From the NCBI GenBank assembly GCA_949710005.1, contig OX453272.1:44127657-44191656 (forward strand): DNA of 64,000 nucleotides. The letters run 5' to 3'. The position numbers and the translations under genes were made by a program. Below are positions 1-64,000 of this stretch, in pieces. How positions within the stretch are numbered: position 1 is the stretch's first letter; the number at the start of each line of letters is the position of its first letter. The DNA is from Ricordea florida (lineage: Eukaryota; Cnidaria; Anthozoa; Corallimorpharia; Ricordeidae). Below the pieces are notes generated by a model. It saw only the letters and a list, made by a program, of their open reading frames with translations. It had not been told where the DNA came from and did not search any database.

Positions 1-453
1 TATTACGTAATTAAAAAGTTTCGTTGGGACAGACAAGTTCCATAGCCATTTCAAAATGGGTTTTTACCTTTGAGTTCCATGCATTCCTGGGAATTACTCT
101 CTTAGCACCCACCCTTTTCCCACAAATGAAAAGTTAATTTAAGCCCTAATTTGCAAAATAAGACAACATCTTAACCTTTTTCCTTAATGCTGTTTAATTC
201 ATTTTAATGATGTCAAATACAAATATTTAATAACAACCACAATATGCAGTTGACCTTTTACATTGGAAAAACTCTACAAGGGAGAAACTAAAGTTTGAAA
301 TGCTAAAAGTTTTAGCTGTTTTTCTGTTTGCTGTTTTATGTATTCATTGCAAGGGTGCTGTATGTAATAACAAGTCTTTGAAGTTTCCTAAATGCCCTAT
401 GCTTTCAATCATGATTTTCCACACTAACTGTATGGACAAATGACTGCACTGGC

Positions 454-902
454 ATGATTGCCACAGGTCAGAAAATGGTAAGGGAAAAAATTCTTCAAGG
501 TCAGTGAAAAGTAAGGGAATTTCAAATCAAGTCAGGGAAAAGTGAAATTTAATACTACTAATTTATTTCTTGCCAATTCAGCTTTGGTTTGGTGTGTTCA
601 AGAATGTGACATGAAATGTGTTGGATTGGTAGAATTAAATGACAAGCTGATTTTGGGTTTCCAAGAAAATCAATCCTTTTTCCATGAATTGGTTATCGTA
701 AGAAACTATCAATCCACGTACACTGTATGTGACTTTCTGAAAGCATATTAAATAAATGGGTGGAGAGGTTGGTTGTGAGAGGAGGTTGGAGGTCACTACC
801 AGGACTAATTTGTGACTTTTCTAATTTAGTTGGTAAGGGAAATTTTACATTTGTCAGGGAAAAGTCAGGAAATTTAAAGATCTTATGGCTGTGGCAACCA
901 TG
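454..902. repeat. Dispersed repeat with short terminal inverted repeats
   Basis: The left end (ATGATTGCCACAG) is nearly the reverse complement of the right end (CTGTGGCAACCAT). Inside, the phrases GTCAGGGAAAAGT and GGTAAGGGAAA recur near both ends. This is the build of a non-autonomous DNA transposon. I do not see a clear target duplication. Confidence 0.45.
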
Positions 903-1476
903 ACTAGATTCTAAGCTTAAAAGAAGAAATGGTATTGTTCAGAGTTGAGTAATTTTTACTTCCTATGATACAAAGCCTATTCACAAGAAAAACAGAATTG
1001 CATGTAGTTGTAGAGGAACAATACCTTTTCCCAGATTAGGACATACACCCCAACCCAATAACAGTATATTATGTTAAACATAAAAAATAACAATACTAAT
1101 AATAATATCAATACCAGTAATAATATTAAAAATGATAATGATAATAATACGATAATAATAATCATGATAATTGCAAAAAATGAGAAAGTACAAAAAGTAA
1201 AAATAATATAATAATAAGTAAATACGTAAATTGGGGTTTTATACCTCATAGGAAAAACCATTAGGAGTCCTTTACAAACTAGCTTCGCGAGGTTTTGCGG
1301 GAGTCGTATTTCTAGTTTAATATTCAGCACCTTTTCAAAATTCCATACATTTGCTTTGCCTACTTCTCACCTGGAACATTACTTAATTAAGCTTGAACCA
1401 AAACTCCTAAACTCAAGGATTACCCAGACGCCCCAGCATTATTCACCTCCCAGGAGGTGGATGGCGTTGATTAGAA

Positions 1477-2359
1477 TATATACCAAGTCAGCAACCTTGG
1501 TATTTTGAGCAATCTGAATAGCTCTAGATCTCCACCTCGGGATCATCAGATCATATCAACACTATCAACTTCCTAATTAAGAGGTGAATAATGCGGGCTG
1601 CTTTTGGGTAATCCTTGTGTACGTGAGTTTTTGTCAATGAATGGCGTCGAAATAAAAAAAAGGTGTTGCCAGTGTCATTTCTCGCTTTACAGCTGTTTTC
1701 GAGAGGTGTCTCTAGGAACTAAGCAAGACACCACGACAACAAAGACGTAGACCAGGAACACAACAAACAATTAGCAATAATAAACGACGCAATCAGGGGT
1801 ACCCAATGGAGCTACTCGACAAAAAACTCTCTCTACAGGCTGCAATTACGCTGGCTGGGAAATATGAGCATTAGGTCATTTACTTGGTGGACTTTCGTTC
1901 AGCGTCTAGCTTGCTAATAACTGATATTGAAACACTGTCCCTTGCTGGCAAACTTTAAAATTTGAAACCTGCCGGCTCGTTAACGACCTCAAAGTCGAGT
2001 TCTGTCCGATAACGTGTATAAATAGTGCTTGCTGGCAGTGAAGAGCGGGTATTTTTTCCCCGGAACTTTAAATATTTTAAAAGCAAGATTGACGTAGTGA
2101 CATTTCTGTTGTTCTCGGCGTCACCGTCATGTTTGCTAACGCTCCTTACTGAGAGTGCTTCATTCGCATATACTAAAGCAATCCGGCAATCCCTTCAGCC
2201 TAGGTGACTAATGGCTTTAGAAATATTCACCTCGCTGCCTCGCTTTCAATAAATATTCTGCCACTATTCCCTTCGATTTCTGAGACTAATTGTTAAATAT
2301 CCCGAGGTGGAGAACCAATCAGATTGCTTAGAATGCCAAGGTTGCTGAGTTGGTATATA
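1477..2359. repeat. Imperfect inverted-repeat pair of about 60 bp around 750 bp
   Basis: The arm at 1477-1543 (containing CAGCAACCTTGG and CCACCTCGGGAT) recurs inverted at 2299-2359 with about 80-85% identity by eye. No transposase lies between the arms. It is probably the remains of a non-autonomous inverted-repeat element just upstream of the vWA exon. Confidence 0.5.
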
Positions 2360-2390
2360 CCGTAAACAACGTATATTCTTTTTCACCCAG

Positions 2391-3797
2391 AACCACCGAG
2401 ATGCAAGGACAGTAGCTTGGATATCTGTCTTATTATGGACACTTCATTAAGTGTGCGCGTTGAAAACCTGGTTCGTGTCAAATCCTTCCTCGTTCAGTTT
2501 GTCCATCAGTTTGGTCCTGCCACTTATTTCAGCGTCATCACGTTTGCTGGGGAACCTGTTGTCCAATGCAAATTTGCCGACGCGCATTGCCAAGGCCCAG
2601 ATGGTGTACATGACCTAATCAGCCAAATACCTGACAAGGTATCTTTCGGTACCCACGCCGAAACAGCTTTAATCGCTGCTGATCAAGAGGTTTTTACAAC
2701 CCAAGGAGGCGACAGAGCGGACGCGGACAACGTTCTTCTTATTATTAGCGATGGGAAAACCTTCAACCAGTATGCTTCTTTTAGCGATACAGTTCCCCCA
2801 CTTCGGGTGCGTATATGTCAAAGAGAACCTGCGTCTTATAAATTCAATATGCGTCTCGTTGCATGATATATTCACGTTAGGTGAATAGCGTAACGCTTGT
2901 AAGAACACTCGTAAGAACACTCCACGCTATCGCCAGATCAGCCAACTGACTTAATATATGCACGTATGCTTTTATAAGCAGAGATTATAGTAAGTATTCA
3001 TAACAAGTAATGAACTCTCAGGGACTCGGTGATCAAACGTTAAACAAAGGGCTACACAAACAATTGTATCGTCACAAATAGCGTCGTAATTAAAAGGGAA
3101 GGCTACCGTAGATCTGTTCTGGAAATGGCCTGTTTCTTACTCCATTCCCTGGTGCCAGCAAGCAAAGCAAGCAGTCAAGCTTGCAAGGAAGGAATTTATT
3201 TTAAAGAGAACAATGATGATTATGATAAAGAGAACGAGATTCCTGTAACTTCAAGGAACTTCCTCAAAAACACGTTATCATAAGGAAATATTAACCAAGC
3301 TCTACATAGAAGATTCCTGTGTTGATACTGATGAAATGAAAAATCGTAGTCCTCTTTAAACTGAGTCGATCTATTCTTCTCTCCTCTGCCGATCAACAGA
3401 CACTGTTCTAGAATAATGCAGATTTTTCTTAAAGTGTTATTTTACCAAAGCATGCTGGCCAAGATTAGCTCGTTGCCTCCTGTAAACACTTAATAAAATG
3501 AAAAGTACTTTTAAAAGAATAAAATGAGAAACTCTTAAGACTTATGGGTGATGTTACAACTGAAAGAATTGATACAATATACCTGTATGTGTGCAGATCT
3601 TAGAATTTGTCTTTTTGTTACAACTGTAGGATGGCAAAGGTGTTCAGATGATTGCACTCGGAGTTGGCCCATTCATTCGTGAGGAAGAGCTCAATGAAAT
3701 GGTTGGAGAGAAAAAATGGTTTTACGTGGAGCATTTTGAAGAAATGGGAGAAAGATTGCCTAATATTACCAAACTTGCTTGCCCCGCATTAGGATAG
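2391..3797 (+). CDS. von Willebrand factor A domain protein, last two exons
   Basis: Two exons join in phase 0. Exon 1 is 2391-2806, after the acceptor TTCTTTTTCACCCAG and before the donor GTGCGT. Exon 2 is 3630-3797, after the acceptor ACAACTGTAG, and ends in TAG. Together they encode one vWA fold: the first strand with the MIDAS motif DTSLS, the VITFAG strand, the core strand LLIISDG, and in exon 2 a C-terminal strand (MIALGVG) with a short closing helix. Such domains bind ligands or matrix proteins through a divalent metal, usually in secreted or membrane adhesion proteins. No signal peptide is visible, so earlier exons must lie upstream, probably beyond the window. The protein stops about 15 residues after the domain, so vWA is its C-terminal end. 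The splice model comes from frame and splice signals; the wider protein is unknown. Confidence 0.8.
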
Positions 3798-5548
3798 GAG
3801 AACCTACGGTATGCAATTCGTCAGAGCCGTGAGCTATATCACTACTAACCACTAATGATAATGATAATAACAACAATAATAATTATAGTTATGTCTTTAT
3901 TCACCACAAACTTAAAAAAAGAATGCACAAAATTGGAATTCTTTACGATGGGTAATCAAAATGAATGATTTTGAGGGCATTTTTAAATATATAAGCACGA
4001 GTAAATTTTCAAAGAGTAAAATAATTTGAAGGAGCCTGTAGGGCGAGTGTAATTTGTTATCTTTGAAACAATTAAGAGCGCTTATTAATGCATTCCAAAA
4101 AGCACTCGAAAACATTTGATTCGTAGTTAATATACATGCAAAAATTTGATTTTGAATAAATACACTCAATTTTAACTTTTTGCTCTCAATTTCGTCTTTC
4201 TGCAACAACACCAATAATAATAAAAGTAACATATTCTTAACATTTCCATACGGACATATAGATTTGCTTTAGTACATGTTTTGGTAGAAATAAATTTGTG
4301 TATAAGTTCTATCAGCTGGGCAGACAAAATGTAAGTTGCTAAAAAGGAAACGCCTAGTTCCTAAAATAACTGCAAGGTTCTCAAATTAGACACTAGTCAA
4401 TTAAAGTTACCAACTGAGTGCAAACAACGGCACACAAAACAAGAAAAGAACAGGAGAATAAAATGGTAATAAGTATATAAATGAATATGCATACAAGTGC
4501 ACACACACGCAAAAAAAATAATAATTGAAAGATACAGCGAACCCATTCTTAGTAACATGGCACAGATATTTATCAGTCAACGAACAGTAAGGAATCAGTC
4601 GAACGCAAACTGACAAACGCGAAAACGCAAAACAAACGCAAATAAAAGCTCTCCAATATACAGTCGTCTTGACCTAACGTTTCGTTATTCACGCAGATAT
4701 ATCGAACGCACTCACTAGTCTTCTATTACGGTGATTATAAATTCGTATCATGTATTGTTAATTACAGACATGGCCGCTTCCAAGAATCGTATTTGGAACA
4801 GAGATGTGAGAGGCAGACTGATTATGAACAGTAGTACAATAATATATTTTATCTGGGAAACCTGGAAATGATCACTGAAATAAACTTCGGTGTATGGTAT
4901 AGATGTGAATAAAGGCTTAATATGGCTTAAGGAGAGTTTTTACTGGTTGAACAATAAGGCTGCATAACACGCACATGTTTATATGAACCATATCTGTTGA
5001 TATAACAACAATTCCTGTCTTGCTAGACAAAGCAAAGGCTCTAGATTCTACGACATATCATCATAATCGTAGAATGATCTGTTCGGGGTTTAGACTGCAA
5101 AACAGTCGGTTTTTATTTTCGTTTTGCGAATGTGTGAATTCTTCTCACGCGCCCTCAGGGTCTCTCAGTTTCTCTCTCCAGTCTCACTCTACGTTTTCAT
5201 CTTAGCTCCGGAACTTTCGCTTGATGAGAATTCTCTGTTTTGCAGTCTGTTCGGGGTTTAACCACGATAAACAAGAGTTATATGCACTCTTTAAGCGAAC
5301 ACAGTTACACATTCCATATACACTCGTTTGAATCAAGAGCCTTTTGTGCACTTACTTTGACAATGCAATATATTAAAAAAGGAAACAGCTCTACTGTTGC
5401 TCCAATACTAAGCTAAGAGGACACAGCAGAAATTCTTGGGTGATTTTTTATTTATACGCGATGCGAGCCTATCTTCTATACTGAGGGAAGGTTCGCACGA
5501 CGTACATGTATTTTTCCATAATAACCCAGGACTTTCTCCGCATGGGTT
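3798..5548. other. Intergenic, AT-rich, no gene seen
   Basis: Contains an imperfect (AAT/GAT)n tract at about 3853-3890 and long A/T-rich stretches. No splice-bounded coding segment or recognisable domain was found on either strand. Confidence 0.5.
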
Positions 5549-5640
5549 TCGTAGCTCAGTCAGAAAAGCAAAGAAAGACCTGCTTTGGAGGTCGGTGGTC
5601 CGATTCCCACGAAGAGTAAGGCAATCTTCCTTTGCCCCAT
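5549..5640 (+). repeat. tRNA-like SINE head or tRNA relic
   Basis: An A-box-like GTAGCTCAGTCAG is followed about 35 bp later by a B-box-like GGTCCGATTCCCAC, the spacing of an internal RNA polymerase III promoter. The acceptor arms do not pair into a good tRNA, so this is more likely the 5' end of a tRNA-derived SINE or an old tRNA copy than a working tRNA gene. Confidence 0.4.
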
Positions 5641-6724
5641 GTGGCTCTCATTAAACGCATTCGCAGGGGTAACGCCAGATAGCGATTATTGGGAATTTCA
5701 TGAGTCATTTTTTGCTTTGAAATTTGTCAGTCAAAGTTGACTTTCTTTCGCATCATGCTCATGCGTCATGAAAAATTTGCCATGGATAAGGACATAAAGT
5801 ACATTTGAATGAGAGTCAAACTGTTTACTACCAAACTAGTGAATTTGAAACTAGTCATTCATTGTAAACAAAGACATCGGCCTCATGCAAGGAAATTCAA
5901 GACCGCCTAAGATTACAGATTATGAGAACAAAATGAATGACCGTGATTCAGATCCAGATGACCGTGAACAAAACGAACACTTAAGCCCTCCAGTTACCTT
6001 ATTATTGCAATTATGACTTGAGTTCTTGTATCATTGGGGCTATCGTTATTACAAGAACTTTCCAGAACTGTTAATATTCAAATATTTGATGAGTCACGTA
6101 ATATTCCTTCGGGAGAGTTCTAGAACACACTGAAACATGAGTACAGTAAATTTACGATAAATAGATATTACCTTATCTTCCGAATGTTCTAGAATTTTCT
6201 GTAATTGCAAATAAAGGACGTTCGCCCAGGAGTTCGCTTACGTACGTACGCTCGGAAGTAGTCAATAGTTGATTCGAGTTCGCGTTCAGTACCCAAGGAG
6301 CAGACTGAGCAAAAAACCTCTGAGAGATATCTCTAGGCTCCTTGTAATGTTTAAAGACTGTCTAAAGAGTTGTTTTTATCACCTAGAAGAATTTGATCTG
6401 GTCGGATATCGAAAATGTTTGGGAATGACATCTTTATTTCAGAAATTGCTAGCTGGACGGCACCTTCTAAAAACTTCCCAACAAACCAGTAGCTCATCCG
6501 AAATTGCTAGGAGACCTTTTTAAGTGCCAAAAATTGCAAAAATATCCTTTCCGAAAACATAAGGGACTACTGTTCCCTTGTTGCGAATCTTTGAGGTGAT
6601 GTTGTAGGGACTGAAAATCTATTCATATAAACAGTTCGAGAATCCGAGGGCCGGTGTGTTCGATATTCGAAAATTCTAGCTCACCTTGCTTTCGAACAGA
6701 TTTTTACCCTTGCGCGTTTGCTGT
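5641..6724. other. Intergenic, no gene seen
   Basis: No coding exon recognised. The open frame at 6269-6523 has no domain signature. A short GTACGTACGT-type run lies at about 6240. Confidence 0.4.
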
Positions 6725-6738
6725 GTACCCCGTGGGGA

Positions 6739-6775
<37 letters not shown>

Positions 6776-7425
6776 CGCTGTGAAGAGTATGGTTTTCAAG
6801 CATCTTTGTCTGGGATAGGTATAGAAATTAGAAAGTTTGGATCTAGAATAAGGCATCATTTTTAGGGAACTGATCAATTGGTTGACGATTTTGGTCTAGA
6901 CTAGGGAAACCGGAAATTTCCACTCAAAAAAATGAAGTCACAACTTAATCTAATAGTAAAGAAAGCGTCGATATGTGCCAGGAATGGACGGCTATAATTG
7001 AAAACAGTACTGGATACCATTAACTGTCAGCAATCGAGATTCAGACGGAAATCGGTGGTTTTAATACTGGCTAAGATTAAATAGTTCATTACTCTTCATA
7101 ATGCGTACGTGGGTGCTTGGCAGAGCTCAGTTTGTGACTAACAACTGACAGACGACATGACGGCGTTGAATACGGAGTTGAAGTATAATAAATCCTTTTT
7201 TGAAAGCAAAACAATTTTTGACAAGCGTCTTTGGGCTGGACTGTGTTGGTGACCTCAGTTGTTTCTGGAACATTGCGACTATAGTATAGGGAGGGATTTT
7301 GAGAGTTTACTCTAGTATAGGGTAGCAAAATTCAGCTGAACCAGGTCTAGTATAGGCTAAGGGTTCCAGGGCCCAAGGGGGAACGGCCCCACCCAAAAAT
7401 GCCTACAGTACAACCCCCTGGGCCG
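6725..7425. repeat. Dispersed inverted-repeat element
   Basis: The left end reads GGGGGTACTGCC and the right end CAGTACAACCCCC, roughly reverse complements. The inside repeats CTAGTATAGG-type words (about 7280-7355). It has no coding potential. It resembles a short dispersed element; the boundaries are approximate. Confidence 0.4.
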
Positions 7426-7762
7426 TGAAATTGTCTGGAGAAGCTATCCGAAGCAGAATTCAAGAGTTGTTTGCCCCCAAGTGGACATTTCAAAGGAGCT
7501 CGTGAGTTATAGTGTCAAGGTTGACTGAAGGTATTTAGTTTTGAAGTTAAGAGATAGCTTGCTAGCGTATATTTGTGTTAAGCGATCGCTCCCTTTGTAG
7601 ACTACTCGAATTTCTATTGTCTGTTTTAAATAAATAGTTGAGTTCGTAGCGGAAGTACATTAGTCTTTTCTGTGCGGACTGACAACAGGCTTATTTGTTG
7701 TTCATAACATCGGGAATGAAAAAACACCTGGACACCAATTAAAATTAACATAAATACCTTAA

Positions 7763-10700
7763 CCCTTTGGTGACGGCCTCTGCAAATTTGGTTCGATTTC
7801 GAACCATGACGTCAGATGTCTCTATAACGACGAATTTTAGCCTGTTTGTTGTCAAATTTTGAATGAGTAATGTTTGGGAACAGCCAATCACATTTCATCC
7901 TTTTGTACGTTCCCCCGAACCATTGGTTGCGGTAGACTCAAAGATAAATCCATCGAGTCACACCATCACTTTCAAACCCAATATGGCGTCTTCAAGTAAG
8001 CGATCTTGCGTGCGTTTCACTGCCGAAGAAGTGGCAGAATTTTGTGCTCGAAGTGACATTGATCAAGACAGTGAGTTAGATAGTGAAACTGGAGGTTTGT
8101 CGAGCGGAGAAGAATTTGAACTCGACCAGCAAATGGAAGAAACAAGCGATTCCGATGTTGACACGTGGTGAGTAAACTGTAAGCAATCGTGACATTCTTT
8201 GAAGGCAAAGCCGCTTTGGGGAAAAGTGTGACGCTGCTTGAATTTTCCTGTTGTCCAACTCTTCTAAATAACAGGAATGCCGTTTTCCTTAGCCCATAAA
8301 GGTTTTTTTAACTTTTATAGTGGTTTCAAGCGAAATTTCAAGCCACGCAAAAACAGCTGATTTCTCGCGGCAAATATTTTCACCTCATGCTCAAGTTGAG
8401 ATCAAATAACACCACAACTTCGAAGCAGTTTTGCATTTTCCCGGGCTAGCTTTTGAAGATTGTTTTGAAAGCCAAGATAAGTAGATTTTGAAGGGTTTTA
8501 TGCATCTTTAGATTTGAAAATTTGAGAATTTGCCGCTCGTTTAGTTTGGTGAACATACAATTGTATCGGAAGTCAGAACATTTTTTCTACTTACATCTTC
8601 CACTACAAAAATTACATCGAAAAGGATACTCTATCTTGTGATGTCGACTTTTCAGTTCGATTGCCTCGTAAATTTATTAGTTTAGACCATGAGTTCATAA
8701 TAGCCGATGCGCTAAACTGTTATATTTACATGTATATAATTATTTTCAAGGTTGAAAGTATTTGTTTGCATTGTTTTGGGCGAATACAAGTCGTTCCGCC
8801 GCACATTTCTGTGTATTGATTGATACTCACTGTATATGAAAGTCTGTCTCTACGATTTTTTCCTTGAGGTCTTTGCTGAAGTTCCTTTTATACCAAATGC
8901 TTTGCATAATAATTATGTTCTCAATATTTTTTTCTAAAAACTGATTCACTATAATATTGGAAGAAAATGTGATGTTTTATTTGACCGTATTTCAAGTCCA
9001 AATTTTTGTTTTCATGCTGAAAGTTCTCCTGGAGCTGACGTGGCAAGTGTGAATGTTCTGAGCATTTCTGATAGCCCTGATGTTATGAGGGGAAGGGCTC
9101 ATGGGAGGCCAAGAGGAAGACGTGGATTACCAAGACAAAGAGGTCAACCTAGAGGGAGAGGGTTACATCACAGGAGAGTGGCTCCACCTGCTGCAGCTGA
9201 GCCATGTAAGTCCTATGATGATCCTGATACAGGAAATCAACTGCCTCCTTTTTCACCTATACGCCCTCCTGGTCTTCACATGAATTTCCTGGTGTTGCGA
9301 GGTGCAATGACAAAGGCGCTTGATTTCTTCAAGTTGTTTTTTACGAATGCCCTCTTGTTGGAGATCTCCAATCATACAAATGCATATGCATGGGAAGCTG
9401 TTGTCAACAAACCCTACTATGGTGACAGGGAGGGAGCTTGGAAAGAAACCAATCCTGAGGAAATTGAACGATTGATTGCTATTGTAATGTACTGTGGACT
9501 TGTAAACGTAAGTTCATTTCATCGATACTGGAGTACCAAAACATTGTACCATGGCCTTTGGGCACGCAGCATCATGTCAAGGGACAGGTTCAAAGCATTG
9601 ATGGGGATGCTCCATGTTGTGGACCCAAGCACAGAAGATGAACGGGATAAACTGCGAAAAGTACGTACCCTGTTAGATTTATTCAAAGAAAAATGCAGAG
9701 CCCTTTACCAGCCATTCCAGCATGTCTCTGTGGACGAAAGAATGGTAAAATCCAAACACAGATCAGGTATACGACAGTATATCAAGGACAAACCCACTAA
9801 ATGGGGGATCAAGTTGTGGGTGCTTGCAGACAGTGCCAATGGATACACATGCGACTTTGATGTTTATACTGGACGTCGAAATGCTGATGAGGAGCCCAGT
9901 GCAAATGGTCTGGGTTATGATGTTGTAATGAAACTTTCTCGTCCACTTGCCAACCAAGGATATCACCTGTACTTTGATAATTTTTACACTTCCCCTAAGC
10001 TTGTCAAGGACCTTTACCAACTTCAGATTCCTTCCTGTGGAACAGCTGCTGAAAACAGGAGGGCATTTCCTGAAGCTATGAAAAGAGGTAAAGAATGGGC
10101 GAAAAGAAAAGAGAGAGGTGCAATGAGATGGGTCAGGGATGACCAGTGCTTAGCCTTGCAGTGGAAAGACAATAGACCTGTGACCATGCTGACATCTATT
10201 CACACTGCAAATGATTTTGTCCATGTGTCGCGAAAAGAGAAAATTGCAAACAGATGGCAGAACATTAGAGTGAAGCAACCAAAGTCTATCGATGACTACA
10301 ATGCTTATATGAATGGGGTTGATCGCTCAGATCAAATAATAGGAAAGAGCACGGCCCTCAGGAAATGTATGCGTTGGTGGAAGACTTTGTTCTTCCATAT
10401 GATTGACATTGCTGTTGTCAACAGCTTCATCCTTTTCCAAATCCACCGAGCTGGAAATCAAGATGTGCCGGAGCTGAAACGACCTCAGAAATATTCAGTG
10501 ACGGAGTTTAGGGAAGAACTTGTGAGGCAATTGGCTGGATTTGAAGAATATGGAAAGCCACCAGTCTTCAAGCCCAATGCAACAGACCCCGGAGACTTTG
10601 ACACTGTGCACATTCTACAGGTCTCTGACACCAAGCGAAACTGCAGAGTGTGCTATGATACTACCAAGAAGACTCTAAAGGTTGTAACATACTGCAGTGC

Positions 10701-11407
10701 TCCCCAGTGTCAAGTTTATTTGCATTGCACACAGGACAAGAATTGTTTTCAGCTGTGGCACTCGAGGAATTATGTACATAGACGATAACTTTCATTCACA
10801 TGTACATACCGATGTTTGTTTACTTTCACTGTACTGTTGTTATTCTTGCCACAGCAAAATGCTGATTCCATCATTTGTTTATTACATTATTCTTTATTTA
10901 TGGGCATGGGATGTACATGCCATGCATTGTAGTTAATGTTGAAATTATAGTTTGTGAACCTTGTCTTGGTTAGAGGTGGGGAATAAGGTTTATTTTTATT
11001 TGTCTAAAGTTTCGAAACTCAACAATTGGACGCTTGAAGGCACTTGTAGTTATTTTGCCATAACTTTGTGAGTTTTCAACAGATTCTCTTCAAATTTTCA
11101 GGGAAGCTGTATGAAATAATAAGCTAAAACTTTTTTTTAAATAGTTCTTAGCTGCTTAAAAAGAAAAGTTGCTGCATTCAATTTTCTTTCAAAAAGCTTG
11201 TTTTCTCCACCACATCAGGTCGACAAAATGAGTAAAAAAATTTTTTTGGAAATAAAAACACAAATGCTAATGGCATATTCTAAAAGTCCATTTATTTAGC
11301 TTTAAAATGATACATACCTGGGAAAAATTGATGAAATAGTCAAAGAGCAGTGCGAATTTAAAGCCAACCTGTCAAAGATGGCCATTTTGTAGGCAGTCAC
11401 CAATGGG
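7763..11407 (+). mobile_element. Complete piggyBac-family DNA transposon
   Basis: TTAA stands at 7759-7762 and again at 11408-11411, the piggyBac target duplication. The termini are imperfect inverted repeats: CCCTTTGGTGACGGCCT at the left against CCCATTGGTGACTGCCT read inward from the right. The 3.6 kb body holds a two-exon transposase with all three catalytic aspartates. Ends, duplication and frame are all present, so this copy may be young or even mobile. Confidence 0.9.
7983..10788 (+). CDS. piggyBac transposase (two exons, about 649 aa)
   Basis: Exon 1 is 7983-8167, starting MASSSKRSC, acidic and serine-rich, with donor GTGAGT. Exon 2 is 9024-10788. Exon 1 ends with two bases of a codon and the acceptor after GAAAG supplies the third, so the frame is kept. 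Exon 2 opens with an Arg/Gly-rich stretch, then the DDE_Tnp_1_7 core. The three catalytic Asp of the family are present in VSVDERM, YFDNFYTS and GVDRSDQ (residues about 299, 380 and 495 of the spliced protein). The C-terminus has the Cys/His-rich zinc domain (CRVC, YCSAPQC, the final CF and WH). The enzyme cuts at the element ends and inserts into TTAA. No stop or frameshift is seen. The intron is inferred from splice signals; without it the frame from 9040 lacks an ATG start. Confidence 0.88.
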
Positions 11408-11411
11408 TTAA

Positions 11412-12378
11412 TGATATTCCATCATAATCATACAGTAATCAACAAAGTGAAAGTTTGTTAATTACTTGACGTAGGGTTATGCAGGATGATATCTATGGAG
11501 GTCCATTTCCACCAAAATTCGATCATTGTATTCGATACTCGACTTGCTGTATTTTATGCTACCTTGCACAATGCGACATCCACCTGTGTTGATTTCGTGT
11601 TTAAGGCGGGAAAGTGAATTAACCGTGGCGTACGTAAGGTATTCTTGCTGAGAAAAGGAGCGTGCACGGTGGTATGGGCGCATGTAATTGATTTAAATTG
11701 GCTCGTTGGCGCGTGCAGGTGGGTTGGAATGCTTTGCGTGTTCATTGATGCGTAAGCAGATTCTGTGGAGACAAGGCTAGCATCATAAAGCTAGATTTGT
11801 CGTCAATACGACAGCGCTCCCAAAAGAACTTTTGGATTGCAGCGCTGGTAATAGCGGCCCGCTTGAATAGAAAAGAGAAAACATAGTGGGATCGTATTGC
11901 AGCGTGTCGATCCATAGAAGTGAAAGTTGAATCGAAGATAACTGTTCAACAGCAAGCATGCCTTCGCAAAGTTAGCTTAAGAACTGGATGTTTTGAAGAC
12001 CAAAAAGGGATTCGTGGTGAGTTTGACGGCACTTTGGCATGGCTATTGAAGAGTTCTCTTAAAAAGTATGTTTACGAAAGCAGGTCTTGTCCTGCACAAC
12101 TGTAGTTGTAATTACCCATGATGCATCGGGGTACTAGCGAAGCAGGATTATGTAGGTTTGGCGTGTGAAGAAATGGTTGTAAGAGTTGACAGGGCTTTGT
12201 TTGTTGACTTGATTAAAGAATGGTCGGTCGGCCAAGGCTACGTGTTTGATTTGAAAAGTAACAATCGAGTTTCAATTTCACGATTCGTACATGAAAGCTG
12301 CTTTGTTTGATTGGTTGACTCTGGCACGAAGAGGTTAACGCCAAAAATGTAGCCCCTAGTTATTCAAGGTTTTTACAG
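11412..12378. other. Repeat-rich spacer right of piggyBac
   Basis: Begins right after the TTAA duplication. The 112 bp at 11493-11604 are one arm of a long inverted repeat whose partner is at 14465-14578. Nothing coding is recognised; the open frames at 11477-11683 and 11920-12105 have no domain. Confidence 0.45.
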
Positions 12379-12660
12379 GTGTGGCATCTTTGAACGGCCA
12401 TTTCTCCGGAACGGCTAAGTGAAATGGATTGAAATTTGGATGGGTAATAGTCCACGACGTGTACTTTCAATCGCCAAAAGGAAAATCCAATTCATTCGCT
12501 AGTTCTGGAGAAATGGCCGTTGAAAGATCGTTGTTGTGTAAGGCACTCAAAACGGTGGTGTTTCTGCAAGGCGCCCTTGCGTCTTTGACCGGCCATTTCT
12601 CCGGATCGCCTCAATGAAATCAATTGAAATTTGCGTAGGGAATAGTCCACGCCGTCTAAT
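12379..12660 (+). repeat. Two direct copies of a short repeat
   Basis: The unit containing GGCCATTTCTCCGGA, then TGAAAT, ATTGAAATTTG and AATAGTCCACG, occurs at about 12379-12465 and again at about 12571-12655. It is non-coding. Confidence 0.55.
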
Positions 12661-12782
12661 TTTCATCACAAAAAAACTGCACGTTTATTAAGAAAAAGGA
12701 TAAAATGCTCACCTGGTCCTGTACAGATGTCAACTGGGGTTCAGTGTCATCCAGTAGTAAACAGTTGACAAAAATGTACAAG

Positions 12783-13108
12783 TCAAGACCAGGAGCCCAT
12801 CACCAGGAGCGTTCCTCTCGCACATTAGCCCTTTGCCCCAGCACAGTAGCAGATGGTGCTATTTTTAACTTCTATTTCGCGCGCAAAGAAAACAAATATA
12901 TTATTACAACGACCAATCAAATTTCGCTACGTACATGTTAATGTCTAATTCGAATTTCTACTGTCGCTTTTATAATGGCGGATGGTAGCGACGGATCGTG
13001 CGAAAATGTTTCGCGGGAAACATGAGTTCTAGAAATAACCACATCTGCTACTGTGCTGGGGACGCCAACCAGTACATAGGAACGCTCCTGGGCTCCTGTC
13101 AAGACACG
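12783..13108. repeat. Small fold-back element
   Basis: The segment 12783-12857 (AGACCAGGAGCCCAT, CCCCAGCACAGTAGCAGATG) is repeated inverted at about 13039-13108 (CATCTGCTACTGTGCTGGGG, GCTCCTGGGCTCCTG). No gene lies in the roughly 180-bp loop. Confidence 0.6.
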
Positions 13109-13291
13109 GAACCGTTTTGTTCACTGGGCTGGTTGAACTATATAGCTTTTTTCTTAGATAGTGAAGAAGAGTAAGTTCTAACCTAACTCTGACGGCTAGT
13201 GGCTGTGGCGTCGCTTAGCGTAGAGTTCCATAAAAGTGCTTGAAGTTTGGATTTACGGTCAGTGCAAGGTAGACCTTAAACGTTTCTATTG

Positions 13292-14375
13292 TATGCAATT
13301 TTCGACTTTCGAAGTTTTGTTTTCAACATCCGAGTTCATGTATTCGGCTTCGTTGGACATCCTTCCGCAATCCATTGAGAGATGACATCGCGGGCGCAGC
13401 TAATCACCACCCCCATCCCCACGGTAACTGTGGCAAAAAGCCCTCCAGTAGAGTGGAGTAGAGAAAATGATCCTATCCCACGGCGATCGTATGTTTGTCT
13501 TTTCAACATGGCGTTTCCTGGGTTTCAAACTCAGTGGGTCTCAAAACAAATAGCTACAGTGCAATACAACATTACAGTGAAATGGTAACGGAATGAAGTA
13601 AGTAACTATTTGTATTGTCATACATTGAGCTTACGTGCATTGAAATGTTCATAAATAAATTAGATATTTTGATTTCTTCCTAGATTTTAGCATGTTTAAT
13701 TCGAAAATAAAGTCATTGATTGATAAGGCCCTGTTAGGGGTAAATTCAGACAAGCGACATGGCCTTGAAACGGCGACACGAGAGCTACGAACTGGCGACA
13801 AACGACAGACTACTCCAGCGAAATAGGGAAAGCGACACCAATGTAAAAATAGACGAGGCCCTGTTAGGGGTAAATTCCAACAAGCGACATAAGAACCTTG
13901 CGAAATGCCGACATAGCCGCTTGTGAAATTCAGACAGGGGACATGGGCACCCCCCTAACAGGGCCTCATTGATTTGAATACTTTCTACTTGCGTACAATG
14001 ATGCCGCGTCAGTATCAGTATTGCGTTAACTATGTTTAAAAGCAATGATATGTTTCAATTTTAAAAACGACTCAAAACATACGTTCCTCCGTTCCTGTAA
14101 GCTTAACTGTTGTTTCTGCCAAAATAAAGCCGTGAACAAGTCGATTTCAGTGCACCACACATGTTGAAAAGACAAACATGCGACCGCCGTGGGATACGAT
14201 CATTTTCTCTACTCCACTCTACTGGAGGGCTTTTTGCCACAGTTACCGTGGGGATGGGGGTGGAGATTAGCTGCGCTCGCGATGTCCTCTCAATGGATTG
14301 CGGAAGATGTCCAACGAAGCCGAATAGATGAACTTGGATGTTGAAAACAAAACTTTGAAAGTCGAAACTTGCATA
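13292..14375. repeat. Fold-back with arms of about 215 bp
   Basis: Arm 13292-13510 and arm 14160-14375 are inverted copies at roughly 90-95% identity by eye. They share runs such as CCTCCAGTAGAGTGGAGTAG and ATTCGGCTTCGTTGGACATC or their complements. The roughly 650-bp loop holds a separate MITE at 13722-13966. It may be a non-autonomous fold-back transposon. Confidence 0.7.
13722..13966. mobile_element. hAT-like MITE with 8-bp target duplication
   Basis: CATTGATT flanks both sides (13714-13721 and 13967-13974). The ends share AGGCCCTGTTAGGGG in opposite orientation, and the same phrase recurs inside near 13858. An 8-bp duplication suits the hAT superfamily. There is no coding capacity. Confidence 0.6.
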
Positions 14376-14578
14376 GCTGAAAACAGGAGAAAATCGTCAA
14401 TTTGGCAACCCAAATTAGTAATATTGAATTTGAAAAACAAAAATTGCCATGTACATTAGAAACGTTTAAACACGAAATCAACACAGGTGGATGTCGCATT
14501 GTGTAAGGTAGCATAAAGTACAGCAAGTCGAGTATCGAATACAAAGATCGAATTTTGGTGGAAATGGACCTCCATAGT

Positions 14579-16041
14579 AATCGAGGAAAAGTCTACATGT
14601 AAGCGATAAAGGGAGTTTGAGCGCGAATAAAAGAGTGAATTTGCTATCTTGTATTAACAATAGCCGTTCATTACGCTTCATGGCTTAAAGTTTTCGCTTC
14701 TATCCTCAGTACAGTTGATAACAAAACGTTTCACTACAAAGGTGGAACATCGTCTATTGCCACACTTTCCAGAAATGCTCTTAATAGCTGCATCATTCCA
14801 TCAATTATATAAACACAACAAAGCCTGAATACGCAGTTCAGCGAAAACACCGTTATTCATGGTTCGGTTCCAGGAATTGCTCAGTCTAAATATTATTACA
14901 AACATGATCAAACATCGCTTCATAATTCACGGTTTATCTTCACGTGCTTTCAAACTCTTCGCTCGTAGAACCGTGACTTTGTAAACAACACATGATACCT
15001 TGGCCTTTAGTTTTTCCACATCCAACTCTATAACTTTATGGACGGTCGAAGTGATATTAGAATACAAACAATGTTTACTCATTGATTTACTTTTCTATTT
15101 AGGTTGCCTAAGTGGACTGCAACCAAAAGAAACTGGATCCGAGTACCATGAAATAGAGGCAAATTCAGTGATATACATACATATTTATATTCAAAAATCT
15201 CAAATGAGAGTGTCCTCGGGCACAGGTAGCCCAGGCTGGTAACATACGCAGCCTGATTAGTCCGCTGCGAAGCCTGGTGGCTCTGCAGCAATAAAATAAA
15301 CATCGTATTTTACGTGCACATGAACCTAATTTTCAGTAAAAGTACATGTGGAATGCGACGTTCGTCAAGGACCAAAAGTCGACTTAGAGTTAAAATCGTG
15401 CAACGTTTATAACGAATGGAACCACCGCTTTTTTAATTTTAGCCGACAAAGATGGAATTAGGTCCGTGTGACGTTTATCTCAGGCCTTAAACACGGAATT
15501 GGCGGAATTTTCAATAACAATTACATAAGCGCATGATAAACCACTCAGGTGGAATACGTGGAGTGCGGAAAGCGAGGAGTGTAGAAAATCCGTAATGTGG
15601 AAAACGTGGAGTGAAAAAAAAAAAACTCAAAGGATGAAAGGCTTGTAATAGGAAGGAAACGCTACATTCTTTGAAAGCGAACTCAATAATTAAACTATTC
15701 ATGTTCATTAATACAAGTAAAATTAGCATTTACGAAAGAAAGAAAAGAACACTTACAGAACAATAACGAACAGGTAAAAAAGATTATCAACGCAATATTA
15801 CCCGAATGAACAATGAGTCATTGTATCGGTGAATAAATTAAATTCGCAAATCAACGTAAGAACAGTAACGAACTGGAAACAAGTCGCTCAATAAAACAAA
15901 ACTACGTGCGCAGCATTATAATAAAGACTGGTTTATTATTAAATCACATCGCAATAAAATACTGAATTGCGTAATTATTTACAAGCTACTAATATACAAA
16001 TTATAAATATAATCCTTAAAGTTCTATTAAAAGGTTCTCAT
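14579..16041. other. Intergenic, no gene seen
   Basis: AT-rich with scattered short frames and no recognised domain or splice-bounded exon. A poly-A run lies near 15617. The stretch 15230-15290 (AGCCCAGGCTGG, GAAGCCTGG) is a small palindromic repeat. Confidence 0.4.
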
Positions 16042-16310
16042 TTATCTCAAACTTGAGTTGGTTTCAGCCGCAAACTTCACGAAAAACGAATTAGCAAAAT
16101 GCTTTGTCTTGGCTGCTGGTACATTGCACGTTCTTTGGCGCCTGAAATTATAATGAGGGCTGTAGGCTTCAGGAATTAGGTGATGTAGTTTGCTGTCCTG
16201 ATTCTCGCTGATTGATCTAAATAAAGACTTTGTAATGTCTTCGTGGTGTTCCCTGATAGAGGTCAAACAGGCGCGCTCTAACGCTTCCCTGTACGGAATT
16301 CACGGTTCTA
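16042..16310 (-). pseudogene. 3' fragment of a CR1/jockey-type LINE ORF2
   Basis: On the minus strand the frame reads a segment like EALERACLTSIREH, then KLHHLIPEA, close in pattern to the C-terminal tail of LINE reverse transcriptases. A better copy of the same kind of tail lies at 20502-21044. No RT catalytic motif is present, so this is a 5'-truncated relic. Confidence 0.6.
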
Positions 16311-16350
16311 ATGACTGATTGTTAATTCTGTAATACTGCGTTAATTGTAA

Positions 16351-16800
16351 GAGACCATTAAGGACACAATTAACGTACACGTTTGGTTCTTAGATGTGAC
16401 AAATGGTCTTTGCGAGAATTTGCGAGCGTGCGAGCACTGCGATTTTTTTTTGCGAGCGCGAGTAGTGATAAAAATTGGCCTTGCGAGCGACGAGCCTCTT
16501 ATAAAGTACAACTTGCGAGCAGCGAGCACTTCTTGTATTTTCATTTCTCTTGTACTTTCCTTCGAACTTGATAGCAACATTTATAGGAGCCAAACATCAT
16601 AGAAAGAGAAAGAGAACTACATTTATTTTACAAAATTTCAAGCAATGGAGCAATCCTGAAAAGAACGCGAGGATGCAAGTAATTGCAAAAATTTTGCTAG
16701 CACAGGCAAGCGACCACTCGCTTAAATTTTGCGAGCAATTCGAGCAATTAAGGCACAATTTGGAGAGCACTTGAAAATTTGAAGAGACCATTCATCACCC
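16351..16800. repeat. Stretch with many TGCGAGC-type words
   Basis: The word GCGAG(C) recurs about ten times between 16410 and 16750, with inverse forms (CTCGC) once near 16718. Similar GAGACCATT phrases stand near both ends (about 16350 and 16783). The open frames on both strands here follow from this repetition and have no domain. It may be a dispersed element; the family is not recognised. Confidence 0.4.
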
Positions 16801-16820
16801 CTGTTCTTATCTCAAATCGT

Positions 16821-18365
16821 CTACGATAGACCTGTCCACTCTTCCGCTGCAGCTGGTTTCATGTAATCGCTACCGTACCAGTTCGTCAATTCTTCAATTA
16901 TATTTTTAATTGTAGTAAATATCTTGCCATCGATGGTAACATTATTATATCCTTCCATCCATTCCTGTGATTCAGGTTTATAAAAGTCAACATAGCATTG
17001 TCTTCTCCAATCTTCAGTTATAGGCAGCATTCCGTGGACTGATTCTTCAACCTGAGAACTAAAAAACTTTTCACCTCTCAGGTCATGGGGACCATCGAAG
17101 AAGGGTGCTGTGTCGACCTCAGTCATGGCAGGCGCATGCCGTAGAGCTCTAGGCATGCCATCTTTCTCGCCAACAAAATATTGACCATCAAGTAACTCTT
17201 GAATCTTAATATATGTATCGTGGCTATTAAAGACAGTTTCTGCGAGTGCAAGGTCTACATCGTAAGTCCAAGGTATTATGGTTTGACTCCTTACTGCTCC
17301 TAGTAGAGTCCCCGAAATAACACGGTATTCCATATTCAGTTTATTCAACGCCCAGGTGATATCGTCTAACATTTGGCCCAAAACTACACTACAGCATACT
17401 GGAAGCGATATGCTTTGAATATCCTTTGATCTGTTGACGTACGGTTTTTCAGGACAGAGTTTCCAATTTGCCGCACATACTGCCCACTCGATTCGATTTT
17501 CTGTGATTATGCGAAGAATTTTGTATTTGTTTCCAAAGAATGCGTATTCTAAAAACTCGGGCGCGGACTTGTGAAATCCTCGATCTGTACGTGTTATTTT
17601 GCGTGACCACATGCAGTTTTCCAGTTTTGCTATTCGTAATCCTCCTTTTGATCGAACAAAAAACTCGAGCCAAGTAAGTTTTCCAAAAGTGCCATTAAGC
17701 CCCTCCAAACTGCGGAATACATCGGTTCGTATTAAGAATGGTCCTTCTACTATGTTGCAGTGTTGGAATACAACAATGTCTTCCCTCAAATCATCTGATA
17801 GCGTTGTGCTCATTGGGAATACCACTTTCTGTTTGCTTACCGGGCCTGTGTTCCTTACTTGCAAACTCCAATTTCTTTGAGCAAATCGGCACCATGATGA
17901 CTCAAATCCAGCTGTGTTTGCGGCGTCGTTCCTATTTCGCCTGCGTTTTGTTCCATCGTTTCCGAGCGGCTGTCGACAAGCAGCAGCGTCAAAATCCCCT
18001 CGTGAATATAGAAATTCACCAAGCATTCGTAGTGTGCGTCGTTTGGTATCCGTGAATTCTGGAAGATATCGCCAATTCGTGTCCAATGAAGTCCAAGAAA
18101 AAGGAACCAACAATGCAAATTGGGAGTCCACACCGTAGAAAGGATTTTTCATAGTTGAATGCACGACTACAAAGGTCTCGTTTTTTAAAGGACTTGAGGA
18201 ACAACATTTTGCTACGAAAGGTAACACGATTGGTTTCCTTACCGTCCAACGCTGGGTTATCAAGTTGTTTAAAACACCAAAACCCGTTACGTTCAATATG
18301 ATAATAAACAGCAGTTGAAACTTGTGTCTTTTCGTTGGCATGTCTGGTACCACTCGGTACTTCAT
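16821..18365 (-). CDS. LicD/fukutin-family type II membrane protein (514 aa)
   Basis: The single-exon minus-strand gene starts at the first ATG (MKYRVVPDM); the open frame extends 16 codons upstream but without an ATG. A short basic cytosolic tail precedes one hydrophobic anchor (about residues 16-31, LLFIIILNV), the plan of a Golgi or ER glycan-modifying enzyme. The C-terminal half carries the LicD/fukutin signature: SGTLLGAVR near residue 351, then IPWTYDVDLAL, whose D-x-D (about 369 and 371) is the metal-binding catalytic pair of this nucleotidyltransferase-like fold. Relatives (fukutin, FKRP, bacterial LicD) transfer ribitol-phosphate or phosphocholine to glycans. The substrate cannot be read here. 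The frame is intact. Its isolated, intronless state may mean a retrocopy or a lineage-specific expansion. Confidence 0.85.
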   Translation of the reverse strand: MKYRVVPDMPTKRHKFQLLFIIILNVTGFGVLNNLITQRWTVRKPIVLPFVAKCCSSSPLKNETFVVVHSTMKNPFYGVDSQFALLVPFSWTSLDTNWRYLPEFTDTKRRTLRMLGEFLYSRGDFDAAACRQPLGNDGTKRRRNRNDAANTAGFESSWCRFAQRNWSLQVRNTGPVSKQKVVFPMSTTLSDDLREDIVVFQHCNIVEGPFLIRTDVFRSLEGLNGTFGKLTWLEFFVRSKGGLRIAKLENCMWSRKITRTDRGFHKSAPEFLEYAFFGNKYKILRIITENRIEWAVCAANWKLCPEKPYVNRSKDIQSISLPVCCSVVLGQMLDDITWALNKLNMEYRVISGTLLGAVRSQTIIPWTYDVDLALAETVFNSHDTYIKIQELLDGQYFVGEKDGMPRALRHAPAMTEVDTAPFFDGPHDLRGEKFFSSQVEESVHGMLPITEDWRRQCYVDFYKPESQEWMEGYNNVTIDGKIFTTIKNIIEELTNWYGSDYMKPAAAEEWTGLS

Positions 18366-18429
18366 CGAAAAAATATACCTTCGAGGCGATAGACGGAAGA
18401 AAGTTTGCCACACCAGTTAGAATTGTCAA

Positions 18430-18589
18430 TCACAACCAGCTGACAAGCAGCAAACGTCACATGATTGGACAAGCAAAAAGTTGACGCAAGACAACTTCAT
18501 GCATGGCCAGGAAAAAGAATATTGGTTCAAACACTTTAATGATGGAAGTTGTAAGTGATAGATTTCCATGACTCCCGCCATACTTTGTT
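18430..18589. other. Likely promoter side of the LicD-like gene
   Basis: The short spacer between the start of the minus-strand LicD-like gene and the LINE relic to its right. No clear TATA box or other motif can be assigned. Confidence 0.3.
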
Positions 18590-19125
18590 ATACATGCTGC
18601 ACGTTAACATCTTTGAATACAACAAAGCCCGTTGGGAATTCTTGGACGAGCTAGCTAATGATATCCAAAATGGAAGTGGCAATGCTAGGTATTTTTGGAG
18701 TTATGTTGGATGAAAGAGAAGAGGAACAAATTATTTGATTGCTATTCATATAAGTGAAAAAAATGCCGCGACATTGCAGAATGTATTTATAATAACTTTG
18801 CCTCTGTGTTTACTTCAGAAGTTTTGGATACCTTACCAATATTACCGCAAGTCATTGACGATGACCTTGACTCATAAGGCGGTTCAACTTACGATGTATC
18901 GAAAGTTTTAAAAGATTTGAATTCCAACAGTCTCCCAGATCAGACCAAATTTATCCGGCAATGTTGAAGAATTACGCTGGAGTTGTTGCCCCGCCTCTGA
19001 ATAAGCTCTTGAACAAGACACAATTCTTGGGTAATCTTCCTTCAAAATGGAGGCAAGTTAATGTTGTGTCGTTACGCAAATAAAGTACAAAAAACGATCA
19101 TAAGAACTATCAACTAGTGTCACTA
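18590..19125 (+). pseudogene. Decayed LINE reverse-transcriptase fragment
   Basis: Plus-strand frames, broken by shifts, give YNKARWEFLDELAN, then AECIYNNFASVFT, then YAGVVAPPLNKLLNK and LPSKWRQVNVV. This is the order of the thumb-to-finger region of jockey/CR1-like RTs ahead of the catalytic motifs. Stops and frameshifts show that it is dead. Confidence 0.6.
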
Positions 19126-20297
19126 GTGTCAGAAAAATTAGTAAATTTCTGGATTAGTAGTATAGGCTGTGGAACAATTGTGTGCTTTGACATTGTCACT
19201 GGTTACAACCGGTTTAACCTGGTTAGTAGAGTGGGAGAATTGTGTGATTTGACCTTGACCCCAGAGTAATTTGCCCTTGACCTCCCACAGGGCAGAAATA
19301 GCAGGGATTATGGCTGATTTTCACTAGTGATGGAGTCGGAGTCGTAAGAGCGCCTGACCCAGTGAAAATTGAACATCGGAGTCGTAAGCGGAATCATAAG
19401 CTCGACGGAATCGGAAGAATCCGAATTGTTCCATTTTTTTCTGATTCCGCTTATGATTCCAACGGTTATGATCAAGGGAAAACTAGATTGTCGGTGTCGC
19501 AAGCAGAAGTGGAAGGACAAACTAATCGTCAGACCTGGATTCTAGCATTGTGATTGGTTTATTCTTCCACTTCTGCTTCCGACTCCGACAATCTAGTTTT
19601 CACTAGATCGTAAGCGAGGGAATCGCAAGCAGAATCGATATTTTTCTTTCGACTCCATCGATTTGATTTTCACTAAGTCGCATCGCTCTAAGCTTCTGAC
19701 TCCGTCGCTAGTGTAAACCAGCCTTTAGGATTGTATGGTTTTGGGGAACCAATGGATGCAAAACTGGTTTAAACTGGTTAGTAGGTATTTCTAATTGAAT
19801 AAAAGATCTGCACCTGTACATACAGAAATAACGAATTATTTGTTGGATGAACAATAGAAGAACAATGAAACTCTTGTTTGGACGCAAAATCATTGAATAA
19901 GTCGTTGGCTTAATAATCTAGCTGTAAAACGTAAGTGGATAAATCAACAAGAGAACGGACGGTTGGAGCTGTCATTCGTCCTACCACAAAATGGGTGTTT
20001 GTAAGGCATCTTTCGTGTTGAGGATTATCTACGACAACACCAAGTTGGACTGTCTTCCTTCGTTCATATACTCAAATTTCGTCTCACGATCTACAAGTTG
20101 ACTCTACGACGACGTTCTAGCAAGTGGGCAGTGGCATAATAGGGGGCTTTCCCTCTATTATGGAGGAAGTTGGATGTCTCCGCCCCCACTAGTCTAGATC
20201 TTGCGAGCATGCCGCAGGATCTTCTTGCCAGTTGTTGATCTTCGATCCTCAACTGAAAGGGTTTTGTCCAGCCAGCATGTGAAGCCTGGAATCGGCG
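19126..20297. other. Repeat-rich spacer
   Basis: Holds a fold-back element (19310-19725). Outside it, the phrase AACCGGTTTAACCTGGTTAGTAG at about 19207 and a related AACTGGTTTAAACTGGTTAGTAG at about 19760 form a direct repeat pair. No gene is seen. Confidence 0.4.
19310..19725. repeat. Fold-back MITE made of GGAGTCG/CGACTCC words
   Basis: The left end (GGCTGATTTTCACTAGTGA) is nearly the reverse complement of the right end (TCGCTAGTGTAAACCAGCC). Inside, GATTCCGCTTATGATTCC is opposed to GGAATCATAAGC, and CTTCCACTTCTGCTT to AAGCAGAAGTGGAAG. It has no coding potential. The ends are well defined; the target duplication is unclear. Confidence 0.6.
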
Positions 20298-21080
20298 GAC
20301 AAGATAAGATAAGATAGATAGTTTATTTGAACTAAATCGCAGCCATAAGGCTGAATTAAATAGTTAAAATTACGCACGATAAATATATATGTAATAATAA
20401 TTAAAACATGATATAAAATCTACTACGAGGCCAATCTTCTTGTCTTAAAATACAAGAACTTGGAATAAAACACATATGATGTAGTATAAAAATTATAAAC
20501 ACTAGTCGCAGATGGCATATATAAAAGATTTACGGGTCCGATTGGTGTGGCAACGCGGGATGTTGAAATGACGCTGGTTCCTTAAATAATAAGATGATAT
20601 GTGTTTGGGGGGCAGCAGATTATGAATTTTGTTACTCGGGTCAGATCTGATGGTCTCGAACAACTTAGTACATAACTGCCGATGATGTTCCACCATCGAT
20701 CTGATACCAAGTGTAACAAGACAAGACTCATAATCTACGCCCGGTAAAATTATAGACAAAGCCCTTTTTTCTAAACGCACTAACTCATTTCTGAGATATT
20801 TCGGAAGCGAATTTGAAAATACTGGTGCTGCATAATCCATTACAGATCTTACACAAGATGTATAAAATAAGGCCAAATTCTGAATAGGCACCTTTGAACG
20901 TTTGAGTTGGATTAGGAAATATAAACGTTTGCTAGCTTTCTTTACAACCTCATCAATATGAGCATTCCATGTTAAATTATGACTAATTGTTAACCCTAGT
21001 AACTTCACGTTTTTAACTAGTTCTAACTCTTTGCCATCCACCACTATTGGATCAAAAGAAGGAGGGTTCTTAGCAAACGA
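20298..21080 (-). pseudogene. 5'-truncated CR1/jockey-type LINE, ORF2 tail
   Basis: The minus-strand frame 20502-21044 is open for 180 codons. It reads the segment after the RT catalytic core: VKLLGLTISHNLTWNAHI, then the conserved SCVRSVMDYAAPVF and LRNELVRLEKRAL, ending in the C-terminal helices. The 3' tail (plus 20302-20320) is a (GATAA)n-type microsatellite, a common tail of CR1/L2-like elements. The 5' end is lost within about 60 bp of the open frame. The remaining frame is clean, so the copy is not very old. Confidence 0.75.
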
Positions 21081-21379
21081 AATTACAGCGCGGATGAAAC
21101 TACGCTAAGTGGTTCAACGGACTGAAAGGCGATTACCAGCAATGCAACAGCAACAGGACACGAAAGACGTCATGGCCATCCACTGCATCCGATTCTGTCT
21201 CCAGTCGTCTTGACCCCGTCTTGCCACTGGTTCTAGATGATTTCGGACGAGAGAGTGAGGTTGACGATGCGCAACTCTTCCTCACTTTAAACAAAGTCAC
21301 CGCGTAAATCATCTATCATCCCTCATTACATCCCTTTCATCCCCAAAAGTCCTGTGGCGAAAGGCAAGCGGCGAACCGA

Positions 21380-24300
21380 CAGGTGTGGGTATACTGGAAG
21401 TCGTAGTTGCAAACCTGCACATAGGCGGCTCAGGCCATAGGGTCGTTATTCATTGATCGAAGTAGCAACGGATCTCGGCAGCCCCCTGAGCGACTGAGCA
21501 GTCCTCTTTTAGGAATGCACTGCTCACCTCCATGGCATGAGGAGCGGACTAGAAAAGGTGTCCCAAACATAGCCTGCTTCACCTATCCCTGTCCAGCATG
21601 CCGCAGCTGGAGAGGACCCTACTTTTGCGGCCGAAAAACATTTCACCTCAATGTTGCCACTTGGAACGTGCGCACACTACTTGAAAGAGACCCTGCTGAG
21701 AGACCCCAGAGAAGCACAGCTCTCATTGCAAGTGAACTCGCCAGATACAGCATTGAAATCGTTGCTTTAAGTGAAACTAGGCTGGCAGGAGAGGGAGAAC
21801 TATGTGAAAGAGGTGCAGGATATACCTTGTTTTGGAGTGGAAGCAGGCCTGAAGAGAGAGGAGAGGCTGGAGTTGCTTTTGCAGTAAACACGACTCTGGT
21901 TGGCAAGTTGGCTGGTCCCCCAAAAGGTGTGAACGATCGCCTAATGACGATGAGACTCCCCCTTTCCCATGGACAGAAGTTCGCCACCATTGTCAGCGCG
22001 TATGTCCCCACCATGACTAACCCAGATGTGTCCAAGGACAAGTTCTATGAAGACTTGAACGCTGCCATCGCCGCTGTACCCAACGCTGATAAACTCATCA
22101 TTCTTGGTGATTTTAATGCAAGAGTTGGCTGTGACAGTGTCTCCTGGGAAGGAGTGATTGGGAAGCATGGAGTCGGCAACTGCAACAGCAACGGTCTGCT
22201 ACTCCTCCAGACTTGTGCAGAGCACGGCCTTCTGATCACCAACACCATCTTCAGCCTCGCTACCCGTGACAGGACAACATGGATGCACCCTCGCTCAAAG
22301 CATTGGCATTTCATCGACTATGTCATCGTGGGGAAAAGGGATAGGCAAGATGTACAAGTCACAAAGACCATGTGCGGTGCAGAGTGCGGGACAGACCACC
22401 GCCTCGTTGTCTCCAAACTCAAGATCCGTATCCAGCCCAAGAGACGGCCACAGGGCGTGAAAGCTCCAAAACGCCCGAACATCAGCAAGCTGGAGGTCAG
22501 CAACATCAAGCAGACTTCACCATTCAAGCCAAGTTGCGACACATGCAAAATTCCTGGTTGAGCAGCAAAGCAGATGAGATCCAGGACTTTGTAGACAGGA
22601 ACGATATGAAGAACTTCTACAATAGCTTGAAAGAAATCTACGGCCCTACTACTTCTGGATCTCAGGCCTCACTTCTCAGTGCTGACGGTTCAACGCTGAT
22701 TACCGACAAGGAGAAAGTTCTGGAAAGATGGGCGGAACACTTTGACAGCATTTTGAACAGGCCCTCTACCATCAACGAAGAAGCCATTGACAGGCTGCCT
22801 CAAGTCCCCGTTGAAGAGACAATGGACACCATACCTTCTTTAGAAGAGATTCAGAAAGCAGTTCGTATTCTGTCCAGTGGCAAAGCACCAGGCTCGGATT
22901 CCATCCCAGCTGAGATCTACAAAGAAGGTGGTATGGCCCTGATTGAGAAACTTCAACAGCTGCTTCAGCTGATCTGGCAGCATGAGACAGTACTACAGGA
23001 CTTCAAGGATGCCTCCATCATACACCTCTACAAACGAAAAGGAAATCGTCAAGCCTGTACAACCATCGTGGAATCTCCCTGCTATCCATTGCAGGAATGA
23101 TCCTGGACAGAGCTCTTCTCAACCGCCTCATTGCTCACCTTGAGCAAGGCCTATTACCTGAGAGCCAGTGTGGCTTCCGGAAAGAACGTGGAACTATCGA
23201 CATGGTGTTTGCTGCTAGGCAGCTACAAGAGAAATGTCAAGAACAGAATGTCGACCTCTACTCCACCTATGTCGATCTGACCAAGGCTTCGGTACTGTCA
23301 GTAGAGAAGGCCTTTGGAGAATCATGGCGAAATACGGATGCCCCAGAAAGTTCATCGCCATTGTTCGACAACTACACGATGGCATGTTGGCAAGAGTTCA
23401 GGACAACGGAGAGACTTCTGATCCTTTTTCTGTTTCAAATGGAGTGAAACAAGGCTGTGTCCTTGCTCCCACACTGTTCAGCCTCATGTTTTCTGCCATG
23501 CTGACAGATGCCTTCGGAGATGTAGACGTAGGCATCGGCATCAAATACCGGACTGACGGTTCAGTCTTCAACCTCAGGAGGCTTCAAGCGTAAACCAAGG
23601 TTTTGACAGACACCATCAATGACTTCTTGTTTGCCGATGACTGCGCCCTCAATGCTGCTTCGGATGCTGGCATGCAGTTCAGCGCTGACAGGTTCTCTGA
23701 TGCCTGCAACAATTTTGGCCTTACCATCAGTACAAAGAAGACTGAAGTAATGCATCAGCCAGCCCCAAGAAAGCCATACGTTGAACCCAACATCTCCATC
23801 AACGGACAACGGCTGAATGTAGTGGACAAGTTCACATACCTCGGCAGAAATGTCGTCATTGATGATGAAGTCAACGCCCGGCTCGCGAAAGCGAGCGCCG
23901 CATTTAGCAGACTGCACAAGAACGTATGGAATAGGAGAGGAATCACCACAGAGACAAAGATCAAGGTGTACCGGGCTGTTGTCCTCTCAGCACTACTCTA
24001 CGGCTGTGAAACATGGACGGTCTATCAGCGTCACGCCAGCAAAGCTGAACCACTTCCACACCACCCGCCTCAGGAAACTTCTTGGCATCAAGTGGCAGGA
24101 CAGGATCCCAGACACCGAGGTCCTCAAGCGTGCTGACCTACCTAGCATCTACACCATCCTGATGCAGTCCCAGCTCCGCTGGGCAGGACACGTAGCTCGC
24201 ATGTCTGATGACAGACTTCCAAAGACACTGCTGTTTGGCGAGCTTCAGCAAGGGAAGCGCTCCCAAGGTGGACAGAAGAAGCGTTTCAAGGACACGCTCA

Positions 24301-24635
24301 AAGCCTCACTGAAGGCTTTCAACATCAACCACAACACGTGGGAGCAGTCAGCACTAGACAGTGGAATGTGGTGATCAGCAGTCCACAAAGGTGCCAAGAT
24401 AAGTGAGACAAACAGGACTGCTGTTGCTGAAGAACGCAGGAAAGCCAGGAAGACAAGAGCTGCCGACACTTCAACAGCTGCCACCATCCCTTGTCCACAC
24501 TGTCCGAGATTCTTTCGGGCACGAATTGGTCTGATCAGTCATCTTCGGATCCACAAAGCCCAACGACCCAAACCCCAAGACGATAGACGGTCATCATCGA
24601 TGTGATGGACGAATTATATTATATATATATATAGC
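21380..24635 (+). pseudogene. Nearly full-length APE-RT LINE with C2H2 tail, frameshifted
   Basis: The apurinic-type endonuclease comes first (21515-22500): LNVATWNVRTL, VALSETR, ILGDFNARVG, FIDYVIV, CGTDHRLV. Then follows reverse transcriptase in pieces: LSSGKAPGSDSIPAEIYK, SQCGFRKERGT, NGVKQGCVLAPTLFS, and the catalytic FLFADDCA at about 23626-23650. Next come the thumb and connection (VDKFTYLGRN), and a C-terminal C2H2 finger, CPHCPRFFRARIGLISHLRIH (about 24495-24560). Frame breaks lie near 22520, 23065, 23290 and 24045, with stops at 23591 and 24372. The 3' end is a (TA)n tail at 24615-24635. The element copied itself by target-primed reverse transcription; this copy cannot make a full protein. 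Confidence 0.85.
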
Positions 24636-25364
24636 ATCTGAAACACTCAAGACAATCCCAATTGTACACCAGGTTCTAACATTTGGAATACGCAGTACTT
24701 GCATAAAACAATGCTTCTATTACAATCCTTTCGGTTAGAGTAAAAGTTTACAAATCATTCATTCATCTGCAATCGACATGTCCATCAATACCACAATTTC
24801 CCCTAACGTGTTAACAGTTAATTCAGTCTCGTCCACACTATGTCGTATAAATTTGAAAACGCAACTTTAGGTGCAAAAACGGAACAAATGTTTTCCGTCC
24901 ACACATGAAAACGGATAAAATGTTCTGCATTCACACTCCAGCGTTTTTTCGGCGGCACAATTGTTTAGTCTCGCTTTGGGCATGCTCACAGTAAAGCATA
25001 ACATTGAGCCCGCGATAGTTCCCTTTCCCGAAGACTACTGTTTAACTTAACACGTCACGACGTAAAAAGCAACTAACTGGTACCAAAGATAAGACAGATT
25101 ACTTCTTTTAGTCCGATGATGAAGTGGAATTGTTGCTTGGTTCTACAATGGACTACAAAACATCGAAGCAAATGGAAAAAATCGATTGGACGTCTTGTCA
25201 AAGCAAACACAAGGACATTCACGACAAGTTTGTAGGCACCAATGATTGTCTAAAGTTATTCCTGATTCTCTGGCGTACAATATTTATGTGAACTAAAGCA
25301 ATACTTAACTCTGAATAAGCGTTTAGAGAAGAAATTATTGTCAAAATTAACAACACAGAAAACA
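24636..25364. other. Intergenic, no gene seen
   Basis: No domain. A stretch at about 24830-24965 pairs ACGTTTTC/GAAAACG-type words (CGTCCACAC, GTGTGGACG complements) and resembles a small palindromic dispersed repeat. Confidence 0.35.
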
Positions 25365-25660
25365 TCAGGGTAAGATCTCTTGTATATACCCATATGCTCT
25401 TTTCCTGTCAGCTGTTGTTAGTTTCATGAGCCAGTCCATGGCCAAGAGGAAGAGGAAGAGGAATAGGATGCATCCTTGCTTCACTCTTGTTTGAACTCTG
25501 AAGCTGTCAGTCAGATGTTGTCCACGGATCACTTTACATTGAAAATCTTTGTACATCATATTGATGATGTTAACAACTTTTTCTGGGACACCGTTGATTC
25601 TAACAATTTTCCACAGTGTTTCCCGGTGCAAACTATCAAACGCTGCTTCGAAGGGCTACG
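25365..25660 (-). pseudogene. LINE reverse-transcriptase fragment
   Basis: The minus-strand frame reads FDSLHRETLWKIVRINGVP, then VKQGCILF, the palm region of LINE RTs between motif A and motif B. Less than 100 residues remain. The clade is not decidable; RTE-like or CR1-like are possible. Confidence 0.65.
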
Positions 25661-27361
25661 GGTCTAATTGTTAAGTAATCAGTTATTTTAATGCTTAGAT
25701 AATGGTACTGATGAATGCAGTTGTTGGTGGTAATGTTACACGGTGGGAAATTTCTACCCCTTAATCAGCCAAAAGAATGTCCACTTGATCCCAGTCTTTT
25801 AAAGAGACAATTGAGCTCGGCCGATATTGATTCATTCGATCCACAGCTGGTATTGTAGTTTTATTGGCCCATAGAAGCCTGGCAGCTAGTTTGTCTGTTT
25901 TGCACCAAAGACAAATCGTTTCTTCGCATCGTGAGCTTTCTTCTCGTACCAAATTTGCTATATTTTCACTTTTTTTTCGCATTTTTGCTCCGGAGCAAAG
26001 TTGGCATAGACATCTGAAGAGCAATCATCGATATGAAGTGTGAGTACCTTGTTTTATTTCTTATTTTTTTGCCTTCGTGTAGGATTTATGAACAAATTAA
26101 AACCATAGAACCACACTTTTGACTCTACTAAATATTTTTGGAACCTCGAGAACATTGATTGTTATTTATTTAATATTGAAAATTTGTCACAAAATTGGTG
26201 AATTTTTAGGTGGCGTTGAGTGCTGCTGTGGCTGATGGGGAGCAAGAAGCGAAGAGCTCCGCGAAGAACGACCAAAACTACAGAAAAACTGCGATTTCCC
26301 ATAGGCGATCTCGCTCAAAGGAGGCCTGAATTAAAAGAAGAATTTTTAAGAAAATCAAAGCAATTAAATGCTTTGAGGAAGAATTCGAGCCGAATTAATT
26401 AGCAAGTAAGTAATATTGTCCTGACAATCATGGACTGGTCATGGAAATCATGCATGCATTCAACTCAAGACTTTGTTTTCTATTGTGTGAATCTGGCTAT
26501 TACTCTTTTATGATTACTTTTTTGTTTCATGGGTTTATAAAAACCACTCTAATTGCTTCATTGCTGTTCTATTGTGTACATATAAAAATGTACAGTAAAA
26601 ATTGCATTTAAATCCATGAAACAGTAGTACTACTTTAATTAGCTAGGACAGCTGAATGGCACAAATTAAGCAGAAGGAAAAAATTAATAAGTTTGTTTTC
26701 TTGTTGTTTTTATTTTGAACTAGTTATGTTACACACTTTTAGTGTTTGCTTTCTAACTTTATTTTTTAACTTTATATTTATTCATTTGAAAATACCCACT
26801 TAAAGTATATATCTATCTATCAATATTCAAAAGCTCTGCGTACAAATATGCTAAAAAGAGCCAAAAAGTAATTTTGAGATAGACTTGTTCTATTCACATT
26901 AAACTGTAAAAGAAATATGACCGACTGTAGTAAAAACAGTGCAGTACTATCACCAATACTTTTTTACAGTTCAAATAAATTGACTTTGTTTCTCTAAAGA
27001 AGGAAAATTGATTGATAACTGATTTTAACTATTTATAACCAATCAATAACAGTTGTTATGCCTTTGATGTTGTGCCTTTTCAAATACTGTCTATTGACCG
27101 GGAAATCATAACAATGAATAATGCAAAACTATTTTATGTTTGTATGTTTTAAATGCATCTTTAATTACTCAATATATACCGATTATGAGATTATAAAAAA
27201 AATATCTATGTATTTGACTTTAATTGTATGTCAAGTTTTAATGGAATAAAAGTTATTTGTATTTGACTCATTCCTTGTGTTTATATTTAATATATACAAT
27301 GGTTAAGTGCCCCCTCTAAACCAGTGAACGTATAATTACACAGCAAATAGCACTAAATTAT
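25661..27361. other. AT-rich spacer, no gene seen
   Basis: Two short frames (25761-26024 minus, 26220-26402 plus; the latter basic, with MGSKKRRAPRRTTK) have no recognised domain and no convincing partner exons. From about 26410 the sequence is AT-rich and unremarkable. Confidence 0.35.
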
Positions 27362-27740
27362 GCTAGAGTAGAAGCACTAAATCTGTGAAACAAATATTAC
27401 TAGTTACAATAAATAGTGTTGATGAGACAATAGAGAACAAACAAATTAGCATTATTTATCACCTACTTTGTACTATGTTTGTTTCAGGAATTAAGTGTAT
27501 TTACTCTACACTGTTTAGCAAGCTGTATCTTTAGTAATATTTAATTCATGAATTTAGCATGAGCACCTTATAACAAAACAAATAAATGTATTAGAGCGCA
27601 CACACTTAATCCGTGAAATATAAACAGTACAAAATAGGTGTTAAATTATGCTAATTTCTTTGTTTCCTATTGTCTAATCAACACTATTTAGTAGTAGCTA
27701 GTATTATTTGTTTCACAGATAAAGTGAGTGCACTCTACTA
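27362..27740. mobile_element. Two inverted copies of a 150-bp MITE
   Basis: Copy 1 (about 27362-27514) and copy 2 (about 27588-27742) are inverted copies of one unit. Each unit has its own inverted ends: TAGAGT...GCACT...ATCTGTGAAAC against GTTTCA...GATTAAGTG...CTCTA. This is a MITE pair in tail-to-tail or head-to-head order separated by about 75 bp. Confidence 0.6.
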
Positions 27741-27936
27741 TAAGTTACCTACAACATCGTAGACAATAGGAACCAAAATGTTTTCTTTGTATCAACAAGT
27801 ACAAGTTATTGTTCATGGTTTAAATGTGTACTCTTTAACTCATGGAAATGAGTACAACTTACAGAAGTACCGATGTGTGTATTGGGAAGTTGTGCATATT
27901 GCAAACACTATAACAAAAATCAAATTGTAAAATTTC

Positions 27937-28620
27937 CTAATCAAAATCGTATGTCATTCCAAACTGCTTCTCCTCATTTACAATAGCCTCAATTCTCTTC
28001 TTATTCTTGAACTTCTTCTTGAGAAACTCATCATCTGAGTAAGAGGTGCCCATAATCTTATTAAAAAGACTTTTTACCGGCCCTGGCAAAAGAAGTAAAC
28101 ACCAAGACAGCCTTCTTGTGTTTCTTTTGGTCTCGCCGGTGAATAAGCCGTAGTTTGTGGTTGACGCAAGTGTCCGTATAATTTGGAATAATTCTGTAGG
28201 CAATTCCACCTTTATAAAAACTTTCCAAGGACTTCTTGGAGCACACCTAAACGATAATCTTCTCATAAACTTCTCATAAACCATCTCTCTGCTTTGCGTT
28301 AAATCATGGGGTAGTACTGGCCAACGCGATGCCTATGTTTTGACCTCGATGGTCCGAAATGGCTCTGTAATTGGCTCCACAAGATTTTTAAGGTCTTCAA
28401 AAGCCTTCTCCACTTTTCCTTTATCTAAATTGTCCAGAGACAATAGTTCAGACCGGCCTACAGTAAGTGCACCGAGGATAATATTCGGAATGATTTCCGC
28501 TCAGGTCCCTACTTCATTACGCATGTTGTAGCCGAGCAAGAAATGTTTGCACGCGAACTTCCCAAGACAATTCAAGTACAGCATGCATAATGAAGTAGCC
28601 TCACAACAGCAGCCATTTTT
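27937..28620 (-). pseudogene. Unrecognised, probably broken reading frame
   Basis: The minus-strand frame 27937-28284 (115 codons, lysine-rich end KKKFKNKKRIEAIVNEEKQ) continues upstream only past a stop, into a segment reading ILGALTVGRSELLSLDNLDKGKVEKAFEDL (positions 28370-28470). The composition looks coding, but no family is recognised. It may be a decayed transposon protein or a host pseudogene. Confidence 0.3.
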
Positions 28621-29464
28621 AATTTGTTCGAATCAGGAAGGTTAATACTTCATTCGTAGACATATTCAGTGCCCAAACACACATGGCCTTTCAAGTGTCA
28701 CACTCATGAAGTATTGTGTCGGGTGTTACGGCTGACCAACATATTGTGCACTCAACTTGGCCACATTTGGCAGTAAAATTTCCCAGCGTGTTATATTTGT
28801 ATCAATGTTAAAGAGTAATGGCGGTGTTAAGCAGGTACGAATGCATTTTAAAGCTTTTAGGTGAATAAACAACCAGCGCATAAGCCCGAGGTCAGAGCTT
28901 TGCGACTAAAATCAGCATGCAAAGGTTTAAATTACTGCTGACAACAGGTGGATTTCATATATGGCCAGCCCGATCTTAACCACGCTTTGACGAAGAGATA
29001 AGGCTACGAAATGACAGCACCCCTAAACTCTTATGGTTGTAAAGCTTCTTTAATTAACTTCTTTGATTAACCATTTTTTCCACACTTGTTCAAAGCCAAC
29101 TAGTCAGCCTTCCCCCCGTTGGACTGGGATTGTAAAAATTAATGTTCGATTTGTTTTTTTTTTTCGGAAAATGTTTTTTCAGTTTTAGATTGACACAGTG
29201 GTGCCAAATACAGTGACACTACCTAGTTACCAGAATAATTCGGGCATTTCTTTCCAAAGCACTTTTACATTATACTTTGCGCAGTTTGCTAGACTTACAA
29301 ATGGAGCCATTTTCAAGTAAAGATTTCAGGAGGCCATTTCGTAAGTCGTCCCTCGCAACTGAGGTCGATACCCAACAAGACACGGACACTTTCTCGCTAT
29401 CACCTACAAAGAACCCAACGACCCAACGACAAAACCACCCACACACCCTACCAACGTAACTAAG
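28621..29464. other. Intergenic, no gene seen
   Basis: Non-coding. A T-rich tract lies near 29150-29165. The open frame 29277-29459 shows no domain. Confidence 0.35.
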
Positions 29465-29905
29465 CCTTTCGCAAGGTGGTAATGATGCTGGGGAGTCCAG
29501 ATTTATTCAAGACCTGGATGTCGGGAATCTTGTCCCGCCAGCAGATGTGGAAAGGTTTCGGAGGCGGCGTAGGTAGAATTGCTGCACCTGACGTTCGTGA
29601 CGTCTGTAGACGGTTCACGTTTCAGTGGCAGCCATAGAGGGTGGCGAGCACTACTGCACGACAGACCCCCAGACTGTCTTTCGGAGTCTCCTAAATGCAC
29701 TGCTAGCCTTGGAGATGCGTTTGTCGACCTCAGCGTCGAATGCAGCGGACTGAAGGAGTGTGCTACCGAGGTAGGTGAAGTCTTCCAGCGCCTGGAGATT
29801 CTCTTCCTTCACCGTGATGCATGGTTCTTGGTACTGGTTGCCGGGGCAAACTGAAGCACTACAGTCTTCTCGGTGTTGATTGTAAAAACAAAGCAGAGCC
29901 ACAAG
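29465..29905 (-). pseudogene. LINE ORF2 C-terminal fragment
   Basis: On the minus strand the frames give EDFTYLGSTLLQSAAFDAEV, RISKASSAFRRLRKTVWG, and after a break an LLAGQDSRHPG-type segment. This is the post-RT connection found at 23820-24110 of the better LINE, here from a related but different family. It is frameshifted. Confidence 0.65.
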
Positions 29906-30625
29906 CTGGCCATGGACACCAACAGTAAACCTTCTGATGTTTTCCGAGTTACATGGGAGGGATTTCCGTCTTGTCATGGCCGGGATTCCGGAAAGCGACC
30001 CAGTAGCTTCCGAAGATGTTTCCGACAACTTACGAAAGGTTCCAAAGATGTTCCGACGATCTTTGAACACTTCCATGTATTTGGAATATTAGTCAGAGTG
30101 AGATTCTTGGCTAATGCGTGAGAGTTGGCGGGCATGCGACTGACATAATAAACAATGGTCCCAACCCAGTAATTTAACAAGAAAACCTGTAACAGCCAGA
30201 GATCGTCACCGGCAATAGCAACAAACCACCACCCAACCAACAGCCTTTTAACCCACCACAAAATACGATGTAAGCTACACTAACAAACGTTACCACTTAT
30301 ACTGCACATGTCCACTGACCATAAACTACATCACGTTTTCAAAAAAAAAAAAAAACAAACAACAACAACTACAACAACAAAATGGAGGACCATATAAAGA
30401 ACCTCAAAGAAATTTATTCCAATTTTTATTCCAGCTATGTTATTCCAAAAAATGAATCTAGTAATACCGATATTTTTCAAAAAATGTATTGTCTACAAAT
30501 GATTATAAATAGGTAGCATTTAGGGGGCTTACCATGCCCGCCATTTTCTATTTCTCTAACAAATAACAATTCCCAGCTGCGTAACCTGTGTATCTACACT
30601 GCAAGCTGTTTTTTTACGCACTCCA
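29906..30625. other. Spacer downstream of the transporter exons
   Basis: Contains an A-rich tract at about 30340-30380 (A14 followed by CAACAA repeats). No gene is seen. Confidence 0.35.
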
Positions 30626-31576
30626 TTATGCCGCTGTTGTTGGGGCTACTGTGCTATTAACAGCTAACGTCACTGCGGCCTCGTAAAGATTCTCGTCATA
30701 CAGGACACCTGAAAGAGAAAGTAAAACTTAAAATGACAAAGAAGTATATCCCTCTTCAATCTTTGTTAATGTCAATCAAAAAAAAAAAGAAACGTACGCG
30801 GGTCCCAATAACATTAGCAAGTTGTGTACATCAATAACTGAAAGGTTCCCTGTAAAGGGCGTCTACCACTTCTTGGGTCGATTTTCCATGTGAGAATCAT
30901 TTGGAAAGCTACTGAACAGTACTGCACTGTTATTTTAGGCAGTTTGTTTCACTGTACAGTTTGGTTTTAACCTTAACATCTGTGGATCAAACCATGTAGT
31001 GCGACCATTCTTTAGAAAGCTACTGAACAGTACTGTACTGTGGTACTGTTTGTTGAATTAAACAGTGAGCTTATACCTTTTTCATCTGTGGTTATACCTT
31101 TCTCATACCATGCAGTGTGACCATTCTTTGTAAAGCTACTGAACAGTACTGTACTGTGGTACTGCTTGTTTTACTATACAGTGTGGTTCTAACTTTTTCA
31201 TCTGTGGATCAAAGCATTGACCATTGTTTGGAAAGCTACTGAACAGCACTGTCGCACTGCCTGTTTTATTGGTGATTTTAACGGGTCATATGTAAGGTGA
31301 CAACCCTTTTACCCGAGGGGACAAGCCCTTACCTATTACCAACGGATCATATATTAGCAAACTTGCAAAAGGTATATAAGAGCTGCCACACTCACCTGCA
31401 ATACACGCTGTCATAAAACAAGCCACCGAACCAGCGACCAGTGCACGCACTGAAACTCTGGCAAGGTCCGATTTACGTGAAGGTGCCAATGGACCCAGCC
31501 CACCGAGTTGAATCCCGATAGCACTGAGGTTGGAGAATCCACATAAAGCGTACGTCGCGATGATCTCGGAACGAAT
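30626..31576 (-). CDS. SLC28-type nucleoside transporter, distal pair of terminal exons
   Basis: Two exons on the minus strand: 31576-31396 (181 bp) and 30708-30626 (83 bp including TAA). Both have proper splice sites (acceptors AACACAACAG and TTTCTCTTTCAG, donor GTGAGT) and one joined codon. The first encodes IRSEIIATYALCGFSN, the GIQLGGLGPLAPSRKSD loop and the helix [17 protein letters not shown], the last conserved core of concentrative Na+/nucleoside cotransporters. The second encodes a short tail ending APTTAA. Lengths, phases and sequence match the proximal pair at 57346-57166 and 56301-56219. No upstream transporter exons lie between this pair and 56 kb. So it may be an alternative 3' end of the gene whose upstream exons are at 60-62 kb, or an orphaned partial duplicate. 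Confidence 0.85.
30897..31262. repeat. Four-copy tandem repeat of about 110 bp in an intron
   Basis: The unit AAAGCTACTGAACAG(T/C)ACTG, with TCTGTGG and CCATT(C/G)TTT, recurs near 30908, 31017, 31133 and 31228. It lies in the intron between the two distal SLC28-type exons. Confidence 0.7.
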
Positions 31577-32032
31577 CTGTTGTGTTAGGTAATGACAAGG
31601 AAACATACAGTGTATTAGCGGGTTAGTCATTTTTATTATTTTATTGCTTACATAATTGTACTGAACGTAAAAGCTACCCCGTGATAACGCGAAATAAGGG
31701 ACGGACTAAACCAAATAAAATTTACTGTGATTCATATGCCATGCTGCCACAAGCATGAATAATTGGGTACTTGTCAGAGATTAGCAGTGGGGGGGAGGGG
31801 TGGGAGTTAAGATTTTCAGTGAAGCAATGAAAATAAAATGAACCTTTCAAGGAAGGGGATTAAAATGTCCCAACCCTCCCTTAGAACTCATCCTAAAATT
31901 CCATGACCCACCCCCTGAATAACTATAACGTCCAAATTATTAACAACTAATAAATTAATTTGCAAAATCAAGACATGAACTACATCATAAGTTGGTTTGT
32001 TGCATTTAAACTTTCAATAGCTTGTCTTGTCA

Positions 32033-32065
<33 letters not shown>

Positions 32066-32313
32066 TAATTCTTAATAATTTAATTCTTATATTGCGCGCT
32101 TTCCATGAAATGATCAAACGCGCATTACATGATTTCTATCTATAATAATTTAATACAGGGTATCTAACTACTAATTATTTAAAATATAGTATGATAAAAT
32201 TAAAATATACAACATATGTTAAGATACCAGTAATTATCGTGATAAAAATTTAAAATTAATTAATTGCATGCCTTGATTTTTAGACATAATTTGGTATCTC
32301 GTAAACATGATAT
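31577..32313. other. Intron or intergenic DNA with (AAT)n microsatellite
   Basis: No exon is seen. A TAA-repeat microsatellite occupies about 32034-32066. A G-rich run lies near 31785-31800. Confidence 0.45.
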
Positions 32314-33596
32314 CAGGGGCACCCAACGAATGATTTCGGTAAAATATCTGTTCGAATGTAAGGTCGCCTAAATTTTTCGGAAAATTTCTCCTCAAGGGAA
32401 AGAACACGTTGTCTTGATTTTCGGAAAAAAAAATTGCCCTAGAATTTGCGTAATTTACGTGGTCGAGAAAAAGTTGTCCAAGACTTTTCGTAAATAGATA
32501 GTCAACAGAAAGTTACCCTAGAATTTTCGTTCGAGTTACAACTCGCAATTTTTGGACGTCGTCCGCAAGTTAGGGATGTATAACGCATGGGTGCAGAAAA
32601 TCGAAGCAAGATTTATCTGAGAAGGCAGTCCAAATTCACCAAATCAGAACGTCTTTGTTTAACGTTGTACTCTCGTACTGACTTGAACGACCTGGTAAGC
32701 TTAATTCTCACAGTCTTTATGCTGTTGACCGACCATTCCGACGCGATAAAACTTAGGTCATCCTCATATTTTTTTTTTCGTTTAGCGTCCAATGCGTTTT
32801 CTGATATTGGGTCGGTCTGTCGGATTGAAAAAAAAGAAAGTTAAAAAAAAAAGTCATAAGAATTATTTCAAGTGAAAAATGGTCCAACTACGTACTGAGT
32901 TACTTTTGTTTAAATGCCAAAAATTTGGGTCGGTCGGACGACGCTAAACGGAGAAAAAAAATAGGATGGCCTTAACGCTTATGGATAAGCTGGATATGTT
33001 TATACTAGATTTGTTTTCTCCTTGTTTAAAACGCTTTTCCGCGATCAAATTAAAAACTGGAAATTTTATCGGTTTCAAACATGTATAGGTAATGATAATA
33101 AACATTCACCTTACATCTAACTGATCTAAGTGATCTGAATGCTTTATTTTTCTAAGTTATGGAAGATATGGTCGACGGTAATGTCGGCTTGTTTGTCTCT
33201 GTTCAGTAGCGTGTGATTTCTTCCCCTAATACTTTCGAATAAAAAAGTTACTCCCCTGCAATCTTCGGATGCGCGTTACGGTTTGCCTAAAATTTTCGGA
33301 ATCTCTTCATAGACGCAAGCTTTTACAAAAAGGTCTCCTAAAAATTTCTAACGACAGCAATGCTAGCACGAGTTCTTCATTTTTCGAACAGACCTATAAA
33401 AGTAGCTAAAACTTTCGGATGAGCCAAAAAGGCCGCCTAGGATTTTCGAGACGAACACAGTTCCCCTAAGAAATCCGAACAGATAGATAGTTTTTAGGGC
33501 AGCTCCAAATTAATGAAACGGGCTTCTAAAGCATAGAAAATTCCATTTAAGGCACTTCTGAGGTATTTGGAAAAATTTGGTCGTTGGGTGCCCCTG
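32314..33596. mobile_element. Non-autonomous DNA transposon, 16-bp TIRs, 7-bp duplication
   Basis: CAGGGGCACCCAACGA begins the element and its perfect reverse complement ends it. ATGATAT flanks both sides (32307-32313 and 33597-33603). The inside is full of TTTTCGGA/CCTAAAATTTTCG-type subterminal repeats in both directions and has no gene. A second, smaller element is nested at 32756-32971. Confidence 0.75.
32756..32971. mobile_element. Nested MITE with TTA duplication
   Basis: The ends GGTCATCCTCATATTTTTTT and its near complement (AAAAAAATAGGATGGCC) are flanked by TTA on both sides. Inner phrases CGTTTAGCGTCC and GGACGACGCTAAACG are also opposed. The TTA duplication suits the PIF/Harbinger superfamily. 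Confidence 0.6.
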
Positions 33597-33891
33597 ATGA
33601 TATGAAAGCCTCCCTTTCCTATCATGGCTTCCTCTTTTCCTGACATTTTTTCATAACCCTCCATTTAGAAGGGCTCAAAAAACTGTGAACCTTCCCTGCT
33701 TTCCACCTGCTAATTTCTAACAAGTTCCTCGATTGAAAGTTACCAGAATACTGCATGCATTTCTTTTTAAAGTACAATTACATTTTACTTTGCCTCAGTT
33801 TGTTACAACCACATCTTAACACCTGCACAAGTACGTTACCCCGTTTCTAAGCAACGCCTTTGGTGATAGCGGCGGTTAGTTGGGTGCTAAT

Positions 33892-34140
33892 TTAAGAATT
33901 CTCCCACCTAATGGCAAGGTTTGTTAGGCACGCGTGTTCCACTAAGACAGAGTTTCGCTTTGTTAAAAGAAACATCGCTTTTTTGTGTTCTTTTAAGCGG
34001 GTACAAAATTTGCGTTTTGTCTGCCCGATGTATTCCTGATTACAATCGTTGCAATGAATGAAATAAATAGCGTCACTCCTTTGTTCCTTCGGCTTAACAT
34101 TAAGTAATGGCCCGGCTAAAGGTAGGCAGGTGTACGGCAA
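33892..34140 (-). pseudogene. Penelope-like element, GIY-YIG endonuclease end
   Basis: The minus-strand frame reads AIYFIHCNDCNQEYIGQTKR, then TRLKEHKKA and VLVEHACLT, ending in WENS. This is the Cys-containing GIY-YIG nuclease that closes Penelope-like retroelement ORFs, with the key Y, YIG, R, EH and N positions visible. It is the 3' end of the element whose RT parts lie at 35311-36086 and 51473-52164. A LINE fragment separates it from the RT. Confidence 0.75.
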
Positions 34141-34149
34141 AACTCAGCA

Positions 34150-35310
34150 AAAAGGTGGGAACAGTTAATTGTTAATTCCATTTAAATCGCTTCATCTCAA
34201 TGGCTAATACCCAAAAATCCCTGAAAAAAAAAACAATTAAAAAATAAAAAACGATGTCATTTTTAGACCTTGTCTTTTCCATATCTCTATTTTCTGTCTC
34301 TCGGCCAAAATTTGGCTTTCTTTTTTCTCTTTTTTTATAACTTACGGTCCTACATAACATTACACTGATTACACTATTTACAAAATACTTACATTATTTA
34401 CGTTTACATTGCTTTCAGTACTTATTTCAGTGGTTATAATTTTTTTACTAGTAAGAGAGAAAGCCTAACAGCCGCGCAACTGCTGATGGCATGTTTGATA
34501 ATTAGTACTTCATACAAAGTTCTTTATGTATTAACAAGCCTATATAATTACTATTCAATACGTTCTAAAAAACCTTAACACAAACAATAACAAGTTGCTT
34601 TTCACATCTAAAACAACTTAAAAAGGAAAATTCTTTGTCCACTTCTTATAAAATGTAGGTAAGTTATTATTCTTAGTAAAAAAGTATTTTTCTGTTTGGT
34701 ATTTGATCTTGAATTTAAATTTAAAACCTTCATTACGCGGAAGTGGATGTTTCCTTCTGCAGTCCCATAGATAAAGTTTACCAATTAATATTAAATAATT
34801 TAGTAAGGGACATGACGATGAATCTATGATACCAATGATGATGTCCTGCAAGTTGAGAACTTTGTTTTGTTTTGTGATAGCAAAGACGTATTGCTCGCAA
34901 TCTTTCCAAAATAAACTCGACTGCGGACAGTTAAAGAAAAAGTGGTGTAATGTTTCAGGTTCTAAGTTACAAAAAGTGCATTTATCCTGCTCAATGTAGC
35001 CAATTTTTTGTAATCTTGTATTAGTATAAAGTATAGAATTTAAGACCTTGTACTGAAAGGCCTTAACATAAGGTTCAAGGGCCACTGTATGGGGGAGATT
35101 GTAAACAAGTTTCAAGTCATCTTCGGATAATTTAAAATCGCGTTTCAGTTTATGTACATGGTTCAGAAGTTGGGCTTTATTACTAACAATCAAGGAGTAG
35201 TAATCTTTTGCTTTGTTTTTCGTGATGTCAAAAATGTTTCCGTTATGTTTGAAGATAGGATCACCTTTAGTGGGACCACAAATCTTCTTTAAACTGAGTG
35301 GTATCGCATG
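34150..35310 (-). pseudogene. 5'-truncated L1/Tx1-type LINE inserted in the Penelope element
   Basis: The open minus-strand frame (34618 up to about 35290) reads the C-terminal RT zinc region: VKAFQYKVLNSILYTN, then DKCTFCNLEPETLHHFFFNC (C-x2-C-x8-H-x4-C), then FWKDCEQY. This zf-RVT segment closes L1/Tx1-like ORF2 proteins. The catalytic RT and the endonuclease are missing, as in usual 5' truncation. The boundaries with the flanking Penelope sequence are approximate. Confidence 0.7.
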
Positions 35311-36086
35311 TCTAAGTGCAGTCCATGTTTTTCTGTCTGCTTCTTAGCCGGACTGTTGCTTAGGAAGGGTTTTAAGGCAACTTTGACGATGAAACTGCTC
35401 AAAATCCTCTTGATAGGTTCCGTGACTCCATGGATAAACGGAACCACAGCAAAGCCTGAGCTTTCGACTTCAGAGTCTCTGCGGGCTAGAATAGATGATT
35501 TAAGAAAATTTTTGGGTAGTTGATTTATTGTTTTCCCTAACAATGATAAGAACGTTTCTCCGTGTAGAAGCCTTAGATGAGAGATGAAGGTAGACACTAG
35601 GCTCTCCTAAATAACGTTAATGTCACCGACGTCTTTGGCAGTTAGGGTGGTGAGAGTCAAAGCTAGATAATTGTCAGTGACGTTGTTGATTGACAATAAA
35701 ACACTGGTCTCTAAGCAACCGTGGGAGTTTCTTCTGACGGTTAAATCCAGAAAAGCAAATTGTCTGCCTTGCTCACGCTCAGATGTAAATTGGATAGACA
35801 ATCTCTATGGAGTTAAGGGAATCTAGCAGACCATCCACTTCGTCCTTGGGTTCCGCTGAAATTACATCATCGGCATACCGTTTCCAGAACGAGAAAACGT
35901 GAAGCTAATGCCATTTGTTCGACATTTTCCAATACAAGGTTAGTTACGAAGACCGAAGAGCCCATAGCCGTGCCAAAAACTTGCTGATAAAAAATTCCAT
36001 TAAACACAAAAACAAAAGAAAGATCAATAACATCTTCAACAGACAAAGCTGTTCTTTATTCCAATCGAGTGTCTTCTCCGAGTCCT
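35311..36086 (-). pseudogene. Penelope-like element, RT palm-to-linker part
   Basis: Read on the minus strand from 36086 down, broken by shifts, the frames give NGIFYQQVFGTAMGSSV (RT motif B), an eroded catalytic region, then REQGRQFAFLDLTVRR and SSGFAVVPFIHGVTEPIKRIL, the linker before GIY-YIG. Stops (one near 36044) and frameshifts show that it was already dead. It ends abruptly at the Polinton insertion point. Confidence 0.75.
36082..36086. repeat. Left target-site duplication GTCCT
   Basis: GTCCT stands directly before the left Polinton end and again at 51468-51472 directly after the right end. A sixth base does not match, so the duplication is 5 bp. Confidence 0.85.
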
Positions 36087-36242
36087 AGTAGTTGTGAATA
36101 TGGGGGAACCAGCACAATTTAATAAAAATAAAAAAATATTACAAAAATTGCGAGGGGAACCAACACAAATTAATAAAAATAAAAAATATTACTAAAATTG
36201 TGCGAGCCAGCACAAAAGATTTAATAAGCCTTTGCAAAGTTT

Positions 36243-36355
36243 CGGCCAAGCCCCTTCGTCAAGAGGGGCCGACAGGCGGAGCGAGCAACGCGAGCGGAGG
36301 GCGACTCCATCCTTGGCTGGCCAAGTCTCTGCAAAGACCACCCTCCCCAGAGACG
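36243..36355. repeat. GC-rich palindromic zone of the terminal repeat
   Basis: Within an otherwise AT-rich repeat lie hairpins such as GCCCCT...AGGGGC (36250-36269), CTTGGC-TG-GCCAAG (36312-36325) and GTCTCT...AGAGAC (about 36325-36355). An open frame runs through it (36200-36415) but starts without an ATG and is probably not coding. An identical inverted copy stands at 51199-51311. Confidence 0.6.
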
Positions 36356-36419
36356 ACTTACCGACACAAAATTTTTCAAGGAGAATGGAACCAGCACAAA
36401 AAAAATAATTTTTAATTCC

Positions 36420-36434
36420 TATTTAAAAACAAAA
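36420..36434 (+). promoter_or_regulatory. Early-type promoter motif of polymerase
   Basis: TATTTAAAAACAAAA starts 28 bp before the polymerase ATG. The same word precedes the zinc-repeat gene at the other end (51120-51134) because both lie in the terminal repeat. TATTTAAAAAGAAAA precedes the 90-aa minus-strand gene (46159-46173). Confidence 0.5.
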
Positions 36435-36447
36435 GAAAATATTGTAA

Positions 36448-39400
36448 ATGGAACAACAATTAAATGGATTAAAAGCTGAGCAATTAAAAAAATTGGTCTA
36501 CTGGTATAACCCACCAAGAAAGTCATATTATAATACTAAAGCGAAACGCATCGAATTTTTGATTAATATTCCCGAAATAGTTAATAATGTTCAAGAAATC
36601 ATTGATAATATTCGGGAAATTAGTGAATCATTAAATGCAACACCGCACAGGCCTGATCAGAATACTCCTCTACCAATTCCACTCCCGCCCCCGCCTCAAG
36701 CAAATTTATCAGCCCCGCAGCCAAGCACATCCCAAGATTTATCTGATGTATTTATTCCAGAAACACCACCCGGTTCTCCTGATCGATTTAGACCAGGCAC
36801 ACCGCCACCAATTCGCACACAAACTTTAATCAAAAATGAAAATAAAGATATTCCTAAAAAGAAGGAAATACTTATACCAACTCCCAGAAAAAATATTCCC
36901 TCCAAAAAATCAAAAGTGGCAGAGAAAATAAAGTTTTTTGAAGCGGCTAAGGATATCAACCACTATAAAAAACCCGCCGCTAAAAGAATATTCAAAAATT
37001 ACAAAGTGGAAGATAGAAAAAATTTTTATGAAGAGGTTTCAATTACAACTAATAAAAAAGGTTCTAATAAAAACCAAAGGAATATAATTAAAAATTATAA
37101 AGTGGAAGATAGAAAAAAGTTTTATGAATCTTTAAAAAATCTGGCAAATAAAAAAATCATAAAACCAATTCCAACGCCAAGAAAAAGGAAAAATGAAGCA
37201 AAATCTACTCCTAAAACAACAAAATCCGTCGCAAAAGATGAGCCGACTAATCAAGAACATGTTGAAGATTTTACGCCCGTAGAACAAGAAACAGCGCTCG
37301 ATGGATATCTGAAAACATATAGAATACATGGAAAACCATATAAAACTGATCGTTTAATTTTTAAAGAACTTGCATATTTACACCCAAAAGAAATCGTAGA
37401 ATTAGGATTAGATGAATTAACATTTATTAGAGAAATAAAACAGAAAGTTATTGACTTAATTAATAAGCAAAAGAAACCTCTAAAGCTGAAATTTACTTTT
37501 GTCTGTAAATTTGTAAAGATTGATTTTGAAAATGGCGGCCTATTTAGTAAAATAATTGACGATGCAGAACCATTTTTTCATAGCGAAAAACCAGTGGTTG
37601 TAACAGAATCAACGGATTTATCCAGCTTATTTGACAAGATGACTAACTATTTACTTGAACTTTTTACAAATTTTACGAATAATGGAAGTGGTTGGAAATT
37701 TAATGGCGTGAAATACTTCGACATAAAAATTGACCCGTTTGAACCAATTTCAGGAAGTAGTTATATCCCCCTACCAGAAAAATTAGCAAACAAAGGAGCG
37801 ATTATAAACCTCAGGAATGAGAATGATAATGAATGTTTTAAGTGGTCTGTAACTGAAGCGGTGTTTCAAAGAGAGAAAAATCCACAAAGAGTAAATAGAG
37901 AATTAATAGAAAACTCTAAAAATTTTAATTGGAAAGGAATAGAATTTCCCGCAAAATGGGTAGATATTGATAAGTTTGAGAAACAAAACCTATATTATAG
38001 GATTAATGTCTATGGTTATGATAATGAGGAATTATACCCTCTAAGAATAAGTGATAAAGAAAAAGGGCTTTTAATAAACTTACTTCTAATATCAAACGGT
38101 GAAACAAATCACTATTGTTGGATAAAGAATATTTGCAGGTTGGCAGTTTCACACACCACTAAACATAAAGAAAGGATTTACCTCTGCCCTAGATGCCTTT
38201 ATCATTCGCATAAAGAGGAAACATTGCAAAAGCATCTAGAATATTGTAAAGAACATGAAGCTGTTAGGGGTGAAATGCCAAGGGATAAAGACGGAAAACC
38301 TATATATCTTAAATTTATTAATTTTTACAAAAAAATGAAAGTACCATTTGTTGTATACGGTGATTTCGAGTGTTGCGGAGAATCAATAGATACCTGTTCA
38401 CCAGACAAAAGTAAAAGTTTTACAAATAAATATGCGAATCATAAACCGACAGGTTTCTGTTATATAATAAAGTTTTTCGATGAAAATTATGAACCTGTTA
38501 TTAGACGATATACCGCTAAATCTCCAGATGAAGATGTGGGAAAAATATTCATGGTTGAATTGGAAAAGGATATTAGAGAAATTTGCGAAAAAATTAAGCC
38601 CAATAAGAAAATGAATTGGATGACGCAAAGAGAAAAATACGAACATGAAAAAGCCAAAATTTGTCATATATGCGAAGAAGAATTATTAGAAAAAGATAAG
38701 GTAAAAGATCACTGCCATTATACTGGAAAGTATAGAGGAGCCGCCCACAGTGATTGTAATTTAAATTATAAGAATAAAAAATTCATACCAATCATTTTTC
38801 ACAATCTATCAGGATATGACTCACATCTTTTTATTAAGAATATTGGTTTAACAAAAGGTAAAGTAGACTGCATACCTAATAATGAGGAAAAATATATTTC
38901 TTTCACAAAACAAATTGTGCTTGGTAAATATATTAATAAAAAAGGAGAGGAAAAAGAAGATAAGCTGGATATTAGATTCATCGATTCATTTAAATTTATG
39001 TCAACAAGTATTGATAAATTAGTCACAAATCTTACAAAATGCGGAAAATGCGAAGCGTGTAAACCAGGAGATTGTATTAAGAGATATATAAAAGATGGGA
39101 AAATTATTCAGTATAAAGGTATTGGCAGGTGTGAAAAATGTAAGAATTGTCTGTTAGTTGAAAGTAGATGTCTTTCACCAAGTGATGATAAATTAGAAGA
39201 AACGAAAAAAGTATTTGGAGATAAGATGTATTTAATGTTGAGGAAAGGAGTATTCCCATATGACTATTTTGACAACCTCGATAAATTAAACGAAACCCAA
39301 CTTCCGCCAATAGAAGCATTTTACTCAAAATTAAACGGAAAACAAATATCAAAAGATGATTATGAACATGCTAAAAAGGTATGGAAAACTTTTAATATAA

Positions 39401-40935
39401 AAACAATGAGGGAATACCATGATCTATATCTTTTGTCAGACGCACTATTTTTAATGGATGTATTTGAGAATTTTAGGGATACTTGTATGAAGAATTATGG
39501 TTTAGATCCCGCCCACTATTATACATTGCCCGGTTTTGCTTGGGACGCCGCATTAAAGTATACTAAAGTGAAATTAGAGTTACTAACTGATAATAATATG
39601 TTACTTATGTTTGAGAAAGGAGTTAGAGGAGGCGTATCGCAAATATCAAAAAGATTCGCTAAAGCTAATAATCCATATTTAGAAGAATATGATCCAAATC
39701 AGCCGACAATATATATCACATATCAAGACGCAAACAACTTATATGGCGGGGGAATGAGTGAGCCGCTACCCACCCACGGGTTTGAATGGATGCGTGAGGA
39801 AGAATATGAAAACTGGAGAGATATACCTTGCGTGGTTGAGGTTGATCTAGAATATCCAGAAAATCTTCATGATTTACATAATGATTATCCTCTTGCCCCA
39901 GACAAACTTACAGTTAACAAGGTGGAAAAATTAATCCCAAACTTAAACAACAAGGAAAAGTATGTTGTTCATCGCGAAACTTTGAAAGAATATGAAAGTT
40001 TAGGATTAAAAATAACAAAGATTCATAGGGGTATTAAATTTGAAGAGTCAAAATGGTTAAAACCTTACATTGATTTTAATACAGAACTAAGAGCTGAAGC
40101 AAAGAATGATTTTGAAAAGGACTTTTTCAAGCTAATGAATAACGCCGTGTTCGGCAAAACAATGGAAAATATTAGAAAAAGGGTTGACATTAGATTAGTT
40201 ACAAATAAAAAAGAAGCTAGAAAACTAATAAAACAACCCAACTATCAACACCGCACTATCTTTTCTAAAAATCTAGCGGCTATTCATATGAAAAGAAAAA
40301 GGATAAAATTTAATAAGCCCGTTTACTTGGGTATGTGTATTCTAGATTTAAGTAAAAAAGTAATGTACGATTTTCATTATAATTATATTAAAAGGAAATA
40401 TGGAGATAAGGTTAAATTACTTATGACTGATACTGATTCACTCGTATATGAAATAGAAACTCTAGATTTTTACAAAGATATAAGCCCCGATGTTAGAGAA
40501 AAGTTTGACACTAGTAATTATCCTAGAGATCATCCTTCTAGAATTGAGCTTGTAAACAAAAAAGTAATAGGAAAGTTCAAAGATGAAATGGGCGGAATTC
40601 CGATAAAAGAATTTACGGGGTTAAGGTCTAAGTTATACTCAATATTAACAGATAAAAATAAAGAGATAAATAAGGATAAAGGAATTAAGCAATCAGTTGT
40701 GAAAAATACAATAACTCATAATGATTATAATGTTTGCCTAAAAACCAGAAAACCACAAATGAGAGAGATGAATATAATTAGAAGTCGATTACACAATGTT
40801 TATTCAGAAACTGTTAATAAAATCGCATTATCGGCTAATGATGATAAGAGAATAATTTGCGAAGATGGAATACATACTTTAGCTATTGGCCATTATCGGG
40901 TTAAAACAGAATCAGGAGGGAGTTCTGTATCATAG
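36448..40935 (+). CDS. Protein-primed family B DNA polymerase (1495 aa)
   Basis: It replicates the element's linear DNA from protein-capped ends. Residues 1-60 form a small helical SAP-like segment, followed by a Pro-rich linker and a Lys-rich stretch with a repeated NYKVEDRK-x-FYE unit (about 185 and 215). Exonuclease motifs follow: YGDFEC (about 636), HNLSGYDSH (about 785) and FIDSFKF (about 842). Between the first two is a Cys/His HNH-like insert, CHICEEE...DHCHYTGKYRG (about 737-765). A second insert, rich in CxxC (CGKCEAC, CEKCKNC; about 864-908), follows Exo III. Palm motifs: DANNLYGGGMS (about 1094), KLMNNAVFGKT (about 1227) and MTDTDSLVYE (about 1325). The C-terminal KVIGKFKDE and EFTGLRSKLYS are also conserved. 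It overlaps the integrase gene tail to tail by 43 bp. The frame is intact. Confidence 0.95.
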   Translation: MEQQLNGLKAEQLKKLVYWYNPPRKSYYNTKAKRIEFLINIPEIVNNVQEIIDNIREISESLNATPHRPDQNTPLPIPLPPPPQANLSAPQPSTSQDLSDVFIPETPPGSPDRFRPGTPPPIRTQTLIKNENKDIPKKKEILIPTPRKNIPSKKSKVAEKIKFFEAAKDINHYKKPAAKRIFKNYKVEDRKNFYEEVSITTNKKGSNKNQRNIIKNYKVEDRKKFYESLKNLANKKIIKPIPTPRKRKNEAKSTPKTTKSVAKDEPTNQEHVEDFTPVEQETALDGYLKTYRIHGKPYKTDRLIFKELAYLHPKEIVELGLDELTFIREIKQKVIDLINKQKKPLKLKFTFVCKFVKIDFENGGLFSKIIDDAEPFFHSEKPVVVTESTDLSSLFDKMTNYLLELFTNFTNNGSGWKFNGVKYFDIKIDPFEPISGSSYIPLPEKLANKGAIINLRNENDNECFKWSVTEAVFQREKNPQRVNRELIENSKNFNWKGIEFPAKWVDIDKFEKQNLYYRINVYGYDNEELYPLRISDKEKGLLINLLLISNGETNHYCWIKNICRLAVSHTTKHKERIYLCPRCLYHSHKEETLQKHLEYCKEHEAVRGEMPRDKDGKPIYLKFINFYKKMKVPFVVYGDFECCGESIDTCSPDKSKSFTNKYANHKPTGFCYIIKFFDENYEPVIRRYTAKSPDEDVGKIFMVELEKDIREICEKIKPNKKMNWMTQREKYEHEKAKICHICEEELLEKDKVKDHCHYTGKYRGAAHSDCNLNYKNKKFIPIIFHNLSGYDSHLFIKNIGLTKGKVDCIPNNEEKYISFTKQIVLGKYINKKGEEKEDKLDIRFIDSFKFMSTSIDKLVTNLTKCGKCEACKPGDCIKRYIKDGKIIQYKGIGRCEKCKNCLLVESRCLSPSDDKLEETKKVFGDKMYLMLRKGVFPYDYFDNLDKLNETQLPPIEAFYSKLNGKQISKDDYEHAKKVWKTFNIKTMREYHDLYLLSDALFLMDVFENFRDTCMKNYGLDPAHYYTLPGFAWDAALKYTKVKLELLTDNNMLLMFEKGVRGGVSQISKRFAKANNPYLEEYDPNQPTIYITYQDANNLYGGGMSEPLPTHGFEWMREEEYENWRDIPCVVEVDLEYPENLHDLHNDYPLAPDKLTVNKVEKLIPNLNNKEKYVVHRETLKEYESLGLKITKIHRGIKFEESKWLKPYIDFNTELRAEAKNDFEKDFFKLMNNAVFGKTMENIRKRVDIRLVTNKKEARKLIKQPNYQHRTIFSKNLAAIHMKRKRIKFNKPVYLGMCILDLSKKVMYDFHYNYIKRKYGDKVKLLMTDTDSLVYEIETLDFYKDISPDVREKFDTSNYPRDHPSRIELVNKKVIGKFKDEMGGIPIKEFTGLRSKLYSILTDKNKEINKDKGIKQSVVKNTITHNDYNVCLKTRKPQMREMNIIRSRLHNVYSETVNKIALSANDDKRIICEDGIHTLAIGHYRVKTESGGSSVS

Positions 40936-41969
40936 GGTATAACCTGTAATTCTTCTCTTACAAACCCTCGTCTTGGCCCATCTACTAAATAATACAAAAC
41001 TGGCTGATTTGGTGAAACGACGCTACGCGTAATATCATAAACTTTAATACTCCAAATAGGATCAGTGGCTCGTCTTTTTTCACCGCCTTCAAGTTCGCCA
41101 GGAGATAATAGATATCTAACTTTTACATAAGGAGACAATCTTACCTCATCAAGACCAACAACTCGACGATATCTTTTGGGTTCAATATCAACCTCTTTCA
41201 GTTTTATAGCCTTATCAGGTTCTTTACCAGTTATTCTAGTTGACGTATTATTCAAAGTTTTTAGAATAGCTGGTAATCTTTTCACCCATACCCTTGATCG
41301 GGCGGAGCCCTCCCCGCCTTTGGCGGATCGGGCATCACTAACCATTTCTTGTGCATATTGATGACTAAATAATCTTTCTCCCAATATTCTGTTTGCATTT
41401 TCCACAAATGCTTGAGCTCTATGATTACCAGCCTCACTTCTTTGCATTCTCACATTATGGTAATTCATGAGTTTAGTAACTTCTCCCATAAATTCTTTCC
41501 CAGGATCAACCATTAATGTTTTTGGGTATTTCAATCTTCTGGAATATATTTTCTTAAAAGCTTCTGATATCTCTCGACTTTCTTTTGAGGTTAATGGCTC
41601 AGCATCTTTATATCTCGAGGCGATATCAACCACAACTAACGCATATTTATATGTTTTTCTTCCGACTTTATCATGCGGTAAAAATAATAAATCTGCTTGG
41701 TGAATCTGATTGGGCTTATCCACAGTCCAGTGCGGTCTAGGTATATATTTAGGAGCAGGTAGATAGATTTGCCATATTGCTTGTTTTTCTAACCACCGTC
41801 TTGCCTCATTTTCACTTACTCTTGCTTTCTCTGCTAATTTAGGAATTGCAGAATATCCTTTCCAATACCCTTCGGTTGAATAATATATCCGCTCCAGCTC
41901 CGCTGGGGAGGACTTCGTCCGATCGAAGAGCGGGGCCGGCGTAGCCGATATTTTTGTGACGCTGTTCAT
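40893..41969 (-). CDS. Retroviral-type (rve) integrase of the Polinton (358 aa)
   Basis: It joins the element ends to host DNA, making the short target duplication. An N-terminal helix-turn-helix (about 28-62, ending ARRWLEKQ) is followed by the rve core with D93 (HQADLLF), D155 (MVDPGKEF) and E190 (AFVENAN), a correct D,D-35-E triad. A C-terminal SH3-like segment follows (VKVRYLLSP, WSIKVYDI, YYLVDG). Two GC-rich hairpin inserts lie inside the frame: residues about 6-27 and 211-226. Neither disrupts the triad. The gene diverges from the 63-aa gene with a 31-bp gap and converges on polymerase. Confidence 0.92.
   Translation of the reverse strand: MNSVTKISATPAPLFDRTKSSPAELERIYYSTEGYWKGYSAIPKLAEKARVSENEARRWLEKQAIWQIYLPAPKYIPRPHWTVDKPNQIHQADLLFLPHDKVGRKTYKYALVVVDIASRYKDAEPLTSKESREISEAFKKIYSRRLKYPKTLMVDPGKEFMGEVTKLMNYHNVRMQRSEAGNHRAQAFVENANRILGERLFSHQYAQEMVSDARSAKGGEGSARSRVWVKRLPAILKTLNNTSTRITGKEPDKAIKLKEVDIEPKRYRRVVGLDEVRLSPYVKVRYLLSPGELEGGEKRRATDPIWSIKVYDITRSVVSPNQPVLYYLVDGPRRGFVREELQVIPYDTELPPDSVLTR
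41300..41326. repeat. Double-hairpin GC insert in the integrase gene
   Basis: GGGC-GGA-GCCC is followed by CCGCC-TTT-GGCGG, two perfect stems of 4 and 5 bp with trinucleotide loops, flanked by GATCGGG on each side. It adds a Ser/Ala/Gly/Arg-rich in-frame segment (about residues 211-226) and is far more GC-rich than its surroundings. Confidence 0.7.
41894..41947. repeat. Triple-hairpin GC insert near the integrase start
   Basis: CCAGC-TCC-GCTGG, GGAC-TTC-GTCC and CGGC-GTA-GCCG are three perfect stems with trinucleotide loops in 54 bp. They encode residues about 8-26 of the integrase in frame, before its helix-turn-helix. The last hairpin shares its CGGC/GCCG stem with the insert at 47239-47249. 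Confidence 0.7.
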
Positions 41970-41981
41970 TTAAAAATAAAC

Positions 41982-41997
41982 AAGTATCTTATAAATT
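41982..41997 (+). promoter_or_regulatory. 16-bp start-proximal element of the 63-aa gene
   Basis: AAGTATCTTATAAATT ends 3 bp before the ATG at 42001. The same 16 bp without a mismatch end 3 bp before the capsid ATG (42203-42218). It is TATA-like, but its closeness to the ATG suggests either a very short leader or a role around the start. Confidence 0.6.
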
Positions 41998-42000
41998 GAA

Positions 42001-42192
42001 ATGGTTGAGGAGGAAGAAGAAATAAAATTTACCGAATACCAAATCAACATTATGAAAAAAATTATTAGGAAAAAAATTCTATATATGGAAGACGGCGATC
42101 AAATTTTTAATATTATGATTTTAATTCCCGACGCGAGAGAGGGTTTATTAAAACATATCTCAAAGTTAGAAAATAGGACAACACCGATTTAA
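42001..42192 (+). CDS. Small protein of the Polinton, unknown function (63 aa)
   Basis: It begins MVEEEEE, acidic, then a basic helical part (KKIIRKKILYM) and no membrane segment. It starts 31 bp from the divergent integrase start and stops 29 bp before the capsid gene. It shares with the capsid gene a 16-bp upstream element, so it is probably expressed with it. No family is recognised; a scaffold or regulator would fit but is a guess. Confidence 0.65.
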   Translation: MVEEEEEIKFTEYQINIMKKIIRKKILYMEDGDQIFNIMILIPDAREGLLKHISKLENRTTPI

Positions 42193-42202
42193 AGGTTAAC
42201 CA

Positions 42203-42218
42203 AAGTATCTTATAAATT
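42203..42218 (+). promoter_or_regulatory. 16-bp start-proximal element of the capsid gene
   Basis: AAGTATCTTATAAATT is identical to 41982-41997 and also ends 3 bp before the start codon. Confidence 0.6.
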
Positions 42219-42221
42219 ACA

Positions 42222-43460
42222 ATGACGTCTGAAAAAATTAACCCAAACAGAATTCCCAAAGAACCCTTTGGCTTGAAAGCAGAATCAACCCTAAATCGGA
42301 TTACTCTAAATCCATCAACAGCCAGCCCCGGAGAAACATTATATATAAATATTCCGAAACTCGCCGAAAATTTGGTGATTGTGCCTGGTAGCGTATCTCT
42401 TCTATTTGACTTAGATGTAGAGGGTCATGCGAATAACACAGTTGTTAATAATGTGGGTCGTAATCTTGTAACCAGACTGAAAGTTCTTTTTGGAGGAGAA
42501 ACATTGCAAGATACCCAAAGGTATGATTTATTTCAAACGTATCATGATTTATTCTTAACCGAAGAAGAGCGCGAAGATAGATTAAAACAAGGTATTTCTC
42601 CCCCAAATATTAGAAAACTTAGAACAAAAGCTGGAGATGCAAAAACACAGGATGTAAAAGAAGTTGCTCTCGCCAATGTTCATGGTTCAAAGTACAGAAT
42701 ACCAATAAATCATCCTATTCTAAACGACCATGGCGTTTTTTATCCGAAAGCGCTGGAAAATCATCTTATATTTGAGATTACGCTTGCACCAATCACTAAT
42801 ATTCTTATTTATTCAGATACAACAAAAGCGCCTTCATATTCAATCAAAAACTTAGAGTTAGAATATTCTTCAATTTCTAGCGAATACTTGGCTCGTGAGG
42901 CGCAAGCAACTTATCAGGTAGGTAAAGGATTCTTTTATGAAAATGTTACCTTACACAAAACTTTTACATTTTCCATTGGTGGTGACGGAGTTATTAATCA
43001 ACATATTAATTTACCGAGAAGATCAATGACAGGAATATTGTTTTTGTTTTCAACACCTCAAGCTGCGGGAGCAAGGGATTCTGAAAATTTTTATAATCCG
43101 GGCATATCTTCCGTTGAAATTGACGTTGATGGTGTGCCAAATAGAATATACTCTAGGGGGATGATTCCGTCCGATCTTTGGGAATCCGTGAAGAAAAGAT
43201 TCCAACCAACGGGTGGACAAATTTCTTTGAAAGAAAAAGAATTTTACGCGGATAAGTTTGCTCTTTGGGTTGATACTAGAACTCATCCGGATAATGGTAT
43301 TCATGGCGGAGGACTTGCTCTAAATAATACGCATGATGGCGTAAAAATAGAAATTAAGAGGAAACAGGGTGGAACTGGAACCATAACTTGCCATATGTTT
43401 GTCGTGGCAGATGCAATGATGGAGATTATGAATTCAAGTTTGAGATCAATTAAGTACTGA
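42222..43460 (+). CDS. Major capsid protein candidate, double jelly-roll type (412 aa)
   Basis: It is predicted to build the capsomers. It is beta-rich throughout with no membrane segment. The stretch NNVGRNLVTRLKVLFGGETL (about 79-98), followed by a Tyr-rich LFQTYHDLF, resembles the strand-and-GG turn of viral double jelly-roll capsid proteins. The passage LENHLIFEITLAP, then a second domain from SIKNLELEYSSISSEYLA, has the expected bipartite order. From memory, similar proteins are annotated as F54H12.2-like in invertebrate genomes, next to an integrase-like F54H12.3; this needs checking. Position just before the packaging ATPase supports the role. At 412 aa it is shorter than most Polinton hexon-like proteins. 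It is intact. Confidence 0.65.
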   Translation: MTSEKINPNRIPKEPFGLKAESTLNRITLNPSTASPGETLYINIPKLAENLVIVPGSVSLLFDLDVEGHANNTVVNNVGRNLVTRLKVLFGGETLQDTQRYDLFQTYHDLFLTEEEREDRLKQGISPPNIRKLRTKAGDAKTQDVKEVALANVHGSKYRIPINHPILNDHGVFYPKALENHLIFEITLAPITNILIYSDTTKAPSYSIKNLELEYSSISSEYLAREAQATYQVGKGFFYENVTLHKTFTFSIGGDGVINQHINLPRRSMTGILFLFSTPQAAGARDSENFYNPGISSVEIDVDGVPNRIYSRGMIPSDLWESVKKRFQPTGGQISLKEKEFYADKFALWVDTRTHPDNGIHGGGLALNNTHDGVKIEIKRKQGGTGTITCHMFVVADAMMEIMNSSLRSIKY

Positions 43461-43510
43461 CCAAAGGGAAGAACCTAAATTTAAAAACATTTAGTTATGA
43501 TACAAAAATC

Positions 43511-44137
43511 ATGGAAGATTTGCGAGATAAAATACCATTTCATTGTATTATAACTGGACCGACAAATTGCGGAAAAACAAAGTATTTAATTGAACAGCTC
43601 CGCGGATCATTCCGGAAAGTTTTTGAATATATTGTGTTAATTTGTCCGACCTATTCTAAAAATAAAACTTATCATAATTTTGCTAATAAGGATGAGCGTT
43701 TTTATGCATTATCTCCGGATGCAAGTAACGTAGAGGAGATTAATGAGTTACTAACTGATTGCCAAACTTTATTCTCCGGAACAAATACTTTAATAATTTT
43801 GGATGATTGCGCCGTTTCCTCCGATCTGAAGAAAAGATCCAATAAATTTATAGATTTGGCATTCTCTGGAAGGCACCATGGTTTATCGGTTTGGGTTCTC
43901 ACTCAGCAATTAACGTCGATAGCAAAACCATTCCGGGAAAATGTTGCCTGCGTCGTTACTTTTCATAATCCTTCCCAGAAAGGCATGAAAATGTTTTTCG
44001 AAGATTACGGCGGAGATTTGGATTATGAATTGGGAAAAAAATTTGTACAACTCCTGAAAACTGAAAAATATTCTAGGTTATGTTTATCTTTGCGATATCC
44101 ATTTAATTGCTATTTAGAGATACCCGAAGTGATTTAA
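43511..44137 (+). CDS. DNA-packaging ATPase, FtsK-HerA/A32 type (208 aa)
   Basis: It pumps DNA into the capsid using ATP. Walker A is GPTNCGKTK near the N-terminus (about 15-23). Walker B is TLIILDDCA (about 94-102), followed by the SGRHHGLSVWVLTQQ helix (about 119-133) carrying the sensor-like glutamine, and VACVVTFHNPS. The size is normal for Polinton and adintovirus-type ATPases. The upstream 50 bp hold CTAAAT...ATTTAG as a small inverted repeat. The next gene starts 8 bp after its stop. It is intact. Confidence 0.92.
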   Translation: MEDLRDKIPFHCIITGPTNCGKTKYLIEQLRGSFRKVFEYIVLICPTYSKNKTYHNFANKDERFYALSPDASNVEEINELLTDCQTLFSGTNTLIILDDCAVSSDLKKRSNKFIDLAFSGRHHGLSVWVLTQQLTSIAKPFRENVACVVTFHNPSQKGMKMFFEDYGGDLDYELGKKFVQLLKTEKYSRLCLSLRYPFNCYLEIPEVI

Positions 44138-44144
44138 CAAAAAG

Positions 44145-44738
44145 ATGACAAAGCCGGAAGATTATATTGACCAAACAGATGGAAAATCTGACCGACCGGA
44201 GGGAGGAACAGAAAAGATTGAGTACGACGAAATTGAAATAAAACAAGAATCTCTTGCCATTCTCGCTGTTCTCGGGACAACAAAAGAATATTTAGGAATT
44301 GAAATGAGCCTGGGAGATGTAAAAAAATTATCCGCAAAAGATGTTGAAAAATATTTCAATCGTTATCAATCGGTAATGGGTAAGAAAATTAATGGCGGAT
44401 TGGTGGATTCTTCCCTTCAATTAGTTTCCAAACTTATTTCTTATTTAGTTCCAGTTGATGATATAGAAGCTCTTTGTTCTGATTTGAAGAACGATGATTT
44501 GGTTAATCGAGAATTAACAAACTTTGTTGGTCTCTTGGCATTAAAAGGAGGAAGACTGACAGCACTTGCTAGCGGGGTATTTCAGGTTGCTAAACACGTG
44601 AAATTGAACAAAAATCAACAAAAACCAATAGAAGGAGCAGTAAATTCTAACACAACTGATCGGCGCGCTGGCGCTTCCTATGCAGATCTTGATCAGGAAA
44701 CTAAGCAATCTGCTGAAGGTGTTGATACTGTGTACTAA
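44145..44738 (+). CDS. Polinton structural-cassette protein, unknown (197 aa)
   Basis: It has an acidic N-terminus, a mainly helical middle (VEKYFNRYQSVMGKKI, LVSKLISYLVPVDDIEAL) and a polar C-terminus with NTTDRRAGASYADLDQ. No membrane segment or enzyme motif is seen. It follows the ATPase by 8 bp and has no promoter motif of its own, so it is probably on the same transcript. It may be an internal capsid or DNA-associated protein, but that is inference. Confidence 0.7.
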   Translation: MTKPEDYIDQTDGKSDRPEGGTEKIEYDEIEIKQESLAILAVLGTTKEYLGIEMSLGDVKKLSAKDVEKYFNRYQSVMGKKINGGLVDSSLQLVSKLISYLVPVDDIEALCSDLKNDDLVNRELTNFVGLLALKGGRLTALASGVFQVAKHVKLNKNQQKPIEGAVNSNTTDRRAGASYADLDQETKQSAEGVDTVY

Positions 44739-44740
44739 AC

Positions 44741-44759
44741 AGATCTAAAAACTTATCTG
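44741..44759 (+). promoter_or_regulatory. Late-type motif in a small hairpin before the 130-aa gene
   Basis: GATCTAAAAAC ends 24 bp before the ATG at 44776, matching the late word in its first eight bases. ACAGAT and ATCTGT flank it as a 6-bp inverted repeat. Confidence 0.4.
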
Positions 44760-44775
44760 TAGCATCTAAATAATA

Positions 44776-45168
44776 ATGTCAGAAGAGGAGCAAATTACTG
44801 CAGAACCCAAACCAGATACTAAAAAGAGGGATAAGGATCCCAAAAAGGTCGCCGCTGGTAAGAAATTAGCGGAATATAATAAAAAAGCAAAAGAAGCATT
44901 AGCTAGGGAGATGAAACGAGAAGAAGAGCAAGACCCGGTGGGTCGCGAAGCAAATGAAAATACATATGGCGAAACGAAATCGTGGCTTCCAGAGTTATCT
45001 TTTTCTACTGTTTTATCCGTTGTCGGATTGGGGTTTACAGCATTTGATCTTTTTATGAGATACCGGGAAAAAGCTAGAGATGGATACGCCGAATATACCA
45101 ATAGGATACCTGACTTATCGCAAGTTCCGCAATTACCGCAACCACCAAAATCTTTGGGAATGGATTAA
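44776..45168 (+). CDS. Small membrane-anchored basic protein (130 aa)
   Basis: The N-terminal half is highly charged (KKRDKDPKKVAAGKKLAEYNKKAKEA region, about 16-50), probably a helix. One hydrophobic segment (about 76-95, TVLSVVGLGFTAFDL) and a Pro-rich tail follow. It is a type of small Polinton protein with no assigned function; virion membrane or DNA condensation are possible. It is intact and lies within the structural cassette. Confidence 0.7.
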   Translation: MSEEEQITAEPKPDTKKRDKDPKKVAAGKKLAEYNKKAKEALAREMKREEEQDPVGREANENTYGETKSWLPELSFSTVLSVVGLGFTAFDLFMRYREKARDGYAEYTNRIPDLSQVPQLPQPPKSLGMD

Positions 45169-45189
45169 CAACATAAAGTTATTTAAAAG

Positions 45190-45210
45190 TTTCTTACTGA
45201 TGAGTAAAAA
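45190..45210 (+). promoter_or_regulatory. GATGAGTAAAAA start-proximal element
   Basis: TTTCTTACTGATGAGTAAAAA ends 2 bp before the ATG at 45213. The 326-aa gene has TTTCCTACAGATGAGTAAAAA at 46214-46234, 19 of 21 identical, at the same place. Confidence 0.5.
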
Positions 45211-45212
45211 TT

Positions 45213-45431
45213 ATGTCAACAGAAAACAAACTTGTGAAAACTGTAACTGATTCAGCTGTGCTTATCGGATTAAGTGCGGGGGTTGGGTATGTCGCAAAAA
45301 AGATGATGAAAGAATCATTTTTGAGTGATCCGTCCATGAGTATTACAAATTACGCAAAATGGGTTGCCGTATTATCCGGAAGCATGTATCTTAAAACATA
45401 TTTAGAGGATCAAAAGATTTTACCAAAATAA
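45213..45431 (+). CDS. Small protein with two hydrophobic segments (72 aa)
   Basis: Hydrophobic segments lie at about 12-27 (SAVLIGLSAGVGYVA) and 49-61 (WVAVLSGSMYL), joined by a charged loop. It is a hairpin-like membrane protein or a short virion protein. Its stop is followed after one base by the next ATG, so the two are likely co-expressed. The function is unknown. Confidence 0.7.
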   Translation: MSTENKLVKTVTDSAVLIGLSAGVGYVAKKMMKESFLSDPSMSITNYAKWVAVLSGSMYLKTYLEDQKILPK

Positions 45432-45432
45432 A

Positions 45433-45825
45433 ATGGCGTCAATAGCAATGATGATTGGAGGGGCCTTAGTTAATGCGGCAGCATTTACCGGAGGAAATAT
45501 TCTTACAAGATTTATATTCGGTAAAAAAGCGGATACGGAAAAAATAAGACACGATAAAGCAATGGAAAAATATCAAAGGGATTACGCAGAATATCAGGAA
45601 AAAAGACAAAAAATGCTTGATTGGAAAATGAAGAAGAAGGAAGAAAAATATCAAGCATCAAAAAATATTTCGGCTACAAATCAAGCATTTGAATTGTACA
45701 GCCAAATGACTGAACCTAAATTCTCTGATTATTACAAACCAAGCGAAGAACAAAAGACAGGGGAAATGATATATGTTGGCGCAGGAATGATGGGTTTGGG
45801 TTACGCGGTCAGTAAATTATTATAA
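45433..45825 (+). CDS. Membrane and coiled-coil protein of the Polinton (130 aa)
   Basis: A hydrophobic N-terminus (IAMMIGGALVNAAAF) leads to a long charged helix rich in Lys, Glu and Gln (about 33-80, probable coiled coil). A conserved-looking SDYYKPSEEQ and a final hydrophobic stretch (VGAGMMGLGYAVS) follow. This layout, membrane-coil-membrane, recurs in invertebrate Polinton-type elements as I remember them; no function is known. Its stop codon merges into a hairpin at 45825-45858. Confidence 0.72.
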   Translation: MASIAMMIGGALVNAAAFTGGNILTRFIFGKKADTEKIRHDKAMEKYQRDYAEYQEKRQKMLDWKMKKKEEKYQASKNISATNQAFELYSQMTEPKFSDYYKPSEEQKTGEMIYVGAGMMGLGYAVSKLL

Positions 45826-45858
45826 TGTTATGTAACCAGTAATTGGGTTATATAACAT
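45825..45858. terminator. 13-bp hairpin between convergent genes
   Basis: ATGTTATGTAACC pairs with GGTTATATAACAT (12 Watson-Crick pairs and one G-U) around an 8-base loop. It begins on the last base of the stop codon of the 130-aa gene and lies 7 bp from the stop of the convergent 90-aa gene. It is placed to end both transcripts. Confidence 0.65.
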
Positions 45859-45864
45859 AAGGCA

Positions 45865-46137
45865 TTATTTTTTATTAAATTTCGAAGCCACTATTTTCGT
45901 CATTTCTTCATCACTAATACTAGGATCATTTTCTATTCCATATTTTTCAGTTACTTTTGCTCTTATTTCTCTTTTATATTCTTCAAAGTCTCTATCTGGA
46001 TCATGTTCTTTTTGCATTTGACTTAATATTTTACAAGCATCTAGCGGGCTCATATTTATTCCAAATTTTTTAGCGTATTTTACTAAATCCAAATTACTAA
46101 TTGTATTAGTATAATATTTTTTTTCTTCGTTGCTCAT
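45865..46137 (-). CDS. Antisense small charged protein, unknown (90 aa)
   Basis: The only minus-strand gene inside the structural block. It is very rich in Lys, Glu and Asp (DPDRDFEEYKREIRAK), helical, with no membrane segment. Its upstream word TATTTAAAAAGAAAA matches the polymerase-type promoter rather than the late word. So it may be an early regulator set among late genes; that is inference from position and motif. No family is recognised. Confidence 0.65.
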   Translation of the reverse strand: MSNEEKKYYTNTISNLDLVKYAKKFGINMSPLDACKILSQMQKEHDPDRDFEEYKREIRAKVTEKYGIENDPSISDEEMTKIVASKFNKK

Positions 46138-46158
46138 TTTATTTTTTCTTTTATATTT

Positions 46159-46173
46159 TTTTCTTTTTAAATA
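46159..46173 (-). promoter_or_regulatory. Early-type promoter motif of the 90-aa gene
   Basis: On the minus strand TATTTAAAAAGAAAA starts 36 bp before the ATG and differs by one base from the polymerase motif. Confidence 0.45.
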
Positions 46174-46203
46174 TCAATTTTGATTTTATTTCCGACCCAA
46201 GGT

Positions 46204-46214
46204 AATCTAAAGAT
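46204..46214 (+). promoter_or_regulatory. Late motif AATCTAAAGAT, 326-aa gene
   Basis: It ends 23 bp before the ATG (46238). Four exact or one-base variants of this word stand at nearly the same distance before four genes. Confidence 0.65.
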
Positions 46215-46237
46215 TTCCTACAGATGAGTAAAAAATC

Positions 46238-47218
46238 ATGGCAGAAGGCGGTATGGAAGTAGATGATTTGGACCCAACTGAACTAAATGAAACAAAAGGC
46301 AATGATGATGATTATGATGATACAATTGAAATGAACCCGATTGGACAAACATCCGCCAGTTATGGCTATGATGAGGAAGAAGAAGAAACTTCGCTTGGAG
46401 GCAATAATGAAAAACGCCCTCTTTTGTTAAAAAATACGAAAGAAAAAGAACAAAAAATTTCAGAAGATGAAATAAAAACAGTATACCCGCGCGCAAAATT
46501 TTCAAAATTCATAAAAGGAATAAGCGGGGCATTCAAAGAACCTTTCATTAAACTGCAAAGAGATAATGCTGCTAAATATGTTCTTAGAAACGGAGAATTC
46601 ATAAATGAAAAAACCGGGGCTAAACTTACCAGCGCCCAATTGAAAAATTACTTGGGACCAAGAGCAGAAGAAATTGTAGAAGAAAATAATCGCGAAAATG
46701 CAAAGACAAAAGAATTACAAAACAAAAAGATGGAGGAGAAAAAATTTCTTGAGGAAAAACCATTGAAAACACCAGAGGAGAGAACGCGAATAGAGGAATT
46801 AAATATAGAAATTGAAGAAGACGAAAATGAAATAGCCACCCGAGATCGTGAGTCTGAGCAAATACAAGATAGAATGTCATTGCGAGAACGAGTGAAGGCT
46901 ATCTTTAAAAAATATGGTTTTACAGCTTTTGCTGTTCTAAGCGCGGTGGGTGTCGTCATTGGAGTAATAGTTTCTAGCCTTTCAAAGGGCTTATCCACTT
47001 TGGGGAGGGGTGTTGGAAATGGCTTGAAAAATCTTGGTAAAAAACTGGGGAACATATTACCTGGTATGGTTGGCGCAATAGTTAGCTTTCTTTTCAAAAC
47101 CGCGGGTGAGGTAGTTGGATTTTTAGGAAAGAATGCTTGGCTTTTGATAATGGCCGTAGTTCTATATTTTGTGGACCGACTAAAAGGAGGAACAAGTATA
47201 AAGAAGAAAAGAAAGTAA
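46238..47218 (+). CDS. Polinton membrane-active protein, unknown (326 aa)
   Basis: It has an acidic N-terminus (Asp/Glu runs to about residue 55), then a charged coiled-coil-like middle (about 140-210, EENNRENAKTKELQNKK). Hydrophobic or amphipathic segments with Gly-rich spacing follow: TAFAVLSAVGVVIGVIVSSL (about 230-249), LGRGVGNGLKNLGKKLGN, MVGAIVSFLF, LLIMAVVLYFV. A basic end KKKRK closes the protein. The layout suits a virion protein that disturbs or crosses a membrane, by loose analogy with adenovirus protein VI; that is inference. Confidence 0.72.
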   Translation: MAEGGMEVDDLDPTELNETKGNDDDYDDTIEMNPIGQTSASYGYDEEEEETSLGGNNEKRPLLLKNTKEKEQKISEDEIKTVYPRAKFSKFIKGISGAFKEPFIKLQRDNAAKYVLRNGEFINEKTGAKLTSAQLKNYLGPRAEEIVEENNRENAKTKELQNKKMEEKKFLEEKPLKTPEERTRIEELNIEIEEDENEIATRDRESEQIQDRMSLRERVKAIFKKYGFTAFAVLSAVGVVIGVIVSSLSKGLSTLGRGVGNGLKNLGKKLGNILPGMVGAIVSFLFKTAGEVVGFLGKNAWLLIMAVVLYFVDRLKGGTSIKKKRK

Positions 47219-47225
47219 CAAATTT

Positions 47226-47249
47226 CAGCGTAGCTGGACGGCAAAGCCG
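47226..47249. repeat. Intergenic double-hairpin insert
   Basis: CAGC-GTA-GCTG then CGGC-AAA-GCCG are two 4-bp stems with trinucleotide loops, 2 bp apart, directly followed by the late word. It is the same design as the two inserts in the integrase gene. It sits where other genes have their long hairpins, so it could also serve as a terminator. Confidence 0.65.
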
Positions 47250-47259
47250 ATCTAAAGAT
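47249..47259 (+). promoter_or_regulatory. Late motif GATCTAAAGAT, 206-aa gene
   Basis: It ends 25 bp before the ATG at 47285. One base differs from the other copies (G for A at the first position). Confidence 0.65.
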
Positions 47260-47284
47260 ATCTTGTCGTTCAGTAAAATACAAT

Positions 47285-47905
47285 ATGGGAGAATACAATG
47301 GAATTTATCCTCAATTACCTAATAATAATTTCCATACACAAGGCGGAGATGGCGCAATTAATTTCAGATTACAAAAATCAAGCGAGGTATTGCAAAATCT
47401 CGAGAAGGAAATCAAACATTACGAAGAAGTGAGAAAAAAATATAATAGAGCCAGAGGAATATGTACAAAAATAAGTGTTTCTGGCGGTTTTATTTCCGTT
47501 ATCCTATCCGCAAGCGGGCTTGGAACTTCTCTCACGGGTTTCGGCGCTATAGTCGGAGTTCCTTTAGGCGTTGTGGGTGGGGTTTTTGGAGGATTATCTG
47601 TTGGATTTGGTATTGCTTCAAAAAGTCTTTCTGGTAAAGTTAGTAAACACGAACAAACAGTAGCAATTGCAAAATCAAAATTAAACACCATTAACGACTT
47701 AGTCTCAAAAGCTTTGAAAGATAACTCTATTTCCGATCAAGAATTTTCCATAATTTTGGCGGAATTGGAAAAGTTTCAAAAACTGAAACAGGAGGTTCGT
47801 CAAAAATTCAGAAAAGATTCGGAAAAAAACTTCGACATGAGTATAATAAGGAAGAAAGTTCGAGAAGATCTATTAAAAGAACTTACCGGAGGGAAAGGTC
47901 ATTAA
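47285..47905 (+). CDS. Polinton protein with hydrophobic core, unknown (206 aa)
   Basis: It starts with a coil-like charged helix (about 30-55, LQNLEKEIKHYEEVRKKY), followed by a long Gly/Val/Ile-rich hydrophobic region (about 66-117: GGFISVILSASGLG, FGAIVGVPLGVVGGVFGG). A helical charged half follows (KLNTINDLVSKALKDN, ELEKFQKLKQEV). This coil-membrane-coil plan is shared with other small proteins here. The role is unknown; a virion or host-membrane protein is likely. Confidence 0.72.
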   Translation: MGEYNGIYPQLPNNNFHTQGGDGAINFRLQKSSEVLQNLEKEIKHYEEVRKKYNRARGICTKISVSGGFISVILSASGLGTSLTGFGAIVGVPLGVVGGVFGGLSVGFGIASKSLSGKVSKHEQTVAIAKSKLNTINDLVSKALKDNSISDQEFSIILAELEKFQKLKQEVRQKFRKDSEKNFDMSIIRKKVREDLLKELTGGKGH

Positions 47906-47965
47906 AATTTGTTTACGAGAAAACGGAAGTTGGTTGTAATTGTTTCGCTGGCATTAATTAAATTT
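47906..47965 (+). other. Short spacer before the hairpin of the 539-aa gene
   Basis: Sixty bases between the 206-aa stop and the hairpin; no motif recognised. Confidence 0.4.
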
Positions 47966-48020
47966 ACATCTTATTCTTAATCTAAAGATCAGAAAAATTG
48001 GAAAACAAAGAATAAGATGT
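47966..48020. terminator. 13-bp hairpin enclosing the late motif, 539-aa gene
   Basis: ACATCTTATTCTT (47966-47978) pairs perfectly with AAGAATAAGATGT (48008-48020). The 29-base loop opens with AATCTAAAGAT (47979-47989). The right stem contains the start codon at 48017. It may end the upstream transcript or sequester the start. Confidence 0.65.
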
Positions 48021-49636
48021 TATTGGATGATTTCAAAACCCGATACCCTAGAGCAAGCCTTGAAAAATTTACATTTGTGAATGACTCATTTGGTGGTTAT
48101 ATTAAATGGAAAGTTAATGGGGCGACAATTATGTCTGATGACGATCCTTCTGGAAAAACATGGACTGTTAATCTTTCTAATAATTTGAAAACATTATTAT
48201 GGGAAGATTTGGGGTTAGAAAATAAAGTAAAGGTAAGTTCCTTTCCCAAAAGTTTAACATTTACAAAACAACCATATCCAATACCCGGAATTAAATTCGA
48301 TGAATTTGCTCTTGATGTTACAAAATTATTAACCAATCTGAATATATATGTTTCAGAAAAAGATAGTTTCACTGCGACAATGAAGAATATTTTTAAAAAT
48401 CAAACTGTGGGATTTACCAGTGGAAAAGAAACTAGAGCTTGGTTGAGTAAACCAAATATTAATCAATGGCCGCAACAATTAAACATGGCGGTTTGGTGCG
48501 CATCTTCAGGAAGTGGAGTAAGTTTAAGTGATATTTTTGGATACCCCAAAGTTATTAGAAGTTTTTTCGTATTTCACATTTACTTTACCATAAGAAGAAT
48601 AATTCAAGAATTAAAAGTTCCATTGCCTGGGGGAGAAACTTTTTCTTTGAAAAATAATCCGTACGACAAAAATGCTTATAATAGATTATGCGCAGAATTT
48701 GGGTTAAGCAATGATCAAGATTACAAGGGATGGAACAAAACTTTAGCGGATTTTAGATTCAAAGGAGGCGCAAACCATGGAGCAGGTGATATATTCATTG
48801 ATTATGGGGGAGGATATGCAGACCCTGATGCGGTTCCGGGGAGCGAAGCCGCGCAAGCAAAGGGCGGTGGATTTCAAAATGTCAGAATTGTAAGAAATTA
48901 TGATACAGAAGCTAATATTTGGCCAAGCCGCGATCATAAATTTTACGACGATGGGGGTAGAAAAAATATGGGAAATTTAGTATCAATGCTTCGAAATGAT
49001 TATTTTGTTGATTTTCAATACGCTTGGTTTATACCAGAATCCGGGCATGGATTAACAAGGGCTGGATTGGGAAGAATAAATAGATCGATTGAAGCTTTTG
49101 TTTATTGCGTTTTAGGCGCACAAGTTAATACCAGAACTTCAATTGTTAGTAAGGGAGGTGGTGGTTTTGAAACCCAACAAAATTTTATAACTTTATTCGA
49201 AAGTTCTGTGATTGAAAATGATGTGTCCCAATCAATTCAAAGATATCAAACGGCGGTTCAAGAATCAAAATCTCGCCTTGATTTGGCTGTAGCTCCAGGT
49301 GTTTGGTTAATGCCGAGCAATTTAATAATAAATACGGAAAGCGTTATTGGGTATAATAATGATTTGAAAAGGGTAACAGAAGATATGACTTTTGGGGTAA
49401 ATAATACAATAAACGCGGAAACAAAAAACGTCGGAATAAGACATAGTTTGGGAGCAACAAAGGTCTTATTAAATACCAATCCTCAACCCGCAAAACCCCA
49501 ACAACAAACCAAAAACGATAAATCAAGCAAAAATGAAGAAAAAGTTAGTAACATAGAAGAAACATCTTCTCACCAAAATAATCTCATTATTTTAATGCTT
49601 GGAGGAGGATTATTATCCTGGTTTTTATTTCGTTAA
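48017..49636 (+). CDS. Large structural-type Polinton protein, C-terminal anchor (539 aa)
   Basis: The longest late gene. The body is mixed alpha/beta with Gly-rich loops (FKGGANHGAGDIFIDYGGGY, about 251-270) and a conserved-looking RNDYFVDFQYAWFIPESGHG region. A low-complexity linker (Pro, Gln, Lys, Asn; about 485-515) leads to a C-terminal membrane segment (ILMLGGGLLSWFLF). This C-tail anchor suggests an exposed virion or host-membrane protein, such as a spike or attachment protein, but no fold is recognised and the role is inference. The hairpin of the next gene begins on the base after its stop. It is intact. Confidence 0.75.
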   Translation: MLLDDFKTRYPRASLEKFTFVNDSFGGYIKWKVNGATIMSDDDPSGKTWTVNLSNNLKTLLWEDLGLENKVKVSSFPKSLTFTKQPYPIPGIKFDEFALDVTKLLTNLNIYVSEKDSFTATMKNIFKNQTVGFTSGKETRAWLSKPNINQWPQQLNMAVWCASSGSGVSLSDIFGYPKVIRSFFVFHIYFTIRRIIQELKVPLPGGETFSLKNNPYDKNAYNRLCAEFGLSNDQDYKGWNKTLADFRFKGGANHGAGDIFIDYGGGYADPDAVPGSEAAQAKGGGFQNVRIVRNYDTEANIWPSRDHKFYDDGGRKNMGNLVSMLRNDYFVDFQYAWFIPESGHGLTRAGLGRINRSIEAFVYCVLGAQVNTRTSIVSKGGGGFETQQNFITLFESSVIENDVSQSIQRYQTAVQESKSRLDLAVAPGVWLMPSNLIINTESVIGYNNDLKRVTEDMTFGVNNTINAETKNVGIRHSLGATKVLLNTNPQPAKPQQQTKNDKSSKNEEKVSNIEETSSHQNNLIILMLGGGLLSWFLFR

Positions 49637-49682
49637 TGTTTTGATTACATAATCTAAAGATGAATATGTTGTAATCAAAACA
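49637..49682. terminator. 13-bp hairpin enclosing the late motif, 211-aa gene
   Basis: TGTTTTGATTACA (49637-49649) pairs perfectly with TGTAATCAAAACA (49670-49682). The 20-base loop holds AATCTAAAGAT (49651-49661). The hairpin fills the whole space between the upstream stop (49636) and the next ATG (49685). Confidence 0.7.
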
Positions 49683-49684
49683 AA

Positions 49685-50320
49685 ATGCTGAGTATTACAA
49701 TGTATGATTCTGAAACCCGGGTTTATTTAGATCCACCGCTGAAAAATCTTCGTGAGATACAGCTCCTGGATTGTAATATGCAAACCAAAAGACTGATTAA
49801 TTTCAAGGATCAACAGATATTATTCAAAGATAATAATCAGCCCCTAATAATAATACAGCCTGGTTCATATTCGTTGCGTGATATTCAATCAATCTTTCTT
49901 AATGATACTGATAGGGAAAAGATAACAATCATTGAAACAGACACTGTTGACTATCTTTATTCCAATAAGAACTTCAAAATAAAACTTACGAGAGGGTTGG
50001 CGTTTGGTTTAGGTGTGCCTGAAGCTATAAATCCTGGAAAATTATACCCCATAAATATACAGTTTAAGGAGCCGTTGAGACTTATGTGTAGCATAGTGGA
50101 TAATAAATATTCATATATGAATAACACCAAATATGGAGAACTTGTGAAACTCGCGCCGTCAAACCTACTTGCAAACATACCCTCAAAGGATTACCCAACA
50201 ATTCCGATTCAAAAATATGAGAACCCCATAAACCACTTTGATTTATCTATCTTAGACAATGATTGGGAAAAACTTGATTTGCGAGGATTGCCAATAACTT
50301 TTAGTTTAAGATTTAGATAA
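49685..50320 (+). CDS. Possible minor capsid protein (211 aa)
   Basis: Beta-rich, with no membrane segment. It opens with REIQLLDCNMQTKRLIN and ends INHFDLSILDNDWEKLDL followed by ITFSLRFR. A C-terminal pattern of a hydrophobic strand, an acidic turn, then a final alternating strand also closes some Polinton and adintovirus virion proteins as I know them. A penton or vertex role fits its place as the last late gene, but the homology is not certain. It is intact, under the late motif, and converges on the zinc-repeat gene across a 12-bp hairpin. Confidence 0.6.
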   Translation: MLSITMYDSETRVYLDPPLKNLREIQLLDCNMQTKRLINFKDQQILFKDNNQPLIIIQPGSYSLRDIQSIFLNDTDREKITIIETDTVDYLYSNKNFKIKLTRGLAFGLGVPEAINPGKLYPINIQFKEPLRLMCSIVDNKYSYMNNTKYGELVKLAPSNLLANIPSKDYPTIPIQKYENPINHFDLSILDNDWEKLDLRGLPITFSLRFR

Positions 50321-50350
50321 ATTTCGGTTCGGGTGGTCCTTCTGGTCTTT

Positions 50351-50384
50351 TGTTATATAATCCAAAAAGAGTGATTATATAACA
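50351..50384. terminator. 12-bp hairpin between convergent genes
   Basis: TGTTATATAATC pairs perfectly with GATTATATAACA around a 10-base loop. It lies 30 bp after the 211-aa stop and overlaps the last codons of the convergent zinc-repeat gene (50375). Confidence 0.65.
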
Positions 50385-51106
50385 TAATTTTTTTCATAAC
50401 ATTCTTTACAAAATGCCTTCTGTCTATTGTGTTCACAAATTTGTGATCCTCCGCATAACTTACAAAAATTTCTTTGTTTTCCATGAATACATATTCCTTT
50501 ACCACCGCATTCTTTGCAACGCGCCTTCTGTTTTTTATGTAAACATATTTGCGATCCTCCACAATCTCTACATTGATTCCTTTGTTTTTTATGCTCACAT
50601 ATTTGTGATCCTCCACAATCTCTGCAATAAGCTTTATTTCTATTATGTTCGCATATTTGCGCTCCTCCGCACTCTTTACATCTTAATTTCTGCCTTTTAT
50701 GAATACAATAATAATGATACATATTAGTTTTAAGTTCTGAAGTGGGTGGCGGTGTGCCTGGTCTAAATCGATCAGGAGAACCGGGTGGTGTTTCTGGAAT
50801 AAATACATCAGATAAATCTTGGGATGTGCTTGGCTGCGGGGCTGATAAATTTGCTTGAGGCGGGGGCGGGAGTGGAATTGGTAGAGGAGTATTCTGATCA
50901 GGCCTGTGCGGTGTTGCATTTAATGATTCACTAATTTCCCGAATATTATCAATGATTTCTTGAACATTATTAACTATTTCGGGAATATTAATCAAAAATT
51001 CGATGCGTTTCGCTTTAGTATTATAATATGACTTTCTTGGTGGGTTATACCAGTAGACCAATTTTTTTAATTGCTCAGCTTTTAATCCATTTAATTGTTG
51101 TTCCAT
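50375..51106 (-). CDS. SAP-like head fused to six zinc-type repeats (243 aa)
   Basis: Residues 1-121 match the first 121 of the polymerase because this part lies in the terminal repeat. From there the protein changes to six 19-residue repeats of the form C-x-H-x6-C-x2-C-G-G (CEHNRNKAYCRDCGGSQI and variants; about 130-237). Each could bind zinc. Similar C-x-H...C-x2-C-GG repeats occur, to my knowledge, in giant-virus and protist proteins. With a shared early promoter and a shared head, it may act with the polymerase at the DNA ends, for example as a terminal or regulatory DNA-binding factor; that is inference. It is intact. Confidence 0.85.
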   Translation of the reverse strand: MEQQLNGLKAEQLKKLVYWYNPPRKSYYNTKAKRIEFLINIPEIVNNVQEIIDNIREISESLNATPHRPDQNTPLPIPLPPPPQANLSAPQPSTSQDLSDVFIPETPPGSPDRFRPGTPPPTSELKTNMYHYYCIHKRQKLRCKECGGAQICEHNRNKAYCRDCGGSQICEHKKQRNQCRDCGGSQICLHKKQKARCKECGGKGICIHGKQRNFCKLCGGSQICEHNRQKAFCKECYEKNYVI

Positions 51107-51467
51107 TTACAATATTTTCTTTTGTTTTTAAATAGGAATTAAAAATTATTTTTTTTGTGCTGGTTCCATTCTCCTTGAAAAATTTTGTGTCGGTAAGTCG
51201 TCTCTGGGGAGGGTGGTCTTTGCAGAGACTTGGCCAGCCAAGGATGGAGTCGCCCTCCGCTCGCGTTGCTCGCTCCGCCTGTCGGCCCCTCTTGACGAAG
51301 GGGCTTGGCCGAAACTTTGCAAAGGCTTATTAAATCTTTTGTGCTGGCTCGCACAATTTTAGTAATATTTTTTATTTTTATTAATTTGTGTTGGTTCCCC
51401 TCGCAATTTTTGTAATATTTTTTTATTTTTATTAAATTGTGCTGGTTCCCCCATATTCACAACTACT
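50745..51467 (-). repeat. Right terminal inverted repeat (723 bp)
   Basis: Inverted copy of 36087-36809 with the same length and no difference found by eye. It contains the early promoter word (51120-51134), the GC-rich structured zone (about 51199-51311) and the 51-bp tandem repeats (51329-51452), and ends CACAACTACT. Confidence 0.9.
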
Positions 51468-51472
51468 GTCCT
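51468..51472. repeat. Right target-site duplication GTCCT
   Basis: Matches 36082-36086. Beyond it the Penelope-like sequence resumes. Confidence 0.85.
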
Positions 51473-52164
51473 TTTTCGGCGACTTTGAAAACAAGATCAA
51501 CAGGTATTTTGGTGTAAAGGAAGACGACGTCAAAAGTAACCAGCCTGTCTTCGGCGTTTAGAGTTTTATCTCTAATAACATCCGCAAACCTGAAGGCGTT
51601 TATTACTGTTAGCAGCATTGCCAACAATAGGTGACTAAATCTTTTGCCAAATAACTCGAATTAATGAAAAAGACGATAGGTCTCAATGGAATTCCCGTCT
51701 TAAATGCACCATAGAATCGTGGAGACAGAACATCGCTGTTATATAACATTTTGCAACTATATCCTCTTACTAATCTTCCCAACCTTCTTCAAATCAAGCA
51801 GCTTTGCATTGAGCTTTCTTCGAGTCTTGCTTGTCGAGTCAGATTTAAGTACAGAGTACGTACTTGTGTCATTACGCGTGGACAGAGCCTTGTCACGCGG
51901 GATTTTGCTCTCTTTCCGTAACAACACAGTTGCCTTTGTATTCTGACAAAACGAGTCTGTCACGAGAATCACAAGGGATTTGAAAACATCAGGACTGATG
52001 TTTTTAGGTTTGGCACGTCTCCAAATGCTGCCGACCTTGGCTCTAGCCAAAAGCTTTTGATGAAGGTTGCGTCGACAAATTCTTTCTTCCACCGCTGCGA
52101 TAACCTCAGTAGTTGGAATTCTGTTAGATGAAACGGCACATTCGGGGCCCTTTTCAAGACCCAC
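51473..52164 (-). pseudogene. Penelope-like element, N-terminal and RT motif A part
   Basis: The minus-strand frame 51757-52164 (135 codons) reads LEKGPECAVSSNRIPTTEV, AKPKNISPDVFKSL and KTRRKLNAKLLDLKKVGKI, typical of the start of Penelope-like RTs. Nearer the Polinton, in other frames, come DRLVTFDVVFLYTKIPVDL (motif A) and a run into the insertion point. The continuation (motif B) is on the other side at 36086. Frameshifts separate the pieces. Confidence 0.78.
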
Positions 52165-52419
52165 TCCGTTCCAGCTTAGTAAGCTCTTCGTAGAGAAGTT
52201 GACAAACCATTTTTCCTTAAGTAGAGCCTAACGTGTCAGGTGACTTCTTCACCAGCAACCGACGTAATTTCTGGCCGTTTGTCTTCAGTTTGGGACACGC
52301 TTGCCGTCCTTTAGACAAAGAAAACATCTCGACCCAAAGGATTTCGGAGATGACAATCAAAGCAGAAGTTCACTAATTTTTATTTCAAAGTGCAAAAAAA
52401 AAAAAAAAAAAAAAATAGC
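52165..52419. other. 5' flank of the Penelope element with poly-A
   Basis: An A-run of about 22 lies at 52394-52416. No gene. Confidence 0.4.
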
Positions 52420-53575
52420 TTTTTAATCAGTGAAAGGTTTCGGCAATTCTACTTTTTCATAAAAACGTGAATTCTGATAGCAGAAAAAAGGACAGAAACC
52501 AGGATCACGCCAAGTTTTTCCATGAAACAAGGTAAAAACATGGCACCTTTTTAATGGTTATCAAGTGAATGTGAAAAAAAAGCTACATAGTTTTTTCAAA
52601 GTAGGTCGGAAGTTTTCACTTTGGCCTAAAAATCATCTTACGTTTATATTGTGGGGATAGTTTCTAAAGAAACTGGTGCTGCGTCGGTGGGAAATTGAAA
52701 CACAAGAAATTGGATAAATCAAACGAGTTGATTGAGTAAGTTACACCACCGTACGTTTATATTGCCGACTATTTTTGTACTTTGCACTTTTCTAAAAGAA
52801 GACGTAAGCGGGAAATGTCTACCTTTTTCGAGCAAAGAAGCGGTGCCATTAAAAGCTCAAAAAAGCTACCCTTTTGACACTTTGAAATTTAAATAAAGCA
52901 CTTCCCCCGGATTGACAGGTGTCACCACTTTGGTGCCAATAGACACTGATTGTTTGATCCGCCTCTAAGACACTTTTCTCTTAGCAATATGGCCAAATAT
53001 CTGGAATGCAATGTCGACTTAATAAGGCGTTAAATTAAAGACAACAAAACACACAAAGAAATCAATGACTGTCAAAATTTTCCAGAAGCAACAACAGGGT
53101 TCTCAGAATGAAACTTAAGATTGTTTTGTGCCAAACATGGAATATGAAAAATGAACCAAACGAAGATATTCAGCCATAGTGGTTATAGGGGCGGATCAAG
53201 AAATCAGTGTCCATTGGCGCAAAAGTACCGACATCTGTCAATCCGCAGAAAACCGGGTTTTATTAAGATTCCAATGTGCAAGAGGTAGACATTTTGCCGC
53301 TTTCGTCTTTTTTTAGAAAAATGCAAAATACGAAAATAGTCGGCAATGTGAACGCGAGATGATTTTTAGACCAAAGCAAAAAATCCCCACCTACTTAAAA
53401 AAAAAATATGTAGGTTTTTTTAATATTCACTTGACAACTATTAAGAAGTTGCCATCTTCAGTTTACTTTGTTTCATGGAAAAACTTGGCGTGATCCTGGT
53501 TTGTGTGATCTTTTCTGCCATCAGAATTCATCTTTTTTATGAAAAGGTAGAATTGCCGGAGCCTTACACTGATTG
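52420..53575. repeat. Large fold-back element, arms of about 420-590 bp
   Basis: The left arm (52420-53010) and right arm (about 53150-53575) are inverted copies at roughly 75-80% by eye. They share GGATCACGCCAAGTTTTTCC, CCGACTATTTT, GGATTGACAG and CCAATGGACACTGATT-type phrases. A third, partial copy follows at about 53615-53765. No protein is encoded. It looks like a non-autonomous fold-back transposon that grew by inverted duplication. Confidence 0.65.
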
Positions 53576-53978
53576 TTTTTTGCGCTTGCACCGCGTTTTT
53601 GCACGAAAAAAGGTAGGCATTTCCCGCTTACGTCTTCTTTGAGAAACGTCTTACTTTGTTTCATGGAAAACTAAGCCTGGCCCTGCTTTCTGTGCTCTTT
53701 TCTATCAGAATTCACCTTTTTATGAAAAAGTAGAATTGCCGTGACCTTTCACTGAATATTAACAACAAGACCCACGACCATTTGCAAACCTTTTTACCAC
53801 AGGTTCTTTCTAGAAATCTGCACAGTTTATTCTTTCTTCATACAGGTTATTCTTAAAGAAATAACAGCTAATTTATCCCAAAAATTGGATTAAGACCCAT
53901 TAAAAATATTTTTCACAAATTCCTACAAAAAAGTAGTAATTTATTTATAGTTAAGAGCCGAGCAGGGAAGAATCACAG
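53576..53978. other. Partial third copy of the fold-back unit and spacer
   Basis: Positions 53615-53765 repeat the arm (GGAAAACTAAGCCTGGCCCTG, GAATTCACCTTTTTATG). The remainder to 53978 is AT-rich and has no gene. Confidence 0.5.
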
Positions 53979-54361
53979 CAGGGTTCGTGCTGGGGTGAGT
54001 AAACAGAATTTAAGGACTTTTTAAGGACCAAAATACAATTTTTAAGGAATATTTTGTTTGTTTGTTTGTTTCCCAGGACCAATACAACTGTAACAGGAAC
54101 GCCTGACTAATAAAAGACGCAATGACTGTCATATTTTTTGTCGGTTTATGATGTGTATTTGCGGCGGTAATTCGCATTTCATAGTTTTTATGGTACTCTG
54201 CTTTTGCAATACTCTAGTTTGAAGATTGTTAGACAAGAAATAAGGAGTTCTTAAGGAGTTTTTGCTGAATTTTGTAAACTTAAGGAGTTTTTAAGCGCCC
54301 TTTAGAATGTAAATCAAATCTAAGAAGTTTTTAAGGAGTTTAAGGAGTAGCACGAACCCTG
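53979..54361. mobile_element. MITE with CAGGGTTCGTGCT ends
   Basis: A perfect 13-bp inverted end (CAGGGTTCGTGCT...AGCACGAACCCTG) flanked by CACAG on both sides (53974-53978 and 54362-54366). The inside repeats TTAAGGAGTT/TTAAGGAC phrases. Non-coding. Confidence 0.65.
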
Positions 54362-54366
54362 CACAG

Positions 54367-56218
54367 AGCACTGTTTGCCACCAAAAGAAACAAAAAATTA
54401 AAGAAGACTTTCTTTAAGTGAAAGATACAATGTATCGTAGAATTACAAATAATCTAACACTGGTTATATCATTTTGCTATATATAAAAAAGATATACAAT
54501 CGAACCTCGCTATCTCGAAGTAAATAGTCCGAGATAGTTGAGGTTTGAGACAACCGATGGTAAATGACTGAAAAAAAAATCCAAGTTTTAGTTCGAGATA
54601 GCTTGCCCTTACCGGCTGTACATCAAATCACATTATACTGTATTGACACTCGTTTTCAACGGAGTTTGTTTACGGCCTTTTGTGTGCATTATTCAGGATT
54701 AAAGAAAACTTGACGCCATCGGCTCGGATGGCATCGACAGAAGAGTAAACTTAGTACTCCTATTTAGAAGTATTTTTGAGCAGTCGTTTCTTACATTATC
54801 CCTGAAAAACTGAAGCAGCTTAGTATTTTATCCTAAGTCTTTCAAGACAAACTTAAAATACGCACGTTCTCCAGGAATTCAGAAAAGGGCAGTTTCACGT
54901 CGTTGTTATCGAGGGAACCACAGAAACATACTTGCTGTAATCTGCATTGTTTAAGAGCATAATATTCGAGGTTTCCGCCGAGGTTTGCTTACGTTTCAAA
55001 TACAGTTAAGTACACCTTCCTCCACCATACTGAAAATGTGATTGACTGTTTTTGTTTTTTATTGCACATAATAAGTTTTGACTACATGTACAAAAGACCT
55101 GTACCATGTCAAGTCGCTGCTCGTCCAGCAATTGCATCGTGGTAAACACTGCCGAAATACAGTAAAATACTCTAACAGGCAAAACTTCTAAGCTTGTAAA
55201 AACTTGGCATTTCATTTTTAAAATGTAAAAGTGGACTGGGTTAAAAGGAGAACTGAAGGCTACAAATGGCAAACCAAACAACATGAAATTCTGAAAAAAC
55301 CGCAGTCGTTCTTGACCACTAAAGGTCCCCCATTTCAGTGAAAGCTTAGCTACGCAGCATGACGTCACTGCGCATTTTTTTAAATTAGCGAGACTTCACG
55401 AAAAAAAAAAGAAAAAGAAAAAAAAAAAACAGATGGGTGGGATGCGCTGCTGGGAATGGTATGGATAAGACATCCCGAGATAAATAAAGTGGATAAGGTT
55501 TCCAACGACTGCTCTTTAAAATTTGAACCCTGATCAAGAAATGACTGGCTAGGATCAAAACAAAAATTAGAAACAAATATATCATCTGTACAGCCAACAG
55601 CAGGTGATTCAATTAGTTCAGTGTCGGCCATTGGATGGATAGATGGATCCTAGTGGTTGCCTATCAAACTCATGAATCACCTGTGCGTGCAGTCCTTTTA
55701 TGCAAATAACCGGAAGAAAATATGACCCAAATGGCGGACGTTTAAATTTATAAAATCACCGCGAAGTTTCGCCGTTCAATTCAGTATTGGAAGGTAAAAT
55801 TCAACTTTTTGTGTTTTCTGACACGTCTTACTATTTCTACCAATCGTTCTGGTTATTATAATTGCGACTTCTAGTCTTCCGTTCTCCTTTAAGATTGCGT
55901 ATTGAATAAGCTTATATGGCAAGTATAAAGTCTAGAAATTGTTTAGGACGTCTTTTGTTGCTTCTTACAGGCGAAGCAGAAAAGAAAGCCTGTGGGAAAC
56001 CATACTTTACCATTTCCTAACATTTAAATCCTGAAAATATCGGGAATACCATAATTGTTTGTGTAAATATTACCCTACCGTTCATCAAATGTTTTTTCCT
56101 TACATTTCTGTACAACTGCATAAGAGGGAGCGTTACACAACATCATAAAAAATGTAACATCTTTGCTCTTTGTCTTACATGTGACAATCTACTCTACATG
56201 CCGTTTCTGTACAGTTCA
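54367..56218. other. Spacer downstream of the proximal transporter exons
   Basis: No exon recognised. A palindromic GAACCTCGCTATCTCGAAG...TTCGAGATAGC element stands at about 54498-54598. A-rich tracts lie near 55400-55430. The minus-strand frames at 55006-55368 and 55380-55631 have no domain and several features of chance frames. Confidence 0.4.
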
Positions 56219-59200
56219 TCACGCCGCTGTTGTTGGAGCAACTGTGGCATTAACAGCAACCTTTACTGCAGCTTCATAAAGACTTTCATCATAGAGTAAA
56301 CCTAACGAATAGTGCAACCATTAAATAAAATACTGTAGACATCTGATTTACTCTTGTAAAATGCCTTTAAATATAATTATTTTTCCAGGGGTTGGGGGAG
56401 TGGGGGAATGTGTCTAGTGGGTGGGAATGCATTCGATCAAGCATTATTCATTTTTTCAAGGGTGAACAAAATAAAATGAACGAAACTCGTACAGTGAAGG
56501 ATGACACCCACACTCTTTCTCTATCACATTTAAATTCAACGATTTAAAACCTGTCACCATTCTTTTTGTATGAAACAGAAAATGTAAAAGGTTGCAGTGT
56601 ATTGTACACTAAAAGGTGTTACAACTGCTTTTTCTACAACGCCATTGGACACAGGACAGCGGCACTGTCCTACAGTTGCGATTTATTTACGTGTGGGAGA
56701 GCGATTTATAGTTCCCTGCCTACAGGATGAAACTAAACAACAAATAACTCTTTGGCATTGTTCACGAATAAAGGACACTTTTTGGGATTATTGCAATTGT
56801 GCATTTTTCAGTATTTCTTTGATTTCGCAATTTTACAGTACTTCTTTCTTTAGCAACAGTACAGAGACTGAAAAACGCCAAGCACCGCATGTCCTCCTAG
56901 AGGGCTGTAGTCAGCTGTATGGTCTTTTAGGTCAAACTATGCATTAAGGTTGCAAGGCAACTCCATAGGGATTTCCACCTGCTATACAAGCCGTCACAAA
57001 CCAAGCTACAGTCCCAGCAACAACAGCATGCTGGACATGTCATGGACTCTATCAGATGCTATGGGACCACGCCCACCAAGTACAAAGAGCATATGTTGTA
57101 ATAATTTCAGACCGGATCTGTTTAATGCAAAATAACGTCCCAGAGACATAATGCATCCATCTTACCTGCTATACACGCCGTCATGAAACAGGCTATTGTA
57201 CCAGCAACCAGCGCGCGCACTGCAACCCTGGCCATGTCCGATCTGCGAGATGGGGCCATTGGACTTAAGCCGCCGATTTGAATTCCAATAGAGCTGAAGT
57301 TGGCGAAGCCACATAAGGCGTATGTGGAAATGATCTCTGAGCGAATCTGTTAGGACAGTGAGGTAAATCTTAAAGACCCAAGAAAGATGATACATGACTC
57401 GTCGGAGCGAGTCAGCACCTCCCTTTTACCTTACGGTGGTATAACTTACTTAATCAACTCGTTTGATTTACCCAGTTTCTTCAGAAATTTAATTAGTTTA
57501 GACGTGTTAGATGTCCTCTAGTACAAATACGGCCAATACGATCGTAATACGGAAAAGTTGTGTTTCGGAATTACCACTCGCATTCACGTTGCAATATATT
57601 ACGTTGCTGTTACTAAAGTAAAATGTAACCGTTTACGCAACGCGCCGTATTTGCAAACGAGATTTTGCTGGATTGTTCGCTGGTAATCAATATCCATGAA
57701 GATATAAAATATTGTACAACAGTTACTCTGCGCATAACCCCAGAGTAATTTTTCTTTCCTGTATATATGGAGCGAAGTGACTGGGAGCGAAATGACCATG
57801 GTGCCAAGGGAAGCCGGTCGTTTCGCATACAAGTCGATTCGCATACATCGAGGTCGTTTCGCATACAAGGTCTTGGTCGATTCGAAAAAGTGCAAAATAC
57901 ATTGAAAAAGTTCTCATAAACACTCTAACAAGATAGCTATAGGAAAGAGAAATAAACTTAACCTCAACCCGGCGATATGCGCGTGTTGTTATTATGTATC
58001 GTGCGTTATTTCTGTTCGGCACAGCGAACGCGTTGACAGCGCGTAGACTAAGTTCAAGTTTAACTTGCCATGTACTATATCTAGAAGAATTTTGTTATGT
58101 TGTTTAAATGCTTTTCGCGGTTTGATACTAAACCCGGCCACAAAATTATTGAAAATATCAAACGACCGACATCCGATCGTGTCGGCGAAACGACTTCGAT
58201 GTATGCGAATCGACCAAGACCTTGTATGCGAAACGACCTCGATGTATGCGAATCGACTTGTATGCGAAACGACCGACATCCGTGCCAAGTGACCGTAAAC
58301 CGTACGTACGTATGTATGTGCGTTTGTAATCATATCGTTTGTAATCATATCGGTACGTATGTAGGTAGGTATGTATGTGTATTATATATTACAGGAATGT
58401 ATATTTACTTATGATTTTCACGTCTCATGCAATGGGCAACCTGACGTGTGCTGTGACAAAAACAGAAATGAATATTAGTTAAAAAGTATAGTATATGCTG
58501 CAGCAGATTAGAACTCCTAAAGCAGACAATATAATATACTTAATGTATCTTCTGCAATCTAGATTTACAGATATTTAACAATCCGGTGCAAAATGACAAA
58601 CTGACCATGTACAGCAATGTGACCATACCCTACCATCATTTTAGTTTAGTAGATTAGAAAATTACCTTCCAGCTAAAGAAAAAGTACTATGCAACAAGAA
58701 AGCTGTCCAACATTGCATAGTAGCTAAGAGGTAACCATAAATAAATATTAGAACTAGACGCAGAGCTGCAATCACGCGTGCTTATGTCACGCGATATTAT
58801 CCTACATTGATTGGGGAGGGGGGCGATGGGGGATACGTGACCCAGCTTAAGTGTCCCAACGACTTTTGATTGCAGACACCACCCACAACCACCAATCATC
58901 GCACCCACAGTGCTAAAGCAACAGAACTCCAACACAACCCTCACACATTTCTTACTTGCAGCACACTCTTTTATGTAATTTTGTAAATAATTATTGATAT
59001 TAATATATTAGCTGGTTTCCACCTATTGTAAATAATAACATGACAATAATAGCTCTTGTTACAGTAGCTCCTCCTACATATCTTAGAATTGGAGGCTACT
59101 TATGTTGACACACCTACTTGGATTAATAAATTCATTTGATTAATAAATTAAGCAAGATGACATGCAATGTAAAGTCAAAGCTTGTACAGTTTTTATATTT

Positions 59201-62200
59201 TGTGATATTACATTATAACTTTAATCATTTAAATAGATAGATCTATTCTTGATAATAATGATAAAAGTTAATAATATAATAATGATAAATTAATTCTTAA
59301 TTTTTTCTTGTTATAAATTTCTTAATATTATTTTTTCTTTTTTTCCTCTGCCCACCTCGATTAGCTTAAGCTACAGTATCTGCAAGCAGAGCATGTTCGT
59401 GTGTTTCATTGTCTTTGATAACATTTAATTTTCTACCTTTAGATTTTGTAATTAAGTAATGAAGATCCATAAAAGATGTGTGTGTGTGTGTGATAATAAA
59501 CTTTGTTATCCACAAAATACAAGATAAACCAGCAAAAGTACCAGTATGCATGAGGCACAAGAGTAACCTTGATAACAATATGATTTAACTTCTAACAAAC
59601 ATAAAAAACAGCATCCATCAGGGGGTTAACAAGTAAACCTAGTGAATCATTTGGACATAACAGTGTTGCAAAGTGGTATGCTAGTTTTTAGTGCATGTTT
59701 TTTCTTCACTCCTGAGATGTGAATAGCAATTCTCCCAAATTAATATATACCACAAGCTACCTTCAATATAATGCTTAGGAGATTTCAGTTTTGGGTCTTT
59801 GACTGGTTATTTTCTTAATTCTCACCATCAGTTTGCAAGACATTAATTTAAATTGATGTTTTATGGCAATGTTGCACATTACAGTACTTTGCATATGAAT
59901 GTGGAAGGGTTAAAAGACAAGGCACCATCCATTGAGAAATACTAAATCAAAGCAAGAGCAAATTATAACAAGATATAATCTGCCAAAAGCAAAACATTGT
60001 AAAGAAATACAGTGCAGGCTGTCTCTACATATACATACAAACCATTAACACAAGGGCAGCATGCCATCTTCAAATCCACTGAAAAACTTACATGTATGCC
60101 ATGCTCAGAAACTACATAAATATAGTAAATTTTCTTACTCTCTTACTATTTTCACTTACTGATATTGTTCGTGCTCCAGGTTTGCCCATTGTTCTGTTCT
60201 CGATATATTTAGATAGGCCTCCATAGGCAATAAATTCATTCAGGAAAGTTTTAATGCCAAGAAGCTCGGCAACTACATCACAGTCCTTCCATTCAACTCC
60301 AAGAATAAAGGCCAATGGACGAAGGACGTAGGAGCAAATGTACTAGCAACAACAGAGAAAAATAAATATTATTTATACTCAATTTTTATTCATCTTCACT
60401 ACACATTGCTATTCTTAGGAGCCTTACCAAAATCCTACAAGCAGGGTTCAAGACTAAGTCTTTAGCTTACTAGCCTATTGGCTAGTGACAGGTCTAATTT
60501 TTACCAGCCAAAAACAATTTGCACAAGCCAAACTTGTCATGCCCAGTTTCAGTGATTTGTTTTATGACAGTGGTCGAGCTCAGACATATCTTTCTAATTT
60601 TAAAAATTATTACAAGACACAACGTCCACCTTTATTAAATACTGTGGTATAGTATTGGGTTCATTTCTTTTCTTTTCTTCCCTTAAAATACTGAAAACTG
60701 GCTGTTTGATAACAGATTACACAGAGGGAACAACTGACACATTTACATTTTTAACGAGCCAACTCCCTTTACATTTTCAAGACTCGTATGCTTCCATCAA
60801 GCAGTGGCCATCTTGGTTTGTTTGTGCAAATGCAGCCTGGGGAGAGTGTCTAATTAGCTGGGCTTAGTAAGAATAAATCAAGGTCCTGCCCCCTTGGTAG
60901 TTAAGACACTCTCCTCAGGCTGGGTTTGTTCAAAAAAAAAATCAAGATGCCAGCTGTTCAGGTGAAGTGTACGAGTCTCAAAAATCACACGGGAAAACTA
61001 GGATGTGAACAATCTGATATTAAAAAAGCTAACATTTTTTCCATCCACTACAAGACTTCACAATTTTCACTAGCCCAAATGGCTAGTGAAAGAGTAAAAT
61101 CCACCAGCCAAAACCGAAACTTTACTAGCCTTTGGCTAGTTGGCTACAGTTAGTCTTGAGCCCTGTACAAGGCTAATAGGCTTTCCAGTGATAAAAATTT
61201 ACATCACTGGTTTGATTGTATGGGTAATAATAAGCATAGTAATAATAAATGTCAAAGTCTGGTTTAAAACAGCAAGACTCATGTTGTTTAATTACTGAAG
61301 TTGGCAAGTCTGATGTTTCATAAGCTCAAGATGCCATTATTGAGGAACACCATATTTATGCATGTATAAGACGCACTTTTATCCCCGAAAATTTATATTC
61401 AAAATTGTGAATTTTCCCGTAAATGAAGCTGCAAGTTTTAAAAAATTATGGTTAAAATGACTGCATACACACGTTGCTAAACTTGGTAAAACGCTCATAC
61501 ATGTGCAATAATATTAAACTTATCAGAGATCCATAGTAGCTGAAAGAAACTTCTAAGTACAAGATAGGTTTTACAAGAAATTCATACCAAGGAATTAGGA
61601 AAATCTAGCTTTGGGACTAAAAAATTGGGGGGTCGACTAATGCGCAGGATCGACTTCACAGGTAAATACGGTAAGTTTTTGTATGGTAACTCCTGTGAAG
61701 TAGTAACTTTTTTTGGTATTATAATAAACATTTAGCAAACTTTGAATTCCAGATACTTCAATAAATAACTTTTTGGAGAATTAACCTTTAGTTTTTGCTG
61801 TGAACTTTTTCTTATCTAATTAATTTTTTAGAGAAGCATGCTCAAAAATAAGGGTGCATATTATAGGACAGTTAAATAGGACAGTACGTCTGAGTAATTG
61901 GACAGTGTGCACCATCATGCATGTGCTTAAATGGCTTTTTTTTTCACTGCTAGCAAAAAAAAAGCTTGGAATTTTGTTAATTACTCGTATGATTACAGAC
62001 CGAATTGGACTCCACTCAGTCCTATTAACATAACTAATCAATAACTAATCAACTGATTACCTACTGATGTCATTAATTCATTATGTCTGGATTTTACAAA
62101 AAATGTCCTTACTTGAAAAGTAAATTCAATATCACTTTGCACCATGTAACCAAACCATGTTAACACAGCATTGAAGAAGGAAAGGAAGGCAAGGAAAGCA

Positions 62201-62284
62201 ATCAGGTTAGCAGCAATATTAGCTACTAAAGCAATAGCAGTACTGGCACCCTTAGCAGCTGCTTCAATTATATTTCTTTCATTC
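56219..62284 (-). CDS. SLC28-type concentrative nucleoside transporter, last four exons
   Basis: Na+- or H+-coupled nucleoside uptake carrier of the plasma membrane. Exons in gene order: 62284-62113 ([27 protein letters not shown]..., TWFGYMV), 60342-60160 ([38 protein letters not shown]), 57346-57166 ([46 protein letters not shown]) and 56301-56219 (tail [12 protein letters not shown], end APTTAA). All junctions are GT-AG and in phase. The conserved EAA-KGAS, NEF and LCGFAN elements that line the CNT substrate and sodium sites are present. The tail is much shorter than in vertebrate CNT3. Earlier exons are not in the window; a transposon occupies the upstream side. A broken extra copy of exon three lies at 56979-57117, and a full second pair of the last two exons at 30626-31576. 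Confidence 0.9.
56979..57117 (-). pseudogene. Broken extra copy of the IRSEII exon of the transporter
   Basis: It has acceptor and donor-like ends and begins [12 protein letters not shown], but it is 139 bp instead of 181 bp. The segment after ALC is lost and the frame then meets stops. It lies 48 bp from the intact exon at 57166-57346, so it is a tandem duplicate that decayed. Confidence 0.75.
57771..58310. repeat. Fold-back built of CGAAACGACC/TATGCGAATCG repeats
   Basis: The left arm (about 57771-57890) and right arm (about 58170-58300) are inverted. Both contain short tandem words GTCGTTTCGCATACA / TGTATGCGAAACGAC. The ends carry AAGTGAC / GTGCCAAGTGACCG. It lies in an intron of the transporter. 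The open frames here are by-products. Confidence 0.6.
58311..60159. other. Transporter intron sequence
   Basis: Contains a GTATGTATGT run at about 58355-58380, a (GT)n tract at about 59476-59493 and AT-rich DNA. No exon recognised. Confidence 0.5.
60442..61164. mobile_element. hAT-like non-autonomous element in an intron
   Basis: CAGGGTTCAAGACTAA opens and TTAGTCTTGAGCCCTG closes the element, flanked by TACAAG on both sides (60436-60441, 61165-61170). Inside, GGCTAGTG and CACTAGCC words oppose each other near the ends. No transposase. It sits in the intron between the 62113-62284 and 60160-60342 exons. Confidence 0.7.
61171..62112. other. Transporter intron sequence
   Basis: A relic of a palindromic element (TTATGCATGTATAAGACGCAC ... 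GACTAATGCGCAGG) covers about 61350-61675. No exon recognised. Confidence 0.4.
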
Positions 62285-62706
62285 CTGAAAGGATAAGAAC
62301 AACAGCATTATTAGCAACACTCAGTAAAAAACAAAAAAAAAGTGATGAAAAAAAGTTTATAAATTACTCGTACAGCTGAGAGGTTTACCACCACAGGAAC
62401 ACAGACAAATTAGCAATTACACTTACCGTATTTTCTACACGGGTCCACAAGGCCATTTAATCGAGGCCCCGGCGTTTATTTGCGTTTAAACCAACAATTT
62501 GATTTTTCCCTTAATAAATAGCACTATTGTAACATACTAGTACGCTTTGGTGTTTAGATAATAAACGCTTTAAAGGAAAAGTCCACTTAGCATAACAAGA
62601 ATAGTAGCTGTACAACAAAATAAAACAAAATGTTCGTGTTCGTGTTGTGATTAAGTCTTATTACTGATGACGCACTTTCTTTTGTGTGTTATAGTTCTCA
62701 CTGTCA
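62285..62706. other. Spacer between transporter exon and HIRAN-like gene
   Basis: A short repeat (CCGTATTTTCTACACGGG...GGCCCCGGCGTTTATT) lies at about 62427-62485. No exon seen. Confidence 0.4.
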
Positions 62707-63120
62707 CTAAAATCTCGAGGATCCCTCCAGCGTTTGTTTATGAGCTTTTTCAATCTTGTCATAAGTAAATAAGGAAATCGCACAGTGAATAGAAATAGGG
62801 ACTTCAAGGCCGCCTTGTTCCAAGTTGCTAGCTCGGTAGGTTTCCTGCCTCACTTTAGCCGAAATTTTTCCTCCATGTTTTACAAAGCAGCAAAGAGCGG
62901 AAGAGAGTTCGATTGGGATGTGTCCGACACTTATCCTCTCATTATCAGGTTCCTGCACAAGGTAAACAGCCATCGCACACGGATCATACTTGTTGTTTTC
63001 TTCGTGACTTGCAATAAGACCTTCGCCAATTGCAATATCTTTACAGTGTTTTTTGGTAACGTGGTACCCTCGCACAGAGCAATCAAATTCAAATGTTTCC
63101 TTACTTTCTTGGGTATCCAT
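62707..63120 (-). CDS. HIRAN-like domain protein (137 aa)
   Basis: It starts with ATG, and the frame is open. The pattern CSVRGYHVTKKHC, then GEGLIASHEENNKYDPCAMAVY, RISVGHIPIELSS, and VKHGGKISAKVRQETYR...LEQGGLEVPI follows HIRAN-type modules, which bind DNA 3' ends or stalled forks in helicase-type proteins. Here it stands alone, as in many invertebrate mobile-element-linked proteins. It is head to head with a pogo-like transposase, 208 bp apart. Whether it belongs to that transposon or to the host is open. Confidence 0.6.
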   Translation of the reverse strand: MDTQESKETFEFDCSVRGYHVTKKHCKDIAIGEGLIASHEENNKYDPCAMAVYLVQEPDNERISVGHIPIELSSALCCFVKHGGKISAKVRQETYRASNLEQGGLEVPISIHCAISLFTYDKIEKAHKQTLEGSSRF

Positions 63121-63328
63121 ACGTATATTAATATCTTACTACAATGAGGATGGAGACCAAATACCACCCATCTTAGTCGTCTTAGCAGAGGAAAGCAACA
63201 AGAGCAGATGGTTGCGTTACATATGTGACCAGAGGTGCATAAACTTGACCTGGCATTTAACATGCTTCTTCATGGTGTAAAATAACAATGTACCATCACG
63301 TCAACTTTTTTCAATCTTTGTTAGGATC

Positions 63329-64000
63329 ATGGACAACGACACTACAAACAATTCCACTGAATCTCCCAGTGGATCAAGTCAAGAAAATGATCAGAAATCG
63401 CCTCTGCAGAGAGGTGCAACTAATGGAAAGGGAAAGAAACGACACAGCTATAGCATAAGCACAAAACTCGAAGAAAATGCTTATGCAGAAAGGAAGCCAC
63501 CGCACGAAAATTTAGCGTGGATGCTAAGAGAATCCGAGAATGGTGTCAAAAGAAAGCAGAGTCTGAGAGTGCAGCAAACCCAAGGAAAAGACTAAATGGT
63601 GGAGGGAGAAAGCCTTTTTAAACTGAGCTTGAGGAAAGAGTGCTCGAGTGGCTTCACGATATGAGGGCACGAGGTCAGCGCATTTCCAGGTGGGCAATTA
63701 GCAAGAAAGGAGAGATCATTTAGCATGAGATAAAGTCATCGAACAAGACTGATGCCCCCGCTGGTTCTGACAATAACGAAGAGATATCCCAAGACTTCAA
63801 AGCAAGTAATGGCTGGGTACTCCGCTTTATGAACAGGCATGGATTAGCAAACATACCTCCCTGGCAAGCATGATCCCGGAAACCTTATTGATCGTGTCAT
63901 CAGTTTTATTCTTAACATGAGGCGCAAATTCCATGAAAAGGAGTATTCAAAGGAAAACGTAATTGTTATAGATGAAACACTGATCTGGCTTAACATGCCA
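63329..64000 (+). pseudogene. Pogo/Tigger-like transposase, decayed, cut by the window end
   Basis: The first ATG opens a Ser/Asn-rich head and the start of a helix-turn-helix (KKRHSYSISTKLEENAYAE). After a frameshift near 63490 the other frame gives RKFSVDAKRIREWCQKK, GGGRKPF, stop, then ELEERVLEWLHDMRARGQRIS (CENP-B/Tc5-type second helix-turn-helix), another stop, and SNGWVLRFMNRHGLA. Near 63950 the catalytic domain begins with VIVIDETLIWLNMP, whose Asp is the first of the DDE/D triad. Several stops show inactivity. Confidence 0.75.

What the first reader, a model, noticed from the sequence alone, without database searches (positions are those of the whole stretch)
36087..51467. Intact, recent Polinton/adintovirus-like genome with matching 723-bp ends
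All 15 frames are open. The two terminal repeats are equal in length with no difference found by eye, and a 5-bp duplication is readable. The Penelope element it hit is full of stops and shifts. This points to a recent insertion with full virion and replication gene content, so it could still make particles or move.
Basis: partly seen in the sequence, partly recalled or inferred. Interest (0 to 1): 0.88.

Follow-up and report, generated by a model that had tools for sequence, protein, structure and literature searches.

The report
Intact virus-like element, very many copies
A 15-kilobase virus-like mobile element sits freshly inserted in what is probably a cnidarian's chromosome, one of a very large population of relatives in the same genome, and its two ends carry the start of two different genes.

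Summary
In detail: 36087-51467 is bounded by 723-bp inverted repeats without a difference and a 5-bp duplication (GTCCT), inside a decayed Penelope-like element. Fourteen genes are open, among them protein-primed PolB, integrase, capsid protein and packaging ATPase. It works like a Polinton but is a variant: no protease found, a capsid protein whose weak model ranks large-DNA-virus proteins first, and 5-bp, not 6-bp, target duplications (25 of 29 copies read; 4 undeterminable). PolB (left) and a zinc-finger-repeat gene (right) both start inside the repeat and share 121 residues; in 19 of 19 readable copies of this repeat type both frames are open as far as read, and in 16 of 19 the two starts match each other best or jointly best. 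And the same 538-Mb genome holds about 60 copies of this repeat type and 1,868 places with a capsid-gene 30-mer (control 0); the best 101 capsid genes scored are unbroken. Capsid, ATPase and integrase show purifying selection (pN/pS 0.09-0.16) and copies are mosaics. Best reading: a recently active population of integrating, probably virion-forming viruses. Particles, expression and host species are untested.

The parts
36082..36086 (.). 5-bp target site duplication, left copy (GTCCT)
51468..51472 (.). 5-bp target site duplication, right copy (GTCCT)
36087..36809 (+). left terminal inverted repeat, 723 bp; holds upstream region and first 362 nt of PolB
50745..51467 (-). right terminal inverted repeat, 723 bp, identical; holds upstream region and first 362 nt of the zinc-finger gene
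36448..40935 (+). protein-primed DNA polymerase B, 1495 aa; N-terminal module homologous to Rho_N/SAP-like starts of relatives, OTU-like Cys463/His555, Exo I-III, endonuclease VII-like insert, Pol motifs A, B, C (motif names recalled)
40893..41969 (-). retrovirus-type integrase, 358 aa (Pfam rve, E 2.9e-9)
42222..43460 (+). major capsid protein, 412 aa, double-jelly-roll type
43511..44137 (+). genome-packaging ATPase, 208 aa (Pfam Pox_A32, E 7.2e-12; Walker A and B)
44145..44738 (+). unknown, 197 aa
44776..45168 (+). unknown, 130 aa
45213..45431 (+). unknown, 72 aa
45433..45825 (+). unknown, 130 aa
45865..46137 (-). unknown, 90 aa
46238..47218 (+). unknown, 326 aa, hydrophobic C-terminal region (by eye)
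47285..47905 (+). unknown, 206 aa, hydrophobic segment (by eye)
48017..49636 (+). fast-evolving protein, 539 aa, hydrophobic C-terminus (by eye); two types (about 537 and 508 aa) among copies
49685..50320 (+). fast-evolving protein, 211 aa, penton/minor-capsid candidate (weak, by eye)
50375..51106 (-). zinc-finger-repeat protein, 243 aa; residues 1-121 identical to PolB, then six CxH-x6-CxxC units
35954..36055 (-). interrupted target: Penelope-type reverse transcriptase (by eye), left piece
51469..51531 (-). interrupted target: Penelope-type reverse transcriptase (by eye), right piece
33949..34143 (-). GIY-YIG nuclease remnant near the target (Pfam E 8e-4, below cut-off)

Best explanation
This is an integrated, coding-complete Polinton-like virus element of a lineage that seems to be cnidarian, and one member of a large, recently active, recombining population in one animal genome. 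Shown: identical terminal repeats, target duplication, restored target frame, intact catalytic residues, many near-complete relatives, purifying selection on capsid, ATPase, integrase and the zinc-finger gene. Inferred life cycle: the integrase joins the ends to a target with a 5-bp stagger; PolB starts copying at each end by protein priming (the short terminal duplications AGT-AGT, AG-AG-AG, ACT-ACT and TGA-TGA fit the slide-back known for such polymerases, recalled); an OTU-like domain in PolB may cut the priming part off; capsid protein and ATPase package the DNA. In this subfamily the upstream region inside both repeats gives both end genes the same control sequence: PolB on one side, a zinc-finger protein on the other, and both begin with the very same Rho_N/SAP-like module, because the repeat reaches 362 nt into both genes. 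I infer that this module binds the element's ends or a partner protein and that the zinc-finger protein is an end-binding cofactor or regulator of PolB, kept matched to it because the repeats homogenise.
For: Repeats and duplication. PolB motifs across 121 aligned rows (Cys463 121 of 121; His555 120 of 121; Exo I Asp 119 of 121; motif C Asp-Thr-Asp 116 of 116 ungapped). Integrase, ATPase. Capsid: Pfam PF16903 precomputed in 5 of the 120 relatives listed, fold rankings. Copies: 60 forward and 61 reverse repeat ends, control 0; 1,868 capsid 30-mer places with up to 3 mismatches, control 0; 101 of 101 scored capsid genes full length without stops, the best of 6,187 candidates. pN/pS: capsid 0.108 (16 copies), ATPase 0.093 (17), integrase 0.163 (14); zinc part 0.112, shared part 0.159 (19). 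Both repeat-crossing frames open in 19 of 19 pairs, PolB as far as read, 310-379 codons; own PolB start nearest or joint nearest in 16 of 19. Zinc-finger gene near the end away from PolB in 10 of 10 capsid-ranked copies; Rho_N in 8 of 8 of those scanned.
Against: No expression, particle or transposition data. Some copies are broken: capsid gene full in 16 of 19, ATPase 17 of 19, integrase within 5% of length in 14 of 19, capsid gene broken in 1 of 4 further places. The capsid model is weak (pLDDT 59.9, pTM 0.44) and its TM-scores low (0.2-0.3). No protease or penton was identified. The window's own start does not reach Rho_N in Pfam; the link runs through relatives. In 2 of 10 capsid-ranked copies another gene lies between the zinc-finger gene and the repeat (L086, L088), so one shared control region for the pair is not general. 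Copies were chosen by similarity, which favours young and intact ones.
Confidence: 0.8

Rival explanations
1. A transposon that moves only inside the germ line; capsid genes are carried along and no virions are made.
For: Very many places in one genome, target duplications, copies chromosomal. A parent copy could be resident: only 15 other copies were compared gene by gene, and one search lists capsid proteins 98% identical elsewhere in the genome.
Against: Capsid and ATPase pN/pS (0.108, 0.093) are lower than that of the integrase (0.163). The window copy has no repeat difference, yet none of the 15 copies compared is close to it in DNA in any of five regions (nearest 3.5-14%).
Confidence: 0.2
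2. The shared first 121 residues are a side effect of repeat growth: only PolB needs them and the zinc-finger gene merely inherits the copy.
For: In other repeat families the repeat edge lies near the start codons (7-43 nt inside in five pairs, outside in L085 and L087), so it drifts. Selection on PolB alone would keep both copies clean if the repeats homogenise.
Against: Zinc-finger proteins of other families have a Rho_N start of their own (8 of 8 scanned), so such a module was probably there before; frames stay open in 19 of 19.
Confidence: 0.4
3. A decaying fossil that only looks intact.
For: Most vertebrate Mavericks are degraded (PMC8097293, passages).
Against: 0 of 723 repeat differences; upper age 0.2-2.1 million years at assumed rates of 1e-8 to 1e-9; 14 genes open.
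Confidence: 0.03
4. Misassembly or a free viral contig joined to host sequence.
For: None found.
Against: Target duplication and target frame, position 44 Mb into a 48.6-Mb contig, the same end anatomy at 18 further sites (one with an outer end not located).
Confidence: 0.01

Closest known systems
Polintons/Mavericks (Polintoviricetes)
   Same: Protein-primed PolB, rve integrase, packaging ATPase, double-jelly-roll capsid protein, 15-16 kb, long inverted repeats, (AGT)2//(ACT)2 ends (also reported for vertebrate Mavericks, PMC8097293, passages).
   Different: 5-bp instead of 6-bp target duplication; no protease found; zinc-finger end gene sharing PolB's start. At least 101 unbroken capsid genes here against a maximum of 38 intact elements in one vertebrate genome (PMC8097293, passages); the two counts are not of the same thing.
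Cnidarian Polintons (such as those of Nematostella and Hydra)
   Same: Nearest named PolB relatives are Nematostella vectensis (P0249, P0258). Cnidarian capsid genes are reported outside the main Maverick-Polinton cluster (PMC10120064, passages); the Hydra Polinton capsid protein retrieved only PBCV-1 Vp54 (PMC4028283, passages), which also ranks first here by fold.
   Different: No description seen of the repeat-crossing gene pair, the zinc-finger end gene or such a copy number (listings; Starrett et al. 2021 not held).
Meldviruses such as Meld23486
   Different: Here p72 and Vp54 rank above D13; no sequence comparison with Meld23486 was possible.
CxH-x6-CxxC repeat proteins of giant-virus type (the type name is recalled)
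   Same: Same 18-residue unit; 2,284 relatives of the 243-aa protein, 120 listed, one named as from a viral metagenome.
   Different: Here fused to a Rho_N-type start and placed at a Polinton end.

Membership tests
[quoted passage not shown]
   215 homologues, 120 listed; motifs in 121 aligned rows
Polinton/Maverick | rve-type integrase | tested here: met
   Pfam rve 2.9e-9
Polinton/Maverick | Packaging ATPase | tested here: met
   Pox_A32 7.2e-12
Polinton/Maverick | Double-jelly-roll major capsid protein | tested here: met
   Capsid_N 8.6e-4, below its cut-off; PF16903 in 5 of 120 listed relatives; the 50 Foldseek rows shown are capsid or scaffold proteins of this kind, but model confidence and TM-scores are low
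Polinton/Maverick | Penton/minor capsid protein | tested here: inconclusive
   211-aa candidate by eye only; its model failed
Polinton/Maverick | Adenovirus-like (Ulp1) cysteine protease; reported in 74% of Polintons (PMC4028283, passages) | tested here: inconclusive
   No convincing protease match among the 14 ORFs scanned with Pfam
Polinton/Maverick | Long terminal inverted repeats | tested here: met
   723 bp, 100%
Polinton/Maverick | 6-bp target site duplication (as in vertebrate Mavericks) | tested here: not met
   5 bp in 18 of 19 and 7 of 10 pairs, the rest undeterminable
Adintovirus | PolB with N-terminal OTU-like domain | tested here: inconclusive
   Candidate catalytic Cys and His conserved; fold not tested
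Adintovirus | Hexon recognisable by BLASTp to reference adintoviruses | not testable with these tools
   No reference hexon sequences in hand
Adintovirus | Integrase with C-terminal chromodomain | tested here: inconclusive
   Pfam listed only rve at E up to 0.1
Meldvirus of the Meld23486 kind | Adintovirus-like PolB and integrase with a poxvirus D13-like capsid protein | tested here: inconclusive

The most novel reading that the evidence does not exclude
An animal genome houses a live, recombining swarm of nearly two thousand integrating-virus loci (about 5% of the genome if each is a full element), in which polymerase and a zinc-finger partner form an end-paired system with Rho_N starts. Growth of the repeat into the two genes then overwrites one start with the other, so that polymerase and partner carry the same recognition module: a built-in way for a virus to keep its replication parts matched while elements recombine.
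Probability: 0.32. Interest if true: 0.87.

Novelty: new variant of a known kind. Interest (0 to 1): 0.74.

Why it matters
Virions of Polintons have long been predicted; a genome with so many unbroken, recently inserted copies makes it possible to ask directly whether these elements still form particles, and gives a population large enough to measure selection and recombination. The 5-bp duplication sets this lineage apart from the 6-bp vertebrate Mavericks. The repeat-crossing gene pair is a concrete, testable case of how inverted repeats can couple the evolution of two genes at opposite ends of a genome.

Tried and rejected
No relatives in IMG/VR, phage records or prokaryote genomes. PDB sequence searches with PolB and the capsid profile gave nothing useful. 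PHROGs gave endonuclease VII, terminase-like and weak matches. The single-sequence model of the 211-aa protein failed (pLDDT 30.8) and was not searched. A profile of PolB starts (103 rows, window left out) matched the window's zinc-finger protein at E 0.0015 but did not list the window's PolB at E up to 10: weak support. No second copy of element proteins or repeat lies elsewhere in the window. Similarity of the two end proteins' starts beat all or all but one of 300 shuffles in 6 of 10 capsid-ranked pairs; in 4 it did not, and the PolB frame picked by my rule is doubtful in five pairs (L083, L085, L087, L097, L101). I first took the residue sharing for a property of the whole group; the capsid-ranked sample showed that it is special to the window's repeat subfamily. 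A further copy of that subfamily, L093/L094, could not be read because its other end is masked. Two single ends, L045 and L046, were fetched and left out of all counts. RNA families and tRNAs: none. Host species stays an inference. Within-pair repeat differences are not all zero: one pair has 25 mismatches and 4 gaps. pN/pS values are pooled uncorrected Nei-Gojobori counts from non-independent pairs.

Full report
Observation. The element lies at 36087-51467. Its two 723-bp inverted repeats are identical and flanked by GTCCT on both sides. When one GTCCT is left out with the element, a reverse-transcriptase-like frame runs across the joined flanks; with four or six bases left out it does not. 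The peptide looks Penelope-like to me (recalled; Pfam found no match), and a GIY-YIG remnant (E 8e-4, below cut-off) lies nearby. I count 14 genes covering 90% of the element. The window is at 44.13-44.19 Mb of contig C1 of a 537.8-Mb assembly in 48 contigs, so the element is chromosomal.

Two genes start inside the repeats. The repeat holds the upstream region and the first 362 nt of two frames: PolB on the left and a 243-aa protein on the right, identical over 121 residues. The rest of the right protein is six CxH-x6-CxxC units, of a type with 2,284 database relatives, 120 listed, one named as from a viral metagenome. Two database proteins, on contigs of 16.4 and 33.0 kb, have the same fusion.

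Copies in the same genome. A search with the repeat gave 63 matches, with 40 of 1,179 candidates scored. I read both ends of 18 further copies, taken from that list (two single ends were fetched too and left out). Of the 19 pairs including the window, 18 have a perfect 5-bp duplication, no two alike; for the 19th (L041/L042) the left outer end was not located in the stretch fetched. In 19 of 19 both repeat-crossing frames are open: the zinc-finger gene to its stop (237 or 243 aa), PolB as far as read (310-379 codons). The copy's own PolB start is the nearest match of its zinc-finger protein in 13 and joint nearest in 3 of 19; in 3 another copy is nearer. Repeat mismatches within pairs are 0, 0, 7, 1, 3, 2, 12, 1, 10, 4, 25 (with 4 gaps), 0, 0, 0, 1, 4 (1 gap), 0, 0 (partial) and 2, over 442 (the partial one) to 1034 bp. 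So insertion has gone on recently and repeatedly. At assumed rates of 1e-9 to 1e-8 per site and year the window copy is at most 2.1 to 0.2 million years old (95% bound).

How many. A plain 31-nt string from the repeat end, with up to three mismatches, occurs 60 times forward and 61 reverse, with none for the reversed control: about 60 elements of this repeat type. A plain 30-nt string from a conserved part of the capsid gene, with up to three mismatches, occurs 888 and 980 times, control none. If each of the 1,868 marks a 15.5-kb element this is about 29 Mb or 5% of the genome; that step is inference. The 101 capsid genes scored out of 6,187 first-look candidates are all full length without stops, but they are the best ones. 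In the 19 repeat-ranked copies the capsid gene is full in 16, the ATPase in 17, the integrase within 5% of length in 14 (four others are open over 329-340 aa, one is short) and the 211-aa gene in 19; two of the copies without a full capsid gene are the long ones, where the stretch read may have missed it. In four places from the listing the capsid gene is full in 3. For comparison, the highest number of intact Mavericks in one vertebrate genome was 38 (PMC8097293, passages); that counts whole elements.

Other repeat families. Ten copies taken at every tenth rank of the capsid list mostly have other ends (AGAGAGG, ACTACT, TGATGA). Seven of 10 show a 5-bp duplication, two of them after a one-base shift of the end, and 3 could not be read. 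A zinc-finger gene with 4 to 6 units lies near the end away from PolB in 10 of 10; in L086 and L088 another gene lies between it and the repeat. Of 8 such proteins scanned from other repeat families, 8 match Rho_N, 7 above the curated cut-off; I left out L088 and L094. PolB starts match Rho_N in some relatives (P0247, P0254, L095) and not in others (P0250, P0265, P0289, L089). In five pairs the repeat ends 11, 43, 7, 12 and 16 nt inside the frames (L089, L091, L095, L097, L099; that L097's left frame is PolB is doubtful); in L085 and L087 it ends before them. In L091/L092 the first 14 residues are shared. So Rho_N starts on both end genes look older than the sharing, and in the window's subfamily the repeat seems to have moved inwards and replaced one start by the other. 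That the zinc-finger gene is not always outermost made me lower the odds of the boldest reading from 0.35 to 0.32.

Selection and mosaicism. Pooled pN/pS is 0.108 for the capsid gene, 0.093 for the ATPase, 0.163 for the integrase, 0.385 for the 211-aa and 0.341 for the 539-aa gene, 0.112 for the zinc part, 0.159 for the shared start and 0.323 for the PolB linker. Only full-length genes entered (16, 17, 14, 19 and 19 copies). The 539-aa gene comes in two types of about 537 and 508 aa (9 and 10 copies; synonymous difference 0.48 between types), as one would expect of an exposed, perhaps host-binding, protein (inference). Distances of 16 copies in five regions correlate poorly (r from -0.13 to 0.66), and the window's nearest relative differs by gene: the elements look like mosaics. 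Low pN/pS on capsid genes is the argument that Barreat and Katzourakis used for vertebrate Mavericks (PMC8097293, passages); it supports passage through virions but does not show it.

What it is. It works like a Polinton. It is not a strict member by the 6-bp duplication, which was tested and not met. The nearest published setting is the cnidarian Polintons, whose capsid genes fall outside the main Maverick-Polinton cluster (PMC10120064, passages), and the meldviruses with poxvirus-like capsid proteins (PMC11071296, passages and section 16). I saw no report of repeat-crossing PolB and zinc-finger genes in the listings, which cover open-licence papers only. The host is probably a cnidarian: the named PolB relatives that I saw are Nematostella and Porites, and at lower identity aphids. 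This is not proven.

Noticed in passing
G000:C8:30161473-30162071: Two facing repeat ends only about 600 bp apart: looks like a short internally deleted derivative that keeps both ends.
   Followed up: no
G000:C9:998136-1015311: Two forward repeat ends 1.3 kb apart before one reverse end: possible nested or partly duplicated insertion.
   Followed up: no
G000:C14:25626027-25648333 and G000:C11:5847745-5866789: Copies of 22.3 and 19.0 kb with repeats and 5-bp duplications; probably carry later insertions (capsid gene not found whole in the stretches read).
   Followed up: partly
L084, L086, L088, L092, L096, L098, L100, L102: A further open frame of about 196-231 aa beside the zinc-finger gene in other repeat families, outside it in L086 and L088; not seen in the window's element.
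   Followed up: no
window 8938-10788 (+): 616-codon open piggyBac-type transposase (Pfam DDE_Tnp_1_7, E 2.2e-88; the name piggyBac is recalled).
   Followed up: no
window 16821-18416 (-): Open frame of 531 codons with a LicD-family match (E 6e-6).
   Followed up: no
window 34618-35343 (-): Piece of a non-LTR retrotransposon (zf-RVT, E 1.6e-10) beside the target.
   Followed up: no
window 36898-37128: Three direct repeats of 45 nt in the PolB linker, giving repeated lysine-rich motifs.
   Followed up: no
G000:C11:23524154 and 23543518: Two unbroken capsid genes in opposite orientation 19 kb apart, perhaps neighbouring or nested elements.
   Followed up: no
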